Notes under the pieces: model-generated
Told to the model about the DNA's origin: nothing
The model's database searches: none
Seen by the model: the letters and a program-made list of their open reading frames with translations, nothing else
In this document: in pieces, positions 1 through 52,429 of the stretch
Layout of the letters: each line of letters begins with the position of its first letter
Position numbering within the stretch: position 1 is the first letter of the stretch
Program-made: the position numbers and the translations under genes
Virus record (IMG/VR): IMGVR_UViG_3300032296_002061
Location: 1 to 52,429 of that record
DNA from: a virus
DNA: 52,429 nucleotides
Reading direction: 5' to 3' (one strand)

Positions 1-123
1 ACGTTGATACGTCCGTGGTCGGCTTGCTTGACCTTCAGGGCACGATTGATTGCAGCACCAACCCGAACTACCCGGCAGCCAACAAGGGCGACGTATGGGT
101 TGTGTCGGTGGCCGGTCTTATTG
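1..123. repeat. Terminal direct repeat, left copy
   Basis: The first 123 bases are identical to 52307-52429. The repeat lies inside the tail-fibre frame and joining restores it, so it most likely reflects a circular or circularly permuted molecule opened at an arbitrary point by assembly rather than physical terminal repeats. Confidence 0.95.
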
Positions 124-1403
124 GTGGCGGTGCCGGTATCTCAGTGCAGGCTGGTGATGCGCTAGTGGCATTGGCCGACAACCCAGGTGGTACGCAAGCA
201 GCAGTCGGCTCAAGTTGGAGTATCTTGCAGGCCAATCTTGTGGGCGCTCTGCTTGCGGTCAACAACCTGTCCGATGTGCAGAGCGTAGCCACGGCCCGCA
301 CGAATCTCGGCCTTGGCACTGCGGCTCAATCTAACGTAGGCGACTTTGCCACGGCCGCACAGGGCACGCTCGCGAGCACTGCCGTGCAGCGGGCTGGCGA
401 TACGATGAGCGGCTCGCTGGTCTTGGGCTCCGGTGCATCATTGACCATGAGCGGCGGCACACTGTCGGGCCAAGGCAACATTCGGATGGGCGCTGCGGCC
501 AATCCTGCGTATGACTCAAACTTGATCTATGCTGACGCCAATACGCGGACGATGGGTATGCTCTGCTCTGCAACACCTGCATTCGGCGCAGCAAACGGCC
601 CATACGTGGGTATGCGCGGCAACACGTACAGTGCGATTAGCAACCAGCGTGGCAACTTGTTCCTTTCTGCCGGCAACCCAACCACACCGGCGGCGGCTGA
701 GGGCGTAATCAGCTTCCTTACAGGCGCAGACCAACTGCGGATGCGAATCGACAACAGCGGATTTGTTGGGATCAACTATAGGGCCGCAATTGCCTCTAGT
801 GCCACGACCTATCTCCTGAACTTTGGCGCAACCACCAAGGGGTTGCACGAATACAACAGCGGAGGCACGGGCAACGATTCGATCAAGGTCATCGGCAGCA
901 ATCCAGGCGCAACGTTTGGTGTGCAAAATGCAAACGCTTCTGGTTTTTCCGGCGTCGAGTACCTCGACAACGGCGGCACTGTCCGTGTGTTTACCGGCTA
1001 CCAGAACAGCACTGGCGAATTCCGTTTCAACCAGCTAGCTGCTGGTGGGACAATCGTGTTCAAGATTTCCAGCAACAACGCGCTCGAAATCGCAAACAGT
1101 CGAGCGGTCACCGTTCCTGTTTCGCTCAAGATTGGCACATCTGGTACAGCCATCACGCAACAGACCGTCTACACTCCGACGCTCACGCCAGCGGCTGTCG
1201 GTATTGCTCCTCCTGCTGAGCAGACGTTTACGGTTACAGGACTGGCGACTACTGATACTATCACGGTCAATGCGCCTGGCGCAGCCGTGTTCAGCGCACG
1301 TGTTTCGGCAGCTAATACGCTCGCCATCACGTTTATGCCGGCAGGTACCGGCACATACACGCCACCAGCGGGCACATACCGCATCGTGGCTATCAGGAGT
1401 TAA
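1..1403 (+). CDS. Tail fibre/spike protein, C-terminal part (gene starts at 52039)
   Basis: This is the larger, distal part of a receptor-binding tail fibre or spike. The frame is open from the first bases of the window and continues in frame from the GTG at 52039 once the 123-bp terminal repeat is joined, giving about 556 aa. Motifs typical of phage side fibres recur: AGDTMSGSL here matches GGTMTGAIN in the 5' part, and a stretch NNLSDVQSVATARTNLGLG is a common fibre collagen-like/neck repeat sequence. The rest is Gly/Ala/Thr/Ser-rich, as expected for a beta-structured trimer. No autoproteolytic chaperone domain is seen at the C terminus. Lysis-type genes follow at 2 bp. Host-binding specificity cannot be read from sequence. 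Confidence 0.85.
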   Translation, partial: VDTSVVGLLDLQGTIDCSTNPNYPAANKGDVWVVSVAGLIGGGAGISVQAGDALVALADNPGGTQAAVGSSWSILQANLVGALLAVNNLSDVQSVATARTNLGLGTAAQSNVGDFATAAQGTLASTAVQRAGDTMSGSLVLGSGASLTMSGGTLSGQGNIRMGAAANPAYDSNLIYADANTRTMGMLCSATPAFGAANGPYVGMRGNTYSAISNQRGNLFLSAGNPTTPAAAEGVISFLTGADQLRMRIDNSGFVGINYRAAIASSATTYLLNFGATTKGLHEYNSGGTGNDSIKVIGSNPGATFGVQNANASGFSGVEYLDNGGTVRVFTGYQNSTGEFRFNQLAAGGTIVFKISSNNALEIANSRAVTVPVSLKIGTSGTAITQQTVYTPTLTPAAVGIAPPAEQTFTVTGLATTDTITVNAPGAAVFSARVSAANTLAITFMPAGTGTYTPPAGTYRIVAIRS

Positions 1404-1404
1404 C

Positions 1405-1578
1405 ATGCGTTACGTTCTACTCGCTCTTGCTTTTTCTGCCTGCTCCAAGCCGGCCACCGCTCCGACTCAAGCAATCATTGTTGTTGACGACGTGGTGCAA
1501 GCGGTCGACGCAGCTGAAGCCGTCACTGCCGCCGACGCTGTGAGCGCGGCCGACGCCCCCAGCGCGGTGACACCGTGA
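1405..1578 (+). CDS. Small predicted lipoprotein (57 aa)
   Basis: The ATG at 1405 follows the tail-fibre stop by one base and has an AGGAG 9 nt upstream. The N terminus is a short hydrophobic signal ending in a lipobox-like FSAC, which would make Cys13 the lipidated residue. The mature part is Ala/Val/Asp-rich, with repeated VxAADA-type units, and contains a few prolines. It lies immediately before the holin-like gene, overlapping it by GTGA, so an outer-membrane spanin (Rz1-like) role is possible but unproven. Such proteins diverge too fast for sequence assignment. Confidence 0.7.
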   Translation: MRYVLLALAFSACSKPATAPTQAIIVVDDVVQAVDAAEAVTAADAVSAADAPSAVTP

Positions 1579-1754
1579 AGGGCAAGCGTACTTACATCGC
1601 GCTCGCTGGCGTATTGGTCAGCGTGGCCATCAGCGTTGCGGCTCGCCATGGATTGGACCTTGGGCCGTATCAGCAAGACTTGACCGATGGTCTTGTTTTG
1701 CTGTTCACTATGGCAGCCGGATACTTCCGGTCTGTTGCGCACAGCGAGGCATAA
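1575..1754 (+). CDS. Holin-like protein with two membrane segments (59 aa)
   Basis: The GTG start at 1575 overlaps the previous stop (GTGA). The protein begins with a basic MKGKR, has a first hydrophobic segment at residues 7-23 (YIALAGVLVSVAISVAA), a polar linker and a second hydrophobic segment at residues 39-50, and ends polar. Two segments and under 70 residues fit a class II holin or pinholin, which would permeabilise the inner membrane so that the M15 endolysin two genes downstream can act. No family motif is recognised; the call rests on topology and position. Confidence 0.65.
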   Translation: MKGKRTYIALAGVLVSVAISVAARHGLDLGPYQQDLTDGLVLLFTMAAGYFRSVAHSEA

Positions 1755-1755
1755 C

Positions 1756-2130
1756 ATGCACGACGAGAAGAGCGGCCACTTGGTTACGTGTTTCCTGAAG
1801 TACCAAGCTCAGGCGCGTATCCTGCATTGGCAGACCAAGAAGTTCGCGAGGCACAACGCCTACGGCATGTTGTACGACAAGCTCTCCTCAGGCATGGATG
1901 AGTTTATCGAATGCCATATGGGCAAGTACGGTCGCATCTGCGTCGGCGGGCCGATCGAGTTGGCCAACATGGATGACCTTTCGGTGAGCGAGTTCATGGA
2001 TGAGTTGACCGACTTCTTCCTGTCGTTCAATCAGATGTACGACGCGAAGGTCGATAGTGACCTGTTGAACATTCGCGACGAGATGCTGGCCACAGTCAAT
2101 AAGGTCAAGTACCTGCTGACGCTGGACTAG
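1756..2130 (+). CDS. Ferritin/Dps-like phage protein (resembles DUF5856), 124 aa
   Basis: The start at 1756 follows the holin stop by one base; the frame is open further upstream but that would overlap the holin. The sequence is helical, with RILHWQTKKFARHNAYG near the N terminus, which recalls the LHW signature of Dps/ferritin-like bundles and the phage family I know as DUF5856. A long acidic helical region follows. Established proteins of the Dps class bind iron or DNA; whether this one keeps metal ligands is uncertain. It sits between holin and endolysin, an unusual place for such a gene. Function is not known. Confidence 0.8.
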   Translation: MHDEKSGHLVTCFLKYQAQARILHWQTKKFARHNAYGMLYDKLSSGMDEFIECHMGKYGRICVGGPIELANMDDLSVSEFMDELTDFFLSFNQMYDAKVDSDLLNIRDEMLATVNKVKYLLTLD

Positions 2131-2132
2131 CC

Positions 2133-2768
2133 ATGACGCCAGATGAGTTCAACGCTCAAGAGATTGCGGCCGGCCGGCTGACTCCTGAGATGCTAGCGGT
2201 GGCGCTCGCTGCTGGTGGCATCTTGGCGTTTCAGAAAGCCAACGGTCTGACGCCAGACGGCAAAGCCGGCGTGCGCACTCAAGCTGCGCTGGCGGGTCGA
2301 CCCATCCCGGTGGGCCAAGCTGCGATCGAGAAAGTCTACGGCAAGTTCGACTACACCGAAGCACAGGGTGGCCGGATTGTGATTGACCCCAAGTGGGTTG
2401 ATAAGAACATTGCAACTATTCGGCTACACACAGGGCAGAACGTGCGGCTGCACGCGATGGTTGCTCCAGAGTTCGCGGCCCTGTTCGCCAAGGCGTGCAA
2501 GGCGTCGAGCTACACGCCCGCCAGCGTGCAGACCTTTGTGCCCAGGCACACGCTGTGGGATCCTAAGAAGAGCTTGAGCCTGCATAGTTGGGGTATCGCC
2601 ATCGACTTCTCGCCCAGTGAGAACACGATGGGCGGCACCGATGGCAAGGGTGGGCAAAGTAAGCTGCGACAGAATCTGTCGTTTGTGCGGGTCTTCACCG
2701 ATGCTGGCTGGACGTGGGGCGGGTCGTGGAAGATGAAGGACGACATGCACTTTCAGCGTGCGGGGTAG
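2133..2768 (+). CDS. Endolysin: peptidoglycan-binding repeat plus M15 (VanY-type) peptidase
   Basis: A zinc peptidase that would cleave peptide crosslinks or stems of peptidoglycan at the end of infection. Residues 25-55 contain FQKANGLTPDGKAGVRTQAA, a peptidoglycan-binding (PG_binding_1-like) repeat. The catalytic domain follows: SLHSWGIAID at 149-158 matches the M15 SxHxxGxAxD motif (zinc ligands His151 and Asp158), and KDDMHF near the C terminus supplies the last ligand, His206. Length (211 aa) is normal for phage M15 endolysins. No signal peptide is present, so it should depend on the upstream holin. The start is 2 bp after the previous stop, without a strong Shine-Dalgarno site. Confidence 0.93.
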   Translation: MTPDEFNAQEIAAGRLTPEMLAVALAAGGILAFQKANGLTPDGKAGVRTQAALAGRPIPVGQAAIEKVYGKFDYTEAQGGRIVIDPKWVDKNIATIRLHTGQNVRLHAMVAPEFAALFAKACKASSYTPASVQTFVPRHTLWDPKKSLSLHSWGIAIDFSPSENTMGGTDGKGGQSKLRQNLSFVRVFTDAGWTWGGSWKMKDDMHFQRAG

Positions 2769-2770
2769 CT

Positions 2771-2944
2771 ATGCGTTTGTGTCTGATTGGCCTGTTGCTC
2801 GCTGGCTGCTGGCCCGCTGCTCAGTGCAAGGTGGCGAGCGTGGACATCTACGCACTTGAAGGCAAGCCCAAGCCGGCCGGCAAGATCGTGGTTGGCTGCG
2901 ACGGTAAGAAGCTGGTCGAGGTCGAAGCGCAAGAGGTGAAGTGA
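2771..2944 (+). CDS. Small predicted lipoprotein (57 aa)
   Basis: The ATG at 2771 follows the endolysin stop closely. The N terminus has a hydrophobic signal with a clear lipobox (LAGC, lipidated Cys13), followed by about 45 residues with two further cysteines (in AQCK and VGCD) and a Lys/Glu-rich C terminus. As the gene directly after an endolysin it is a second candidate outer-membrane spanin or other envelope lipoprotein. It is not similar to the lipoprotein at 1405 beyond the signal. Confidence 0.7.
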   Translation: MRLCLIGLLLAGCWPAAQCKVASVDIYALEGKPKPAGKIVVGCDGKKLVEVEAQEVK

Positions 2945-3174
2945 TGCTTGACCAGTTGCGTGCCGATTGGATTGCCAGCCCGAAGCGACCGGTGGTGAAC
3001 GCGGCGCTGAGGTCCAGCATCGAGACGGTGTTGAAGGATGCGCTGCCGCTAGTGCCCGACGCTGTGATCGACGCAGTAGCAGCAGCAGCTATCCAGACAC
3101 TGGACGACGCGGCGACTCAGGCGGTTAAGGTCAAGGCAGATACGGCAGTGATTAAAGACCATCGGCCACGCTGA
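2944..3174 (+). CDS. Small alanine-rich helical protein (76 aa), unknown
   Basis: The ATG at 2944 overlaps the previous stop (TGATG); a GTG one codon earlier is less likely. The product is helical and Ala/Val/Asp-rich, without recognised motif, signal or membrane segment. It is the last rightward gene, and its 3' end overlaps the end of the leftward lysozyme-like gene by 23 bp on the opposite strand, with no terminator hairpin between them. Confidence 0.55.
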   Translation: MLDQLRADWIASPKRPVVNAALRSSIETVLKDALPLVPDAVIDAVAAAAIQTLDDAATQAVKVKADTAVIKDHRPR

Positions 3175-3502
3175 GAACCTGGCGCGCATAAGTCTTACCG
3201 CACCTGCCACGCAGCCCAGCATTGCCGCAGCGATAGCCCGCAAGCGCACGCTGCCAGTTGCCGCCCGCACGCTTGTGCCAGTACGCCAGCATCTTGCAGC
3301 CCTCGGCCCGGTTGATAACAGGCACGAACAGCAAGAGCCTGGGTACTTGGCTGTACCGTGGGCACACCTGCATCAGGCCCACGCAACCGGCCCTAGAAAC
3401 GACGAACGGATTGTGACGCGACTCCGCATACTCTACCTGCTTCTGGATAGCAGGAGGCACGGTTGCCGGATGAAGGAGCAGCGACAGGAGGTAGGCAATC
3501 AT
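3152..3502 (-). CDS. Lytic transglycosylase/lysozyme-like protein (116 aa)
   Basis: A small peptidoglycan glycosidase-like domain. The start at 3502 overlaps the stop of the zinc-ribbon gene upstream (ATGA). A hydrophobic N terminus (MIAYLLSLLL) could be a signal-arrest or secretion signal. EYAESRHNPF carries the expected catalytic Glu (Glu27), and GCVGLMQV is the GLMQ motif of SLT/GEWL-like lysozymes; AGYRCGN fits the later xAYNxG-type motif. It is shorter than full SLT domains but has both signature motifs. It is the last gene of the leftward block and encodes a second muralytic enzyme in addition to the M15 endolysin. It may serve in DNA entry or lysis. Confidence 0.85.
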   Translation of the reverse strand: MIAYLLSLLLHPATVPPAIQKQVEYAESRHNPFVVSRAGCVGLMQVCPRYSQVPRLLLFVPVINRAEGCKMLAYWHKRAGGNWQRALAGYRCGNAGLRGRCGKTYARQVLSVADGL

Positions 3503-3627
3503 CGCTTCTTCTTGGGCGCGAACATGCCGCAGTGCGGACACCGCCAGCGATACACCGCGCCGTTCTTGTAAAGCTGGTAGGTGTGGCTCTTGAAGAGCTT
3601 GCACTTGAGCTTATCTAGCCACTTCAT
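3499..3627 (-). CDS. Tiny CxxC protein (42 aa)
   Basis: The ATG at 3627 and stop at 3499 overlap the lysozyme-like gene by ATGA, which supports translation. The peptide is very basic (many Lys) with a Cys at residue 9, WRCPHCG at 29-34 (one CxxC half-site of a zinc ribbon) and a KKKR tail. This is a common kind of phage mini-protein; its function is unknown. Confidence 0.6.
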   Translation of the reverse strand: MKWLDKLKCKLFKSHTYQLYKNGAVYRWRCPHCGMFAPKKKR

Positions 3628-3628
3628 G

Positions 3629-3817
3629 CTACTCACCTTTGCTGTAGTTATCTGCCGCCCAGCCTCGACCGTGGAAGTGGACGGGTGCTGCCTGTAGAAA
3701 GACCTTCTCGGTCACGCCGCCGCATAGAAGCTGCGGGCACTCTGGGCAGGGATCGGTCATCTTAGCCTCACCTTCAAAGATGTGGCCACACTTTTTGCAA
3801 CGGTAGTCGTACTTCAT
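3629..3817 (-). CDS. FmdB-type zinc-ribbon protein (62 aa)
   Basis: The start MKYDYRCKKCGHIFE is the classic N terminus of the FmdB/CxxC_CxxC_SSSS putative regulatory family; the second pair is CPEC, and the C terminus HGRGWAADNYSKGE matches the family's F-x-G-x-G-aromatic...DY end. Family members are small zinc ribbons, first named near formamidase genes, with no agreed function; phages carry many. The stop precedes the next start by one base and the start overlaps the upstream stop by ATGA. Confidence 0.88.
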   Translation of the reverse strand: MKYDYRCKKCGHIFEGEAKMTDPCPECPQLLCGGVTEKVFLQAAPVHFHGRGWAADNYSKGE

Positions 3818-4041
3818 GGCTCTCTCCGCTCGATACCTATAAGCTCACGAGCGACCGCACGCTCCTCGTTCGCCCGTTGACAGCCGCAATTGCACGCAAC
3901 ATCAGCGCGACTCGCGCACCACTGGTCGCAAGTGCGGTATGGCCACCAAAGTATGGCAGCGCGCAGGCGGCGCAGGCGGTCAAGCTCGGGCCACGTCTCG
4001 ACGGCTTCGCGCAGGGCTTTGCATGACATTGGCTTCTTCAT
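3814..4041 (-). CDS. Small cysteine-rich protein (75 aa), unknown
   Basis: The start MKKPMSC at 4041 overlaps the upstream stop by ATGA; longer frames run through the neighbour. A helical N-terminal half (ETWPELDRLRRLRAAI) is followed by clustered cysteines at about residues 38, 42, 50, 52 and 54 (CDQWC, CNCGC), which could bind zinc. No family recognised. Confidence 0.65.
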   Translation of the reverse strand: MKKPMSCKALREAVETWPELDRLRRLRAAILWWPYRTCDQWCASRADVACNCGCQRANEERAVARELIGIERREP

Positions 4042-4247
4042 CCACCGGCCTCCTGTTCCAGCCGCTGCATGGCGACTGCCATTTGGTTGCGGATTTCCTG
4101 CATGGCCAGCCACGCTTGATTTTCCGCGTCAGTTTCCGTCTCGCGTGCACCCCAGTAGAGTGAGGTGCCGCCGTACAGCACCGTCCATTCCCACAGACCG
4201 CTTGGCGCGAGCTTGATTCGATACTCAACCAGGTAATCGGGCGTCAT
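4038..4247 (-). CDS. Small protein (69 aa), unknown
   Basis: The start MTPDYLVEY at 4247 overlaps the upstream stop by ATGA. The first half is beta-like (YRIKLAPSGLWEWTVLYGG), the second half one amphipathic helix ending in QRLEQEAGG. No motif, signal or membrane segment. Assigned as coding from its overlap with both neighbours. Confidence 0.65.
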   Translation of the reverse strand: MTPDYLVEYRIKLAPSGLWEWTVLYGGTSLYWGARETETDAENQAWLAMQEIRNQMAVAMQRLEQEAGG

Positions 4248-4558
4248 CGATCCACCAGCCCCGCTGCTTTGCGCAGCTTGGATCGTTGTTGTGCCCACTC
4301 GTAGTGCAGAGTGTCGGGTAGGGCGTCGATTGCCTCGCGCATCCGCTTATTCTGCTCGAGCAGGTCATTGGCGACCTGCCTCAACTCCCGCAGCGTCCTG
4401 GCTTGGTCAAGGAAAGCACACTGCTCATGCGCTTGGGCCCACGTCTGGACAAAGTGAGACAAGTCCTTGACCGGCAACGGCAGCGCCAGCGGCTCGCGCT
4501 GACCGCACGCCTTGCACCACAGGTTACTGCCCTGCACCACCACATGATCAGTGTTCAT
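4244..4558 (-). CDS. Zinc-binding protein with helical tail (104 aa)
   Basis: Start at 4558 (MNTDHVVV), overlapping the upstream stop. The N-terminal 50 residues form a likely treble-clef or C2HC zinc site: Cys15 and Cys18 (LWCKACG), then His44 and Cys47 (AQAHEQC). I recognise the CxxCG...HxxC pattern as a recurrent small phage domain without known function. The C-terminal half is a charged helix. Overlaps on both sides place it in one translational chain with its neighbours. Confidence 0.7.
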   Translation of the reverse strand: MNTDHVVVQGSNLWCKACGQREPLALPLPVKDLSHFVQTWAQAHEQCAFLDQARTLRELRQVANDLLEQNKRMREAIDALPDTLHYEWAQQRSKLRKAAGLVDR

Positions 4559-4956
4559 GGCGCGGCCTCCAGTGCGGCGATTAGCGCCTCGGCTTCGGTC
4601 AAGTGGGTTGCCTGCGACATTGTCTGGAATGTGGAGCCGTGGTGATGTCCGTCCACGACGCGCCGATAGTATTGGCCATTGCTGTACGACGACGTCACGC
4701 ACGCAATGCCGGGGTCGTTCCACGCCTCCCGCACCAGCGCCAGCAGGCAGCCCAGCGTGGCGGGGTCGGTGAGATCGGGAATGACCAGTGCTGGCTCAGA
4801 GACTGGTCCACCATCCTCACAAGCGGCCAATACTCGCCCCTTGTTATCTCCTACCCATCCGGGTTGTGCAGGGATTATCCACAGCATCCCCGGCATCCAG
4901 CGCCAGTGTTTGCACGCCACAGCCCGACGCGCTAGGTCTTGCATCTGATCGTTCAC
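4555..4956 (-). CDS. Conserved phage-type hypothetical protein (133 aa)
   Basis: The GTG start at 4956 overlaps the upstream stop (GTGA). The N terminus contains ARRAVACKHWRWMPGM, a sequence type I associate with many phage hypothetical proteins of the same layout: an N-terminal WRWMPGM block, a middle segment ending in IPDLTDPATLGCLLALVREA, and a C-terminal segment ending in TEAEALIAALEAAP. Its function is not known. The long extension upstream of GTG would run through the neighbouring gene. Confidence 0.7.
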   Translation of the reverse strand: MNDQMQDLARRAVACKHWRWMPGMLWIIPAQPGWVGDNKGRVLAACEDGGPVSEPALVIPDLTDPATLGCLLALVREAWNDPGIACVTSSYSNGQYYRRVVDGHHHGSTFQTMSQATHLTEAEALIAALEAAP

Positions 4957-5210
4957 GGCTCCACCTCCCGTTCCTCGCGCCAGTATTTGCCGCACCACAC
5001 GCAATGGCCATACGCCAGCCCGCCCATGGTGTAGCCTGTAGTGGTCATGTTGTGCCCCGTAGCCACGCCGCACTTCTCGTGCAGGGCTTCGCGGGCGGGG
5101 CGCTGCTGCTCTGCGATGGCCTCCAGCGCAGAGGTCGACGCGCTGCGGCGCATCACATCGAGTCGCCAGTACTCAGCGATGATCTGCTTCTTGACCTGCT
5201 CGTCGCTCAC
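4953..5210 (-). CDS. Small protein with C-terminal CxxC (85 aa), unknown
   Basis: The GTG start at 5210 overlaps the upstream stop by GTGA. A helical N-terminal half is followed by GYTMGGLAYGHCVWCGKYW, a single CxxC with a nearby His that may form a zinc site together with the Cys-Gly (KCGV) and His further upstream. No family recognised. Confidence 0.65.
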   Translation of the reverse strand: MSDEQVKKQIIAEYWRLDVMRRSASTSALEAIAEQQRPAREALHEKCGVATGHNMTTTGYTMGGLAYGHCVWCGKYWREEREVEP

Positions 5211-5482
5211 GGATGCCCCTCCAATTTGCGCATTGCCTCAAGGAAAGTGTCTTCCCCATAATCGCTTGAGTACAAGTAGTCGATGACACGCATGACCTCG
5301 GACAACTTGTTGATGGCAGCAACCTGCTTCTTCAATACCTCAAGTGTTTCAGGTTTGTAACTAGGACAATAGCTCCACGCATTTGGGTTGTCGTTGTTCT
5401 CAATCTCATGCTCAAGTTCGTCCGCGAACTGACGAACCTGGTAGTAGATGTAACGATTACCGTTGAAGTGACCACCGCTCAC
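5207..5482 (-). CDS. Small helical acidic protein (91 aa), unknown
   Basis: A GTG at 5482 overlaps the stop of the upstream gene (GTGA) and gives 91 residues; an ATG six codons earlier (5500) is possible. The product is charged and helical, with YYQVRQFADELEHEIENND near the N terminus and a C terminus EAMRKLEGHP. No recognisable domain. Confidence 0.65.
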   Translation of the reverse strand: MSGGHFNGNRYIYYQVRQFADELEHEIENNDNPNAWSYCPSYKPETLEVLKKQVAAINKLSEVMRVIDYLYSSDYGEDTFLEAMRKLEGHP

Positions 5483-5664
5483 TGTTCCTCCAGCACCCAT
5501 TTCAGGGTGCGCTGCTCGACCAGTAGCTCTCGGATGTCAGCACTCGCATCCATGACGCCATGCCAGTCGTTCGCAGCCAGCCGCACCAGCAGGTACTGGT
5601 GCATGATGGCAAGGCTATGCTCAACCTGCTGCAACTTGGCGCGGATGATATCGTGGCTAGGCAT
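5479..5664 (-). CDS. Small helical protein (61 aa), unknown
   Basis: ATG at 5664 (MPSHDIIRAKL), overlapping the upstream gene by 8 bp. Almost entirely helical, with a heptad-like spacing of Leu/Ile over residues 6-58, so it may form a helical bundle or dimer. No motif recognised. Confidence 0.6.
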   Translation of the reverse strand: MPSHDIIRAKLQQVEHSLAIMHQYLLVRLAANDWHGVMDASADIRELLVEQRTLKWVLEEQ

Positions 5665-5845
5665 CTTTCTTCTTCCGCACCCGCTTGGGCACTACCGGTG
5701 CGCTGAACTCCCAGCCACCGGACACCTTCTTGCACACGGTCTGCCACAGTGAGTCGGGCTTGCCAGCAAAGCCAGCGCCTTCCCACGCGGCCCGCAGCTT
5801 GCGGTCGGACTCTACCCACGCACGCTTCTGTACCGAACGACTCAT
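5657..5845 (-). CDS. Small basic protein (62 aa), unknown
   Basis: The ATG at 5845 (MSRSVQKRAW) follows the upstream stop by one base. The product is basic, with an aromatic core (DSLWQTVCKKVSGGWEF) and a strongly basic tail (PKRVRKKKDA) that could contact nucleic acid. No family recognised. Confidence 0.6.
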   Translation of the reverse strand: MSRSVQKRAWVESDRKLRAAWEGAGFAGKPDSLWQTVCKKVSGGWEFSAPVVPKRVRKKKDA

Positions 5846-5846
5846 C

Positions 5847-6299
5847 CTAGACTCCCATCTGCGCCCGACAAGCGCGGCAATAGTGAATGGCTGCGTACTC
5901 AAACCTGGCCATGCTCCACGGCCACTTGCCGCACAGGCTATTGCCAGACTCAAACGCATGGTTAATCAGGTTTCCGACTGCACCCCAGCGGCATCCTTGT
6001 GCAACCGGCAGTACGTACACCGCTTGCTTCGGAGGCTCCAACGATGCGCTGGCAACTGGCACGGTAGGATGAGTGAGCGATACCACTGCTGGTAGTGCCG
6101 CACGCATAAGTTCCTCGCGAATACGGGCCTCTCGCATTGCAAGCAGCACGTTGTTTTCGGCAGTAGGGGTGGCCGGCCTCTCACGTGGTAGCTCCTTGCA
6201 GACTTCGCACCTGCTGCTTTTGCAGATTTTAGTACGCGCCATGCCATGCAGGCGAGCGAGCACTTGCTTGCTGAACTGACGGTCGCTGACGGCGGTCAT
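5847..6299 (-). CDS. Protein with two cysteine clusters (150 aa), unknown
   Basis: The start at 6299 overlaps the ERF gene's stop by ATGA. The N-terminal half has CEVCKELPRERP after a basic helix and may hold a zinc site; the C-terminal 50 residues contain a second cluster (LCGKWPW followed by YCRACRAQ, with nearby His). The pattern is that of a small zinc-binding or HNH-like protein, but the His-Asn-His residues of an active HNH nuclease are not convincingly present. Its coupling to the annealing protein suggests a part in the same DNA-processing set. Confidence 0.65.
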   Translation of the reverse strand: MTAVSDRQFSKQVLARLHGMARTKICKSSRCEVCKELPRERPATPTAENNVLLAMREARIREELMRAALPAVVSLTHPTVPVASASLEPPKQAVYVLPVAQGCRWGAVGNLINHAFESGNSLCGKWPWSMARFEYAAIHYCRACRAQMGV

Positions 6300-6964
6300 C
6301 ACTTCACCCCTGCCAGAAACCCACGCCACGTCTCGGCGCCGCCTGTAGTCATCCAGACAGACAAGCCACGGCGCTGCTCGTTGGTCATGCCAGCAGGCGC
6401 AGGCTTGCCCAAGCTGTCGCAGAACGCAGCCACCAAGTCATACGCCCAGCCCTGCTTATCAAGCCAAGCCATGAAGCCTGCCTCGTCCTTGGCCCAACTG
6501 GCGTGCTCGCCTGGTCGCTGCACACGCTGCTGGTACACGTTGTCCTGATCTCGGTCGGGGTCGTCGCCCGTCTCGATGCAGAACGTCTGCCGCAGCGCAT
6601 ACTTGTACGCGCAGGTCATCGCCTTGTTGCCGGCCTTGTCGCCAGAGTCGGCGCCCTCGCCCAGCGCCTCAACATCGATAAACGTTCCGCTATCTGCGTG
6701 CGTGAATCTAACGATTGCCTTCAGCAGGCAAACGTTCATGGCGCTACCCTTGGCAGTTGTAACTACGCTGCGCTCCACGTCGCGGTACTCGCGCACGGAG
6801 ATGCTTACCCCGTGCTCGACCATCGCGGGCCTCAGCTTGGCAATCAGGTCTGCTTCGCTGGCAAAGCTGTAGCGCAAGCCTTCGCTCTTGGTCTTTTGCA
6901 CGTAGCCATTGATGGCGCCGTAGATGGCGCCGATGGCTGCGTGGATGTCTTTGTGCGTGCTCAT
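6299..6964 (-). CDS. erf: ERF-family single-strand annealing protein (221 aa)
   Basis: Promotes annealing of complementary single strands in phage recombination (Red-beta/RecT functional class). Family hallmarks are visible: an N-terminal helix with YVQKTKSEGLRYSFASEADL, a beta region, then the glycine/aspartate block EGADSGDKAGNKAMTCAYKY and ALRQTFCIETGDDPD, which is diagnostic for the ERF superfamily. The start MSTHKDIH at 6964 overlaps the upstream stop by ATGA. A PD-(D/E)XK exonuclease lies one gene upstream, which fits a two-component recombination system. The C-terminal ~70 residues (Trp-rich) are the variable part. Confidence 0.93.
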   Translation of the reverse strand: MSTHKDIHAAIGAIYGAINGYVQKTKSEGLRYSFASEADLIAKLRPAMVEHGVSISVREYRDVERSVVTTAKGSAMNVCLLKAIVRFTHADSGTFIDVEALGEGADSGDKAGNKAMTCAYKYALRQTFCIETGDDPDRDQDNVYQQRVQRPGEHASWAKDEAGFMAWLDKQGWAYDLVAAFCDSLGKPAPAGMTNEQRRGLSVWMTTGGAETWRGFLAGVK

Positions 6965-7182
6965 CGCATCTCCCTCGCAATGCAGTACCAAACGAACTGC
7001 CCCTCTTGCTTGCGAAACAACTTGCCGTCACGATGCAGTTGCACGCACGCGCCGCCGATGTGATTCGACCTGTAGTAGGTCTTGCCGTTGTCCTTCAGGT
7101 GCTGCCAGACATCGATCGCCCGCATCTCGCGGTCGGGATAATCCAGAAACACCTGCAACACATTGTCCTTGTTGATAGCCAT
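6961..7182 (-). CDS. Small winged-helix-like protein (73 aa)
   Basis: ATG at 7182 in GCATCATGGC with a G-rich Shine-Dalgarno site upstream. The sequence MAINKDNVLQVFLDYPDREMRAIDVWQHL...HIGGACVQLHRDGKLFRKQEGQFVWY has the helix-helix-helix-wing look of a winged helix, so DNA binding is plausible. It lies between exonuclease and annealing protein and is translationally coupled to the latter. Confidence 0.7.
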   Translation of the reverse strand: MAINKDNVLQVFLDYPDREMRAIDVWQHLKDNGKTYYRSNHIGGACVQLHRDGKLFRKQEGQFVWYCIAREMR

Positions 7183-7191
7183 GATGCCCCC

Positions 7192-7947
7192 CTACGCCCA
7201 CCGTGGCGGCTTCAGTTCGTTGCTCTCAAACCGACTAGCCAGACCTGGCCAGTGACCGAACTCATCGCACGCCTGGTACAAGCGCACAGCCGAGTCCCAC
7301 TTGGCACGGCCCCGGTCGATGAACTCTTGGCCAGCCTTCAGCACCACAACCTGGTGCGGCGCCTGCTTGGTCACGAAGATGAACCACTTGTCCAGCTTGC
7401 GACCCTCGACCGCTTGCACCGCCTCTTGGTACGCAGCCGCGCTGATGTGGTACCCGTAGGTCCATGCCGCACGGGTCAAAGCGTCCTCGTCCTCGGCGCT
7501 GGTCGTCTTGATGTCCACGATGGACGCGCCCACGTAGTCCAGCTTCGACTTCAGCAACACGCCGTCACGCTCCCAGAGGTAGACCTTCTCGGCCTCACCA
7601 CCGGTCAGCATGTGGCCAGCCTCAGCCATCACTGCATCCCGAATCCGGTGCGCTCGATCCCAGTCATCTGCCGACACCGCTTCCTTGCCAGTATTGGCGT
7701 GCGCCCAACGAGTAAACGCTTCCTTGCCAGCAGTCGTGCGCCGGTCCACGTCAGGGGCCAGCGCGTAGCGCACATCCACCTCGTTGGGTTCAAGGCACAA
7801 GCAATGCACCAACTTGCCGAACTTCAGTTCAGCCGTGGGCTCGCGTGGATTGAAACGCTCGTATTCAAACGCAGCCGGCGAGCGTAGCAGAACCTTGGCC
7901 CCACTCGGGCTGAGTCTGCGGAGCGCAAAGTATTCTTCGTCCTTCAT
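7192..7947 (-). CDS. PD-(D/E)XK exonuclease (RecE/ExoVIII-like), 251 aa
   Basis: Would resect double-stranded ends to make the single strands used by the ERF protein. The start MKDEEYFALR at 7947 has GGAGGGG 3 nt upstream. SPSGAKVLLRSPAAFEYERF and KFGKLVHCLCLEP near the N terminus are typical of the PDDEXK-like phage nuclease family (DUF3799). The core is KSKLDYVGASIVDIKTT, which supplies the Asp and the D-x-K catalytic pair, followed by YGYHISAAAYQEAV with the Gln-Y motif. Together with the downstream ERF gene it forms the usual exonuclease/annealase pair. Confidence 0.9.
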   Translation of the reverse strand: MKDEEYFALRRLSPSGAKVLLRSPAAFEYERFNPREPTAELKFGKLVHCLCLEPNEVDVRYALAPDVDRRTTAGKEAFTRWAHANTGKEAVSADDWDRAHRIRDAVMAEAGHMLTGGEAEKVYLWERDGVLLKSKLDYVGASIVDIKTTSAEDEDALTRAAWTYGYHISAAAYQEAVQAVEGRKLDKWFIFVTKQAPHQVVVLKAGQEFIDRGRAKWDSAVRLYQACDEFGHWPGLASRFESNELKPPRWA

Positions 7948-7969
7948 GTTCCCCTCCGTAATGGTTTCG

Positions 7970-8167
7970 TTAAGCGGGTCGCGGCAACGTGCGCGGTCGA
8001 CCACCCGGCCCACGTGTCGGGCGGGACGGATCAATCTTGCGCATACGTCTACGCAACGACTTGAGCGCAGCTAGCGTTATCCCCAGACGCTCCGCTGCTT
8101 CAGGTAGTGTGGCTGATTGAGCGCACACGTGGTCAATCCACTCGATGTCTTTGCTTCCTCGTGCCAT
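7970..8167 (-). CDS. Small HTH protein (65 aa), paralogue of 10062-10262
   Basis: ATG at 8167 with GGTGAG upstream. The core LPEAAERLGITLAALKSLRRR is a helix-turn-helix of sigma-region-4/Hin type, followed by a basic Pro/Arg/Gly-rich tail. The HTH resembles that of the protein at 10062-10262 (shared AERLGI and R-x-R-M-R), so the two look like diverged copies. It precedes the exonuclease and may regulate this block; the target is unknown. Confidence 0.65.
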   Translation of the reverse strand: MARGSKDIEWIDHVCAQSATLPEAAERLGITLAALKSLRRRMRKIDPSRPTRGPGGRPRTLPRPA

Positions 8168-8175
8168 GCCTCACC

Positions 8176-8436
8176 TCACGGCGCAACCGTATCGCTAACA
8201 GGCGTAGTTGTCAAGCACTGCGGCCTGGGTTGCGTGCGTTTGATTCGCTTGCCGTTCCATATCTCCGAGTGTTTTTTGGTCGGGAACGGCGCAGTGGTAT
8301 CGCAACGCACACCGCACAAGTAGCAGATGAAGATGCCATAGATGTAGCCTTGCTCGCTCTTGTAGCTGCCGGCGTTACGCCAGCGATGCTTACCTGGCTG
8401 GATGTACGCTGTGCCTGAGCGTATTGTCTTAATCAT
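8176..8436 (-). CDS. Small protein with zinc-ribbon half-site (86 aa), unknown
   Basis: The ATG at 8436 overlaps the methyltransferase stop by ATGA. The product contains FICYLCGVRCDTT, a CxxC plus further Cys, and a basic segment (WNGKRIKRTQPRPQC). The layout resembles a small zinc-binding accessory protein. Its coupling to the methyltransferase is the only functional hint. Confidence 0.6.
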   Translation of the reverse strand: MIKTIRSGTAYIQPGKHRWRNAGSYKSEQGYIYGIFICYLCGVRCDTTAPFPTKKHSEIWNGKRIKRTQPRPQCLTTTPVSDTVAP

Positions 8437-9572
8437 TTCAACACCTCGTTGATTCGGCTTCCGATCCAGCGAACCACCGGCACGGCCCAGCTATTGCCGA
8501 GCGCCTTGTATCGCGGCCCGTCGGGACAGTCGTTGGCCGGTCGACCGCGCCACGGGATCGCGGTGTAGTCGTCTGGAAACCCTTGCAGGCGCTCGCACTC
8601 GCGAGGCGTGAGGCGGCGCACTTGCATCGCTGTAGCCACACCTTGCGTCGCGTGAGTGTCTACGGTGTACGCAGTGCCTTCGGTGTTCCAGCCGCGACCG
8701 TTTTGGCATTTTTGCACGTCACGCACGTCTTGGATTGCGACGCACGGCGCAGCGTCGCCCATGTCGGACTGTCGGGCGTCGAAAGCGTGCGGTGTTAATC
8801 GGCCGGTGTAGGCATCTTGGCCATCGCCGGGGTGCGAGTCGGCGCAGAGGCTGCCAACAATGCCGTCTGTAACTCCTCCGGCAACGCCTTGCTGCGCTTC
8901 TCGGCGCGACGGAGTATCCCTTTGCAGGCACGATCCGATAAGAAGAAGCGTTGCGGGATCGGCCCGCTCTCCAAAACGTCGGACAGTCTCCTGAGCGACG
9001 GCAAGCACGAAGACTCGGCGCCGCCGCTGTGCGACGCCGAAGAACTGTGCGTCCAATGTGACCCACGCCACTCTCCGTCGTCTGCCATCGACCAGACCTG
9101 CACGCGGCCACCGACCGACTTCAATGGCTTCATCCTCTCCTGCCAACTGGCCGAGGAAGCAACCGAAAGCGTTGTCTTTTGTTGTTGTGATTCCTGGTAC
9201 GTTTTCCCAGACGATGATGGCGGGGTCGTCTCCCCGAGCAGATCGAACAGTGTCAATTGCATCGGCAAGCTCGCAAAAGGTGAGTGAAAGGTTGCCGCGG
9301 GCGTCGTCCAGCGACCGCCGCAGGCCGGCCACGCTGAATGCTTGGCACGGTGTACCGCCGCACAGCAGATCGGGTGCCTCGACCTCGCCGGCCAATATGC
9401 GCCCAGGCAGCGTCACCATATTCCCAAGATTGGGCACGGTCGGGTAGTGATGCGCCAGCACCGCGCAAGGGAATGGCTCGATCTCGCTGAACCATGCAGC
9501 TTCCCAGCCGAGTGGCTGCCATGCCACCGACGCTGCTTCAATACCGCTGCATACTGAGCCAAACCTCACCAT
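8433..9572 (-). CDS. DNA (cytosine-5) methyltransferase, 379 aa
   Basis: Transfers a methyl group from SAM to C5 of cytosine in a specific DNA site. The conserved motifs appear in order: motif I FGSVCSGIEAASVAW at residues 4-18, motif IV GGTPCQAFS with catalytic Cys76, motif VI ENVPG, motif VIII QRRRRVF, motif IX RRLTPRECERLQGFPDDY and motif X ALGNSWAVPVVRW. The target-recognition region lies between VIII and IX. Length is normal. No restriction endonuclease is adjacent, so it is probably an orphan enzyme protecting phage DNA from host restriction; the recognition site cannot be read from sequence. Confidence 0.96.
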   Translation of the reverse strand: MVRFGSVCSGIEAASVAWQPLGWEAAWFSEIEPFPCAVLAHHYPTVPNLGNMVTLPGRILAGEVEAPDLLCGGTPCQAFSVAGLRRSLDDARGNLSLTFCELADAIDTVRSARGDDPAIIVWENVPGITTTKDNAFGCFLGQLAGEDEAIEVGRWPRAGLVDGRRRRVAWVTLDAQFFGVAQRRRRVFVLAVAQETVRRFGERADPATLLLIGSCLQRDTPSRREAQQGVAGGVTDGIVGSLCADSHPGDGQDAYTGRLTPHAFDARQSDMGDAAPCVAIQDVRDVQKCQNGRGWNTEGTAYTVDTHATQGVATAMQVRRLTPRECERLQGFPDDYTAIPWRGRPANDCPDGPRYKALGNSWAVPVVRWIGSRINEVLK

Positions 9573-9766
9573 GGCAGCACCTCGTAGCCTTTACCCTCGC
9601 ACTGCCGGCAAGGCAGGTACCCACTGCCGTCGCACCTGTCACAGGCAGCCATGAGTTGCAGGAGAGTCACACCATCGCTGTTACAGTTCTGGCACGTCAC
9701 CTGTCCGCCGCCGTTGCACCCTTGGCACGGCAGTTCGTCGTCCTCTTCCACATATTGCCAGCGCAT
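9566..9766 (-). CDS. DnaJ-type zinc-finger protein (66 aa)
   Basis: The start at 9766 (MRWQYVEE) shares a base with the upstream stop (TGATG). The protein has four CxxC(x)G units: CQGCNGG, CQNCNSDG, CDRCDGSG and CRQCEGKG, the same spacing as the cysteine-rich domain of DnaJ. There is no J domain. Isolated DnaJ-like zinc fingers occur in phages; they may bind unfolded protein or act in redox or zinc chemistry, but the role here is unknown. It overlaps the methyltransferase start by 7 bp. Confidence 0.75.
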   Translation of the reverse strand: MRWQYVEEDDELPCQGCNGGGQVTCQNCNSDGVTLLQLMAACDRCDGSGYLPCRQCEGKGYEVLPW

Positions 9767-10059
9767 CACGCTACTCCTACATGCAGCACAAGCTCGTCCA
9801 TGTTTGGAACGACTTGGATAGTCACCCACGTGGCGCGGGCGCGGCCTTCGTCATCGATTCGCATACGCCGCTCAAGGTGGGCAGCGGCCAACGCACGGCA
9901 CAGTTCCGGCGATGAGTCGAGTCCTTCGATGTCGGCGCGCTCTTCAAGTGCATCGGCCAGCAACTCGGCCAAGTCGGCGTCGCTTGCGATGACCTCGTTG
10001 ACCTGCTGCTCTACGATGCTCTCGTCAATCTGATTGATAAAACGGTCCATGTACTGCAT
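9766..10059 (-). CDS. Small acidic helical protein (97 aa), unknown
   Basis: ATG at 10059 with GGAGG 8 nt upstream. The product is acidic and helical (VNEVIASDADLAELLADALEERADIEGL), ending with a short beta-like segment (ATWVTIQVVPNMDELVLHVG). No known domain. Translation is coupled to the zinc-finger gene. Confidence 0.65.
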   Translation of the reverse strand: MQYMDRFINQIDESIVEQQVNEVIASDADLAELLADALEERADIEGLDSSPELCRALAAAHLERRMRIDDEGRARATWVTIQVVPNMDELVLHVGVA

Positions 10060-10061
10060 GA

Positions 10062-10262
10062 CTAACCTCCAGGACGTGGCATAGGGTGGATGTGCGTGCC
10101 GGTGCCGACCTTCCAGCCGGCCGCACGCATACGCTGCCGCAGCTTGCGCACTGCGCCATCGCAGATGCCCAGCCGCTCGGCAATCTCGGTTGAGTTCTTG
10201 CCCGACTGGAACAGGAACTCGATATACTCTAACTCGTTTCGCTTGTACTGCTTACCTTTCAC
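10062..10262 (-). CDS. Small HTH DNA-binding protein (66 aa)
   Basis: A GTG at 10262 with AGGAGG 5 nt upstream decides the start. The sequence is almost entirely a helix-turn-helix: YIEFLFQSGKNSTEIAERLG followed by ICDGAVRKLRQRMR, as in resolvase/sigma-4-like HTH domains, then a basic Gly/Pro tail. It resembles the protein at 7970-8167. A regulator of the leftward genes is a reasonable guess. Confidence 0.7.
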   Translation of the reverse strand: MKGKQYKRNELEYIEFLFQSGKNSTEIAERLGICDGAVRKLRQRMRAAGWKVGTGTHIHPMPRPGG

Positions 10263-10600
10263 GTTGCCTCCTGTTTAACCTGCGGCCGGATGCCGCGCTT
10301 GTCTTGCCATCTATCGGCCAACTTGCGGGCCACCTTCTTGCGCGTCTCCAGTTCTAGCGCGTGTCGCGGATTGTCTACAGGCTCACGGTACGCCGGTGCT
10401 TCCGGGTGCTCAGCCAGCCATTCGGACAGGCGATTGGCCACGCCCTTCCAGCTCAGCCACGCAAGGTGCGTGACGTATACACCGGCTGTATGCCTAGCCG
10501 CTGAGTCCGTTTCCGCCCAGCAGCGGGCCTGCACAAGTACTGGGTCTTCAATCGTGTACACCAGCGAAGCCAGCGTTCGAATAGCGTTGCGTCCTGCCAT
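10259..10600 (-). CDS. Small protein (113 aa), unknown
   Basis: The ATG at 10600 has AGAGGA 7 nt upstream, and the 3' end overlaps the next start by a few bases. The product has several Trp and is basic near its end (ETRKKVARKLADRWQDKRG). No recognised domain. The upstream frame 10453-10824 runs into this gene for 148 bp in another frame. Confidence 0.65.
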   Translation of the reverse strand: MAGRNAIRTLASLVYTIEDPVLVQARCWAETDSAARHTAGVYVTHLAWLSWKGVANRLSEWLAEHPEAPAYREPVDNPRHALELETRKKVARKLADRWQDKRGIRPQVKQEAT

Positions 10601-10824
10601 GATACAATCCTCTTTGTAAACGGGTGTGGGTAGATGGCTCGGCCGGCCCGGTGCTCCAGCAGGACTGGCGTTGCAGGCTCGGCCTCAGGGTGACAGTAGA
10701 GCACTACCAGCCCACGCCTGATGGTGGTGCCGGGTAGCGCGTGCTGCACCAGGTTGCACGCACTGGCAGCGCCGATGCCGTGGGCGATGCGCTTGCCGGC
10801 GGGGTCGAAGACTGAGTAGGTCAT
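10453..10824 (-). CDS. Small protein with a long 3' overlap (up to 123 aa), unknown
   Basis: Start at 10824 (MTYSVFDPAGKRIAHG), 1 bp from the methylase-like stop, with GGGGGTGA upstream. The first ~74 residues look natural (LVVLYCHPEAEPATPVLLEH). From about 10600 on, the frame overlaps the next gene and its composition changes (many Arg, Cys, Trp), as expected for an out-of-frame reading. Either the overlap is real or a small indel has removed the natural stop near 10600. The function is unknown. Confidence 0.5.
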   Translation of the reverse strand: MTYSVFDPAGKRIAHGIGAASACNLVQHALPGTTIRRGLVVLYCHPEAEPATPVLLEHRAGRAIYPHPFTKRIVSWQDATLFERWLRWCTRLKTQYLCRPAAGRKRTQRLGIQPVYTSRTLRG

Positions 10825-10825
10825 G

Positions 10826-11416
10826 TCACCCCCACTGCTCGGCCATCGCTTGGGCGATGCCTGCGTAAGTCTTGCTGCGAACCTGCCAGCGGTCAGCCGC
10901 AGGCCCCAGCTTGTTCTGTCCTGAGTCGGTTTGGTTCGCCCACCGTGGGCGACCATTGACCATGCGCGGCTGCACGTAGTCGGCAGGGTTCAGCACCAGC
11001 GGCGCCAACTCCTTCAGCCACAGGCACGTGCGCTTCGATGCGTCGTGGCCAAACTGATACGGCTGCACCGTCTGGTCTGGCTTGCGGATGCGCGTACTGA
11101 TGACGCTGACCGGGTTCTCGATGCAGATACGTGGCACGGGTGCGTTCATGAGCAAGCGCACCAGGTCTAGCGCACTCTCGGTCAACTGCGGGTCGCGCAG
11201 TCCGCGCCGTGTCCAGTGCATACCTGATACAGACAGGTAGGTGCAGGGCGGGTGCGCCACCAGCAAGTCCCAGCCAAGGTGCAGGAACTCGCGCACGTCT
11301 CCGCACAGGTGCTGCCCCTCGGCAGGCAACAGGTCGCATGACCACGCATCGTGGCCACGTGCAGCGAACGCATCGCGCACGGTGCCGCTAGACTCGCAAG
11401 CGACTAGAACCCTCAT
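10826..11416 (-). CDS. Methylase-like phage protein with PPC motif (196 aa)
   Basis: A conserved phage protein usually annotated as a DNA methylase relative. The start MRVLVACESSGTVRDAF at 11416 resembles motif I of C5 methyltransferases, AHPPCTYLSVSG (Cys58) resembles the catalytic PC motif and CIENPVSVIS resembles ENV. KPDQTVQPYQFGHDASKRTC is a conserved block of this family. The recognisable target domain and motifs IX-X are missing, so catalytic activity is uncertain; base modification or DNA nicking have not been shown here. A Shine-Dalgarno hairpin module (11430-11446) precedes it. Confidence 0.8.
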   Translation of the reverse strand: MRVLVACESSGTVRDAFAARGHDAWSCDLLPAEGQHLCGDVREFLHLGWDLLVAHPPCTYLSVSGMHWTRRGLRDPQLTESALDLVRLLMNAPVPRICIENPVSVISTRIRKPDQTVQPYQFGHDASKRTCLWLKELAPLVLNPADYVQPRMVNGRPRWANQTDSGQNKLGPAADRWQVRSKTYAGIAQAMAEQWG

Positions 11417-11624
11417 CGTATACCTCCACGCGCACAGCCCGTGCGCTATCTGTTTCGTCGCACACCTCACCCACTGCTAGCGCCGTCTGGCCAGTGGCTG
11501 AGTAGCCAAGTCCCGGCAAAATGCGCCAGCGCACTGGCTTGCCACGATGCCAGCCGCCTACCACCTCGCCGATGGCAGGCAGGCCAGCACCGCAGTCCGT
11601 CAGCCGCAGGCGTTGCAGCTTCAT
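11388..11624 (-). CDS. Small protein (78 aa), unknown
   Basis: The ATG at 11624 overlaps the upstream stop by ATGA. The sequence is beta-like (KPVRWRILPGLGYSATGQTA, then RAVRVEVYDEGSSRLRV) without motif. Its 3' end overlaps the next gene by about 29 bp, so the hairpin module of that gene lies inside this coding sequence. Confidence 0.6.
   Translation of the reverse strand: MKLQRLRLTDCGAGLPAIGEVVGGWHRGKPVRWRILPGLGYSATGQTALAVGEVCDETDSARAVRVEVYDEGSSRLRV
11430..11446 (-). promoter_or_regulatory. Hairpin-Shine-Dalgarno leader for the gene starting at 11416
   Basis: In the leftward RNA: GCGCAC-gggct-GTGCGC (6 bp, 5-nt loop), then GTGGAGGTATACG and ATG. It lies within the end of the upstream gene. 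Confidence 0.6.
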
Positions 11625-11875
11625 CGCCCACACTCGATGGCCCACTCGCGCTTGATAAGCCGCGACAGGTCATCCAAGTCCATAGCCCACCAGTAGCCAC
11701 CATCGCTGCCCACCACGCGCCTGCCCAGCAGGCCAGGACTCAGCAGCAGCGGGTGGTCGTCCACTCGCACGTGCCCACCGCACACGGGCAGCCAGTAGCG
11801 GCGCAGGAACGGCTCGCCGGTCACAGGGTCCACGCCCTTGTGCTCGATTGTCTGCGGTGCGTTACGCCGGAACAT
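11621..11875 (-). CDS. Small protein (84 aa), unknown
   Basis: The ATG at 11875 has GGAGGTG 5 nt upstream; longer frames overlap the neighbour. Contains a beta-rich segment (FLRRYWLPVCGGHVRVDD) and a C-terminal helix (LDDLSRLIKREWAIECGR). No family recognised. Confidence 0.6.
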   Translation of the reverse strand: MFRRNAPQTIEHKGVDPVTGEPFLRRYWLPVCGGHVRVDDHPLLLSPGLLGRRVVGSDGGYWWAMDLDDLSRLIKREWAIECGR

Positions 11876-12101
11876 CGGGCACCTCCACAAACACAACCCA
11901 GTCCAGCTTCGTGTCATCGTCGAAACCGTAGAACTCCAGTTCGTTGTCGACCTCACGCTCGCCGTAAGGCTCACCTCGACGGCGCTTGCACTCACGCGCC
12001 CACATGCGCAGGTTGCTGATGTTCTCCTCGGTCGCTGCGCAGGTAGTGCCCACGCGCAGACACGTGCTCTGCTCCACTGCCGTCAATGCATCTCGGTACA
12101 T
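11862..12101 (-). CDS. Small acidic protein (79 aa), unknown
   Basis: ATG at 12101 with GGAGGTG 5 nt upstream. The first half is helical with three Cys; the second half is acidic (EREVDNELEFYGFDDDTKLD) and ends in a hydrophobic strand (WVVFVEVPDVPA). No motif. Very acidic small phage proteins sometimes mimic DNA, but nothing specific supports that here. Confidence 0.6.
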   Translation of the reverse strand: MYRDALTAVEQSTCLRVGTTCAATEENISNLRMWARECKRRRGEPYGEREVDNELEFYGFDDDTKLDWVVFVEVPDVPA

Positions 12102-12102
12102 C

Positions 12103-12309
12103 TCACACCTCCATCACCAAGTCGATGAGGCACCCCAACTCCTCCACGGTGAGTTGGTTGCGCGTGAACCGTCCATGGAACTCGCGCACGCCGGCCATTT
12201 GAAGGTCTGCCGGCTCTTGAGAGCCTTGGTATTCGCGCAGCCACGCACCGAAGTACGCACGGCAGTACTCGTCTAAGTCCTCAGTAACGCCAAGTCGTTG
12301 CCCAAACAT
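12103..12309 (-). CDS. Small acidic protein (68 aa), unknown
   Basis: The ATG at 12309 (MFGQRLGVTED) is preceded by a hairpin plus GTGGAGGTGTGCA leader, which decides the start. The product is helical and acidic. It has no recognised domain. Confidence 0.65.
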   Translation of the reverse strand: MFGQRLGVTEDLDEYCRAYFGAWLREYQGSQEPADLQMAGVREFHGRFTRNQLTVEELGCLIDLVMEV

Positions 12310-12322
12310 TGCACACCTCCAC

Positions 12323-12339
12323 GCGGGCACCCCGCCCGC
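12323..12339 (-). promoter_or_regulatory. Hairpin-Shine-Dalgarno leader for the gene starting at 12309
   Basis: In the RNA: GCGGGC-ggggt-GCCCGC, perfect 6-bp stem, then GTGGAGGTGTGCA and ATG. Confidence 0.65.
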
Positions 12340-12365
12340 ACCGTATCACTGTGGCGTCCGCTGCG

Positions 12366-12572
12366 TCAATACATACACTCGATGTCCAGCAGCTGGGTGC
12401 CATTCGGCGCGTACACCCGCACGCGCTTGCACTTGTGTTGCACCCCGGTCAGCGCGTTGGCCTGCGTCTCGATACGCGCTCGGCCCTCCGGCGTCTGCCA
12501 CGCCTCCAGGTCGGCGGCGTCAAGCCACACGGTTGCGACCTTGGGCTTCGTCGTTGTCTTGCTGATTCGCAT
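12366..12572 (-). CDS. Small protein (68 aa), unknown
   Basis: The ATG at 12572 has GGAGG 7 nt upstream. Sequence MRISKTTTKPKVATVWLDAA begins a mixed alpha/beta protein with a basic C-terminal strand (KCKRVRVYAPNGTQLLDI). No family recognised. It is followed by a 55-bp gap holding the hairpin leader of the next gene. Confidence 0.6.
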   Translation of the reverse strand: MRISKTTTKPKVATVWLDAADLEAWQTPEGRARIETQANALTGVQHKCKRVRVYAPNGTQLLDIECMY

Positions 12573-12573
12573 G

Positions 12574-12642
12574 TCATCCTCCCAAGTTGCTGAGCCAAGC
12601 CAGTCCAAGGAACAGGAACAGGAACGCTAGCGGTAACACCAT
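12574..12642 (-). CDS. Possible 22-residue membrane peptide
   Basis: A minimal frame starting at the ATG at 12642, which overlaps the stop of the 48-residue gene (ATGA), and ending one base before the next start. It encodes MVLPLAFLFLFLGLAWLSN plus three residues, a nearly pure transmembrane helix. Coupling on both sides makes translation plausible. A single short helix could act on host membrane proteins, but this is inference. Confidence 0.4.
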   Translation of the reverse strand: MVLPLAFLFLFLGLAWLSNLGG

Positions 12643-12788
12643 CACGGCCCCCAATAGCGATACAGGTCTGCCTCGGTTTCCAACTCTTGCGCCAGCGAGT
12701 CCGCCTCCATGCGGTCGAGCCACGCCTGAGTGTACGCCTCCTCTAGCGCGGCCAGGTCGGCCTCGGTCATGTCGTCGCTGTACTTCAC
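12642..12788 (-). CDS. Small acidic protein (48 aa)
   Basis: GTG start at 12788 preceded by a perfect hairpin and GCGGAGGTGAGCA, an unusually strong ribosome site. The product is strongly acidic and helical (MTEADLAALEEAYTQAWLD, then ELETEADLYRYWGP). No family recognised; acidic composition and size are typical of phage host-takeover peptides. Confidence 0.6.
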   Translation of the reverse strand: MKYSDDMTEADLAALEEAYTQAWLDRMEADSLAQELETEADLYRYWGP

Positions 12789-12801
12789 TGCTCACCTCCG
12801 C

Positions 12802-12818
12802 GCAGGCACACGGCCTGC
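12802..12818 (-). promoter_or_regulatory. Hairpin-Shine-Dalgarno leader for the gene starting at 12788
   Basis: In the RNA: GCAGGC-cgtgt-GCCTGC, perfect 6-bp stem, then GCGGAGGTGAGCA and GTG. The 65 bp between this hairpin and 12884 show no gene. Confidence 0.65.
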
Positions 12819-12883
12819 AATCTGCCGACCCTAGTGTCAGCGTGCCAACCTACCAACCGTAGCTGATAGGCTGGACCACTACG

Positions 12884-13126
12884 CTAGGCCAACCGGCTGG
12901 CCATCGCCCGCAACCGCTCCACCGACAGGTCGTCCGGCTTCCTTGCGCCATCGGGCAGCACGCCGTCAACCTGCACGGTCGCCAAGTACCAGCGCACCGC
13001 AGACACATGTGTCGACGCCCACTTGAGTTCCCGCAACAGCACGTCGACCTGATACAGCGTCAACAACTCCTTGCAGTCGCCAACTTCCAGCACCACCAAC
13101 TGACCCTTCGTACTCACGTCCACCAT
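12884..13126 (-). CDS. Small protein (80 aa), unknown
   Basis: The ATG at 13126 is decided by the hairpin leader and GCGGAGGTGTGCG directly before it. Mixed composition: a beta-hairpin-like start (TKGQLVVLEVGDCKELLTLY) and a helical C terminus (LSVERLRAMASRLA). No domain recognised. Confidence 0.6.
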   Translation of the reverse strand: MVDVSTKGQLVVLEVGDCKELLTLYQVDVLLRELKWASTHVSAVRWYLATVQVDGVLPDGARKPDDLSVERLRAMASRLA

Positions 13127-13139
13127 CGCACACCTCCGC

Positions 13140-13154
13140 GCGCCACGTGGGCGC
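13140..13154 (-). promoter_or_regulatory. Hairpin-Shine-Dalgarno leader for the gene starting at 13126
   Basis: In the RNA: GCGCC-cacgt-GGCGC (5 bp), then GCGGAGGTGTGCG and ATG. Confidence 0.6.
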
Positions 13155-13162
13155 ATAAAGTA

Positions 13163-13975
13163 TCAACGCACGCTCAACTTCAACCGCTTCGCTGCGTGCT
13201 GGCCAGCGGTATCGTGCCGCCAGATAACGACCGACCGTCGGTCTTGCTCGTTGCCGACACTGCCGCACGCAAGACAGTCGCCGCACGTGGTCACGTGGCC
13301 GCGCTCGAAACTAGCGGGGCAAGCGAACTCAGCGCCAGCACGGGGCCGCGCACCGGGCTCGGCAACCCGGAAAGACCGCCATCCTTCAGGCGTGCACGCC
13401 TCGCCGTCAATCGAAGCCACGTGCGTAGCGCGAAGGTGTGGCACGCCGGCCAAGTCTGCGTGAGTGTAGCCAAGCACGGGCAAGCCGGCGTCGTCGCACG
13501 CGCGTTCGATTGTCTGCCATACGTCGACAGGCAGCGCGCCGGCATCGCCCCACACTGCCGACCGAAAGGCGCGCGCACCCTCACGCTTGCGAGCGTGGCG
13601 CATAAAGGCGGCAAGTTCGGCGCCATCCTCCACGGGCAAGTCGGCGGTGCGTGTCAGCCATTGCAGGCCCATACCAACTTGCGAGCCGTTGCCGACATAG
13701 CATGAGCCGTTGCCGCCCGACGCTTTCGATCGGTGCGGGCAGTTGCCGCACACAATCGAGTCGCAGCCGGTCTTGCGCGCGGTCCAATAATCAACGACCT
13801 TCCCGCGCACCACTGGCGCGACCGTCAAGCCGACCACGTGGCCGACCTTGTCGTTGCCGTGCACGCGCACGAAAGCGGCAACGTCGCCCCTGTACTCACT
13901 GCCAGCACGCGCCGGGCCACGGTATACGCACACCGTGCCGGCTGCTACCTTGGAACGAACTTCAATCGAAAGCAT
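13163..13975 (-). CDS. Cysteine-cluster protein (270 aa), conserved phage type, function unknown
   Basis: The ATG at 13975 is preceded by a hairpin leader with a weaker GTGGAGTAG site. Two cysteine clusters stand out: CDSIVCGNCPHR plus GSCYV near residue 75, and CPASF followed by CGDCLACG near residue 240. Between them lie AVWGDAGALPVDVW and GLPVLGYTHADL, which recur in a phage/viral family I know as DUF7227. The cluster spacing could bind iron-sulphur or zinc. No catalytic role is established, and a radical-SAM CxxxCxxC is not present. Confidence 0.75.
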   Translation of the reverse strand: MLSIEVRSKVAAGTVCVYRGPARAGSEYRGDVAAFVRVHGNDKVGHVVGLTVAPVVRGKVVDYWTARKTGCDSIVCGNCPHRSKASGGNGSCYVGNGSQVGMGLQWLTRTADLPVEDGAELAAFMRHARKREGARAFRSAVWGDAGALPVDVWQTIERACDDAGLPVLGYTHADLAGVPHLRATHVASIDGEACTPEGWRSFRVAEPGARPRAGAEFACPASFERGHVTTCGDCLACGSVGNEQDRRSVVIWRHDTAGQHAAKRLKLSVR

Positions 13976-13987
13976 AGGCTACTCCAC

Positions 13988-14004
13988 GCAGGCACACAGC
14001 CCGC
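13988..14004 (-). promoter_or_regulatory. Hairpin-Shine-Dalgarno leader for the gene starting at 13975
   Basis: In the RNA: GCGGGC-tgtgt-GCCTGC (6 pairs, one G-U), then GTGGAGTAGCCT and ATG. A second hairpin of the same size lies upstream at 14021-14037 (CGTGCC-ACGGT-GGCACG in the RNA), and a third (CCGGC-CGCA-GCCGG on the + strand) follows the stop at 14098. Confidence 0.55.
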
Positions 14005-14097
14005 TTTCGCTACCGTTCGCCGTGCCACCGTGGCACGCCCACCCTGCACCACGCGGAGGCGGTAGCTTGCAGGGCACCGGCCGCAGCCGGGAAAGAG

Positions 14098-14247
14098 TCA
14101 GCACCCGCTCACAGCCAAGCACAACAGGCACACCGCCAGGACGCCGACCACCACGGCCAGCAGGTTCAGCGCGTCCGCACGGTCAGCCGCCGCACGCTCC
14201 ATATCCAGCCGCCTGCACGTCAGGCACCGCTTACAATCGTGCTTCAT
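14098..14247 (-). CDS. Small membrane protein with N-terminal Cys motif (49 aa)
   Basis: The ATG at 14247 overlaps the upstream stop by ATGA and has GAGGTGA 4 nt upstream. The N terminus MKHDCKRCLTCRR carries a C-x2-C-x2-C motif with a His, followed by a helix and a single transmembrane segment (LLAVVVGVLAVCLLCLAV). The Cys-rich head would lie in the cytoplasm. Function unknown. Confidence 0.55.
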   Translation of the reverse strand: MKHDCKRCLTCRRLDMERAAADRADALNLLAVVVGVLAVCLLCLAVSGC

Positions 14248-14447
14248 TGCTTCACCTCATCGTCGAGTTGGGTTCGCCAGTGAACCAGCGCGGAGGCTAG
14301 CTCGTACAGACACGGCACGCCGGCAGGGTATGCGCGGGTCAGTGCGTCCGATGTAGCATCGTCGCACGATAGCCACGCATCCGACAGTTCGCAGGCAGTG
14401 TCGGCCAGTTGGCGGACTAGTGCCCGCATCCGTTCGCGCTCGTTCAT
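14244..14447 (-). CDS. Small helical protein (67 aa), unknown
   Basis: The ATG at 14447 follows GAGGAGGTGTGAG and a hairpin that lies in the end of the previous gene. Product starts MNERERMRALVRQLADTACELS and is helical with two Cys; no family recognised. Confidence 0.6.
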   Translation of the reverse strand: MNERERMRALVRQLADTACELSDAWLSCDDATSDALTRAYPAGVPCLYELASALVHWRTQLDDEVKQ

Positions 14448-14448
14448 C

Positions 14449-14652
14449 TCACACCTCCTCGCAGGCCAGCGCCTGCTCATCAAGCCACGTCTTGCGCTCA
14501 CGCTCCGCCACGGAAAGCCAACCCTCGGCCCACGCCGTGGCATGGTCAAAGAGTGTGCCGTAAGTTGCGTCAGGCCACTCGCCCCGCAGGGTGTCCAACC
14601 GCTCCTCGCGCAACGTCGCCAGCGTGGGCAACTCTTCCGCAGGGTCGCACAC
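14449..14652 (-). CDS. Acidic helical protein (67 aa), start uncertain
   Basis: The first usable start in this frame is a GTG at 14652, giving MCDPAEELPTLATLREERLD and an acidic helical protein ending ACEEV. Protein-like sequence (YHDGRWSAHH) continues upstream in frame to a TGA, without ATG or GTG. A hairpin and a GGAAGGTGAG site lie 40-60 bp upstream, at the position used by sister genes, but no start codon sits at the expected distance. The natural start may be lost by mutation or a small indel. It is the first leftward gene. Confidence 0.5.
   Translation of the reverse strand: MCDPAEELPTLATLREERLDTLRGEWPDATYGTLFDHATAWAEGWLSVAERERKTWLDEQALACEEV
14461..14476 (-). promoter_or_regulatory. 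Hairpin-Shine-Dalgarno leader for the gene starting at 14447
   Basis: In the RNA: GCAGGC-gctg-GCCTGC (6 bp, 4-nt loop), then GAGGAGGTGTGAG and ATG. It lies inside the 3' end of the 14449-14652 frame. Confidence 0.55.
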
Positions 14653-14699
14653 GTGGTGCGCGCTCCACCGGCCATCGTGGTAGCTGTCTCACCTTCCCC

Positions 14700-14716
14700 G
14701 CAGGCATCCTGCCCGC
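14700..14716 (-). promoter_or_regulatory. Hairpin leader without a start codon at the expected place
   Basis: In the RNA: GCGGGC-aggat-GCCTGC (6 pairs, one G-U), then GGGGAAGGTGAGA followed by CAG instead of a start codon. The nearest in-frame start of the 14449-14652 gene is a GTG about 50 nt further. Confidence 0.5.
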
Positions 14717-14721
14717 TTGGC

Positions 14722-14817
14722 TTGACGGCGCCGGATTCGAACCGGCAAGCGCGAACCGGAGTCCGCGCCGCACCTTGCAACCGCCAAGAATGTCACCATC
14801 GCGCCCCTGCGCCGTCT
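14722..14817 (-). other. tRNA-like segment with perfect T-arm
   Basis: On the leftward strand a five-pair stem GCCGG/CCGGC encloses TTCGAAT, giving GGTTCGAATCC, the tRNA B-box consensus. It is followed by GCCGTCA, which pairs at six positions with AGACGGC 90 nt upstream as an acceptor stem would. The length fits a class II tRNA with a long variable arm, and GCGCG...CGCGC before the T-arm could be that arm. A convincing anticodon loop is lacking: the best one lacks U33. It may be a decayed tRNA or a copy of a tRNA 3' half, as found in attachment sites. Confidence 0.35.
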
Positions 14818-15041
14818 CGATTCGGTCATCGTCGCTACCGCTAGTCCGATGCATGACTTCGAACGCAACTTCGAAGTGTGCAGCCTGTAGCGTCTCGCAC
14901 GGTATGCCGGCAGACGGGATAGAGCGCCGAGTTGTCAGAGAGCGCCGGGGCAGTGCGCAACCGCCATCCGTGAAACCCACTATGCAGCGCCCCGCCGGGG
15001 GTGTCAACTGCCGCGCCAAGTATGCCCCGAGCCTGCCCCGT

Positions 15042-15160
15042 AAGTGTGCGGAAACACTAGGACGGGCATGTGATCACAGGTAGGGGGCAAGGCAAAGGGT
15101 GGTCTGGAAGTGTGCGGAATCAGTAGGGAAAAAAACGCAAAAACGCTAAGTGTGCGAAAT
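15042..15160. repeat. AAGTGTGCG direct repeats
   Basis: Three copies of AAGTGTGCGRAAWCA start at 15042, 15108 and 15148; a shorter copy (AAGTGTGCA) starts at 14874. They share the same orientation and lie next to an A-rich run (15129-15144). Binding sites for a replication or transcription factor are the likeliest meaning. Confidence 0.6.
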
Positions 15161-15283
15161 CACGTAGCAGGGGCAGGAAAGGGGAGCGATGCGGGCGGGG
15201 CGGAGTGACATGGAGACGGGCGCAGGTGGCAGGGTGGTGGCAGCCAAGTAAACCTAGTGCGGGGGTAGGGATATAGGGAAAGT

Positions 15284-15297
15284 TGACCGATCGGTCA
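15284..15297. promoter_or_regulatory. 14-bp perfect palindrome, possible operator
   Basis: TGACCGATCGGTCA is a perfect inverted repeat of the kind bound by small dimeric repressors. It lies 25 bp before the array of spaced palindromes. No encoded repressor can be assigned to it. Confidence 0.5.
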
Positions 15298-15321
15298 GGT
15301 CACACCTCTGCCCTAGGCGTC

Positions 15322-15374
15322 GCTCAGAAGGTGAACGCAGGTTCAGCGGCTGAACTTTGGTTCAGTTTCTGAAG
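15322..15374. promoter_or_regulatory. Three palindromic sites at 19-bp spacing
   Basis: Sites of form GTTCAG-N3-CTGAAC start at 15322 (GCTCAG AAG GTGAAC), 15341 (GTTCAG CGG CTGAAC, perfect) and 15360 (GTTCAG TTT CTGAAG). The start-to-start distance is exactly 19 bp twice. Half-sites recur at 15383 and 15397. The geometry is that of cooperative dimer binding along one DNA segment. Confidence 0.65.
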
Positions 15375-15492
15375 GTCGCCGGCTGAAGCCAATCCAGTTC
15401 AGCTAGCTTCAAGTCTTACCGCCACCGTCCCGCGCCGGTAAGCCGGCTTCAATGGACGGCAAGCGAGACGCGAAGCTAGCGGCAGGCTTGCG

Positions 15493-15525
15493 TTGTGCTT
15501 GGCTTGTGCTTGGCTTGTGCTCACG
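15493..15525 (+). repeat. 11-bp tandem repeat, almost three units
   Basis: TTGTGCTTGGC occurs at 15493 and 15504 and a partial third unit (TTGTGCTCACG) follows at 15515. Meaning unknown. Confidence 0.7.
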
Positions 15526-15713
15526 ATGGCGCGTGCGCGAATAAGCGGAACGTGCAGGCCCGCGCTTGTACGTACGCTGTGCCCAGGCGCGCACACCCCC
15601 ACGTTTGTGTGCAGCGCACCTGCACGTCGCGTTCAATTTGCCCATCACCCCCTCTGAGCAAATCGCCTTTCACCATACCCACCCCTTCTGCCACCGCCGG
15701 AGTCCCAAGTTCT

Positions 15714-16083
15714 GGGTAGTCGTCCATTTTGCCCTACGACTACCCAGCCTGAGCACAAAACAGTCTTCTGGGTAGTCTTCCATGGCCGCTAGGTAGTCTT
15801 TGGGTAGTCGTCCAATTTTCTCGTAACTGCATGTATGTATTACAGAAAGTACCAGTTTTACGTATTTGGGTAGTCGTATATCGTATACAGAGGTATGTGA
15901 ATAGAAGAAACATGTTGTATTTATTACTTAGTGGTTTTTTGCACTAAACTATTCCTATAACGCAAATAGGACTACCTGGACTACCTGCGGCTGATTGTTG
16001 TTTGTTGTTGGCAGGTTAGTGGGTAGTCTTTCTATTTATGCACGACTACCCAAGCACGAGATAGGACTACCCGAAGACTACCT
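15714..16083. repeat. GGGTAGTC repeat array with AT-rich core, candidate replication origin
   Basis: About twelve copies of GGGTAGTC (or AGGTAGTC) lie in 370 bp. Forward copies start at 15714, 15770, 15791, 15802, 15868 and 16021. Reverse copies (GACTACCC/T) start at 15738, 15970, 15979, 16044, 16065 and 16076. The stretch 15820-15960 between them is clearly AT-rich compared with the rest of the genome. Iterons flanking an AT-rich segment, just upstream of a VapE-type replication gene, fit a replication origin. A set of sites for a transcription factor is the alternative. No credible gene lies here. Confidence 0.6.
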
Positions 16084-16084
16084 G

Positions 16085-16114
16085 TTGACAGGAGTTGGCG
16101 CATTGCGCTAGGGT
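16085..16114 (+). promoter_or_regulatory. Possible promoter for the replication genes
   Basis: TTGACA at 16085-16090 is a perfect -35 box; 18 nt later TAGGGT is a poor -10 box. It lies directly after the last GGGTAGTC copy and about 170 bp before the first rightward gene. Confidence 0.35.
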
Positions 16115-16283
16115 TTGCCTTGGACGAAATGCGCTATGCAACGGCGCATCGAAATGGAGTATCCGATGACTTTGCGTTTATCGCCCACGTCACCAGTATG
16201 GCTTGTCGTAGCGTTTTCTCCATTTCCGCTACGAACGAGGTTGCACCTATTGGCGGCGTGGGCGATGACCGGGAGGTCTGGCT

Positions 16284-17555
16284 ATGAACAGAATTAGGAT
16301 TGTTCATCCGGTGATTACGTTTCCGGTGATGGGTACTCGCGGGCCGTCTAAGCAGCACGCGGAGAATACGGAAGCGTTGTTGGATGCGTATGGGATTAGC
16401 CTTCGCTACAACCTGATGCGGCATGGGTTGGAGATGGAGATACCTGGGTTTGAGACCGAGAGTGAGCGTTCGGAGAACGCGACGGTGCAGTGTTTCAAGA
16501 GCTTGGTTCAGCGGCATGGGTTGAGTGCGGAGAACTCGCTTGGGCATTTGAACTTCTTGGCGCCTGCTTACCATCCGGTGCGGGATTGGATTTTGTCGCG
16601 GCCTTGGGATGGCGTTGACCGGATGCCGGATTTCATGGCGACGATTGGTCTTGCTGAGAGCGAGAAGGCGCACTTGGCTGGAATGTTGATTCGGAAATGG
16701 TTGGTTGGTGCGGTGCGGGCGGTGATGCCAGATGAGACTTCTGGTCGGCCGTTTACGCCTCAGGGTGTGCTGACTTTTCAGGGGCCGCAGGGCATTGGTA
16801 AGACGGAGTGGTTCAAGTCGCTGGCGCCTCAGGACAAGGATTGGATTTGCACCGGGCGCGTGCTTGACCCGCACAATCGGGATTCGATTCAGCAGGCGAC
16901 TGGTTACTGGATTACGGAGCTTGGCGAGTTGGACGCGACGTTCAAGCGGTCGGACGTTGTGGCCATGAAGGCGTTTGTGACCCAGCCGTTTGATGTCTAC
17001 CGCACGGCTTACGCCATGCGCGAGGAGCGCATTCCCAGGCGCACGATGCTTAGCGCAAGCGTGAATCCGCAGGAGTTTTTGGCCGACGAGACGGGTAATC
17101 GGCGCTGGTGGGTTGTGGCGGTCGATACGCTGGACTGGGACCATAAGGTCGATATGCAGCAGCTATGGGCGCAGGTCGCGGTGATTGCGCAGAGCGGTGA
17201 AAGCTGGTGGTTGAACCGCGAAGAGATTGAGTTGCTAAATGCGTCCAACGAGGACCATGAGATTGTCGACCCGCTGATTGCTGAGCTTGAGGAAACTTGG
17301 CGCATTCCGGTGCTAAGCGATACCCAGAAGCAGCCGCGTGTGAAGCTGGCCGAAATCTGGAAGGCGCTTCCCAGTTATGGTCATGGGGCTATGGATTGTA
17401 AGCAGTCACGCCTTTTGGCTAACAAGCTTCGGCGCATGGGCGCGGAGAACGGCAAGACCAAGGGCTTGACTACATTTTGCGTCGAGAGGGTTCCGCAAAC
17501 CAATGTGCCTACCGGGTTTGCTAGCGCATTCAAGCCGGTGCGTTACGACGACTAG
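16284..17555 (+). CDS. VapE-like P-loop ATPase, replication initiator/helicase type (423 aa)
   Basis: A virulence-associated E (VapE) family protein; relatives in phages and satellite islands act as replicative helicase or primase-helicase. The start at 16284 has GGAGGT 6 nt upstream. PWDGVDRM at 108-113 and the Walker A GPQGIGKT at 167-174 are family marks; YWITELGELD is the Walker B region, and RRTMLSASVNPQEFLAD plus GNRRWWVV are the sensor/arginine-finger region. No primase (Toprim/AEP) domain is seen N-terminally. As the first gene after the repeat array and with no phage polymerase present, it probably opens the origin and loads host replication enzymes. Confidence 0.9.
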   Translation: MNRIRIVHPVITFPVMGTRGPSKQHAENTEALLDAYGISLRYNLMRHGLEMEIPGFETESERSENATVQCFKSLVQRHGLSAENSLGHLNFLAPAYHPVRDWILSRPWDGVDRMPDFMATIGLAESEKAHLAGMLIRKWLVGAVRAVMPDETSGRPFTPQGVLTFQGPQGIGKTEWFKSLAPQDKDWICTGRVLDPHNRDSIQQATGYWITELGELDATFKRSDVVAMKAFVTQPFDVYRTAYAMREERIPRRTMLSASVNPQEFLADETGNRRWWVVAVDTLDWDHKVDMQQLWAQVAVIAQSGESWWLNREEIELLNASNEDHEIVDPLIAELEETWRIPVLSDTQKQPRVKLAEIWKALPSYGHGAMDCKQSRLLANKLRRMGAENGKTKGLTTFCVERVPQTNVPTGFASAFKPVRYDD

Positions 17556-17563
17556 GAGGGGAA

Positions 17564-17782
17564 ATGGAAACGAAGTTTGATGTTGCTGATGAGTATTCGA
17601 TTGGCATCAAGTGTATGCACTGTGGGCACAACAAGTTGCACGCACCAATTTTGGTTACTGGCAATATTGGCCTTTATACCTTCATCGAGGTTGGTTGCCT
17701 GAAGTGTCACAAACAAACCTTTGTGAACTTCCACATCGTGGATAACGAAGTTTCCGTTTCCGTAACGGATTCTGAGCCATGA
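17564..17782 (+). CDS. Small zinc-ribbon protein (72 aa)
   Basis: ATG at 17564 with AGGAGGGG 3 nt upstream. Two CxxC pairs, CMHCGH and CLKCHK, about 35 residues apart, form a zinc ribbon; the rest is beta-like. Related in layout to the next gene, with which it overlaps by ATGA. It lies between VapE and SSB genes, which suggests a replication accessory. Confidence 0.75.
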   Translation: METKFDVADEYSIGIKCMHCGHNKLHAPILVTGNIGLYTFIEVGCLKCHKQTFVNFHIVDNEVSVSVTDSEP

Positions 17783-17997
17783 TTAACCTTTACAAAGAAG
17801 ACGGCTATACGCGCCTTGCCTGTCCGGCCTGCCACAGCATCAAGCTGCGGGCGATGGCGACGGTGATGCCGTATGACGTAAAGCAGGTAAGCGTGCATAG
17901 CAAGTGCTTGGATTGCCATGCGACGTTGTTGTTCCAGTTTATCCTGGGTTCCAAGCGCATCACGATTAACGTACTTGAGGGGAAAGACAATGGCTAA
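17779..17997 (+). CDS. Small zinc-ribbon protein (72 aa), sister of the previous gene
   Basis: The start overlaps the previous stop by ATGA. CPACHS and CLDCHA pairs form a zinc ribbon with the same spacing and total length as the gene before, so the two are probably a duplicated pair. The 3' end overlaps the SSB start by 8 bp. Confidence 0.75.
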   Translation: MINLYKEDGYTRLACPACHSIKLRAMATVMPYDVKQVSVHSKCLDCHATLLFQFILGSKRITINVLEGKDNG

Positions 17998-18313
17998 CTT
18001 CAACCAGTTTACGATGCTTGGCCGGCTGGGCCGTGATGCGGAAGCTCGGCAGGCGGCTACGCCAGTGACCAAGTTGAACGTGGCGACTTCGGTCGGCTAT
18101 GGCGACAAGCAGAAGACCTTGTGGATGAACGTGACGGTCTTCGGGAAGTCGGCCGAGTTTGCGGCCAAGCTGAAGAAGGGCGCGGAAGTTCTGGTGTCCG
18201 GCTACCTTGAGCCTAACGAGTGGGCGAAAGATGGCGTGACGCACAAAGACATTGTGATGGTCGCCAACACCGTCCAGGCTGTGGGCGCCAAGCAGGATGC
18301 AGTGCCGTTCTGA
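17990..18313 (+). CDS. ssb: Single-stranded DNA-binding protein (107 aa)
   Basis: Coats single-stranded DNA during replication. The start MANFNQFTMLGRLGRDAEAR at 17990 is typical of SSB OB folds, followed by KLNVATSVGYGDKQKTLWMN and VTVFGKSAEFAAKLKKGAEV, the standard core. The C-terminal linker is very short but the end DAVPF keeps the Pro-Phe tip used to contact partner proteins. GAGGGGAAA precedes the ATG. The stop overlaps the helicase start (TGATG). Confidence 0.95.
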   Translation: MANFNQFTMLGRLGRDAEARQAATPVTKLNVATSVGYGDKQKTLWMNVTVFGKSAEFAAKLKKGAEVLVSGYLEPNEWAKDGVTHKDIVMVANTVQAVGAKQDAVPF

Positions 18314-19707
18314 TGAACCTGCGTCCGTACCAGAAAGACACGATTGACCGCTGCCGATTGGCTTTCTTTGTAGGCCACAAGCGGGTGGTGCTCCAAGCCG
18401 GCACGGGGTCGGGTAAGAGCATCATGGCGGCGGCGATCGTGCAGGCTGCCGTTGCCCGTGGTAAGCGCGTGTTGTTTACGACGCACCGTCGAGAGATTCA
18501 TGCCCAGACGATGGGCAAGCTTCAATTGGCGGGTGTCGCAGCAGCCGAGCTTACTGCGGGCAAGGCAGTTCCTGACGCTCAGGTAATTGCTGCGTCACAA
18601 CAGACACTTGCACGCCGCATCATACCTGCGGTTGATTTTGTGATCATCGACGAGGCGCACTCGGGCATCGAGCAGACCCGGCGCCTGATGGATGCGCTAC
18701 CCTCAGCCCACTTCCTGTTGCTGACCGCGACTCCATGCCGCACCGATGGCCAGCCACTACCTGCTGACCACATTGTGTGCGGCCCGTCGATTGTGGAGTT
18801 GCAGCAGCAGGGCCACCTCGTTCCTACTCGGTTGTACGGCGTTGAGTCGCCTGACTTGGCCGGCATCCCGATGCGCCATGGCGACTATGCGCAGGGTGCG
18901 CTGGAGACTGCCTATCGCGGCACGCGGCTGGTAGGCCAGGTAGCGGAGAACTGGCAGAAGCTTTGCGCTGGACGGCGCACGCTCTTGTTTGCTTCGGGCG
19001 TGGACCACAGCAAGGAATGCCGCGATGCGTTATTGCGTGCGGGTGTGCGTGCGGCACATGTGGATGGTGGCACACCGGAGGCAGAGCGGGCGCAGACTTG
19101 GGAGCGGCTGAGGCGCCATGAGCTTGATGTGGTGTGCAGCGTGGGCGTGGCGATCGAGGGCTTGGACATTCCTGAGGTGTCGGCTGTGTACTTGGCCCGC
19201 GCTACTGCAAGCGTGACGGTGTACCTGCAAGCGATCGGTCGGGGGATGCGACCTGGTGGTTCTCCTGACTTGGTGATTGTCGATGCTGGCGGCAACGTGT
19301 GGCGTCATGGTTTGCCTGAAGAGCATCGCGAGTGGTCGTTGGCTGAGCGTGTAGCTAAGGAAAAAGCTTTGACCTTACAGCACTGCCCCCAGTGTCTTGC
19401 AGTGTTTGCGCCTACTTCTGCCTGCCCGCGTTGTGGCCATGTTGCTACTGCCGCTGAGCGCAAGCCTCCGCAGCAGGTGGTGGGTGAGTTGAAGGAAATC
19501 ACCCAAGCCGAACTGGATCGGCGCGAGCGTGAGCGTAGCAAGATGGTGCCACCTCGTCCCTGCCCACCTTGGGCTGCGGCATTTGCGCACGTGTGGCATA
19601 GGCTTGAGCGTAAGCGGCATGAGTTTGGTTACGCGCTTGGCGATGGCAATCGGTTTAGCGGATACAGCGCGGCGATGATGTTGCGGCACATGAAGAGGGC
19701 TGCGTGA
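18313..19707 (+). CDS. SF2 DNA helicase, RadD-like (464 aa)
   Basis: A superfamily 2 helicase. Walker A GTGSGKS at 30-36, DEAH at 113-116, LTATP at about 137-141 and the C-terminal QAIGRGMR motif VI are all present. The C-terminal part has a zinc ribbon, CPQC and CPRCGH, as in RadD/YejH-type repair helicases. The start at 18313 (MNLRPYQKDTID) overlaps the SSB stop; RadD partners with SSB in bacteria, which suits this order. Likely roles are fork repair or replication restart. Confidence 0.92.
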   Translation: MNLRPYQKDTIDRCRLAFFVGHKRVVLQAGTGSGKSIMAAAIVQAAVARGKRVLFTTHRREIHAQTMGKLQLAGVAAAELTAGKAVPDAQVIAASQQTLARRIIPAVDFVIIDEAHSGIEQTRRLMDALPSAHFLLLTATPCRTDGQPLPADHIVCGPSIVELQQQGHLVPTRLYGVESPDLAGIPMRHGDYAQGALETAYRGTRLVGQVAENWQKLCAGRRTLLFASGVDHSKECRDALLRAGVRAAHVDGGTPEAERAQTWERLRRHELDVVCSVGVAIEGLDIPEVSAVYLARATASVTVYLQAIGRGMRPGGSPDLVIVDAGGNVWRHGLPEEHREWSLAERVAKEKALTLQHCPQCLAVFAPTSACPRCGHVATAAERKPPQQVVGELKEITQAELDRRERERSKMVPPRPCPPWAAAFAHVWHRLERKRHEFGYALGDGNRFSGYSAAMMLRHMKRAA

Positions 19708-20039
19708 ACCGTTCGGAAGATGTTGAGATTCGCGAGTTCATGCTGGCGGTGGGCGCTGTGCCTCGGGTGCATGTGCAGCGGATGCACGTGCTTAAAGCGC
19801 GACTCGCCTCTGGTGTCTATCTGATGAGTGCGCCTCCAGGCACACCGGATGTGTACTGCTGCGCGGGCGGGCATCACGTGTGGCTGGAGTTCAAGCGGCC
19901 TGGTGGCGGCAGGGCTGAAGAAAGTCAGAAGGTGTGGCACAATGCGCTGCGTGCGGCCGGCGGGGAAGTGTGGGTTGTGCGAGATGGCAAGAAGGCGGCA
20001 GCAGACATCTTGAAGCTATTGGAGGGGAACAATGGCTGA
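19704..20039 (+). CDS. VRR-NUC domain nuclease (111 aa)
   Basis: A PD-(D/E)XK nuclease of the VRR-NUC type, which in other organisms acts on branched DNA. GTPDVYC (Asp49), VWLEFKRPGGG (Glu62, Lys64) and ESQKVWHNALRAAGGEVWVV follow the family pattern. The GTG start overlaps the helicase stop by GTGA. Stand-alone phage members are about this size. It could resolve replication or recombination junctions together with the helicase. Confidence 0.92.
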   Translation: MNRSEDVEIREFMLAVGAVPRVHVQRMHVLKARLASGVYLMSAPPGTPDVYCCAGGHHVWLEFKRPGGGRAEESQKVWHNALRAAGGEVWVVRDGKKAAADILKLLEGNNG

Positions 20040-20358
20040 GTGCTTGGCTGATGGCCTTTCGCCAGAGGTTGTGAGCTTCACTGGCTTCAAGCCACGTCCG
20101 GTTCCTACCTGTGCGTGCGCGTGGTGCGTGAAGGCACAAGCCTTTAACGGCCCACCGTCTTTGTACCCTGCTTGTCGCTGTGACCAGTGCTCAGCCTTCA
20201 AGATGAGCGATATGCCGGAGCACTACCTGCGCATCTGCCCTTCGCATGGTGTGCGATATACGGTTGACCGTTCGGAACCAGACGAGTGCCAAGGTTGCCT
20301 TGGTTTTAGTAAAGAGGTTAGTAATGGAACGTTGCCCGACTTGTCAGCAACCTATTGA
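20032..20358 (+). CDS. Cysteine-rich protein (108 aa), unknown
   Basis: ATG at 20032 after GGAGGGGAAC. Four CxxC-type pairs occur: CACAWC, CRCDQC, ICPSHG and CQGC; the protein probably binds two zinc ions. No family recognised. The end overlaps the next gene by 35 bp in another frame, so the last 10 residues may be dispensable. Confidence 0.65.
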   Translation: MAECLADGLSPEVVSFTGFKPRPVPTCACAWCVKAQAFNGPPSLYPACRCDQCSAFKMSDMPEHYLRICPSHGVRYTVDRSEPDECQGCLGFSKEVSNGTLPDLSATY

Positions 20359-20476
20359 AAAGACTGTTTACTCATTTCTTGAATCGCTGCCAGAAGATTA
20401 CGATTCGTGTCAGCTTCAAGCTTTGAGCGAAAGCATTCGGCCGTTGCCGATTGTGACTGAGCACGACGAAGATTAG
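20324..20476 (+). CDS. Small protein with N-terminal CxxC (50 aa)
   Basis: ATG at 20324 with AGAGG 7 nt upstream. MERCPTCQQPIEKTVYSFLE starts with one zinc-ribbon half, and the rest is acidic and helical. The stop lies in a 14-bp palindrome (20473-20486). Function unknown. Confidence 0.6.
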   Translation: MERCPTCQQPIEKTVYSFLESLPEDYDSCQLQALSESIRPLPIVTEHDED

Positions 20477-20515
20477 TTGCAACTAAATAGCTTTAGCCAT
20501 ACGCTGTTTGTATGG
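20473..20515 (+). promoter_or_regulatory. Palindrome and promoter-like sequence placing the RNA start at the next ATG
   Basis: TTAGTTGCAACTAA at 20473-20486 is a perfect palindrome. It contains TTGCAA (20477-20482), which is 17 nt from TACGCT (20500-20505), a fair -35/-10 pair. The ATG of the next gene at 20512 is 7 nt further, about where transcription would start, and it has no Shine-Dalgarno site. CCATAC (20497) and GTATGG (20510) also pair across the start codon. Confidence 0.4.
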
Positions 20516-20847
20516 CGAAAGACGATACGCACATTCCACCTGAGTCTGTTGCTGCTGCGGCCCGTCGTGGTCTGGCGCTGCGCGAGAAGCAGTCACCGTC
20601 GAATCGTGGCGGCACGGAGGTCGGTCTTGCGCGGGCCAAGCAGTTGGCCAATCGTGAGCCGGTGAGTGAGTCGACGATGGCTCGCATGAACAGCTTCTTT
20701 GCGCGCCATGCAGTGGACGCCAAGGGTGAGGGCTGGGGCGAGGACAGTAAGGGTTGGCAGGCGTGGCTTCTGTGGGGCGGCAATCCAGGTCGTAGCTGGG
20801 CACAGCAGATTGCCAAGGGCCGTCTGAAGAAGATGCAGGAGAAGTAG
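20512..20847 (+). CDS. Conserved phage protein ending in an IAxxRL motif (111 aa)
   Basis: Residues from about 50 on follow a pattern known in many phage hypothetical proteins: SESTMARMNSFFARHAVD, GWQAWLLWGGNPGRSW and a basic end. The C terminus is QQIAKGRLKKMQEK, one of eight copies of the IAxxRL motif in this genome. No Shine-Dalgarno site precedes the ATG. Location before the virion block, and the motif, suggest association with the head, but this is inference. Confidence 0.75.
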   Translation: MAKDDTHIPPESVAAAARRGLALREKQSPSNRGGTEVGLARAKQLANREPVSESTMARMNSFFARHAVDAKGEGWGEDSKGWQAWLLWGGNPGRSWAQQIAKGRLKKMQEK

Positions 20848-20849
20848 CC

Positions 20850-21002
20850 ATGCCTTTCAAGTCGCAAGCTCAGCGCGGATTTATGTACGCTAAGCATCCT
20901 GAGATTGCCAAGCGGTGGGAAAAGGAAACGCCTAAGGGCAAGCTTCCTGAGCACGTAATGCAATCAATCGCCAAGGAACGCTTGGCGAAGATGAAGAAAT
21001 AG
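20850..21002 (+). CDS. Small conserved phage protein with IAxxRL motif (50 aa)
   Basis: The ATG at 20850 follows the previous stop by 2 bp. The sequence MPFKSQAQRGFMYAKHPEIA continues into a WEKETPKGKLPEHV block, a short protein type common beside virion genes of many phages. The end is SIAKERLAKMKK, carrying the same motif as the preceding gene. Strongly basic; perhaps a head-packaged or DNA-contacting peptide. Confidence 0.75.
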   Translation: MPFKSQAQRGFMYAKHPEIAKRWEKETPKGKLPEHVMQSIAKERLAKMKK

Positions 21003-21078
21003 TATTGACGAACTTTTTGGTTTGTGGCAAGCGTGCCTCACGCCGGCAGTTCGGCCCCTCACACTAGGAGAATAGACA

Positions 21079-21807
21079 ATGGCTAATTTCGCTTCTAAGG
21101 AGGGAACGCTCGGTGCAGGCGTTGCCCAGACTTTCAACTTCAAGGCTCTGCTTGGCGTGAACGCCACGTCGCTGACCTACAGCAACGACAGTGCCTCTTC
21201 GACCCATCAGCTTTCGATCGACGGTTTTACGTTCACCGTGAAGCCCAGCGAGAGCCGTGTGATCAGCGGCGTGGAGAACTGGGAGGTTCTGACGATCGGT
21301 GGTGACGGTGGCTCGACCGGCCCGTATCGCTGCTATGCCACTAGCTCGGTGGTTCCGGCGACGATCGACAAGCCGTATGGCGGTCCCATCACCACTGCTG
21401 GTCTGGCTGACGACTCGGTGACCGACGCCAAGCTGGCGGTGGGCGCGCACGTGACTGCGGTGGCTGGCTCGCCGTTCCCGTGTCAGGTGATTGTGGTTGA
21501 CGTGGCGAACGCCGCTGGCGCTCAAGACCTGACCGGCCTTGTTGGCAAGCATGAGTTGCTTCATGCTTATGCCACGTTCGCTGCGCCGGCTGCTGGTACC
21601 AAGCTGGAGATTCAGACCGCTGGTGGCGCCGCCACCGTGGCTACGATTACGGCTGGTGCGATTACTGCTGGCACTACCGTGTTCGCGAATCCGATTGACG
21701 CGACCGCAGCCATTTTCGCTTCGGGCGCGACTATCCGTGTTAACCGGACTCTCGCTGGCGGCTCGTCGCTTTCGCGTCTGGTGCTTGTGTTCATGAAGGT
21801 CGCCTAA
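21079..21807 (+). CDS. Beta-rich protein, probable virion surface or decoration protein (242 aa)
   Basis: ATG at 21079 with AGGAGAA upstream. The N-terminal ~90 residues match the whole of the next protein (pattern MAxFAxxExTL, LxYxNDSA, TFTV, IGG, YR). The C-terminal ~140 residues are Ala/Gly/Thr-rich beta sequence. No tail-fibre collagen repeats. Head-fibre or decoration function fits composition and position near structural genes; not proven. Confidence 0.75.
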   Translation: MANFASKEGTLGAGVAQTFNFKALLGVNATSLTYSNDSASSTHQLSIDGFTFTVKPSESRVISGVENWEVLTIGGDGGSTGPYRCYATSSVVPATIDKPYGGPITTAGLADDSVTDAKLAVGAHVTAVAGSPFPCQVIVVDVANAAGAQDLTGLVGKHELLHAYATFAAPAAGTKLEIQTAGGAATVATITAGAITAGTTVFANPIDATAAIFASGATIRVNRTLAGGSSLSRLVLVFMKVA

Positions 21808-21826
21808 TCAGCAAGGAGGCTAAGTC

Positions 21827-22126
21827 ATGGCAAGCTTTGCTGCACAGGAGTCCACGCTTGTGGCCAATACCGCTCAGTTCTTCTTCTTCAAGAAGGAACT
21901 GGGTGGCTTTGGTGCGCAGTCGCTGGTCTACATGAACGACAGCGCCAACATCCATACGCTTCAGCTTGATAACGGTTCCACCTTCACGGTGGCCGGCGGC
22001 AAGCAGCGTGTGGTGACGGGCCTGTCGGAGTCGACCGTGCTCAAGATTGGTGGCAACGCTGCTAGCCAAGGCGCCTATCGTCTTGCCGCTAGCTCGGAGC
22101 TTGAGCCGCCAATCATCGAGTTGTAA
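21827..22126 (+). CDS. Beta-rich protein, paralogue of the N-terminal domain of 21079 (99 aa)
   Basis: ATG at 21827 after AAGGAGG. It aligns along its full length with residues 1-90 of the preceding protein: MASFAAQESTL with MANFASKEGTL, VYMNDSANIHTLQLD with TYSNDSASSTHQLSID, and STFTV with FTFTV. One gene probably arose from the other by duplication with gain or loss of the C-terminal domain. It ends just before a strong terminator. Confidence 0.8.
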   Translation: MASFAAQESTLVANTAQFFFFKKELGGFGAQSLVYMNDSANIHTLQLDNGSTFTVAGGKQRVVTGLSESTVLKIGGNAASQGAYRLAASSELEPPIIEL

Positions 22127-22151
22127 GATCCTTTTGGGGGATCACATCAAG

Positions 22152-22188
22152 GCCCGTCTGGACGTTCCAGGCGGGCTTTGGTGTTTTT
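22152..22188 (+). terminator. Rho-independent terminator
   Basis: GCCCGTCTGGA and TCCAGGCGGGC (11 pairs, one G-U) with a 3-nt loop, followed by TTTGGTGTTTTT. It ends the rightward transcript after 22126. In the leftward direction no T-run follows the stem, so it is one-way. Confidence 0.9.
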
Positions 22189-22191
22189 GGC

Positions 22192-22860
22192 CTACGCCAT
22201 CGCATACCGGCGCGCACTGGTAATCGTGAACAAACCACCGGTCTGAGTGCGATAGCCTGATTCGTTCAGGTCAGCGGCAATGTCCGACCAGCTCAAGTCG
22301 CGCTCACGCAGCAACTTGGCTCGGTTAATCGCCTCACAACTCACGCTGCACCGCTCCAGCACCCCATCTTCGCGCACACGCTTGCCCAGCGGCACTGCGC
22401 CAGCACGCTTGCCAGCAGCTTTGAGCACCGACAACGCCGCCTTGGTGCGCTCGGCAATGACTTCGCGCTCCCATTCGGACACCGAAGCCAGAATATTGAG
22501 CACCAACCGGCCAGAAGCACTGCGCGTATCGACTTGATCACCCACAGAGAACAGCGTGTAGGGGCTGGAAACGAAGTATTCGTGCAAAATCTTGCCCAAG
22601 TCCTGCACGCTGCGAGTCAAACGGTCGAGCTTAGCCACCAGAATACCGTCGACACCATGACCAAGCATGGAAAGACACCGCAACAACGCAGGCCGCTCCA
22701 TGGTTTTTGCAGAAATCCCAGCGTCAACCTCGATTGCTACGATATCCAAATCGTAAAGCTTGGCGTATACGCGCACTTTGTCCTCTTGCGCAGCCAAACC
22801 CAGACCAGAATCAGCCTGCTCGTTGGTCGAAACCCGAAGATATGCAACAACGCGAGTCAT
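22192..22860 (-). CDS. Small serine recombinase (resolvase/invertase type), 222 aa
   Basis: A site-specific recombinase using a serine nucleophile. YLRVSTNEQADSGLGLAAQ gives catalytic Ser11; DAGISAKTMERPALLRCL and ILVAKLDRLTRSVQDLG supply the catalytic arginines; ASVSEWEREVIAERT is the start of the long helix E. The C-terminal part has an HTH-like stretch (SWSDIAADLNESGYRTQTGG). At 222 aa it is a small recombinase, not a large phage integrase. The start overlaps the HTH gene by ATGA. Possible jobs are DNA inversion, dimer resolution or integration; no matching crossover sites were identified. Confidence 0.93.
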   Translation of the reverse strand: MTRVVAYLRVSTNEQADSGLGLAAQEDKVRVYAKLYDLDIVAIEVDAGISAKTMERPALLRCLSMLGHGVDGILVAKLDRLTRSVQDLGKILHEYFVSSPYTLFSVGDQVDTRSASGRLVLNILASVSEWEREVIAERTKAALSVLKAAGKRAGAVPLGKRVREDGVLERCSVSCEAINRAKLLRERDLSWSDIAADLNESGYRTQTGGLFTITSARRYAMA

Positions 22861-23036
22861 TTTACCTCCAGCGGCGTCAGGTCTACCTGAAATTTGCGAA
22901 TATCATCCATCTTGTAGCGTCGCCGCCGCGTCGGCGTGTGGTAAACCGTAAGAATCTTGCGCTTTACCCAGCGACGCACGGTCGTTTCGCTAACTCCCAG
23001 CAACTTTGCTGCATCTTGCTCCGATACCAGTTCCAT
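22857..23036 (-). CDS. MerR/excisionase-type HTH protein (59 aa)
   Basis: The ATG at 23036 has AGGAGGTGA 5 nt upstream. MELVSEQDAAKLLGVSETTV then RRWVKRKILTVYHTPTRRRR is the standard helix-turn-helix 17/MerR N-terminal domain with a basic wing. In IS607-type recombinases this same domain is fused to the N terminus of a serine recombinase; here it is a separate gene coupled by a 4-bp overlap. It could direct the recombinase, act as directionality factor or repress the cassette promoter. Confidence 0.88.
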   Translation of the reverse strand: MELVSEQDAAKLLGVSETTVRRWVKRKILTVYHTPTRRRRYKMDDIRKFQVDLTPLEVK

Positions 23037-23055
23037 CCCGTCACCTCCTTGGCGC

Positions 23056-23084
23056 AGATTGCACCCCTTTGCGCGGGTTGTCAA
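23056..23084 (-). promoter_or_regulatory. Promoter-like sequence of the recombinase cassette
   Basis: On the leftward strand TTGACA (23084-23079) is a perfect -35 box and CAATCT (23061-23056), 17 nt later, a weak -10 box. Related decamers GTGCAAAAGG and GCGCAAAGGG lie on either side of the -35 box, suitable as operator sites for the HTH protein. Confidence 0.45.
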
Positions 23085-23140
23085 CCTTTTGCACAAAGGT
23101 GCTTGCCAATAGGTCTAAACGTGCGATATGGTGCGGGTGC

Positions 23141-23641
23141 ATGTTTGGGGATTTCGACGATCAAGAACAACTTGCACCACCCGGCCACGAAAGCGACGTG
23201 TTCGCCAACGCGGAGGTACCTGCGCCAGGTTTTGCTGGCAGGTATTACAACGTATCGTGGGAGATTGCGGGCCGTGCTGGCGCAATCACCGACCGCAAGC
23301 CGCTTGAGATGACGACTTCGTGGACGCATGAGGATATGGTCGCGGTGTATCAGGCGATTGCTGTGGTGGATGAGCAAGCGTTTATCTCGGTTAGCGTTCG
23401 TTATCGGCACATGGGTATTCCGATTGTGTTGTGTACTGCGAGCATGGGTGTGCCAGATCGAGGGGCGCCTAGACGCTATGAAGAACGAGATGATGATGGG
23501 TGGCCGGCGCTGATTATCGAATGCCACCAGCGAGCACTTGAACCATTGCAAGGCCCAGGGCGCAAGATGATGGAAGAGCTGGCGCGCAAGAACTTGACCG
23601 AGCTATTGGAAGACCTGAAGCACAAGGAGGAGTTGTCGTGA
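23141..23641 (+). CDS. Hypothetical protein (166 aa)
   Basis: Start at 23141 (MFGDFDDQEQ), the first gene after the recombinase cassette, without an obvious Shine-Dalgarno site; frames further upstream run into the cassette's promoter region. Middle part is beta-like (DEQAFISVSVRYRHMGIPIV); the end is helical and charged (ARKNLTELLEDLKHKEELS). No recognised domain. Confidence 0.7.
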   Translation: MFGDFDDQEQLAPPGHESDVFANAEVPAPGFAGRYYNVSWEIAGRAGAITDRKPLEMTTSWTHEDMVAVYQAIAVVDEQAFISVSVRYRHMGIPIVLCTASMGVPDRGAPRRYEERDDDGWPALIIECHQRALEPLQGPGRKMMEELARKNLTELLEDLKHKEELS

Positions 23642-24174
23642 ACTATGACCAGACGGACTTGGAGTTGCTGCGCCAATGCGGCATCGATAGTGGTGGGCCA
23701 GTAAACTGGAGTCTTGATGATTACCTGTCGATGGCTCACTGCGATTACGTGCTTCGATTTAAGCGCGGTGGTGAAGCCAAGGTTCGTATGCGTCTATTGA
23801 TTCGCAAGGCTCAAGGCTGCTATCGGCGTGAGCGCGGTGACTTGTCGATGTGCCCGTGGGATGAGGATTACGAGCGCAAACCTATGCAGGAGGTGCGCCC
23901 TTCTTATGAAGCCGACTTGCGCATGGCTCCTCCTGCCAACGCTCGCGATTTGATCGTCGACTTCTTGGAGCGCAACAACCGGCGCCAGAAGCGAGCCGAC
24001 ATTATCGAGGCTATGGTGGCTCGTCGTTACAGCGCGGACACGATTGATGAGGCGCTGGGTTCGCTTGTGATGGACGGCAAGATTCATCGCGAGGCGTGGG
24101 GCATGTACTCGCTCGACGCGAAGAAGACCAAGACCAAGAACAAGGATGAGGAAGTGGAAGATGCGCAAGTATAA
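23638..24174 (+). CDS. Protein with C-terminal winged-helix domain (178 aa)
   Basis: A GTG start overlapping the previous stop (GTGA). The N-terminal half has MNYDQTDLELLRQCGI and is of unknown fold. Residues ~100-160 (ARDLIVDFLERNNRRQKRAD, then a recognition-helix region and GKIHREAWGMYSL) look like a winged helix of the type used by replication or packaging proteins. The end is a Lys-rich acidic tail. It might be a small-terminase-like DNA recogniser given the large terminase 1.5 kb downstream, but other neighbours are equal candidates. Confidence 0.7.
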   Translation: MNYDQTDLELLRQCGIDSGGPVNWSLDDYLSMAHCDYVLRFKRGGEAKVRMRLLIRKAQGCYRRERGDLSMCPWDEDYERKPMQEVRPSYEADLRMAPPANARDLIVDFLERNNRRQKRADIIEAMVARRYSADTIDEALGSLVMDGKIHREAWGMYSLDAKKTKTKNKDEEVEDAQV

Positions 24175-24745
24175 GCACCCTCTTGGCGGCAACACGCTGC
24201 ACATGGCAGCAGACGGCACTGGCGCATTCTCGCTTGAGGACGGCGTTCCGCTTGGCGAGGGAGACGAGGTTGATGTTGGTGTTTCGCGAATCACGGAAGA
24301 ACTGAACAACCTGCGTGTTGCGGTGCAAGGCATCATTCGGTCGTGGGTTGACTACAGCGGTATTGAGCTTGGTCACGATCGCTGGGGCAAGCGCCACGGC
24401 AAGGTTGCTAAGTTGAACTCAGCCGATATGGACCACATCTCAGACAACACGTTTACTGCGATCAAAACGCTTGCTCTAAAGGCCATGGAGACGTGCCAGC
24501 AGTACAAGCCGGATGATGCGGTCGACATTGAGGGCATCGATATGCTCACGCAACTCTGCAATGTGCTGATGCGCGTGAACATGCAGAAGGACTGTGCGCC
24601 CGGGATTGTGCTCGGTGTTCGCTGGTTTTATTGCGACGGTCTGGTTCGCAACCTGCGCTTGCGCAAGAAGCACCGTGCTGATGGTTTGCAGCAGTGGCGA
24701 CAAGCTCTGTTTGAAGCAACTAGGTTGATCGAGGCAATTGGCTAA
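24161..24745 (+). CDS. Hypothetical protein (194 aa)
   Basis: The ATG at 24161 has GGAAG immediately upstream; an in-frame ATG at 24146 is possible. Begins with a beta segment (HPLGGNTLHMAADGTGAFSL), then helical with LKAMETCQQYKPDDAVDIEG and a basic end. No domain recognised. Overlaps both neighbours, so part of one operon leading to the terminase. Confidence 0.7.
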   Translation: MRKYKHPLGGNTLHMAADGTGAFSLEDGVPLGEGDEVDVGVSRITEELNNLRVAVQGIIRSWVDYSGIELGHDRWGKRHGKVAKLNSADMDHISDNTFTAIKTLALKAMETCQQYKPDDAVDIEGIDMLTQLCNVLMRVNMQKDCAPGIVLGVRWFYCDGLVRNLRLRKKHRADGLQQWRQALFEATRLIEAIG

Positions 24746-25518
24746 TGCACGGCTATACGCCAGAGTACATCAAGCACTGTAAGCGGTACGTGCAGCAATT
24801 GGACAAGCTTGACGTACCGGACTTGGCAGAAACGTTTGTGGCTTTGGAGTGTAACGTCGGCCCGTGGGCAGCGTTTCGGTACTACGACCTGATTAGCGAA
24901 GGGCACTATAAGGTGTTGGCCGGCTACCGTGCGATGCCAGAATGGAAGTTCAAGGACGTAGTGAATCGCTGGGGCGAAGTAGGGTTTCCGCTATTGACTA
25001 AGTATGGATTCAAGCGATTGAAGCAAAGAAGGCAAGCGGTATTTGATTACCTTGGTTTGCAGGAGAAAGCCGATGTCCAAACTTGGGAACATCAATCAAC
25101 CACCGGACTCAAGCTTGCGCGACATCTCGTCAAGGTTTGTAGAGCCGACATTTCATCAAGACAGTTCTGGCACCGAAACCTCTACGAGTGGGCCTCAAGA
25201 ACCAGGCCAACCTTCTACCAATCCGGGATTGATCGAAGGCAGTTCGGCGGGCTCCTTCTCTTCTACGCTGAAGCCATCAACAACGGCTATGGACCCGATG
25301 CTTTTGAGAAGAATGCAGTCCGAAGATGGTGCCTTGGAGCTTCCAGCACTGAGTGGCACCGACCTTGCATCCTTTGCGCTTACCCGCTCCCACAGTCGTT
25401 TATCCGTTTCCGACCTAAACCACATCGGCATGTCGCTAATGAAGGATGCAGTAGCTCAGGAGAAACCCGACCATCGCGCAGCGGCAGCAGTGTTCTCGGT
25501 GATGGCTCAAGTCAATAG
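24745..25518 (+). CDS. Hypothetical protein whose 3' half overlaps the next gene (up to 257 aa)
   Basis: ATG at 24745 overlaps the previous stop (TAATG). The first ~110 residues look like a normal soluble helical protein (YVQQLDKLDVPDLAETFVAL, WKFKDVVNRWGEVGFPLL). From about 25073 on, the frame overlaps the next gene for 446 bp and its composition turns unnatural (many Arg, Cys, Ser, Trp). Either the two genes are truly overprinted or a frameshift near 25040-25070 has removed a stop. A small terminase role for the N-terminal part is possible. Confidence 0.55.
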   Translation: MHGYTPEYIKHCKRYVQQLDKLDVPDLAETFVALECNVGPWAAFRYYDLISEGHYKVLAGYRAMPEWKFKDVVNRWGEVGFPLLTKYGFKRLKQRRQAVFDYLGLQEKADVQTWEHQSTTGLKLARHLVKVCRADISSRQFWHRNLYEWASRTRPTFYQSGIDRRQFGGLLLFYAEAINNGYGPDAFEKNAVRRWCLGASSTEWHRPCILCAYPLPQSFIRFRPKPHRHVANEGCSSSGETRPSRSGSSVLGDGSSQ

Positions 25519-25675
25519 CAGGGCTGCTGGCCCCAAGAAGGCTGGTCCTTCTGACCGTGTGCGTGTGGCGCTGGAGAAAGCGGCGTCTGCAATCGAGGCC
25601 GAGCGCCGTCGCAAGCGCACGGTTGTAGATATTGGTGTTGAGCCTGACTCGGAAGAGGGCGACGGTGAACGATAA
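25073..25675 (+). CDS. Hypothetical protein before the large terminase (200 aa)
   Basis: The ATG at 25073 is preceded by CAGGAG at good spacing. The N-terminal 80 residues are Ser/Thr/Gly/Pro-rich and probably disordered; the C-terminal half is helical (FALTRSHSRLSVSDLNHIGM, RVRVALEKAASAIEAERRRK) with an acidic end. Its 3' end overlaps the terminase start by 11 bp. Position and size fit a small terminase subunit, but no HTH is evident, so this stays open. Confidence 0.65.
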   Translation: MSKLGNINQPPDSSLRDISSRFVEPTFHQDSSGTETSTSGPQEPGQPSTNPGLIEGSSAGSFSSTLKPSTTAMDPMLLRRMQSEDGALELPALSGTDLASFALTRSHSRLSVSDLNHIGMSLMKDAVAQEKPDHRAAAAVFSVMAQVNSRAAGPKKAGPSDRVRVALEKAASAIEAERRRKRTVVDIGVEPDSEEGDGER

Positions 25676-27254
25676 CGAGATTGATCTGTTGCTTGACCAG
25701 TGGGCCGTATCGCCTCGGGCGTTTGCGGAATGCTTTCGCATCAAGAACAAAGATCGAACCGAAGTCGACTTCAAGGTGTCGGTACCTCAGCAACTTGCGC
25801 TCAACGCGCTGTCGGCCAAGCAGAAGCTGGTGTTTCTGAAAGGTCGCCAGATGTGGATTACCACCATCTGCTTGGTCTGGCAGCTACGCACATGCTTGTT
25901 CAAGCCTGGTGCTATCTGCGCAGTCGGTATGCAGTCGGACTTCAACGCTCGGCAGATGTCGCTGACTGCATACAACCTGTACAAGGGCAATGAGATTCTG
26001 GTCGACTTGATGGGCATCGAGCGCCAGAACGACCACCAGATTCTGTTCAACAACGGCTCGCAGATGTTGTTCGTTACCGCGAACTCGCCTGTGCTACGTT
26101 CGATGCCGCTGAACTTCGCACACCTGTCCGAAGTCCGCGACTACGACGACCTTGGCGAAACGCTGGCCTCGATCAAAGTAGCGCCTGAAGGCACGCTGCT
26201 GCTTGAGTCGACGGCTGGTGGCGAGGACGACTTTTACCACATTTGGAGCGACCCAGAGAGCGCATTCACCAAAGTGTTCTTCTGCTGGCGCGACCACCTT
26301 GAGTATCGCTCTAGCACCGGCATCGACGGCCCGATGCTTGAGGTCGAGAAGGAATACGTCAAGCAGCACAACCTGTCTCGGCAGGAGACTAATTGGTGGA
26401 TTAAGGAGCGCCGAGCGTTGCCGTTGCACAAGCGGCCGTTCATGGTTCAGGAGCACCCGACGACGCCGGAAGAAGCGTTCTTGCTGAGCGGCGACAAGTA
26501 TCTGCGCCGGCAAGTACCGATGCCTCCCGGTGACCCGCGTGATTCGGATGAGGCCGGTATCGTGGTGTACCATCCGTACAACCCAACTCACCAGTACGTG
26601 GTTGGCATCGACCCGGCGCCAGGTTCTAACGAGAAGGGCGACCCGACCGGCTTGGTCATCATCGACATTACCGATCGATGCGTTGTGCTGACTCAAGAGA
26701 TTCGCCAGCCCACCCGTGACTTTGAAGGCCCATGCTTGGAGCTTATCAAGGCATATGGCTCACCGCTGACGGTTATCGAGACGGCAGCCGAAGGTTTGGG
26801 CTTGTGTGACTTCCTGCGTGGTGCGGGCGTATCGATGTACCACATGACGGCGTTTGGCGGCTTGTCTCCGACGATGCTACCTCGGCACGGTTGGCGTACT
26901 GACGTGCAGACACGCGGCATCCTTTATGGCGAGATTTACGAGGGCGCGAGCGGCAACAGTCGCTGGAAGATTGGCTGCCACCGGTTGGTGAAGCAACTTA
27001 ACGCTTTGTGCTACGACAAGCGCGGCAAGCCTGCTGCGCCCAAGAACGGACACGACGACTTGGTTGTGGCGTTTGGCTTGGCGCTACTTGGTGTGGTGCA
27101 AGCGTTGCCTGCTAAAGAAACGCCTAATGTGCAGCAAGAGCCCAAGAATGCTCTTGATGCTTACATGCGCGACTTGGAGCGCGCTATGGCTAGCGGGCAG
27201 AACGATCACTTTGATTTTTCTGTGGATTCACAACAATCTGATTTCTTTGATTAA
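25665..27254 (+). CDS. terL: Terminase large subunit (529 aa)
   Basis: ATP-driven motor and nuclease that packages and cuts phage DNA. The GTG at 25665 starts MNDNEIDLLL. The P-loop region reads FLKGRQMWITT at about 57-67, a variant with Trp where a small residue is usual. FAHLSEVRDYDD provides the Walker B region with the catalytic Glu. The C-terminal nuclease shows VVGIDPAPGSNEKGDPTGL (first Asp), VIETAAEG (middle acidic) and NGHDDLVVAFGLAL (last Asp pair). Length and motif order are normal. It starts the virion block and overlaps its upstream neighbour by 11 bp. Confidence 0.95.
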   Translation: MNDNEIDLLLDQWAVSPRAFAECFRIKNKDRTEVDFKVSVPQQLALNALSAKQKLVFLKGRQMWITTICLVWQLRTCLFKPGAICAVGMQSDFNARQMSLTAYNLYKGNEILVDLMGIERQNDHQILFNNGSQMLFVTANSPVLRSMPLNFAHLSEVRDYDDLGETLASIKVAPEGTLLLESTAGGEDDFYHIWSDPESAFTKVFFCWRDHLEYRSSTGIDGPMLEVEKEYVKQHNLSRQETNWWIKERRALPLHKRPFMVQEHPTTPEEAFLLSGDKYLRRQVPMPPGDPRDSDEAGIVVYHPYNPTHQYVVGIDPAPGSNEKGDPTGLVIIDITDRCVVLTQEIRQPTRDFEGPCLELIKAYGSPLTVIETAAEGLGLCDFLRGAGVSMYHMTAFGGLSPTMLPRHGWRTDVQTRGILYGEIYEGASGNSRWKIGCHRLVKQLNALCYDKRGKPAAPKNGHDDLVVAFGLALLGVVQALPAKETPNVQQEPKNALDAYMRDLERAMASGQNDHFDFSVDSQQSDFFD

Positions 27255-27346
27255 GCAATCGGAAAGTTGGGGAAAAAGTTGGGAAGTGTGCTGATAGTTC
27301 TTGCAATTTCAACCTGAAGGAAACGATCCTTCTACCCGGAGGTACT

Positions 27347-28195
27347 ATGCCTGTTCCTAGTGGCACGATGGCGCAAATTATGAAGGACATTACTGCGGAG
27401 GCTGCGGCTGCTGCTGCGCCTGCGCCGGAGGTGTCTGCGTCGGAGTCTACCTCTAACTACACCGCTGAAAGCTCGGCCTCCCCAGTCGAGTCGGCGTCGT
27501 CTGGCTCGGAGGCCAACCCCTCTGGTGCCGACCAGGCGGCGTCTGCGGTGCAGCCTGCTGAGCGTCATCCTCAGCGTGTGTCGTGGTCTAGGTATGAGAC
27601 GCTGATGCAGGAGCATCGGCAGGCTCTGTCGTCGATGGACTCGATGCAGCAGAAGCTTGAGGATTTGGAGGCGCGGCTGACTCAGCAAGTTGCGCAGGCC
27701 GACCCGAAGGCTGCGGCTCCTCAGCGTGGCGAGTCTCAGGGTGATTGGTTGCAGCGGATGCTGGACGAGGGCGAAGAGGTCAACCCGAAGTTGGTTGAGC
27801 AGATTCGTTCGCTTGAGGGCAAGTTGGAGCAGATGAACCAGTCGGTTCAGATGCACAACCAGCGGTGGCAGAACGTGGAGTGGGCGCAGGCCAACGCGGC
27901 TTACGACCAGAACATGAGCAAGCTCCAGTCCTACTGCCCCAAGTGGGATGAAGAACGTCTGACGACGATGATTGCCAACGGCGTCACGCCGCGCATGGTT
28001 GTTGCCATGTACCGTGATGTGTATGGTGACGCGCCGTCGCAACAGGCTCCTGCGCAGGTTGCGCAGGTTCAGCGCGCCGCTCCCCCGCGCATCGATGGCC
28101 CGTCTGCTCCTGCTCAGAATCTGGGCAACGAGCCGATGACCAAAGAAAACTACTTGAAGTGGGTGCGCGGAGAGTTCAATAACAAGATGCACTAA
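27347..28195 (+). CDS. Capsid scaffolding protein (282 aa)
   Basis: ATG at 27347 with CGGAGG upstream. The N-terminal 75 residues are Ala/Ser/Pro/Glu-rich and disordered, followed by a coiled coil (QKLEDLEARLTQQVAQ, QIRSLEGKLEQMNQSVQMHN) and a C-terminal helical end with a basic KWVRGEFNNKMH. Acidic disordered start, central coil and basic C-terminal hook directly before the major capsid gene are the signs of a podovirus scaffold. No protease motif is seen. Confidence 0.85.
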   Translation: MPVPSGTMAQIMKDITAEAAAAAAPAPEVSASESTSNYTAESSASPVESASSGSEANPSGADQAASAVQPAERHPQRVSWSRYETLMQEHRQALSSMDSMQQKLEDLEARLTQQVAQADPKAAAPQRGESQGDWLQRMLDEGEEVNPKLVEQIRSLEGKLEQMNQSVQMHNQRWQNVEWAQANAAYDQNMSKLQSYCPKWDEERLTTMIANGVTPRMVVAMYRDVYGDAPSQQAPAQVAQVQRAAPPRIDGPSAPAQNLGNEPMTKENYLKWVRGEFNNKMH

Positions 28196-28204
28196 GGAGT
28201 TGCA

Positions 28205-29602
28205 ATGGCTGCTAGTTTCCAGACCATCGCTGCGGTTCTGATCAATGACCGCACCGACAAGGTGATTCACAACCTGCTCCAGACCGACACGGCTTTCTGG
28301 TCGAAGCTGCCCGTGAAGGGCCGCTCGTGGTCGGGCGACGTGGCGATCATCGGCCTGCGCGTCAAGCGAAATGGCTCGGTGGTTTCGACGATCGGCAACG
28401 TGGAGCCCAAGCCGGGCCAGCAGGGCTTCCTGCGCCTGACCGTCCAGTCGAAGACCGTTCTGGCTCGCTGCCAGATCGATCTGCTGGGCTTCTTGGCGGC
28501 GGAAGATGTCAAGGGTTCGCTGGCTGTTGAGCCGGCTGACGAGCTTGACAACATGCTGAACGACATCGCCAAGCAGATGACGCGCTATGCGTTCATCGGC
28601 GGTGGTGGTCTTCAGGGTGTGGGCGCCAACGCGGTCGGCGCTCCGATCGGTCTGGTGTGGCAGAAGAGCAACGTCATCACCACCTACGGCTACCATGGCC
28701 GTTTCGATGACATCGTTGTGAACCCCAACAACCTGATTCGGTTCATCCGTCTGGATACCTATCAGCAGGTTGGTGCCGACCAGGTGCTGACGGGCATCTC
28801 GCCTTCGACCATCACGGTTGCGGCGAACATCCCGACTGCGGCGGTTCCGGCTGGCGTTCCGTGCGCGGTGCTGGTGGTGGGCGCGGCTTCGCAGGCATTC
28901 AACGCGGCGAGCGTTTCGGGCGACAACATCGACACGCCGTGCGTGTTCGATCCCAACGGCGACCCGGTGGGCGCGTTCGTGGGCGACCCGACTGGTGTGA
29001 TCAGCAACCTGACCCAGCCGATTCACTTCGGCAACGATCGGTCGCTGACTGACCCGCTGACCAAGCGCATTCGTTCGAACTTCGCGATCGTGAACAACAC
29101 GAACGCGCAGGGCGGCGACACGCTGTCGACCATCGAGTTCCTCAAGCTGTACGGCACCATCCGCACCAAGAGCGGTAAGCGCCCGACCGCTACGTGGATG
29201 TCGTGGAACACCATGAACGCGCTGCCGCAGTCGCTCATCGGTACCCTCGACGCTCACATGCGTGTGATGCCGCAAGAGGCTGTCAAGAAGATGGACCCGA
29301 CCCCGGCGCTGCCCTCGGAAGAGGACAACGATTCGGGTTACGGCGTGAGCAAGGTTCCGATCATGTGCTCGGAGCTTTGCCCCGATGGCATGGCCATCTC
29401 GATGCGGTACGAGTCGTGGGAGCGCCTGTACCGTGGCAAGGAAGAGGGCGTGTGGCTGGGCGTCAACGGTCCGGGCAGCAATCCGCTGGTCAAGCTTCAG
29501 GGCGAGACTCAGTGGGGCGCGACCCGCGCTCTGATGCCGGAGCAGGTCTGCACCGAGCCGCTGTCGAACGGCATTCTGGTCGGCATTGCCGCGCCGGTCT
29601 AA
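28205..29602 (+). CDS. Major capsid protein (465 aa)
   Basis: ATG at 28205 after AAGGAG. High codon bias (mostly C/G third positions), as usual for the most highly expressed gene, plus position right after the scaffold, identify it as the capsid subunit. The N terminus MAASFQTIAAVLINDRTDKV is alpha, followed by mixed alpha/beta regions compatible with an HK97-type fold (IDLLGFLAAEDVKGSLAVEP, then the ELDNMLNDIAKQMTRYAFIG helix as spine). The large antisense frame here is a by-product of that codon bias. Confidence 0.88.
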   Translation: MAASFQTIAAVLINDRTDKVIHNLLQTDTAFWSKLPVKGRSWSGDVAIIGLRVKRNGSVVSTIGNVEPKPGQQGFLRLTVQSKTVLARCQIDLLGFLAAEDVKGSLAVEPADELDNMLNDIAKQMTRYAFIGGGGLQGVGANAVGAPIGLVWQKSNVITTYGYHGRFDDIVVNPNNLIRFIRLDTYQQVGADQVLTGISPSTITVAANIPTAAVPAGVPCAVLVVGAASQAFNAASVSGDNIDTPCVFDPNGDPVGAFVGDPTGVISNLTQPIHFGNDRSLTDPLTKRIRSNFAIVNNTNAQGGDTLSTIEFLKLYGTIRTKSGKRPTATWMSWNTMNALPQSLIGTLDAHMRVMPQEAVKKMDPTPALPSEEDNDSGYGVSKVPIMCSELCPDGMAISMRYESWERLYRGKEEGVWLGVNGPGSNPLVKLQGETQWGATRALMPEQVCTEPLSNGILVGIAAPV

Positions 29603-29630
29603 TCAACTTGAACTCTAAGGAGAATTAACA

Positions 29631-30143
29631 ATGTCTACTCAGAAGCCCTGTGTGGTCGGTTATCTCAAGACCGACGACTTTACCCCGATTGGTTCGCCCT
29701 ACGGCGTGAACCAGCAGCCCGCCGCTGGTACCGTCGCAGCCGACCTGTCGACGTTCTTCTCGTCGACCCCGGCCACCGACAACACCCCCGGCGGCACCGC
29801 GTCGTTCATGTTCCTTCAGACGAACGTGACCGGTACGGTGGTGTCAAAGGTGCTTCCGCGCCAGTTCATCATCGTTGATATCCGTGCTCTCAAGAACGGC
29901 GTCAATGGTGGTGCTGGCGACAAAGCCACCTTGTCGAAGGTTTCGGCGGATGGCTTGACCACCACGACCCTAGGCGATCTTGCTTTGGATGTGAACGCCA
30001 ACCTGTTGGTTACTGGTTCGGTCAAGTTCACGCCCAATGGCGCGTTCACGCCCAACTTGGGTGCTGGTGAGACACTGAAGGTCACCGCGACCAACGCGAC
30101 CAACTGCGGAGCAACCATCTACATTGATGTGATCGGCGCGTAA
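29631..30143 (+). CDS. Beta-rich virion protein, possible decoration protein (170 aa)
   Basis: ATG at 29631 with AAGGAGAA upstream, 28 bp after the capsid gene and sharing its strong codon bias. The protein is Thr/Gly/Val/Asn-rich beta sequence (NVTGTVVSKVLPRQFIIVDI, GAGETLKVTATNATNCGATI) without helices. Position and composition fit a head decoration or cement protein. Confidence 0.75.
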   Translation: MSTQKPCVVGYLKTDDFTPIGSPYGVNQQPAAGTVAADLSTFFSSTPATDNTPGGTASFMFLQTNVTGTVVSKVLPRQFIIVDIRALKNGVNGGAGDKATLSKVSADGLTTTTLGDLALDVNANLLVTGSVKFTPNGAFTPNLGAGETLKVTATNATNCGATIYIDVIGA

Positions 30144-30168
30144 CCAAAGCACCTAGGAGGCCCCCTTC

Positions 30169-30603
30169 ATGGCACCGATGTACGACGAAGACGAAGACAT
30201 CTGGACCGGCGCTGGACTCAGCAAGGAAATCGCTCGTCAGCGACTTGCAGAGCGGCAGCGTCAAGCTCCTGAAGTTTCCGGTATGGATCGTGCAGTAGGC
30301 GCCATGAAGGGGGCAGCCGGTGGCGCAAGCACTGGCGCAAGCCTTGGTTCCTTTTTCCCAGGCATCGGAACTGCAATCGGTGCCGGTGTTGGTGCTGTCG
30401 CTGGCGGTTTGGGTGGTGCGCTTACTGCAAGCCCATCTGAGAAAGCGCCATCCGCATCGCAGGTTGAGCAAGGCATGTCGACTGCTAAGAAGGCATACAA
30501 GGAAGCCAAGTACCCCGGCATCACTCAGGCCTTGAAGGAAACTGCGGAAGACTCTAATCTCGACCTTGCCGACTTTGCCGAAGATATGGGGTATAGCGGC
30601 TAA
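30169..30603 (+). CDS. Glycine-zipper protein with IAxxRL motif (144 aa), probable internal virion protein
   Basis: ATG at 30169 after AGGAGG. An acidic start is followed by SKEIARQRLAERQRQ, the IAxxRL motif. Residues ~42-85 form a Gly/Ala zipper (GAAGGASTGASLG, GTAIGAGVGAVAGGLGG), as in proteins that insert into membranes. The end is acidic and helical. Gly-zipper proteins beside portal genes are often ejected with DNA to form a channel in the host membrane; this role is inferred. Confidence 0.75.
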   Translation: MAPMYDEDEDIWTGAGLSKEIARQRLAERQRQAPEVSGMDRAVGAMKGAAGGASTGASLGSFFPGIGTAIGAGVGAVAGGLGGALTASPSEKAPSASQVEQGMSTAKKAYKEAKYPGITQALKETAEDSNLDLADFAEDMGYSG

Positions 30604-30618
30604 CAGGGACTGGAGAAC

Positions 30619-32631
30619 ATGCAAACGTCCCTCACCATCGACGACCAGCAGCAAGACCTCTGGAATCCTGCCGAGTCGCAGAAGTCTTCCATCGAGTACG
30701 ATTGGAACGACCCCAACGACCCTCCGTCGCTTAAGCCGCCGGAGATCGCCCGCATGTGCAGCCAGTTCTACAACGAGATGGCGCCCATGCAGCGCCTCTG
30801 GTGGCTGTGCCGCGATGTGATTACGAACTTCCGCGCCTACACGCCAAGCGACATCGTGATTCGCGCCGGCATGGAAATGGCGTACTTCAATCGCGTGCGT
30901 GACGTTAGCTTCAACATCACGCTGCCGCAGTTTCGCAATGCCTCGGCCCGTCTGGAGATGACCCACCCATCGTGGGGCGCAATCGCTGCGAGCGACTCCA
31001 TTGACGACCTGATGCGTGCCTCTGCCGATGAGCAGGCTCTGCATTATTACTGCCGCCGTGGCGAAGTGCCTTATGCCGCCATGGAGATGGTCGACTGGGG
31101 CATTATGTTCGGCACCAGCGCCATGCTGGCTGTCATGGACGGCGACAATCTCAAGCCTGAAGTCTTTGGCCCAGACCGCATCCGTGCAGAACCTGCCATT
31201 GCTAGGCCGGAAGATAGTCGCTTCCTCGCTGTGTCGCGTGTGACTACTAAGTCGCAGTTGAAGCAGAAGTTTCCTGACAAGGAAGACGTTATCAACCAAG
31301 CGCCGCCTCCGCTTCAGCAGTTGAACTGGTGGAGTGGTTATCAGCGCATGGCGCCTGACCGCATCGAGGTGCTGGAAGTCTATTGCCGCAGCGGCCACTG
31401 GTTCTTGATGTGTGGCAGCGGCGGCGCTGTGCTTGCGTCTGGCTGGACTCCGCAACGATGTATGCCGCTTGAGATTCACAAGTACGGCAGCGTACCGTTC
31501 GACTTCTGGGGCGTTGGTCTGGTTGAGCAGGCGCTTCCAGGTCAGTATGCGTACAGCGCGAGCTGGAACCAGATTCTGACCAATGCCCGGTTGATGAGCA
31601 ATCCGAAGATTCTCATCCCGCACAACTCAGGGATTGCGCCAGATGCGTTTACATCGCGTGCGGGTGAGAAGGTATATTACCGCCAAGGCATGGCTCCGCA
31701 GCCTTGGCAAGGGTTGCCACTGCCGCAATATGCAGTGCAGTTGCCGGCGTCGGCTGCTTCTGCTCTTGCTGACTCGACCGGCATTCACGGCGCGTCGCAG
31801 GGCAAGCGCACGCCTGGCGTCGTTACTGGTCGAGCGGTTGAGGCAATTGTTTCTAACGACGAAGTGCAATTCGGAATCACCAAGCGCAACATCAAGCGAT
31901 TGATGGAGCGTCATGGTCGCACGGCCCTTCTCTACATGCAGGCATACTACCCGCAAGAGAAGTTTGTTCGTCAGTTCGATCGTTATGGTTCGGCGATCGG
32001 CACGATGGTTCGCAGCGGCGACTTGTCGCAAGACCCGCAGGTGTTCATCGAGGCCGACACGTTGTTCCGCGATGACGTGGAAGCTCGGCAGCAGCGCATC
32101 ATGCAGTTTGCTCAGATGGGCGCGATTCCGCCGCCGGACGCTATCAAGCTGATTCAGAACAACCGCGATCCTCTGCGTCCGCAGAAGCCGATTGCAGATT
32201 ACGTGGCAGCCAAGCGTGCGCTGGATGCGGTGGTGCGTAACGGGTTTCAAGTGGTCGACACGACCAAGTTCAATCCTGATGGCACGCCTTCTATGCGCAA
32301 GACGGTGAAGTTCTATCCAAACGATAACTTCCCGATCTTTGCTGAGGTCGCTGGTCAGTACATTCGCTCGGATGAGTTCTACGCGCTGCCTGTTGAGAAG
32401 CAGGATGCGGTGGATATGTACTACCAAGACATCTTGAACATGATGGCTCCGCCGCCTGCGCCTGAAGCGCCGGGTGGTGGAATGCCTAGGATTCCGCAGC
32501 CGGTGGGCGCGCCCGCTGGCAACGCAAACGCGGTGGGTAATCAGCGCGCACCAAACGCCGCTCAAGAGATGGAGCGCCAACTTGAAGTCAAGGCCGCTCA
32601 GCCGGAAGGCGCGGACGAGTTCAGTAAGTAG
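30619..32631 (+). CDS. Portal protein (670 aa)
   Basis: Forms the dodecameric channel at the head vertex. ATG at 30619 following CTGGAG. Length and features match podovirus portals: an N-terminal segment ending in CSQFYNEMAPMQRLW, a large alpha/beta clip and wing, VEQALPGQYAYSASWNQILT and ADSTGIHGASQGKRTPG with RAVEAIVSNDEVQFGITKRN, typical of portal stems, and a Pro/Ala/Gly-rich C-terminal barrel tail. It lies after rather than before the capsid gene, as in several podovirus groups. Confidence 0.88.
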   Translation: MQTSLTIDDQQQDLWNPAESQKSSIEYDWNDPNDPPSLKPPEIARMCSQFYNEMAPMQRLWWLCRDVITNFRAYTPSDIVIRAGMEMAYFNRVRDVSFNITLPQFRNASARLEMTHPSWGAIAASDSIDDLMRASADEQALHYYCRRGEVPYAAMEMVDWGIMFGTSAMLAVMDGDNLKPEVFGPDRIRAEPAIARPEDSRFLAVSRVTTKSQLKQKFPDKEDVINQAPPPLQQLNWWSGYQRMAPDRIEVLEVYCRSGHWFLMCGSGGAVLASGWTPQRCMPLEIHKYGSVPFDFWGVGLVEQALPGQYAYSASWNQILTNARLMSNPKILIPHNSGIAPDAFTSRAGEKVYYRQGMAPQPWQGLPLPQYAVQLPASAASALADSTGIHGASQGKRTPGVVTGRAVEAIVSNDEVQFGITKRNIKRLMERHGRTALLYMQAYYPQEKFVRQFDRYGSAIGTMVRSGDLSQDPQVFIEADTLFRDDVEARQQRIMQFAQMGAIPPPDAIKLIQNNRDPLRPQKPIADYVAAKRALDAVVRNGFQVVDTTKFNPDGTPSMRKTVKFYPNDNFPIFAEVAGQYIRSDEFYALPVEKQDAVDMYYQDILNMMAPPPAPEAPGGGMPRIPQPVGAPAGNANAVGNQRAPNAAQEMERQLEVKAAQPEGADEFSK

Positions 32632-32639
32632 GAGACACC

Positions 32640-32996
32640 ATGGCTGGCAAGTATGATATGCGTGATATTGCTAAGGCTCGCCTCAAGAAGATGCAGGACA
32701 CCAAGGCCAAGGGCGGCAAGATGATGCCCAAGGGCAAGGAGTCCAAGTACGACTACGAGGATGAGGAAATGTCGGCTGACATGGAGGAGAAGACTCCTTC
32801 GCCGGAAGAGCACAACGCTCCCAAGCACCTCATGCACAAGGGTCATCCCGGCCTTGGTGGCGAGCATCGCGGCGGTCCCAAGGGCATCGCTGTGATGATT
32901 GGCATCGGCAAGCCCGGTATGCCCAAGCGTCACCCCGGTCTTGGCGAGTCGATCGAGGACGAGGAGCCCGTGATGGGCGGCAAGTACGGGCGGTAA
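32640..32996 (+). CDS. Lys/Met/Gly-rich small protein with IAxxRL motif (118 aa)
   Basis: ATG at 32640 with GGAGA upstream. The N terminus MAGKYDMRDIAKARLKKMQD holds the IAxxRL motif, followed by Lys-rich then Glu/Asp-rich stretches and repeated GHPGLGG / HPGLGE units. Low-complexity and charged, so probably disordered. Its place between portal and adaptor suggests a virion component, perhaps bound through the motif. Confidence 0.7.
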   Translation: MAGKYDMRDIAKARLKKMQDTKAKGGKMMPKGKESKYDYEDEEMSADMEEKTPSPEEHNAPKHLMHKGHPGLGGEHRGGPKGIAVMIGIGKPGMPKRHPGLGESIEDEEPVMGGKYGR

Positions 32997-32999
32997 ACC

Positions 33000-34004
33000 A
33001 TGCACGCTGCACAGATTGCGAAATACATGCGGCAATTGATTGACGATCCTGGGATCGTCCGTCTGCCGTATTCTTTGCAGGCGACGATGCTTGAGATCGC
33101 CTACGAGGAGTTTCGCAATGTAGCGCCATGGGAAGTGTGGGAGCGTTACTACGAGCCTCCGCTTCTGACCGGTCAGTACAACGTCGACCTCGATGGCATC
33201 TTGTTCTACACCGACGCCGGCATTCCGCCGACCCAAGCTCTGGCCAGCCGTTTGACCCGCGTTACGCTGGTCAACCCTGGTGTGCAGGATGTTTGGATCT
33301 TCACGCTGGGTGGTGCTCCTGCACCGGGTGATACGTGCCGACTGACGATCAACGCGGTGAACTACGACTACGTTGTTCTCCCCGGCGACACGCTCGTCAC
33401 CATTGCTGCTGGTGTTGCTGCACTGGCTGCTGTTGATCCAATCTACTCGGTGACCAGCGTCGGCCCGGTGATTACCTGCACCAAGTACACTACCGGCCCG
33501 TCGCTCATCACGCCTACCTGCTCCTTCTTGGCGGGCGCTGGTACGGTCACGCCGTTTCACTCTGTCATCGGCCAAGCGTCCAACGGCATCCTTGGTACGT
33601 TTCAGCCGGCTACTAGCTGGGAGACGCTGGGCCAGATTCCCAACGCCAGCGCGGCCATGCTGTCGAACTATGCGTGGACTGGTCAGCGGTATTGGCTAGA
33701 CGGCAAGATGCTGCGCTTCAGTGTTCCGGTGAGCGGCCAGATTCAAATTTGGTACGTGCCTACGCAGACGGTGAACTGGCTGTCGGCCATCTCGTCGACC
33801 ACGCCGGTATTTGTGGACAACCTGACGCAGTTCCACGACATTATCGCTCTTCTGGCTGCCGAGCAGTACTACATTCAGCAAGCACAGCCCAACACATCTT
33901 TGGAGATGCAGTTGCGGCGTCGCATGGATAAGATGATGGAGTTCTTCGCTCAGTCGCGCACTGGCAAGGCATCGAGGTATGTGAACGAAGAATACCAGAG
34001 GTAG
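33000..34004 (+). CDS. Head-tail adaptor/gatekeeper protein with inserted domain (334 aa)
   Basis: ATG at 33000, 4 bp after the previous stop. Residues 1-90 and 195-334 resemble podovirus adaptor (tail-tubular-A-like) proteins: helices at the start (SLQATMLEIAYEEFRNVAPW), a beta core and a C-terminal helix pair (FHDIIALLAAEQYYIQQAQ, RRRMDKMMEFFAQSRTGKAS). Residues ~97-193 form an extra domain that recurs at 39924 (GDTCRLTINAVNYDYVVLPG). It lies between portal and nozzle, as expected for an adaptor. Confidence 0.78.
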   Translation: MHAAQIAKYMRQLIDDPGIVRLPYSLQATMLEIAYEEFRNVAPWEVWERYYEPPLLTGQYNVDLDGILFYTDAGIPPTQALASRLTRVTLVNPGVQDVWIFTLGGAPAPGDTCRLTINAVNYDYVVLPGDTLVTIAAGVAALAAVDPIYSVTSVGPVITCTKYTTGPSLITPTCSFLAGAGTVTPFHSVIGQASNGILGTFQPATSWETLGQIPNASAAMLSNYAWTGQRYWLDGKMLRFSVPVSGQIQIWYVPTQTVNWLSAISSTTPVFVDNLTQFHDIIALLAAEQYYIQQAQPNTSLEMQLRRRMDKMMEFFAQSRTGKASRYVNEEYQR

Positions 34005-34007
34005 CCG

Positions 34008-37000
34008 GTGTCCAACATCGATAAAACCGCAGATGTCACTCCGAAGTCCGGCATGGACTTGCGCACCAATGCGCGCACTGATGGCACTCCGTTCATCCAG
34101 AATACCATCCCTCGTAACGGCGACTTCTGGGTTCGGCCAGGTTTCGGTCTTGTTCGCGAGTACGACACCAGCTTGGCCAACGGGCGATATGATGAGAACA
34201 AGTACGGTCTAGGCCCGTGCATCGGCGCGACCAACGTTCGCACCGCTTGGCAGACCGACCAGATTCTTTCGATTCACACGCTGTACGCATTTACTGGCGA
34301 CTTCTACGGTGGCCGACCTCGTTTGGTTGGTGGCTTGACGCCGATGTATGGTCGTCGCGCAACCTTCTTGGCAGGCGTCGTTGCGATCGTTCACGACTTG
34401 CACACCAATCGTAAGGTTGAGTTTGTGCTGCACGAACAGGACGCGAAGAAAGAGTTCTTGCCACAAGTCTACCCTAACTACTCAACTCGTTACGACGATG
34501 ACAATTCGACGTGGGCGATTCCTGCTCAAGAGCCGAAGTGGGCCATCTTTGCGCCGATGCAGACCGGTGTGGCGTTTGGAACCAAGGCGTTCAACATCGT
34601 GGTGTGCATCGATGGTATGGGCTTGTGGACGTACCGTCCGGTAGATTGCCCGATTGAGTGGAGCCGGCAGAACAACAGCTTGGATCGACCGTACCTTGGC
34701 CCATTCATGGGCGAGCAGGGCGCGTTCTCTCCGCTCAACTTGGCTGAAGGACTTCTGTCTGCTGCCGATGGTGCTGCTTACCTGACGACCAACGACATTG
34801 GCACGATTACAGCACAGTGTACGTGGAACGAAGATCGCATTATCTACGCTGCTGGCAATACGCTTTGGTTCTCCGACCCGTACATGCCGCAAGCGGTGCT
34901 GGCCGATAGCAACTACGTGGTTCCTACGTCTGACCCGATCACATGCGTAGCCCCACTGCGCTCTAGCGTCTTCATCGCAACTAGTGGCGGTAGGTGCTGG
35001 GCGTACAATCCTGCGCTTGGTAGCGCGGGCACAGCGGCTGTTGGCAGCTTGACCTCTATCTCGCTGACCAATGGCTGCGTAAACAATCGTGCTTATTGCG
35101 TGGGCAACGAAGGCGTATTCTTTGTTGACCACAACGGCGTGTTCTTGTGGACGGGCGGTGTGCAGCTTGTGTGGTTGTCGCGTCCGATCGATCGGCTGTG
35201 GGCAGACCCGCAATCGCTTGAGTTGCCGCTGACGGATTACTACCAGCACAACGGCACCACCAGCTTGACAAATGTCCAGTTGCCTGCGCGTCTTGATATG
35301 CGCGAGCAGATGCGGAGCGCCAGGTTGTGCTGGGACGATCCTCGCAAGGTTCTGTATTGCGTATGCGACGACATCACGCTGTGCTGGACGACCGATTATG
35401 GTTGGAGCGTGTGGTACTTTAAGACTCACGCTGGCAATGGCGCAGAGGTACAAGGCTTGGCCAACATCGCCACGCCGACTCTGGTGCCCTCGCGTAACGA
35501 TCTCTACTTGGTTGGTGGCCCAGACGAGACCATCTACATGGATGGTAAAGACCTTAAGATTGTGCAGGACAAAGCGTGCTATCTGCTCAAGCTTGGTCGT
35601 GGTGGTGCAATTGATCGGTCGACGTGCATGGATGCGGCCAGAACTGACGTGTATACCTGCACGCTTTCTGGTTACGTAGTGCCGTTTGATACGATCGAGA
35701 TTACGGTCGGCGTCAACACGTACAACTACAACATCAAGCCTGATGACGACTACGCTGCCACGTACAAGAAGTTTGCTGACGACATTCAAGCTGTAGGCGA
35801 TCCTGAGTACGACTTCATCGGCCAGCCTACCGGCATCGTGGCTGTAGCCAAGGTAGCCGGTACTCCAGCATCCGCTGTAGTCGCATTGATGACTGTAGGC
35901 GCTGGCGCGTTTACCTCGGCGCATACTCAAACGTCCACTAGCGCGAACCTGGTCACTGCCAACTTGGAAGACTGGCGCACGCCTCTGAGCGGTTGGCGCA
36001 TGTACGAGTGGGCAGGCGACGTGGCTACGGGCGCATTCTATCTCGGCCCACCCGTGGTTGCGCCTGCTGGGTTCCAACCGCCGCGTGGTGCTCCGGCAAC
36101 TACTGAAGCCACGTACTGGTGGCCTGTCGCTACCGGCTCGGTAGTGGCGCCACCCACGATTCTTAAACTTCACTTCACGTTCGATAACACGCGCTGGGAA
36201 CCTATCTGCGTGCCAGCCAATCCCGGCGACCCGCAGTATGGTGAGATTGCGGCGCTGTTCCCCAACGAGCGACTTGGTTCTATCTCTGGCTATAGACCCA
36301 ATACGCATGACGCAACGCATCAAATCTGCGTATACAACTCAGGCACAGGTACTGAGGGGCCTGGTGGTGACGAGATTCGGATTGACTTCGACGGAACCGG
36401 CGGTACGTGGACTTCAGCGCCTACGCTAAATGTTGGCGTCATTGGGCCTGACGTGCTGTTCTACATCGGCTTCCGTTACAAGGGCGCCGACTCCACGTTG
36501 TCGTTGCATCCGCAGCTTACAACGTTTATGCGGCAGGACTTCAACGGCTGCCAATTGTACGCTTGGCAATACGGTCGCTACCCGGTGCAATACTCTCAGC
36601 TTGCTGACCTACAACAGCCGGTCGACTGGGCGGTGAAGTCTCGCGAGTTTGAACTTAGCGGCTACCAGTTCACGGTGCGCGGCTTGTTCGTAACTGCGAT
36701 GCACATGGGCAACGGTACTGACGACGTGGTACCGGGCTGGCTTTACGGCCCGCTCAACACTGCGACCTCGACGGATTGGCGCGACTGGAGCGGACAGGCG
36801 CTGGACTTTGCGACTGTGCCACCGGGCAACAGCGCACAGAACGACATGTCTCCGTTCCCGCGCATGGTGCCGGCTACCACAGGTGGCGACCCGAATATCT
36901 ACGTTGACCCGACGCTCAAGACCTTTGGCAACATCGCTCGATGGGGCGATGCAGTCGACCCGACCAAGGGCAACTTACTCATCGACGACCCAGCCGTGGA

Positions 37001-37148
37001 CACGCTTGCGACGACCGATGGTAGCAAGGGTATGCGCGGCTCGGTGATGATTCACGGCACGATGAATGCGCCTGGCGAAGTAGTGAAACTGGGCCGCATC
37101 GAGGCTGCCATCAAGCAGGTTGGTCTGCGCCAGCGGTGGGGTAAGTAA
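34008..37148 (+). CDS. Tail nozzle-like beta-propeller protein (1046 aa)
   Basis: GTG start at 34008, 4 bp after the adaptor stop. Beta-propeller-like units are visible: IIYAAGNTLWFSDPYMPQAV, DPITCVAPLRSSVFIATSGG, FFVDHNGVFLWTGGVQLVWL, KVLYCVCDDITLCWTTDYGW, as in T7 gp12-type nozzle proteins. An inserted segment near 35650-35945 (VNTYNYNIKPDDDY) resembles the domain shared by 33000 and 39924. Beta-rich C-terminal ~450 residues may form fibre-docking parts. It would form the distal tube of the short tail and carry appendages. Confidence 0.85.
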   Translation: MSNIDKTADVTPKSGMDLRTNARTDGTPFIQNTIPRNGDFWVRPGFGLVREYDTSLANGRYDENKYGLGPCIGATNVRTAWQTDQILSIHTLYAFTGDFYGGRPRLVGGLTPMYGRRATFLAGVVAIVHDLHTNRKVEFVLHEQDAKKEFLPQVYPNYSTRYDDDNSTWAIPAQEPKWAIFAPMQTGVAFGTKAFNIVVCIDGMGLWTYRPVDCPIEWSRQNNSLDRPYLGPFMGEQGAFSPLNLAEGLLSAADGAAYLTTNDIGTITAQCTWNEDRIIYAAGNTLWFSDPYMPQAVLADSNYVVPTSDPITCVAPLRSSVFIATSGGRCWAYNPALGSAGTAAVGSLTSISLTNGCVNNRAYCVGNEGVFFVDHNGVFLWTGGVQLVWLSRPIDRLWADPQSLELPLTDYYQHNGTTSLTNVQLPARLDMREQMRSARLCWDDPRKVLYCVCDDITLCWTTDYGWSVWYFKTHAGNGAEVQGLANIATPTLVPSRNDLYLVGGPDETIYMDGKDLKIVQDKACYLLKLGRGGAIDRSTCMDAARTDVYTCTLSGYVVPFDTIEITVGVNTYNYNIKPDDDYAATYKKFADDIQAVGDPEYDFIGQPTGIVAVAKVAGTPASAVVALMTVGAGAFTSAHTQTSTSANLVTANLEDWRTPLSGWRMYEWAGDVATGAFYLGPPVVAPAGFQPPRGAPATTEATYWWPVATGSVVAPPTILKLHFTFDNTRWEPICVPANPGDPQYGEIAALFPNERLGSISGYRPNTHDATHQICVYNSGTGTEGPGGDEIRIDFDGTGGTWTSAPTLNVGVIGPDVLFYIGFRYKGADSTLSLHPQLTTFMRQDFNGCQLYAWQYGRYPVQYSQLADLQQPVDWAVKSREFELSGYQFTVRGLFVTAMHMGNGTDDVVPGWLYGPLNTATSTDWRDWSGQALDFATVPPGNSAQNDMSPFPRMVPATTGGDPNIYVDPTLKTFGNIARWGDAVDPTKGNLLIDDPAVDTLATTDGSKGMRGSVMIHGTMNAPGEVVKLGRIEAAIKQVGLRQRWGK

Positions 37149-37152
37149 TGGC
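37129..37152 (+). repeat. 24-bp direct repeat, first copy
   Basis: This 24-bp sequence spans the end of the nozzle gene and the start codon of the gene at 37148. It is identical to 37863-37886, which lies at the start of the gene at 37882. It marks a tandem duplication. Confidence 0.95.
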
Positions 37153-37861
37153 TGACAAGCATATTGCAGATCGAGCGATTGAGCATCTAAGGCAGGAAAT
37201 CGGCAAAAAGGGTCTTGAGCGTTACGACATGATTGATAGCGTCATCAATAAGCATTGGAACGAATATTACAATCGTTACGGGAAAGACCTTGAGAAGTGG
37301 CCGCGTGGAGAATATGAGCGTCTTCAAACGGAAACAGAAGGACTTGTTGATACCCTTACTCCACCGCACCTGAAGAAAGCATTTGACCAACTTGATGACC
37401 TAAGCGTTGTCGACCCCAACTGGCCAGACGCAGAACAGATGGTTCGCAAATATGGCCCCGATCTTGTTGCCCGCATGGAACGGGGTCAAATCCAACCAAT
37501 CGAAGAACCACGCGCCATAACCAAGCAACCAGCGCAACAATACGCGCCCGCTACACAATCCAAACCCGCGATCGTCATGCCTGTGCGCAAAACCGAAATT
37601 GCGCCAGCATTGCCTAAACAAACAGCGCAAAAACCAATTCAAGTCACGCCGCCGCGTCAACGCAAAACCGACAACCTTGAGCAACGAGTTGCTGGATTCT
37701 TTAGTGGACTTGAGAAAGAAGGTTACTGGAAGACGCCGACTCAAGACGACATTAACAAGCAGATTGCCCAAGAACGCTTGCGCAACATGGTGTACGATCA
37801 AAAGCGAAAAGAACAAGAGCCAGTATCATTGCCGGAAGACATCAATCGAACACAAGACTAG
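37148..37861 (+). CDS. Virion-associated protein, tandem paralogue 1 (237 aa)
   Basis: The ATG overlaps the nozzle stop by one base (TAATG). Three parts: a helical N-terminal domain, a Pro/Gln/Lys-rich linker (residues ~115-175) and a C-terminal block GFFSGLEKEGYWKTPTQDD that leads into NKQIAQERLRNMVY with the IAxxRL motif. It matches the next gene in the same order (PDLVARMER, QPIEEPRA, GLEKEGY). Codon use is more AT-rich than in the capsid genes. Function unknown; internal head protein is a guess from the motif. Confidence 0.78.
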   Translation: MADKHIADRAIEHLRQEIGKKGLERYDMIDSVINKHWNEYYNRYGKDLEKWPRGEYERLQTETEGLVDTLTPPHLKKAFDQLDDLSVVDPNWPDAEQMVRKYGPDLVARMERGQIQPIEEPRAITKQPAQQYAPATQSKPAIVMPVRKTEIAPALPKQTAQKPIQVTPPRQRKTDNLEQRVAGFFSGLEKEGYWKTPTQDDINKQIAQERLRNMVYDQKRKEQEPVSLPEDINRTQD

Positions 37862-37862
37862 T

Positions 37863-37886
37863 GCCAGCGGTGGGGTAAGTAATGGC
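37863..37886 (+). repeat. 24-bp direct repeat, second copy
   Basis: Identical to 37129-37152. Here the bases that encode the last residues of the nozzle gene are untranslated leader, so they came with the duplicated segment. Confidence 0.95.
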
Positions 37887-38607
37887 CGAGCCAGACTACA
37901 GCAAGAGTTGGTATCAGCGCAGCGGCGGCAAACTACCGTTCAGCGAGTCGCTTGCCAATCATCTGCGCAAAGAGCTTGGGCCTAACGCTGTGCATCGGTA
38001 TGATGCATACCATGATGTTTTCAACAAGTTGCGCGATCAATATGCAGACAAGTACGGCGATTGGGAAGATTGGCCGGAATCCGAATATCTAAAGTTCAAG
38101 GCTGAAGACGCTAGTTTTCGACCCATGTTTGTTCGACCACATGAGCAGAAGTTGTTTGAACAACTAGAAAGCTTAGAAGCCACCGACCCTATGTGGGAAC
38201 CAGAAACAACCGAGCGCACGCTGCGCCAGCAATATCCAGATTTGGTGGCACGCATGGAACGAAAGCAGGTTCAACCAATCGAAGAACCACGCGCCCCGGT
38301 CATGCAACCCAAGCCACCGGTCATGCCGCCTGTGCGCAAAGCTGAGCCGGTGCCCCCACCGATGAAGTCACCGGCCCAGAAGCCCGCGCAGGTTATGCCA
38401 CCCAAAGCAAAGCCCGCAGGAATGGAACAGCGGATGGCAAACTTTCTGGGTGGTCTGGAGAAGGAAGGCTACTTGAAGATGCCAACGCAAGCTGAGATTG
38501 CTCAGGAACGGCTGCGCAACATGATGCAAGAGCGTGAGCGTGAGTTGCGTGCGCGAGATGAAGTGCCGGTATCGCTGCCCGAAGCAGTCAACCCAACAGG
38601 GCGGTAA
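37882..38607 (+). CDS. Virion-associated protein, tandem paralogue 2 (241 aa)
   Basis: Shares domain order and key blocks with the previous gene: PDLVARMERKQVQPIEEPRA, a Pro/Lys-rich linker, FLGGLEKEGYLKMPTQAEIA leading into IAQERLRNMMQE, and a final VSLPE. The N-terminal domain is more diverged. A 24-bp leader identical to that of copy 1 precedes the ATG. The pair arose by tandem duplication and has since diverged. Confidence 0.78.
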   Translation: MAEPDYSKSWYQRSGGKLPFSESLANHLRKELGPNAVHRYDAYHDVFNKLRDQYADKYGDWEDWPESEYLKFKAEDASFRPMFVRPHEQKLFEQLESLEATDPMWEPETTERTLRQQYPDLVARMERKQVQPIEEPRAPVMQPKPPVMPPVRKAEPVPPPMKSPAQKPAQVMPPKAKPAGMEQRMANFLGGLEKEGYLKMPTQAEIAQERLRNMMQERERELRARDEVPVSLPEAVNPTGR

Positions 38608-38610
38608 GCC

Positions 38611-39108
38611 ATGCCGCAGCAGGTAGAGCTTCCAAACAAAACAATCAGCGACTTGCAGTTCACCAACATGCAAAGTCGCCAGCAGATATTCGACATCGTG
38701 CTGCGTATGCAGCCAGTGGTCGCAGGCGCTCCGTTCCAAGGCGGCATCCTTGCGCCCGGTGTCTATAAGGGCGGTACGCTGGGCAGCGAGGCGCGGGTCG
38801 ATGGTATTGGTTGGCCCAACGTGTCTGGCCCAGTGACGATCGCATCTAACGTGATTGTGCGCGGCGTAGTGTTTACCGATACGGTTACACTTACAGCAGC
38901 GGCTGTCGTGGTGTTCGATGGATGCGTGTTCCAGAAGACCGTGACCGTGGCCAGCGGCGGCAAAGGCGCTTGGTCTGGTTGCAGATTCGATGGAGTTTCC
39001 TCTATCCAAAATGCAGGAAATGCGTCAAAGTGCGTGGTCGCTGGCGGTGTGCATACCTCCAGCACAGCGCACGTTAATGTGACGCTGCCAGGTGGAGAGG
39101 CAGTATGA
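38611..39108 (+). CDS. Right-handed beta-helix-like appendage protein (165 aa)
   Basis: ATG at 38611, 3 bp after the previous stop. After a helical start (KTISDLQFTNMQSRQQIFDI), sequence repeats of about 20 residues alternate short strands and turns (GPVTIASNVIVRGVVFTD, TVTLTAAAVVVFDGCVFQ, TVTVASGGKGAWSGCRFD), typical of a parallel beta-helix. It may be a small spike or fibre-base protein. The stop overlaps the next start. Confidence 0.7.
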   Translation: MPQQVELPNKTISDLQFTNMQSRQQIFDIVLRMQPVVAGAPFQGGILAPGVYKGGTLGSEARVDGIGWPNVSGPVTIASNVIVRGVVFTDTVTLTAAAVVVFDGCVFQKTVTVASGGKGAWSGCRFDGVSSIQNAGNASKCVVAGGVHTSSTAHVNVTLPGGEAV

Positions 39109-39917
39109 GCAGCAACCGGCTACTTCCTTATCAGTTCGCGCCGGGGCTGGATGCTTCGCCTACTCGCATCGAGCAATCGTTGCTCAAGTTGGCAGAGCTA
39201 TACGACGATGTGCCTGCTGAGTTTATGATGCGCCGCTGGTCGCCCTCACACATGCTGTGGGGCTTTTCGCCACCGAGCGTGAGTGTAGCGGGCAACCCGT
39301 ACTTGAAGTGGTACAACCCAGGTTCTTCTGCGACCAACCCTTACCGTTGCAAGTCTTGCTTTGCTGAAGGCCTTGGCGACCCGCCTAATGAAGGCTACAT
39401 GCTAACGTGGGAAGTGACTGCGCTTGCGTCGCATCCCATGATTATTGGTTCTCTTGTAGTGATGGCTCTTAAGGGCGTAGGGCACTACAACAACCAATGG
39501 CTCTATGGCGCTGAGCCGCCACCTGGCTATGAGACTGGTGAGCCAACACGCGATGTTTCGTTGCAGGTTTGCATCTCCGATGGTTGGGACTTGGAGAATC
39601 GCAAGAAGCTGCGGCAAGAGTCGTTGACGTACCAGATGCGTTCTGACGCTTTCTGGTTCTGCCCCGGTTCGATGCCTCCAGTGAACACCGACCCTACGCT
39701 GCCTTCGTTTCCGCAGAATAGCGAAGGTGATGAGGCCGCGTGGGATGGCTTTGCTGTTATGGCTGACGCGCTTGTGCTCGTGCCTGTGGGCGCTCGTATG
39801 GTGTTCCAGTGGACTATCCCGTGGTACGGCGAGTTCAACACCTCGACATGGGGTCAGTATCCGTTTCGGCACAACACGTGGAACCTTCGCGCATTGGCGT
39901 ATAGTCCGACTCACTGA
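39105..39917 (+). CDS. Virion appendage protein (270 aa), unknown
   Basis: The start overlaps the previous stop by ATGA. Trp/Pro/aromatic-rich (SHMLWGFSPPSVSVAGNPYL, TWGQYPFRHNTWNLRALAY), mostly beta, with a central amphipathic strand region. No known domain. It lies among tail genes and is probably a tail or fibre-connector component. Confidence 0.7.
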   Translation: MSSNRLLPYQFAPGLDASPTRIEQSLLKLAELYDDVPAEFMMRRWSPSHMLWGFSPPSVSVAGNPYLKWYNPGSSATNPYRCKSCFAEGLGDPPNEGYMLTWEVTALASHPMIIGSLVVMALKGVGHYNNQWLYGAEPPPGYETGEPTRDVSLQVCISDGWDLENRKKLRQESLTYQMRSDAFWFCPGSMPPVNTDPTLPSFPQNSEGDEAAWDGFAVMADALVLVPVGARMVFQWTIPWYGEFNTSTWGQYPFRHNTWNLRALAYSPTH

Positions 39918-39923
39918 GGCATC

Positions 39924-42020
39924 ATGGCAAAGCAGTTTCCGGTCAAGCGATATGCCCGTGGCGTGAAGGTGACCAAGCAGCACCTGAACGATCCATTGAC
40001 CGACATCCAGAATGCTGCTGAGGCGGCTGGTGTAGAGAACTCGATCGAGCATTTGGCGCGCAACAAGGTGTCGTGGGTATTGCCGTACACTGGCCCAGCC
40101 TCTACCGAGTACAAGGATTATGGTCTTAAAGGTTATCCAATGGCTATGTGGCCGTTTGTGATGCCTGCGTTCCAGCAGTTGTTTTGGCGAGGAACACTTG
40201 AAGACCCACGGTACCCGGTGACGTTGAGCGAGTTCTCGTTGTCGATTGACCAGCGAGCAGAGCCCAAGGGTGTTGCTGGTTATGGAGCAGCGTTTCCGGT
40301 CAGCGTTGGTGATAATGTCGAAACCGACATGAGCCGCTACAGCATGACCATTCGGTTGCTAGAGCGTCAGCCATCTCTGTTGACTGGTGAGACAGTTGAC
40401 TACGAAGAGGTTGGCAAGTGGGAGATTGATGGTGTCACTGCGTTTGGCATTCAGCAAAGCGCAACAGACGGCACTGCTGGCAACGGTGTGGCCCGCGCCA
40501 ACCCACTTGTGATCGCTGACCAGAACATTCCGATTCGCCCGTGGAACACGTACTTCTGGGAGATTACCGGGGCGCGACTGTATGAGACGCCAGACTTGGG
40601 TGTGAAGGACAAGTGGACGTTTACGGTGGGCGGCACCCCGGTTGGTGGCGCGCCTGGCGTTGGCGATGTTTGCCGGCTAACGATCAACGGCAACACATAC
40701 AACTACCAAGTTCCTGCTGGCTGGACGCTTGCTGGCATTGCTGCTGGTGTTGCTGCTGCTGCCGCTGCTGACCCACTCTACACGGTAACTGCTGCTGGCC
40801 CGGTGATTACCGCAGAAGAGACGGTTGCATCCAATAACGTCAACACGCTGACGTGCGTGTTTCTTAGTCCTAGTGGTACGGGTACTGGCACGGTATTCCC
40901 GCAGCACGTAGCGGTTGGTGAAGCTGGCACGACGGTATATCCGCTTGAGTTCGTGTCGTTGCACTTGTGCGCTACGTTTGATTCTTTGCTGACTGTGCGC
41001 GATAAGCAGGGCGACTTTGGCCTATACCCGGCTGAGCCAGGTTCCAAGCCAATCCAAAACCTGCCGATTGTGCATGATGGTTGGAAGGTAGGAACCAACA
41101 TCCCGTTGACTCCAGTTGTGGCTGATGCGTTGATGACCGGCGATGACGTGCAGGATGCTATGCACGGCTTTGACCTTGCGCTGCGTGAGCGTGCGGGCAG
41201 CGGCTACGGCACTGGCTACGGCCCGCTTGCCAGCCCACTGGAAGCGAGTAATCGACCGGTGCAAGAGTTGATGGCCAACGACTCGCACTACTCGATGATT
41301 ATGGTTCCGATGTGGAGCGGCCAGTATCGCGAGTCTGTGCGCAAGCAGGATGTGGCTTCTGCTGGTCTGCCTTATGTTGGCGACTTGGAAGAAAACCGGA
41401 TTACCGAAGACGTGTTTGTGTTTCCGGTGCCGGAAGGCTTTGTGTTGCACCATGCGTTTGCGGTGTGGAATGGCTACAGCCCGCCGACCACTGTGTATCC
41501 AGATCGCTTGCAACCTGGGACTTGGCCCACTCAGGAAGACTACGAACAAGAGATTGGCATCATCCTAAACTCGGGCTGGCATGGCGACGATTACAAGCAT
41601 CAGCAGGTAGCGTATCTCAAGTGGAATGGGGCTCCTGCGCCAGACGCCTTTACCTACGAGAACTGGTTGCTCGATGAGTACACCGGAGTCGAGGGTGGTG
41701 TTGCTTGGCGATTGCTTCAGATTCCGCTGGTGAACAACAACAACGCATGGACTGCGCGCACATGGTTTAGCAGTGGCCCGCCGTTCTACATGGGCAAGTC
41801 CAACACGATGACTGAGGCGCGTGCGGATTGCGGCACGTTGCCTACCGCATTTGGTGGCAACCGATTTGATCCACCGTTGACCAACGGTCGCGAGAATGTG
41901 CTTGAGATTCGCTGGCAGAAAGACTTGCAGAACTACGACTTGCTTGAAGATACCGATACGATCATCGGCCAAGGTGGCGAGTGGGTAATTCTCTGCGGTC
42001 GCCAAACCGTAACTACCTAA
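39924..42020 (+). CDS. Large virion appendage protein with inserted domain (698 aa)
   Basis: ATG at 39924, 6 bp after the previous stop. Three zones: residues 1-229 (VKVTKQHLNDPLTDIQNAAE then beta), 230-334 the inserted domain shared with the adaptor gene (GDVCRLTINGNTYNYQVPAG, then LYTVTAAGPVIT), and 335-698 a large beta-rich part with many Trp/Tyr. No enzyme motif recognised. Likely a tail fibre or head-surface protein; its partner is the 39105 protein by position. Confidence 0.75.
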   Translation: MAKQFPVKRYARGVKVTKQHLNDPLTDIQNAAEAAGVENSIEHLARNKVSWVLPYTGPASTEYKDYGLKGYPMAMWPFVMPAFQQLFWRGTLEDPRYPVTLSEFSLSIDQRAEPKGVAGYGAAFPVSVGDNVETDMSRYSMTIRLLERQPSLLTGETVDYEEVGKWEIDGVTAFGIQQSATDGTAGNGVARANPLVIADQNIPIRPWNTYFWEITGARLYETPDLGVKDKWTFTVGGTPVGGAPGVGDVCRLTINGNTYNYQVPAGWTLAGIAAGVAAAAAADPLYTVTAAGPVITAEETVASNNVNTLTCVFLSPSGTGTGTVFPQHVAVGEAGTTVYPLEFVSLHLCATFDSLLTVRDKQGDFGLYPAEPGSKPIQNLPIVHDGWKVGTNIPLTPVVADALMTGDDVQDAMHGFDLALRERAGSGYGTGYGPLASPLEASNRPVQELMANDSHYSMIMVPMWSGQYRESVRKQDVASAGLPYVGDLEENRITEDVFVFPVPEGFVLHHAFAVWNGYSPPTTVYPDRLQPGTWPTQEDYEQEIGIILNSGWHGDDYKHQQVAYLKWNGAPAPDAFTYENWLLDEYTGVEGGVAWRLLQIPLVNNNNAWTARTWFSSGPPFYMGKSNTMTEARADCGTLPTAFGGNRFDPPLTNGRENVLEIRWQKDLQNYDLLEDTDTIIGQGGEWVILCGRQTVTT

Positions 42021-42035
42021 GAACCTCTGGTCAAG

Positions 42036-42051
42036 CGAGGCGCACCTCGCT
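42036..42051 (+). promoter_or_regulatory. Hairpin before the gene at 42076
   Basis: GCGAGG-CGCA-CCTCGC, a perfect 6-bp stem with no T-run, about 25 nt before the start codon. It resembles the leaders of the leftward genes in stem length but not in distance to the start. An RNA processing or stability element is possible. Confidence 0.4.
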
Positions 42052-42075
42052 ACACTGCGCACGTGGAGGATGGCT

Positions 42076-42846
42076 ATGGCTGCTCAAGACGAAGATAGTT
42101 GGTTTGGCGACGATGTACCGGTTGCACAACCGAGCCAAAAGCCAAAGTCTGGTGCCAAGATGGTTGACGAGAGTTACTTTGGCACCTCAGATGAATATAT
42201 CCCCAGCACTGGCAAAGCTAAGACTCCAGAAGAAGACGCTTATCTAAAGCAATTTCAAGAGTCGCAAGCCGGTGTTCTTGGCAGTGCCGCCGGCCAGCTT
42301 GCTGCTACTCAGCTTGGTGCCAAGTACGCCAAGGGTGGCGCTGGTGCGCTTGAAGAACGGCAGAAGGGCGCCCTTGGCCGTTTGCGTGAGCAGTCTGGTC
42401 AAGCGTTTGCTGCCCAGCAGGCCCGTGGTGGTGGTGGATCGCTCGCTGGTATGCGTCAGTCGCAGCTTTCGCGTGGCGTGGCTGAAGGCCGGTTGATGGG
42501 CGATTTCGCTATGCAGAAGATTGCTCAACAGCGCCTTGCCGCCCAAGCTGAAAAGGAAGCCGCACAAGCTGCTGGCGAGTACGCAACGACGCAGCAGAAG
42601 CTCAAGCAAGCTGAGGCAGATCGCGCAAGAGCCCAATCTGAAGAGTATGGAAAGGCGGTTCAAGATATTCGGACTGAGTTCCAGAATCGAGTTGATGAAT
42701 CCGGTTGGTACGGTGAAGATGACCGAAAAGCTCTTGCCGCTTGGATTCAGAACACTTACGGCAACAGCCCGAATGCCGCTGTGCGTCAATACGCCAAAGA
42801 TGCCGCAGCCAATGTGCTTGCTGATACTGGTGACTTTGAGGGGTAA
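42076..42846 (+). CDS. Internal virion-type protein with IAxxRL motif (256 aa)
   Basis: GGAGG at 42065-42069 favours the ATG at 42076 over the one at 42070. An acidic start, then an Ala/Gln/Gly-rich segment (QAFAAQQARGGGGSLAGMRQ) and a helical region DFAMQKIAQQRLAAQAEKEA with the IAxxRL motif and coiled-coil character. Ala/Gln/Lys-rich helical proteins at this place in podoviruses are ejection proteins. It is the first of three such genes in a row. Confidence 0.75.
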   Translation: MAAQDEDSWFGDDVPVAQPSQKPKSGAKMVDESYFGTSDEYIPSTGKAKTPEEDAYLKQFQESQAGVLGSAAGQLAATQLGAKYAKGGAGALEERQKGALGRLREQSGQAFAAQQARGGGGSLAGMRQSQLSRGVAEGRLMGDFAMQKIAQQRLAAQAEKEAAQAAGEYATTQQKLKQAEADRARAQSEEYGKAVQDIRTEFQNRVDESGWYGEDDRKALAAWIQNTYGNSPNAAVRQYAKDAAANVLADTGDFEG

Positions 42847-42849
42847 TCA

Positions 42850-45090
42850 ATGCCACGCATCATCGACGTAGATACCGAAGCATTTGCTCCGACTTACCAG
42901 AAGGCTTACAAAGAGCGTGAGCCACTCGGTGATGTTTCGCGTCGTCGCATGGCAGCGGACTTGCAGCTCCTTGGCCAAGCCATGCCTTATGTCAGCGAGG
43001 GCATTAAGGGCATCGACCAGTACGTGGTGACGCCAATTCAGCAGGCGATGAAGGAAAGCCGCGAGGAAGAGTACAAAGCCAAGAAAGCGGGCGAGATGCC
43101 GTTTGAGATTAGCGAAACGACGAGGCAGAAGATCGCCAAACAGCGATTGGCCGAGAAGGAAAAGCAAAAGCCGTTCGATACCTCTGCTTGGGAAAAGGAA
43201 GCAGAGGAGATGTACGACATCACCAAGATGAAGGGCGCCCCAGACTTGGAAGCTCAGCGTCCAGATTACGGTGCTGTTGGCGAAGAAGCAGCCAAGATGT
43301 TCAGCGAAAAGCGTCCTGAATTTGGTGAGCTTAGCGTTCCGGTCGGCGAAGCCGGTACCGATGCGATGATCGCCCGTCAGCGCGTAGAGCAGCAAATGGC
43401 GCAACGGTTGAAGGAGCAAGAGCAGGCTGGCCCAGTTACTCGGCCAACGGTAATCGCTCGTCATCCCGTTACGGGTGAACTGCGTGCTGTCGCTGGTCAG
43501 CCAAGTGCCGGCTTGGAGCGCGGTAGCCCAGCTTATGAAATGGAAGTTTCTCGTCAGCGCACGGGATTGCCGCGCAAACCCGCTGCTGCCACCCCCGCCG
43601 AGCCTGCGCCTACCCGCATGATGCCCGAGCACCCGGTTCCGACCGGATACCAGTGGCCCGCCCGTGGGCGGTATACTGCGCCTGGCGCGCCGACTGAGGG
43701 CTTTGCTGGCGCTGAGGCTCCTGCCGAGCCTACGCAAACCGCGCAGATGGCCAAGACCGCTACCACCACTGCCCGTGCTGGTGCGCGTACCGAAGCAGAG
43801 CCTGTGGCTCCGACCGAGCCTGCCAAGCCCAAGACGCTGGCGACCGTGACGGATGACGAACTATCGGACGTGAAGCGTCGACTGGAGAAGATGGTCGAGC
43901 AAGATCCTGAAGACAAGGAACTTGCTAACCGTCTTGAGATGGTGAACTTGGAGCAGCGGCATCGCGGCGAGAAGATCGAATTTGAGGATTGGGCTCCGAT
44001 GGCCCGTGCTGCCGATACGGTAGAAGAGCAGCGCAAGGTCTTGGAGTTGGCCAAGCGCGTGCGGATGCCGGTCGAGGGATTTGAAAGCCTGCTGACCAGT
44101 CCGTTTGAGCGGGCCAAGCTTAAGGCGCTGGGCGCTAAGGGCGAGAAGGGCTTGTTCCCTGAAGTGGCGCGGCCGCTTACTAGCTGGGAGATTGATAAGA
44201 AGCAAACCGAGATTCGGATCAACCAGTTGAAGGCTCAAGGTCTATCGGACAAGCAAGCTGCTGACCAGGCTCTGGCCGAGAAGCGGCGGGCGGATGCGGG
44301 ATTGTCTCGTGCGAGAACCGAAACTGAAGAGACGTTGCGTGAGCCGCGATACGCAGCGGCTGCGGAAAAGCCTTTCCTTATGCACTCGCAAGAAGAACTT
44401 AACGAGGCAAAGCGACAAGAAGTGCTTGGCTTGTTGCCTAAGAAAATCCAGAAGTACGATGCCGATATTGCGCGATTGCGCAGGATGGCGGCAGCAAAGT
44501 CTGGTGGCCGGGGTCTTTCTAAGGAAGACATCGAATGGGCCAAGCTTTGGGAAAAGGATTGGGATAAGGCTGTTGATAATGCTGCCAATGTAGCCACAAC
44601 TGCTAAGCGAGAAGCTGTAACGTTGGAGCGTCAAGCCGCTGCGGCCCAGATGGAAGCCGAAGGAAAGGCTGGGGATTACAAGGAGTACGAGAAGATATTT
44701 GCCAAGATTTCTCCATACGATCCCAACTACGCAAAGGTTCAGGCTGACCTGTTTGAGAAACGCGCTGCGGCGGGTGCGGCTCAGCGTTCCGCTACCCTTG
44801 CCAAGGCTAACTTTGAAGCAGCACGAACAGCTTCTGGTGAAGCGCAGACTAAGCTGGAACAAGCGCAAAAAGCCGGTGATGAAGGCCGGCAGCACTTGCG
44901 GTTTATTTACGGTCGATCTGGCCCAGGTCGAGCAGAAGCGGGTGCGGCTCCTGCTGCTCCGACTGCTCCTGCCAAGCCGGCTACGACACCCGCTAAGGCT
45001 GCCGTTGCTCACAAGGAAGGCGACAAGTCCAAAGACAAAAATGGCAAACCAATTGTTTGGCATGACGGAAAATGGACCTACCCGGACTAA
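42850..45090 (+). CDS. Internal virion/ejection protein with IAxxRL motif (746 aa)
   Basis: ATG at 42850, 4 bp after the previous stop, after GAGGGG. Near the N terminus TTRQKIAKQRLAEKEKQK holds the IAxxRL motif. A Pro/Ala/Thr-rich middle (residues ~230-335) separates it from long coiled coils (VKRRLEKMVEQDPEDKELAN, AAQRSATLAKANFEAARTA). C terminus: Ala/Pro-rich linker then KNGKPIVWHDGKWTYPD. No enzyme domain seen. Size and coiled coils fit an ejection protein of the short-tailed phage type. Confidence 0.78.
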   Translation: MPRIIDVDTEAFAPTYQKAYKEREPLGDVSRRRMAADLQLLGQAMPYVSEGIKGIDQYVVTPIQQAMKESREEEYKAKKAGEMPFEISETTRQKIAKQRLAEKEKQKPFDTSAWEKEAEEMYDITKMKGAPDLEAQRPDYGAVGEEAAKMFSEKRPEFGELSVPVGEAGTDAMIARQRVEQQMAQRLKEQEQAGPVTRPTVIARHPVTGELRAVAGQPSAGLERGSPAYEMEVSRQRTGLPRKPAAATPAEPAPTRMMPEHPVPTGYQWPARGRYTAPGAPTEGFAGAEAPAEPTQTAQMAKTATTTARAGARTEAEPVAPTEPAKPKTLATVTDDELSDVKRRLEKMVEQDPEDKELANRLEMVNLEQRHRGEKIEFEDWAPMARAADTVEEQRKVLELAKRVRMPVEGFESLLTSPFERAKLKALGAKGEKGLFPEVARPLTSWEIDKKQTEIRINQLKAQGLSDKQAADQALAEKRRADAGLSRARTETEETLREPRYAAAAEKPFLMHSQEELNEAKRQEVLGLLPKKIQKYDADIARLRRMAAAKSGGRGLSKEDIEWAKLWEKDWDKAVDNAANVATTAKREAVTLERQAAAAQMEAEGKAGDYKEYEKIFAKISPYDPNYAKVQADLFEKRAAAGAAQRSATLAKANFEAARTASGEAQTKLEQAQKAGDEGRQHLRFIYGRSGPGRAEAGAAPAAPTAPAKPATTPAKAAVAHKEGDKSKDKNGKPIVWHDGKWTYPD

Positions 45091-45116
45091 CAACCTTTCA
45101 TTAAAGGGTTTCGGTT

Positions 45117-48100
45117 ATGCCAACACCAGTCCCAGAAGATATGCTGCCAGATGAACTGAAGCCGGTTGCTCCCAAGGCGCCAACAAAGGCCCCGCGAGCA
45201 GTTCCGTTGGACATGTTGCCGGATGAACTGAAGCCTGTAACTGAAGAAGAGCCGTCGCTTGCTCGCCAACTGGGCCGTTCGCTAGCCGCCGGCAAGACCG
45301 GCAAAGGCTTGGCTATCGGCGAGGCCATCGGCGCTGCGTTTGGTGCTCCGACCGCTGGCGCTACTATTGGCGCGGGTATCGGCAAGCTGCTTGAGCCTGC
45401 ACCTCCGTTGGGTGAGCGCATTAAAGCTGGTGTTGCCAAGGTTGAGCCGTATAAGCCACGGCCCGTACCTGTGGCAGAGAAGATCGCTGAGCCAGAGCCG
45501 GTTGGTTTGCCTGAAGAGGCAATGAAAGTAAAGGCTGAAGAAGTGCCAGAAGCTGAGGGCACGCTGTGGGCGCTGTCTCCGTGGGCTATGGGACAACGCC
45601 TTGCTGAGGCCACTACTCGGTCCGCTCGTTCTGCGTTTGGAGAAACCAAGGGAACGCAGAAGCTTGAAGAGCCAACGATGCCCGATCCAGATAAGCCTCG
45701 ACCACCTGATGTCGAGTCTCCTATGTATCGGTCGATGTTTGCTATTGAAGACAGTCCAGTCGAGCGTCTTGTCAAGCAGCAGGCTTGGGATGAGATGCAG
45801 AAAGACCCTAAGCTTGCTGAGAAAGTGCGACGAGACTGGGCCGCAACCTATGCTTCGCGTGAAGCACGTGGTGCGCCGAAGACTTCCGAGAGTTTGCCTG
45901 AGCGTTTGGATTGGCCTTGGCTTGAAACTATAGCTATGCCGCCTGATCCTGATCAACCTCGCCCATCAGCGTCCAGTATTCGGATGCTCGATACAGCAGG
46001 AGAAGCTGAAAGCACTGTTTTGGGCAGCGACGATACTGTATGGGACGAGATGCAGAGAGATCCCAAGCTGGCTGAAAAAGCCCGCCAAGAATGGGCAAAG
46101 GTTTATGCTGCACGTGAGGCTCGTGGTCAACCTCGTATTCAGGAAGGCATTCTTCCTGAGCGAATGAGGCCAGCCAAAGAACAGGTTGCTAAAGAGCGTG
46201 AAGAACGACGAGTAACCGGTATTCTTCCAGCAATTTATCAACCTGCATACAATCTTGGCCTTGATGTAACAACCAATCTTGCTGGTTTGGCTGACATGGC
46301 TTTCCGCATGTTTGGGCCAGCGACCGTGCCATCAACGCCAGAGGTACAGTTTGCCAAGAAGAAGTTGAAAGAAGCTGAAGCTAGTGGCGACAAGAAACGG
46401 ATTCAAGACGAGCAGGCTCGATTTGAGGAAGCCAAACAACGTGCGATTGGCGGCGAGGTTGGCACGGGCCTTGGCATGATGCCTGGTCAGGTCGCCGGTT
46501 TGCTTGAGGGGCTGGCCGATCCAAGCGGCGCGAATACGGCCTTAACTCATATGTTTAGCTTGTGGACCACGCTTGGCGATCCTGCGATCGGTGGGTACAA
46601 GTACCTGAAGGCTGCCGACCCTGTGATGTTTGCTAAGGTCGAGCGCGGTATTAATACTGCTGTTCGCAAGAGATTTCGACCAGTCATCAATCTGCTTCCT
46701 GAGCGTCTCAGGAACGCTGTCAGTCGTGGGTACAACAAGCTTGTTCAGTACATGGCAGACCGCCTTTATGTAGGCGACAAGGAAATGTCCGCTATTCTGG
46801 ACTCAATCGTTAAAGATCCAGAACAGATGCAAGCAGCCGCAGACTTGCTTGAGCGTCGTATCAAGAAAGGCGACATCAAGATTGTTAAGCAAGACTTGGT
46901 GCCCGTCGACTTGAGCTATACCCCAGCCGACGATGTGGTTGCTGCTAGGGCTGCTGTGCGAAAGGCTGAACAGACTGGTGCTCGCGCTGAGGCGATGAAA
47001 GCCGTCAAGACAAAGGCTGAAGAGTCGGCGGCTAAGATCAACGAGCTTCGCAAAGACATCAAGGAGCTTAAGAAGCAAGCAGCTCAGATTGATAAGCAAA
47101 TCACTAAGGCTACGGAAACGGGAGACAAGTTAAAGCTCAAGCAACAACAGGAGGTTCTGAAGGCCGCTCGCTTGCAACAAGAGGCTCGCCTTAAGGCTGA
47201 ACTAAATATCTTGAGGCAGCGCGAGAAAGCCAAGGTAGCCTCTGAAGAGGTTATGGAGCGTGGTGTTGGTTTGGCTGAGGAAGCCAAGTCTCGCACCGCA
47301 GACAAAGCCATTATGGAGGCTTTGGCTGAGATGGAGCGACGCCAAGCTGCGGCAGAAGAAGCGCGTGTTCGCGGTGTCCAAGTTGAGGACGTGTTGCGCG
47401 AGCGCACCGAGAAGGCTCGTGCCGATCTACAAGCACGCGAGCGAGCAGCAGCAGACGCCGCTGCGCTTGCTGGCCTTGAGATGACCGAAGCGGTTAAGGG
47501 GATGGAAGGTGGGAAAGAAGCAGTAGAGGCAGCACGTAAAGCCGCCACTGCTCCTTCGCGTTTCGTCGCTGGCGCTGAGCGTTCAGCCAAAGCGGCAGCA
47601 GAAGCAGCTAAAACCGCTGGTGTGCGTCCTGAGGTGTCGCTTGGTCGAATCTATGTACCACGCGAAAAGCTAACCGGCGCTGAGTTGCTAGAAGGTGTGC
47701 CAACGGTTCGTGTAGCCGAGGGAGAAAGATTTCTCGGCGACATGGTGCCGGAACAAGCTCGCATTATTCAAGACCTAGCAACCAAAGCCAGCGATTACAA
47801 GAAGCAAGCCGTTCAAGCTGGATTCAATCCAGACGCCCCAATCACGCCAGAAGCCGCACGTAAGGTCGGTGTTCCAGAAAATAGCACCGTTTACACCGCA
47901 GCACGCCGACTCGCTGAGCACATCGATTCCATCAAGGCTGACCCAGGCCTATTGACCGAGTTCTTGGAATCGCAAGGCATTGAGCGTGGTGTTCCAGAAG
48001 CTACGCGCTGGCTGAAGACTGAGATCGAAGCGCAGAATGCAGCGGTAGGTATGATCGAGCCTACCTATGGCGCAGTGCGTCGGCCCACACCTGTTCGTGA

Positions 48101-51100
48101 GCAATACGAGGTTATGCGCACTGGCAGAGTCGCGCCCCGCGAGAAGGCAATGGAGTCAGCTTACGAGCGACTTGCTGAGCCGCTTAAGGAAGGCGAAGAA
48201 CTGCCGTCTGCCGAAGAACGCACGCTCAATCGCGTGCTCGACGAGATGTCGCAGTACAGCACCGAGCGTGAGCCGCCCAAGAGCATCAAGACCGATAACG
48301 AAGAGTTCAATGCGTTTATGCAGAGGTATGCCAAGCAAGTTCGCGAACTTGGTTCGTTTGGCGAGGAGTTGCCTGAGCCTCCGATGGATATGGAGACGCC
48401 GGACGCGCCGCCGCCACCTGGGGAACCGCTAGTCAACAAGTGGGCTCGGCGTGAGATCGACGCGGGCCGCAAGATTCTTACGCCAGAGCGCATCTTCCAA
48501 CGCCTGACCAATGCTCTATTGAACGATACCGTGCAGTTGACGTTGCACTCGCCTCAGTTTCGCACGTACTTGATGAATCTGGTCAACAGGCGCCTTGATG
48601 AAACCGGACTCAACAAAGCCGAGAAGAAGCAGGCCCGCATCGAGATTGGCAAGCTGATTAGCGACCCCAAGCGGATGTCGACGCACAGCAAAGAGAAGTT
48701 CCCGGTTATCTCGTTTCAAGGCAATCCGATTCTGAAGGTCGACGACTTCATCGAAGCGGCTGAAAGGTTGGAACCAGCCATCGTCAACGAAGCTCGCGCT
48801 CGTACTATCCAGCATACTGCCAATGAGATGAACCGCTCGTCAGCAGCACTGGCAACACAGCACGGCATCGCGTCCGAGATGAATCGGTTTCGCTATGAAC
48901 CTGGAACCAACAACCCGCGTAAGTTGCCAGATGGAACCGTTGTGGCGACGCAAGGTGCGCAAGGTTACGCGATTCAGTTGGCTCACGATGTAGTGCTAAA
49001 TAACGAAACCTTGCCACTTATCATGCCGTATGCTGGCAAGAAGGTTGGCCAAGTATTGCGCGACATTTTGGATGACAATCCGAATATGTCGGAAAAGTTC
49101 AAGCCTAAGATGGACGAGGCGCAACGCACACGACTACGCCAGTTAATCGACCATGTGGAGCGGTTTGACGCTGCGCAGATGGAGAACGCGCCAGACGGCT
49201 CGATCCAGTCCCGGTTCACCAATGCCCTAAACAACCTGTACGCAAAGACATTCGTTGGCACTGATGCCAAGCCGCCAGAGTTCTACAACGTGCATATGGA
49301 TCCAGCTGTGCTGCGAGCCATGGAGTCTATCTTTCAAGACTTGGGCGGCGGGCCCATGTACGATGGGTTGACTGGCGCGCTTATTGGTTTGAGCAAAGCC
49401 GCACAACGTAATGTCGTACCGCTTAACCTTGTCTCGCTTATCAACAACAATCTATCTAATACTTTGTTTCAAGTAGTGTCACGTGGTGATGCAAACTTCC
49501 TGCCGCGTCTATTTACGACCACCTACAAGTACGGTAAGTACATGGACGGCGAAACCGCTGGTCTTAGTCCTGCCGAGATTCGCAAGTTTGAAGCTATCAA
49601 TCGACACGCTCCGCTTGGTCATACCCAGTACGCCAATCAATTGACCAAATCCAATTGGTGGCAAGAACTCAAACGCGAACAAGGTTTGAATACCACCAAG
49701 ATGGGCCGCATTCTGTCTGGACCGTTTGATGGTTATGGCAAGTTTACTGAGATGATGACCGATGCTTATTCCAAGTACGGCGACGTTCCGTTCCGTATGG
49801 AAGAGATGGACTTCATCTACGATAACTTGAGTCAAAAGATTAATTCGATGGAAGTTGGTGGCGACATCGAGATCCCGATTAGTCGCCAGCGTGAAGTTCG
49901 TGTCACCAAGTTGGCTGATGACAAGTTCCAGATTCAGGATGTAGCTGGTCGCGAGCGTCCGATTACGGTTGAAGCTACTGACCCGCGTCTTGCCGATGTG
50001 TTCGCTGCTAACGCCAACTACATGCAAAACAAGAAGTTCTTGAACCCGAAGAACTTGGGCTTGTGGGGCCGATCGTTGCAGCGTGGTCCGTTGTCTTTCC
50101 TTTCTGGCATCTTCACTTGGTACCAAGGCGCGATGGACATTCCGTTCATTAAGCCTGGGTTGGGTCAAGAGATGATGTTTGGTGGGCCTAACTACAAGAC
50201 GACTTCCAAAGCTGTTCAAGTTACGCAGGCTAACGAGCATATGGCTCGCGCTTTGAAGCGCATCATTATGATTAACTCTGCGCAGACCGCGTTCTTGAAA
50301 CAGCGCGACCTACGTGAACTACGTCAATCGCAAGGTTACAACCCTTCGCTTGAAGCTACGATTCTGGCCGATGCCTCCAACCCTGCTTACATGAGGTTTC
50401 GCTCGCTTGACCCGATGATGTTTTTGACGCCATCGATCAACTTCTTGAATACGATAGTTAATGGTTTTGAGATCATGCGCTTTTCCCCTGTGTTCAACGA
50501 GCCAGACTTCTACGCCAAGGTCGCTTTGGCTGATGAGGATTGGGCGAATTACTCCGATGAGCAGCTTGCGATTCTGCCTCCTAAGCTTGCTGAGTACGGC
50601 AAAGAAATGCGTGAGTTGTCCAAGTCTGATCCTGAGGCATACAAGAATCGTGCGCTTATCAAGCGTGACATGACTCGTTGGGCCAAGGGTGAGATTGGTA
50701 GTGCTGACCAGTTCTTGCAAACGCTTGGTTTGGCTGGTGGCCCTGCGCTCAACTGGCTGATGAAAATTAAAGAAGGAACGATGTCGTTTGATGAAGCCAG
50801 GCGCAAGTTGGCTGAGATGACCTTTGGCGTCACACCTGTGCGTATGGCCGACGTGGCTCTTGCTGGTCTGGGTGAGTTGGGTGTTAGTTCAGCGGGAGAG
50901 TTGTCGTCTTACGGCACCGACTTGGCTAAGTCTGGATTTCATGCGCAGTCGGAAACCGCTCCAGACGCATCGACTTTGGCCGAGTATGCCATGCGTCAAA
51001 TCTTTGGCGTGGGCTGGAAGACGGCGTTCTACGGCACTGGCAACGAGAAGCTGGACGATGCCCGTGGCGTTCCGCGTTTGTTGATGTACTTGAACAAGAT

Positions 51101-51344
51101 GCGAAGCGACTTGAGGAAGTCGATCGGGAAATCGGCTCGTAAGCAAGCGGTGCTGGCGCTTGGGGCCAACGCGACCGAAGAGCAGGTTCAGCGGCATGTT
51201 GAGAACAATGCTTACTATCAGGCCATGATGGCCGGCCTTGAGAAGGTATACAACGAAAGCAAGCAGACCCTGCTTCAGCAGCGCGATGCTTTGCGTGAGT
51301 CTCGCGAGAAGTACCCGGCGCCGGTTCTTGAACCTCGTCAATAA
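45117..51344 (+). CDS. Giant internal virion (ejection) protein, 2075 aa
   Basis: The longest gene. The N terminus repeats MLPDELKPV twice, then a unit WDEMQKDPKLAEK followed by REARG and LPER occurs twice about 85 residues apart. The middle (residues ~600-850) is a long charged coiled coil (ELRKDIKELKKQAAQIDKQI). The last 800 residues are more globular and include SLINNNLSNTLFQVV and LWGRSLQRGPLSFLSGIFTW, possibly membrane-active. No clear lysozyme or RNA polymerase motif was found. Proteins over 1000 residues at this place in podoviruses are ejected into the cell with the DNA. A weak ribosome site precedes the ATG. Confidence 0.88.
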   Translation: MPTPVPEDMLPDELKPVAPKAPTKAPRAVPLDMLPDELKPVTEEEPSLARQLGRSLAAGKTGKGLAIGEAIGAAFGAPTAGATIGAGIGKLLEPAPPLGERIKAGVAKVEPYKPRPVPVAEKIAEPEPVGLPEEAMKVKAEEVPEAEGTLWALSPWAMGQRLAEATTRSARSAFGETKGTQKLEEPTMPDPDKPRPPDVESPMYRSMFAIEDSPVERLVKQQAWDEMQKDPKLAEKVRRDWAATYASREARGAPKTSESLPERLDWPWLETIAMPPDPDQPRPSASSIRMLDTAGEAESTVLGSDDTVWDEMQRDPKLAEKARQEWAKVYAAREARGQPRIQEGILPERMRPAKEQVAKEREERRVTGILPAIYQPAYNLGLDVTTNLAGLADMAFRMFGPATVPSTPEVQFAKKKLKEAEASGDKKRIQDEQARFEEAKQRAIGGEVGTGLGMMPGQVAGLLEGLADPSGANTALTHMFSLWTTLGDPAIGGYKYLKAADPVMFAKVERGINTAVRKRFRPVINLLPERLRNAVSRGYNKLVQYMADRLYVGDKEMSAILDSIVKDPEQMQAAADLLERRIKKGDIKIVKQDLVPVDLSYTPADDVVAARAAVRKAEQTGARAEAMKAVKTKAEESAAKINELRKDIKELKKQAAQIDKQITKATETGDKLKLKQQQEVLKAARLQQEARLKAELNILRQREKAKVASEEVMERGVGLAEEAKSRTADKAIMEALAEMERRQAAAEEARVRGVQVEDVLRERTEKARADLQARERAAADAAALAGLEMTEAVKGMEGGKEAVEAARKAATAPSRFVAGAERSAKAAAEAAKTAGVRPEVSLGRIYVPREKLTGAELLEGVPTVRVAEGERFLGDMVPEQARIIQDLATKASDYKKQAVQAGFNPDAPITPEAARKVGVPENSTVYTAARRLAEHIDSIKADPGLLTEFLESQGIERGVPEATRWLKTEIEAQNAAVGMIEPTYGAVRRPTPVREQYEVMRTGRVAPREKAMESAYERLAEPLKEGEELPSAEERTLNRVLDEMSQYSTEREPPKSIKTDNEEFNAFMQRYAKQVRELGSFGEELPEPPMDMETPDAPPPPGEPLVNKWARREIDAGRKILTPERIFQRLTNALLNDTVQLTLHSPQFRTYLMNLVNRRLDETGLNKAEKKQARIEIGKLISDPKRMSTHSKEKFPVISFQGNPILKVDDFIEAAERLEPAIVNEARARTIQHTANEMNRSSAALATQHGIASEMNRFRYEPGTNNPRKLPDGTVVATQGAQGYAIQLAHDVVLNNETLPLIMPYAGKKVGQVLRDILDDNPNMSEKFKPKMDEAQRTRLRQLIDHVERFDAAQMENAPDGSIQSRFTNALNNLYAKTFVGTDAKPPEFYNVHMDPAVLRAMESIFQDLGGGPMYDGLTGALIGLSKAAQRNVVPLNLVSLINNNLSNTLFQVVSRGDANFLPRLFTTTYKYGKYMDGETAGLSPAEIRKFEAINRHAPLGHTQYANQLTKSNWWQELKREQGLNTTKMGRILSGPFDGYGKFTEMMTDAYSKYGDVPFRMEEMDFIYDNLSQKINSMEVGGDIEIPISRQREVRVTKLADDKFQIQDVAGRERPITVEATDPRLADVFAANANYMQNKKFLNPKNLGLWGRSLQRGPLSFLSGIFTWYQGAMDIPFIKPGLGQEMMFGGPNYKTTSKAVQVTQANEHMARALKRIIMINSAQTAFLKQRDLRELRQSQGYNPSLEATILADASNPAYMRFRSLDPMMFLTPSINFLNTIVNGFEIMRFSPVFNEPDFYAKVALADEDWANYSDEQLAILPPKLAEYGKEMRELSKSDPEAYKNRALIKRDMTRWAKGEIGSADQFLQTLGLAGGPALNWLMKIKEGTMSFDEARRKLAEMTFGVTPVRMADVALAGLGELGVSSAGELSSYGTDLAKSGFHAQSETAPDASTLAEYAMRQIFGVGWKTAFYGTGNEKLDDARGVPRLLMYLNKMRSDLRKSIGKSARKQAVLALGANATEEQVQRHVENNAYYQAMMAGLEKVYNESKQTLLQQRDALRESREKYPAPVLEPRQ

Positions 51345-51398
51345 CCTCTAGACTCCATGCGCTTGTTCCGATAGTCTTGCGGCACGAACGGAGGAATC

Positions 51399-51812
51399 AT
51401 GTTTCACGCATCGCGCACCCTGAAGAACGGAGCCACTGAAGCTGAACGCAAGGTGCTTGATGCTACCGCAGCGAACAATCCTCCGGTCAGTTCCCTGCCT
51501 AACCGCACTGCGCCGATGGTTCCCCGTGGCCAGTGGCAGAATATCGACTTGATTACCTTTACCGCCCTGACCAACTTCGATATTGGCATCTGGTGGTGGT
51601 ACGAGTCGGCCAAGCTTTGGGTGCTGGATACCAATCTTGGTGGCGCAGCCGGTGTTGACAAAGGCTTCTTCCGCGTCGACCACACTGATGGCGTGGTTCG
51701 CATTCCGATTCTGGACAACAACAAGTCTGCTTGTGCTGATGGTCTGTACCTTGAAGTGAAGAACTTGGGTGCCGGTGCCAACCCGAAAGTCTGGCTTCAG
51801 GGTCAGCAGTAA
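51399..51812 (+). CDS. Tail-associated beta-rich protein (137 aa)
   Basis: ATG at 51399 with GGAGG 5 nt upstream. Aromatic-rich beta sequence (TNFDIGIWWWYESAKLWVLD, RVDHTDGVVRIPILDNN) and a C terminus EVKNLGAGANPKVWLQGQQ. Lies between the giant ejection protein and the membrane/fibre genes, so a structural or fibre-assembly role is likely. No family recognised. Confidence 0.75.
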   Translation: MFHASRTLKNGATEAERKVLDATAANNPPVSSLPNRTAPMVPRGQWQNIDLITFTALTNFDIGIWWWYESAKLWVLDTNLGGAAGVDKGFFRVDHTDGVVRIPILDNNKSACADGLYLEVKNLGAGANPKVWLQGQQ

Positions 51813-52042
51813 TGGATGGGGCTGTTGGTATGAATGCGGTCATCGCTTTGATCTCTGCTGGAGTATCAACAATCGTCACGGTTGTTACCGCAGTGGCTTG
51901 GCTGAAGACTCAGTTTGCCGAACTAGGCGAGCGGCTGGCTAAGGCGGAAACTTTGCACAAGTCGCTGCACGACCGTGTTGAGAAACTGGAAGACGCTCGC
52001 GAAGAGGATGTGCGTCGGGCTTTGTCCAGGATTGCATCGTGA
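51812..52042 (+). CDS. One-TM plus coiled-coil protein, spanin-like (76 aa)
   Basis: The start overlaps the previous stop (TAATG). Residues ~7-29 form one membrane segment (AVIALISAGVSTIVTVVTAV) followed by a charged coiled coil (FAELGERLAKAETLHKSLHD). N-terminal anchor plus coiled coil is the layout of an inner-membrane spanin; a small lipoprotein, its possible partner, follows the fibre gene on the circular map. A XhlA-like haemolysin or holin is the alternative. The stop overlaps the tail-fibre GTG. Confidence 0.65.
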   Translation: MDGAVGMNAVIALISAGVSTIVTVVTAVAWLKTQFAELGERLAKAETLHKSLHDRVEKLEDAREEDVRRALSRIAS

Positions 52043-52429
52043 GCAACAGACAGGGTGTGGCGTATGACGCAGATAACCTCGTCACGCTGACGCCAGGTAG
52101 TCTGACCTTTAACGGCACGACCTACGACATCGCTGCTTCAGGTAGCGCGGCTGCGGCATTGCAGGCTGCTTTGATTGCGCAAGCTACGGCCAACGCGGCG
52201 CTGCCCAAGGCCGGCGGCACGATGACCGGCGCCATCAACATGAGCAACCAGCAAATCAATATGCTGGGCGCTCCTCTTGTATCGACCGATGCTGCGACCA
52301 AGGGTTACGTTGATACGTCCGTGGTCGGCTTGCTTGACCTTCAGGGCACGATTGATTGCAGCACCAACCCGAACTACCCGGCAGCCAACAAGGGCGACGT
52401 ATGGGTTGTGTCGGTGGCCGGTCTTATTG
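52039..52429 (+). CDS. Tail fibre/spike protein, N-terminal part (continues at position 124)
   Basis: GTG start at 52039 overlapping the previous stop (GTGA). Sequence begins MSNRQGVAYDADNLVTLTPG and includes LPKAGGTMTGAINMSNQQIN and GAPLVSTDAATKGYVDTSV, the standard fibre repeat blocks. It runs to the window end in the 123-bp repeat and continues in the same frame at 124-1403. Confidence 0.85.
   Translation, partial: MSNRQGVAYDADNLVTLTPGSLTFNGTTYDIAASGSAAAALQAALIAQATANAALPKAGGTMTGAINMSNQQINMLGAPLVSTDAATKGYVDTSVVGLLDLQGTIDCSTNPNYPAANKGDVWVVSVAGLI
52307..52429. repeat. Terminal direct repeat, right copy
   Basis: Identical to 1-123. The fibre frame is preserved across the join (offset 52306 keeps the codon phase), which supports a circle of 52,306 bp. 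Confidence 0.95.

Follow-up and report, generated by a model that had tools for sequence, protein, structure and literature searches.

Positions 15714-16083 of the virus record analysed here (the window, which is the whole record, 52,429 bases) very probably constitute an iteron origin of replication opened by the phage's own VapE/PriRep-type helicase, which presumably binds the iterons itself. This proposal follows from the statistics of a twelve-site repeat array, from the PriRep1-like fold of the helicase and from the recurring pairing of arrays with such helicases in relatives and plasmids. A preliminary sequence-only reading had expected an origin served by its own VapE-like initiator together with host enzymes; given the related helicases with adjacent arrays and the structural match to PriRep1, this is still the best-supported interpretation. 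A probable replication start is consequently located in a phage without a recognised polymerase.

Anatomy of the iteron array

All eight copies of GGGTAGTC in the window fall between 15714 and 16072, while dinucleotide shuffles of the whole window contained 0.75 copies on average and never more than 4. Of the 14 copies of the 7-mer GGTAGTC, 12 lie in 15715-16082, six per strand, and the remaining two are single copies at 3802 and 52096. The best 8-mer cluster, counted on both strands within 450 bp, has 8 copies in the window versus 3-4 in 60 order-2 Markov versions. The sequence-only reading reported about twelve repeats in both orientations, which is right when four AGGTAGTC are counted together with the eight GGGTAGTC, i.e., as (G/A)GGTAGTC on both strands. 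Frequent copies elsewhere in the genome, which that reading had named as speaking against an origin, were not encountered, as only 2 of the 14 GGTAGTC copies lie outside the array.

The twelve sites form two sets around an AT-rich core, six on either side of the AT maximum of the array. On the left, GGGTAGTC is present at 15714-15721 (+), 15738-15745 (-), 15770-15777 (+), 15802-15809 (+) and, as the inner iteron, 15868-15875 (+), with AGGTAGTC at 15791-15798 (+). On the right, AGGTAGTC occupies the inner position 15970-15977 (-) as well as 15979-15986 (-) and 16076-16083 (-), and GGGTAGTC is found at 16021-16028 (+), 16044-16051 (-) and 16065-16072 (-). A direct trio at 15770, 15791 and 15802 on the + strand, with spacings of 21 and 11 bp, is mirrored on the - strand at 16044, 16065 and 16076; distances of 21 and 11 bp correspond to roughly two turns and one turn of the helix. 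The stretch enclosed by the inner iterons (15877-15969) is 71% AT versus 42% for the window. This core, where melting is proposed to occur, coincides in part with the 140 bp of highest AT content in the window (15814-15953, 69.3% AT; next non-overlapping peak 60.7% at 27210), as had been claimed for the central 140 bp.

The array had also been described as lying directly before the VapE-like gene. It is indeed upstream with no long gene between, but the 201 bp that separate its end at 16083 from the VapE start contain a 60-aa ORF. The cumulative GC skew, suggested earlier as a check, has its minimum at 15039, about 0.7 kb left of the array, and its maximum at 52066; because the minimum coincides with a switch in gene strand, and so follows gene orientation, it is weak evidence and was set aside as an indication of the origin.

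The VapE helicase and its genomic setting

The proposed initiator, encoded at 16284-17555 (+), is a VapE-domain AAA+ helicase of 423 aa without a primase domain (Pfam VapE-like domain PF05272, E 1.2e-48). In other phages, its counterpart is the helicase half at the C-terminal end of primase-helicases of about 760 aa. The window protein has a helicase core at approximately residues 95-328 followed by a predicted C-terminal winged helix at approximately residues 330-400. Its only clear sequence match in the PDB was 7pds, "PriRep1 with dsDNA" (E 1.6e-24). An AlphaFold2 model derived from 52 sequences reached a pLDDT of 91.9, and the top VIA match of this model was again 7pds, the staphylococcal PriRep1 (Z 25.6, rmsd 4.7, 375 residues, model residues 8-407), followed by the NrS-1 C-terminal region (Z 14.5) and the SaPI5 primase-helicase (Z 12.5). 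Residues 330-399 of the model are arranged helix-strand-helix-helix-strand-strand, which is the order of a winged helix. Modelled alone, the C-terminal part reached a pLDDT of 85 and gave no Foldseek match at E 0.001; VIA aligned it weakly with RFX5 and with the C-terminus of the African swine fever PrimPol, each at Z 6.8, and with 1ka8, the origin-binding domain of P4, at Z 5.2 (rmsd 3.6 over 76 residues, below the clear level of the tool); we take all three to be winged-helix domains. Annotations of VapE-type proteins frequently read hypothetical, primase or even integrase.

The replication operon of VapE also encodes a single-strand DNA-binding protein (SSB; 17918-18313, +) and further proteins of unassigned function. 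An SF2 helicase (18220-19707, +), whose homologues share loci with VapE relatives (e.g., L134), and a small nuclease or Holliday-junction-resolvase-like protein (19704-20039, +) are found in the same direction, as are the terminase large subunit (25632-27254) and a P22-like portal gene. Two DNA methylases, an exonuclease VIII-like protein and an Erf-like annealing protein are encoded leftward of the array. With leftward genes on one side and rightward genes on the other, the array sits at the point where transcription diverges, in the divergent early region.

A Pfam search covered 59 of 65 selected ORFs; among the six outside it was the 2075-aa ORF at 45117. None of the 25 families found over these 59 ORFs was a DNA polymerase, in agreement with the sequence-only reading, or a primase, an O-type initiator (lambda-type origin), a ParA or ParB protein, or a repressor-type protein. 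Searches of the record with Toprim_3 and Zn_Ribbon_Prim gave no match (0/1 each); a divergent phage primase, or the primase of the host, is possible.

Left of the iterons, the intergenic region that holds the array also contains a second repeat family, AAGTGTGCG(G/A)AA(A/T)CA, with three direct copies at 15042, 15108 and 15148 (15042-15165, +), and AAGTGTGC at 14874; the leftward operon might use these as operators or promoter elements. Elsewhere in the window, 14724-14800 (-) resembles a degenerate tRNA whose T-arm string (14730-14743) is perfect. This stretch scored 21.7 bits against Rfam tRNA-Sec, below the gathering score of 47 (E 0.28), and ARAGORN detected no tRNA over the window; the stretch is possibly a tRNA relic or an attachment-site remnant. 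Within the rightward gene block, a serine recombinase of the resolvase/invertase type is encoded on the opposite strand (22192-22860, -), and a homologue of it lies directly 3' of the VapE gene in L214, one of the loci surveyed below.

Arrays beside VapE helicases in other phages and in plasmids

The survey comprised 147 loci with VapE relatives, 80 from IMG/VR and 67 from GTDB. A cluster of five or more copies of one 8-mer, spread over both strands and no more than 450 bp, was found in 42 of the 147 loci versus 1 of 147 Markov versions. When position-matched 1-kb segments were compared, 29 of 138 segments just 3' of VapE reached five copies of an 8-mer, compared with none of 125 just 5' and 4 of 714 control segments; two of those four (L154 and L166) are more distant arrays of the same VapE genes. 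With 7-mers, at least six copies and a slightly larger set, the corresponding counts were 32/145, 3/131 and 9/712. By the exact-word test, 109 of the 138 relatives fall short of five copies over the 1 kb that follows VapE on its 3' side, and an array was looked for and not found in L214, with a VapE 49% identical (joint highest identity); both results count against the origin reading.

A 7-mer scan yielded 53 arrays including that of the window, 43 of which were kept. The ten dropped were L124, L140, L173, L175, L177, L180, L227, L274, L278 and L280; L274 was removed by an AT-excess filter (at least 0.10) and the other nine were hand-picked as coding-type repeats, as mostly one-strand repeats or for a truncated gene. 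The L124 cluster, for instance, consists of a single word repeated in tandem within annotated genes. Downstream of VapE lie 40 of the 43 kept arrays, 32 of these within 500 bp, whereas the window, SFCi1 and L247 have theirs upstream; the upstream position in the window counts against the origin reading. In each of the 43, two or more iterons flank the AT maximum on either side. This maximum is in the top 2% of its locus for 36 of the 43 cores versus 176 of 860 random 300-bp stretches, an enrichment that is partly circular because the AT-excess filter was among the dropping criteria.

The array words differ from phage to phage (e.g., GGTGACGGC in L134, GTGTAGG in L215). GGG, GGT or AGTG occurs on one strand of 35 of the 43 words versus 26% of random same-locus words, the motif having been picked post hoc. 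Arrays are present in four (L122, L125, L130 and L132) of the 12 named phage VapE loci (L121-L132), each with its own word: GGGTGCAC in SFCi1 and TGCCCCCT in PY6, both upstream, and GGTGACAA in Alux-21 and GTTGCACT in Alexa, both downstream. Among 39 arrays with near-duplicates removed, iteron similarity correlated with C-terminal identity when helicase identity was controlled for (r 0.13, p 0.010), and with helicase identity when C-terminal identity was controlled for (r 0.10, p 0.038). Such covariation is weak and agrees with recognition by the C-terminus without singling the C-terminus out. In the L145 locus, a regular array of eight ACGCATAT (9376-9810; split 3:5 between the strands) lies about 5 kb from VapE, and a 13-copy array is located near the other end.

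Searches for near relatives of the window gave no match, either by blastn with 15084-19710 as query against 50,697 phage records or by a single-protein scan of IMG/VR, and the matches listed included no close relative that has this iteron next to VapE. At least 239 loci contain pairs of GGGTAGTC; among the matches listed, two of them have a VapE gene and two a D5-type helicase like that of L023 (L023 included). Because the loci were picked by that word, its recurrence in them proves nothing. In L023, an IMG/VR contig, copies of GGGTAGTCGT flank an AT-rich stretch on both sides (2640-2930), and a RepB-primase/DUF5906 helicase gene is located elsewhere in the contig (6085-8349), i.e., another initiator type with the same repeat word.

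The VapE protein matched 117 of 72,556 plasmid records, from which six (L400-L405) were taken in a non-random choice. All six have an array 3' of VapE: eleven copies of AGGTGTCA in L400 and L403, which share one array and are best counted as a single case, nine of TGGTGGGA in L401, ten of TGGGACA in L402, six of TGGGGGTA in L404 and nine of TGAACCA in L405. The L402 array is about 1.3 kb from VapE and those of the other five are nearer; in L404, a one-strand repeat with eight copies elsewhere outscores the array. No other replication protein is annotated in the plasmid parts read (7.9 of 33.9 kb for L405). VapE and its array are the only recognisable replicon in the plasmids read whole.

These plasmid arrays would be left unexplained if the twelve sites were operators, through which a phage repressor or early regulator would control the two divergent operons, the left one for recombination and methylases and the right one for VapE, SSB and helicase. 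Such a role would suit an array in a divergent intergenic region, between leftward Erf, exonuclease and methylase genes and the rightward genes, and the upstream arrays in L132, L125 and L247 likewise adjoin leftward genes or ORFs. Yet the arrays of relatives mostly lie 3' of VapE, away from its promoter, and twelve sites arranged about an AT core would be a large number for an operator. Moreover, the sole promoter-like site found in 14000-16400 (15007-14979) is outside the array, and no repressor-type family turned up in the Pfam search of the 59 ORFs. We consequently regard operators as an unlikely explanation.

Proposed initiation and comparison with known replicons

Under the preferred reading, an iteron origin opened by VapE, the VapE-like protein (16284-17555) would act as a self-loading initiator helicase whose C-terminal winged helix binds the (G/A)GGTAGTC sites in both sets, probably with one hexamer per side of the core. 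It would then melt the AT-rich core (15877-15969) and unwind the DNA divergently. Because no polymerase or primase was recognised in the phage, we propose that host primase and polymerase III would copy the strands with the phage SSB and SF2 helicase. Binding of the initiator in the divergent early region could, more speculatively, also tune early transcription.

This mechanism is of a known kind, described for satellites (SaPI and E. coli PICIs). The replicon consisting of Pri-Rep and ori is known from SaPI1, SaPIbov1 and EcCICFT073, according to PMC6092414 and PMC7581432, and the latter describes a C-terminal domain of SaPI Rep that reads iterons directly downstream of the rep gene. Like PICI/SaPI elements, the window has a PriRep/VapE-type AAA+ initiator helicase (7pds match over model residues 8-407) and an array with six sites on each side of the AT maximum and a 71% AT core. 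In PICI/SaPI replicons, rep plus ori drive autonomous replication; that VapE and an array may do likewise is suggested indirectly by the six of six sampled plasmids that carry both. Unlike the ori directly downstream of rep in that description, the array of the window lies 201 bp upstream of the VapE start, and unlike satellites, which use a helper-phage capsid, the window has its own terminase large subunit and P22-like portal genes. Since position and satellite context differ, we do not claim membership in the PICI replicon as such.

SCCmec Cch2 is presented in PMC7581432 as a self-loading helicase whose C-terminal domain binds AAGTG direct repeats by its gene, the repeats being needed. The window similarly has a putative initiator helicase with repeats next to its gene, which VapE would bind; it differs from Cch2, for which three repeats are reported there and which is of the SaPI5/D5 type. 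The SaPI5 helicase structure fits the window VapE less (Z 12.5 vs 25.6 for PriRep1). Satellite phage P4 has short iterons at ori and crr, and its alpha protein is an initiator helicase that binds the origin through a winged-helix domain. Alpha is a primase-helicase fusion served by two separate repeat regions, whereas the window protein is a helicase only and the window has one GGTAGTC cluster, with single copies at 3802 and 52096. The arrays of SFCi1, PY6, Alux-21, Alexa, L134, L215 and L400-L405 resemble that of the window in repeating one 7- or 8-mer on both strands around an AT-rich stretch near VapE, but each uses a different word and most are downstream.

A variant in which the array is an iteron origin and VapE merely the replicative helicase loaded there, the initiator being another phage or host protein, is quite improbable: the SaPI and SCCmec helicases themselves read repeats via their C-terminal domain (PMC7581432), and the window VapE has a predicted C-terminal winged helix and aligns with PriRep1 over nearly its full length. 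What speaks for another initiator is the weak covariation between iterons and C-termini, the additional operon proteins of unassigned function and the same-word clusters in contigs in which no VapE was detected. In other systems, iteron-like clusters also function in the partition of plasmids, but a partition, packaging or recombination site, or a functionless repeat, is very improbable here, as no ParA/ParB family was found among the 59 ORFs, the array is far from the terminase gene, and arrays recur beside VapE helicases in unrelated phages and plasmids.

Among open-licence PMC papers, none was found with both "VapE" and "iteron" and none was recognised, by title or abstract start, as describing arrays for VapE phages; older work on dairy-phage origins may overlap. 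The present case adds the phage with its own head genes, the upstream site in a divergent early region, and the widespread, word-diverse arrays beside VapE. We tentatively suggest, as a possibility somewhat short of even, that VapE/PriRep helicases and adjacent iteron arrays constitute a replicon found generally in tailed phages and small plasmids, beyond satellites, with the word as a specificity code, and that in this phage the array moved to the divergent early region, coupling replication to early transcription. If so, the word code would determine which coinfecting phages, satellites and plasmids are compatible and which compete, and could be used to predict competition for one another's initiator. 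A word that is a helicase recognition code would also provide dozens of natural helicase-iteron pairs for studying how winged-helix specificity changes. The arrays offer a simple sequence rule for finding origins in many phages and small plasmids with "VapE" as their only replication gene.

Two of the plasmids sampled, L400 (CP054330.1) and L403 (NZ_CP100673.1), are 9-kb plasmids from E. coli and Salmonella, respectively, with a common VapE gene and the 11-copy AGGTGTCA array. They probably represent a small-plasmid replicon type left unnamed by the plasmid typing shown.

Follow-up and report, generated by a model that had tools for sequence, protein, structure and literature searches.

A motif of about 12 residues, approximating M-[QK]-x-I-A-x-x-R-L-x-x-M, with [KD] at the third residue when 30 copies are aligned across the window and the relatives, recurs in eight mostly unrelated proteins encoded in the virion half of IMGVR_UViG_3300032296_002061, a 52.4-kb virus record that we analysed as a single window of 52,429 nucleotides. 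The motif is real and independent of position in the protein, it is kept by selection on residues, and it is confined to these proteins and to this clade. We give a probability of about 0.6 to the reading that it is a transferable docking helix, which tags proteins for the procapsid of a P22-type short-tailed phage; here we infer the helical binding, the packaging into the procapsid and the scaffold as receptor.

Motif copies and the genes that carry them

The record has a terminase gene at 25632 and a portal gene at 30619, and the eight tagged genes, their motif copies and the genes of the portal, the putative scaffold and the 2075-aa protein are on the + strand. The portal protein (30619..32631) is P22-type, with PF16510 (44.6 bits, cutoff 26.1) and PF23899 (35.7 bits) both above cutoff. 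The putative scaffolding protein (27347..28195) lies between the terminase gene and the putative capsid gene (28205); it and the capsid protein were assigned solely by gene position, and Pfam and PHROGs gave no useful match for either. The 2075-aa protein at 45117..51344, without a match in Pfam, is probably an internal or ejection protein, judging from its size and the gene order.

The first-pass annotation had listed eight hexamers of the form IA[KRQ]xRL, and all eight are where it placed them, in frame and in real genes of the virion half. Scored with a matrix made from the window sites alone, the copies are spread over their proteins as follows. The 111-aa protein at 20512..20847, which has a phrog_2859-type domain, carries AQQIAKGRLKKM close to its C terminus (20800..20835, 29.4 bits), and this copy is retained in three relatives. 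The adjacent 50-aa protein (20850..21002) is a small mobile domain, MPFKSQAQR..MYAKHPEIAKRW, with the motif MQSIAKERLAKM as a C-terminal extension (20958..20993, 32.7 bits). The 144-aa protein at 30169..30603 has a glycine zipper, weakly resembles the P22 ejection protein gp7 (PF25688, 18.7 bits, under the 28-bit cutoff), and carries SKEIARQRLAER close to its N terminus (30220..30255, 23.9 bits). Downstream of the portal gene, the 118-aa protein at 32640..32996 has MRDIAKARLKKM at its N terminus (32658..32693, 28.7 bits). The paralogous 237-aa (37148..37861) and 241-aa (37882..38607) proteins carry NKQIAQERLRNM close to the C terminus of the former (37754..37789, 30.2 bits) and QAEIAQERLRNM in the latter (38488..38523, 27.6 bits). 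The motif is in the middle of the 258-aa protein at 42070..42846 (MQKIAQQRLAAQ, 42511..42546, 28.4 bits) and in a divergent N-terminal region of the 746-aa protein at 42850..45090 (RQKIAKQRLAEK, 43123..43158, 27.9 bits). The 42070 protein also has a second, weaker motif, RQKGALGRLREQ, which scores 15.6 bits with the same matrix.

The variable placement that had been claimed, with N-terminal, middle and C-terminal copies, is thus borne out, as is the variation in codon choice between copies. The claim that the host proteins are mostly unrelated also holds, given that blastp among 25 window proteins finds 37148/37882 as the sole homologous pair within the eight. The restriction of the third hexamer position to K, R or Q was too narrow, since orthologues also have G, S, N, A or L there. 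There is a single strong copy (24-37 bits) per tagged protein, while all other window proteins tested score below 11 bits, including the portal, the putative scaffold, the putative capsid protein and the 2075-aa protein, whose best score is 10.7 bits.

Enrichment over chance

When the virion-half proteins were shuffled with their composition kept, 0.029 matches were expected and no set out of 5000 had more than 2, against the 8 observed. The pattern had been chosen by a reader after looking at the sequence, and to offset this choice we ranked all four-residue gapped patterns with a span of up to 9, keeping only one of the 37148/37882 pair. I-A-x-x-R-L ranks first of all these patterns in the virion half, being present in 7 families versus 0.17 expected, for a score of 9.1. 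The next pattern in the window scores 5.5, shuffled sets score 3.2-5.8, and five other phages score 5.0-6.5. An equal frequency in the leftward genes had been named as grounds for doubting the motif. The best pattern score in the left half is only 4.8, although the hexamer is not entirely missing from it: there are two IAxxRL matches, both in an endolysin-like gene (2133-2768), which score 9.5 and -1.7 bits, compared to 24-37 for the eight, and neither fits the longer motif.

Conservation in relatives

We collected relatives by portal similarity (85-97% identity), which gave three long relatives (G002, G004 and G007) and smaller fragments. We then ran a matrix, based on nothing but the eight window sites, over all six frames of these relatives. 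The motif is retained in the orthologues, in the long relatives and the smaller fragments alike: all matches of at least 16 bits are orthologues of the eight, and the other proteins give none. Because the relatives share ancestry with the window, this result is a measure of retention per orthologue and not of independent gain. In 1.11 Mb of unrelated phage loci the same matrix had no matches of 20 bits or more, and two matches reached 18.

Among the 30 aligned copies, A, R and L are present in 30/30, an invariance that is partly by construction because the copies were gathered with a pattern requiring these three residues. I is present in 26/30 and is otherwise V, L or M, Q/K/R occupies position -2 in 29/30, and M is found at +8 in 18/30. 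The independent measure of core conservation is the comparison of orthologues, for which we had 22 pairs with the motif aligned in 21. The four core residues are identical in 80/84 comparisons (95%), versus 55% for the remainder of the same proteins, and the four exceptions are all changes of I to V, L or M. Synonymous codon changes among identical residues are about as frequent in the core (50%) as elsewhere (45%). High identity of the core together with equal synonymous change means that neither a nucleic acid signal nor general conservation accounts for the motif, which upholds the earlier statement that the residues rather than the DNA are conserved. A signal at the DNA or RNA level is ruled out, as the codons differ and synonymous sites are free to change.

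The motif also outlasts its surroundings. In the 746-aa protein of G007 the sequence around the motif is eroded and ETPEQKIASERLFKM is kept, and a local insertion right beside the motif has left it intact in the 37148/37882 family. Residues conserved above their surroundings while context and position vary are the mark of a short linear docking motif, and this is the pattern we find.

Searches for more distant relatives, whether with single portal or terminase sequences, a portal profile or the capsid protein, led back to the same few IMG/VR contigs, and bacterial and archaeal genomes scanned with the portal profile had no match. The closest named phage by portal has only 24% similarity, and neither in it nor in three terminase-related phages does any pattern reach the window's score of 9.1. 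A DNA pattern derived from the motif had a single match in all viral contigs, which was unrelated.

Behaviour of the motif as a tag

The domains of the 20850 and 20512 proteins are also found in other phages. The 20850 domain is present in hundreds of viral contigs, and of 500 confirmed copies we kept the best 80; among these, 0/79 unrelated loci have the motif, and most of the unrelated copies finish in a short lysine-rich tail or run on into other domains. In the window clade, 4/4 of the 20850 proteins are tagged and the linker length varies (KLPEHV-MQSIAKERL, KLPEHVGSKPTMQDVAKERL, KLPEHVGEKEDGIQKIAKERL). The closest copy of the 20512 protein from outside the clade (L116) is 75% identical up to residue 100, after which it differs and ends without the motif. 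Given that the motif is absent from both domains elsewhere, it behaves as a clade-specific tag.

Elsewhere the 20512 domain is built into head proteins: in L120 and L123 it is part of Peptidase_S78 prohead proteases, in L117 of a head maturation protease of the DUF2213 type, and in L124 of a Phage_capsid protein, and Roseobacter and Synechococcus phages have a 20512-type domain in proteins annotated as major capsid protein. In the window clade the domain is free-standing and tagged, and not fused. Copies of the domain in other phages have a native helix-like stretch, WSRQIVE-RL, at the place of the motif, so the 20512 copy, which overlaps this stretch, may be an adapted native segment.

Predicted structure

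An AlphaFold2 model of the 37882 protein, based on five sequences, has a confident helical domain (20-126), a disordered linker and a C-terminal helix at 203-226 of moderate confidence in which the motif sits; a Foldseek search with this model found nothing significant. In the 42070 protein, for which long helices are predicted, the motif is inside one of them. The conserved motif positions group on one face of an ideal helix, with a periodicity that is suggestive (p = 0.065). By their Eisenberg hydrophobic moment, the eight copies do not exceed permutations, so a classical amphipathic helix is unsupported.

Proposed docking and packaging

The first-pass annotation had proposed a shared docking peptide. 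The shared peptide stands, as it is under selection and independent of fold and position, and its role is best read as docking or as a mark of cargo. The further claim, that the motif defines a set of head-packaged cargo proteins, needs a limit: the set does not take in all cargo, as the probably internal 2075-aa protein is without the motif, and so is the portal. In the docking reading, each tagged protein would expose the helix at one of its ends, on a flexible tether or within a long helix, and this helix would bind something conserved inside the procapsid. The scaffolding protein is the likeliest candidate, followed by the portal or capsid protein. By binding such a component, mostly unrelated proteins would be carried inside the head and would probably be ejected with the DNA.

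A fixed motif needs a fixed partner, and the scaffold, portal and capsid protein would be suitable receptors because they are conserved, with identities in the relatives of 67-80% for the putative scaffold, 87-91% for the portal (three long relatives) and 91-96% for the capsid protein. We favour the scaffold as the probable receptor, by analogy with the docking of ejection proteins in P22 and with the internal proteins of T4. The link of the 20512 domain to heads, through its fusion to prohead proteases and capsid protein elsewhere, and the weak, below-cutoff PF25688 similarity of the 30169 protein to gp7 both count for packaging. Counting against it are the lack of the motif in the 2075-aa protein, which by analogy is expected to be internal, the overlap of the 20512 copy with a native helix, a hydrophobic moment that is not raised, and the p = 0.065 of the helical periodicity. 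That a podovirus clade uses a portable, uncleaved helical tag, placed at either end or internally, to bring eight or more mostly unrelated proteins into the head, and that small domains fused to head proteins elsewhere were recruited by the addition of about 12 residues, is in our estimation an even bet.

Several other explanations were weighed. The motif could join the proteins that are internal or ejected, either among themselves or with the 2075-aa protein, in an internal core or a trans-envelope conduit, in place of serving as a procapsid address. The weakly gp7-like 30169 protein, the long helices predicted for the 42070 protein, and the P22-like layout of 42070, 42850 and 45117 as neighbouring large genes all fit such an arrangement. 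However, the 2075-aa protein has only 35% identity in G004 and 55% along a part of the protein in G002, and the G007 fragment gave no match, which makes it a poor partner for a fixed motif, and cargo of 50 and 118 aa would be odd parts for a conduit, so we consider this explanation unlikely, though it is the strongest of the alternatives. Somewhat less probable still is a motif that binds a host factor (a chaperone, protease adaptor, polymerase or membrane), either while the virion assembles or following ejection. Reuse across many proteins is what one would expect of a short linear motif of this kind, but this one is restricted to virion-half genes of one phage clade, and phage loci fetched via the 20850 domain are not enriched for it (31 genes versus 27.3 expected, with one clade locus included).

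In T4-type phages internal proteins are cut beside their targeting peptide (PMC7411985), which lends some sense to the idea that a protease of the phage or the host cuts the motif as a signal for processing or degradation. We rate this idea improbable, given that the virion proteins we scanned with Pfam and PHROGs include no recognised prohead protease and that the 42070 motif is amid a conserved helical region. Chance recurrence of a charged helical sequence has in its favour that the window proteins abound in helices of A, R, K and E. Set against this are 0.03 copies expected versus 8, the first rank of the pattern, the held-out relatives and the selection on residues; we regard chance as negligible, and the held-out matrix test rules it out.

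Comparison with known systems

For the docking reading, one precedent is in T4, where diverse internal proteins have only a conserved targeting sequence (CTS) in common, by which they are placed in the scaffolding core (PMC3012670), and where the first 10 residues of IPIII suffice for targeting (PMC9026906). Both in the T4 CTS (IPI-IPIII, Alt) and here, a short peptide is the common element of differing proteins: internal proteins placed in the procapsid via the scaffolding core in T4 (PMC3012670, PMC9026906, PMC7411985), and mostly unrelated proteins of the virion module in the window. In contrast, the T4 CTS is an N-terminal propeptide of ~10-20 residues that is removed by the protease gp21, whereas the motif described here is N-terminal, in the middle or C-terminal, has a different sequence, and has no recognised prohead protease among the virion proteins scanned. 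Although the motif would work like a T4 CTS, it is not one, because it lacks the N-terminal position that defines the CTS.

For P22, it has been proposed that the ejection proteins, whose assembly is possible in the absence of the portal, dock at the inner end of the bundle of scaffold helices (PMC12005531). The window resembles the P22 system (gp7, gp16, gp20 and scaffold gp8) in having a P22-type portal and a weakly gp7-like glycine-zipper protein in the tagged set; it differs in that the tagged set adds small accessory domains and the cargo is without confident homology to gp7, gp16 or gp20. In the literature on P22-type phages, which was covered incompletely, we found no shared peptide tag, for ejection proteins or otherwise.

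With a portable tag, the cargo of an uncultured phage could be read directly from its sequence. T4-type phages are the only ones with a defined targeting peptide in the literature we found, and the tag would be the first such label known outside of them. A general search for clade-specific shared motifs could reveal injected proteins in other phages, and the tag itself could serve as a packaging label with which protein nanocages are loaded.

The same type of domain as in the 20512 protein (phrog_2859-type) is tied to head proteins in other phages as well, as part of a protease or capsid polypeptide there and free and tagged in the window clade. The tag predicts that 20512- and 20850-type domains, which are of unknown function, act within virions.

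The phrog_2859-type domain of the motif-bearing protein 20512, a domain of unknown function, is a mobile head-associated module that has been joined by fusion to several kinds of head protein in other phages (L117:4875-6470, L120:1469-2377, L123:4381-5550 and L124:8247-9833). The small domain of the 50-aa motif protein 20850-21002 also occurs in a fusion, L085:9989-11275, where its partner weakly matches a metallopeptidase (M48) and a glycine zipper. This hints that the 20850-type domain, too, can form part of an injected or internal protein.

Within the window, 37148-37861 and 37882-38607 are tandem paralogues (45% identity), and both copies have kept the motif. When each was used as a tblastn query, only one region was found per long relative. 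When the window proteins were compared, we also noted a domain of ~110 residues common to three putative tail proteins, located at residues 94-194 of 33000-34004 and 226-335 of 39924-42020 (51% identity between these two), with a weaker copy at residues 535-664 of 34008-37148.

The 2075-aa protein 45117-51344 had no match in Pfam or PHROGs, and its conservation between the window and relatives is far below that of the terminase, portal or capsid protein.

The family of 21079-21807, which begins MANF..KE.TL...AQ.FNF and possibly comprises decoration proteins, has side-by-side copies in relatives (L014:5383 and 6138; L016:5499 and 6248).
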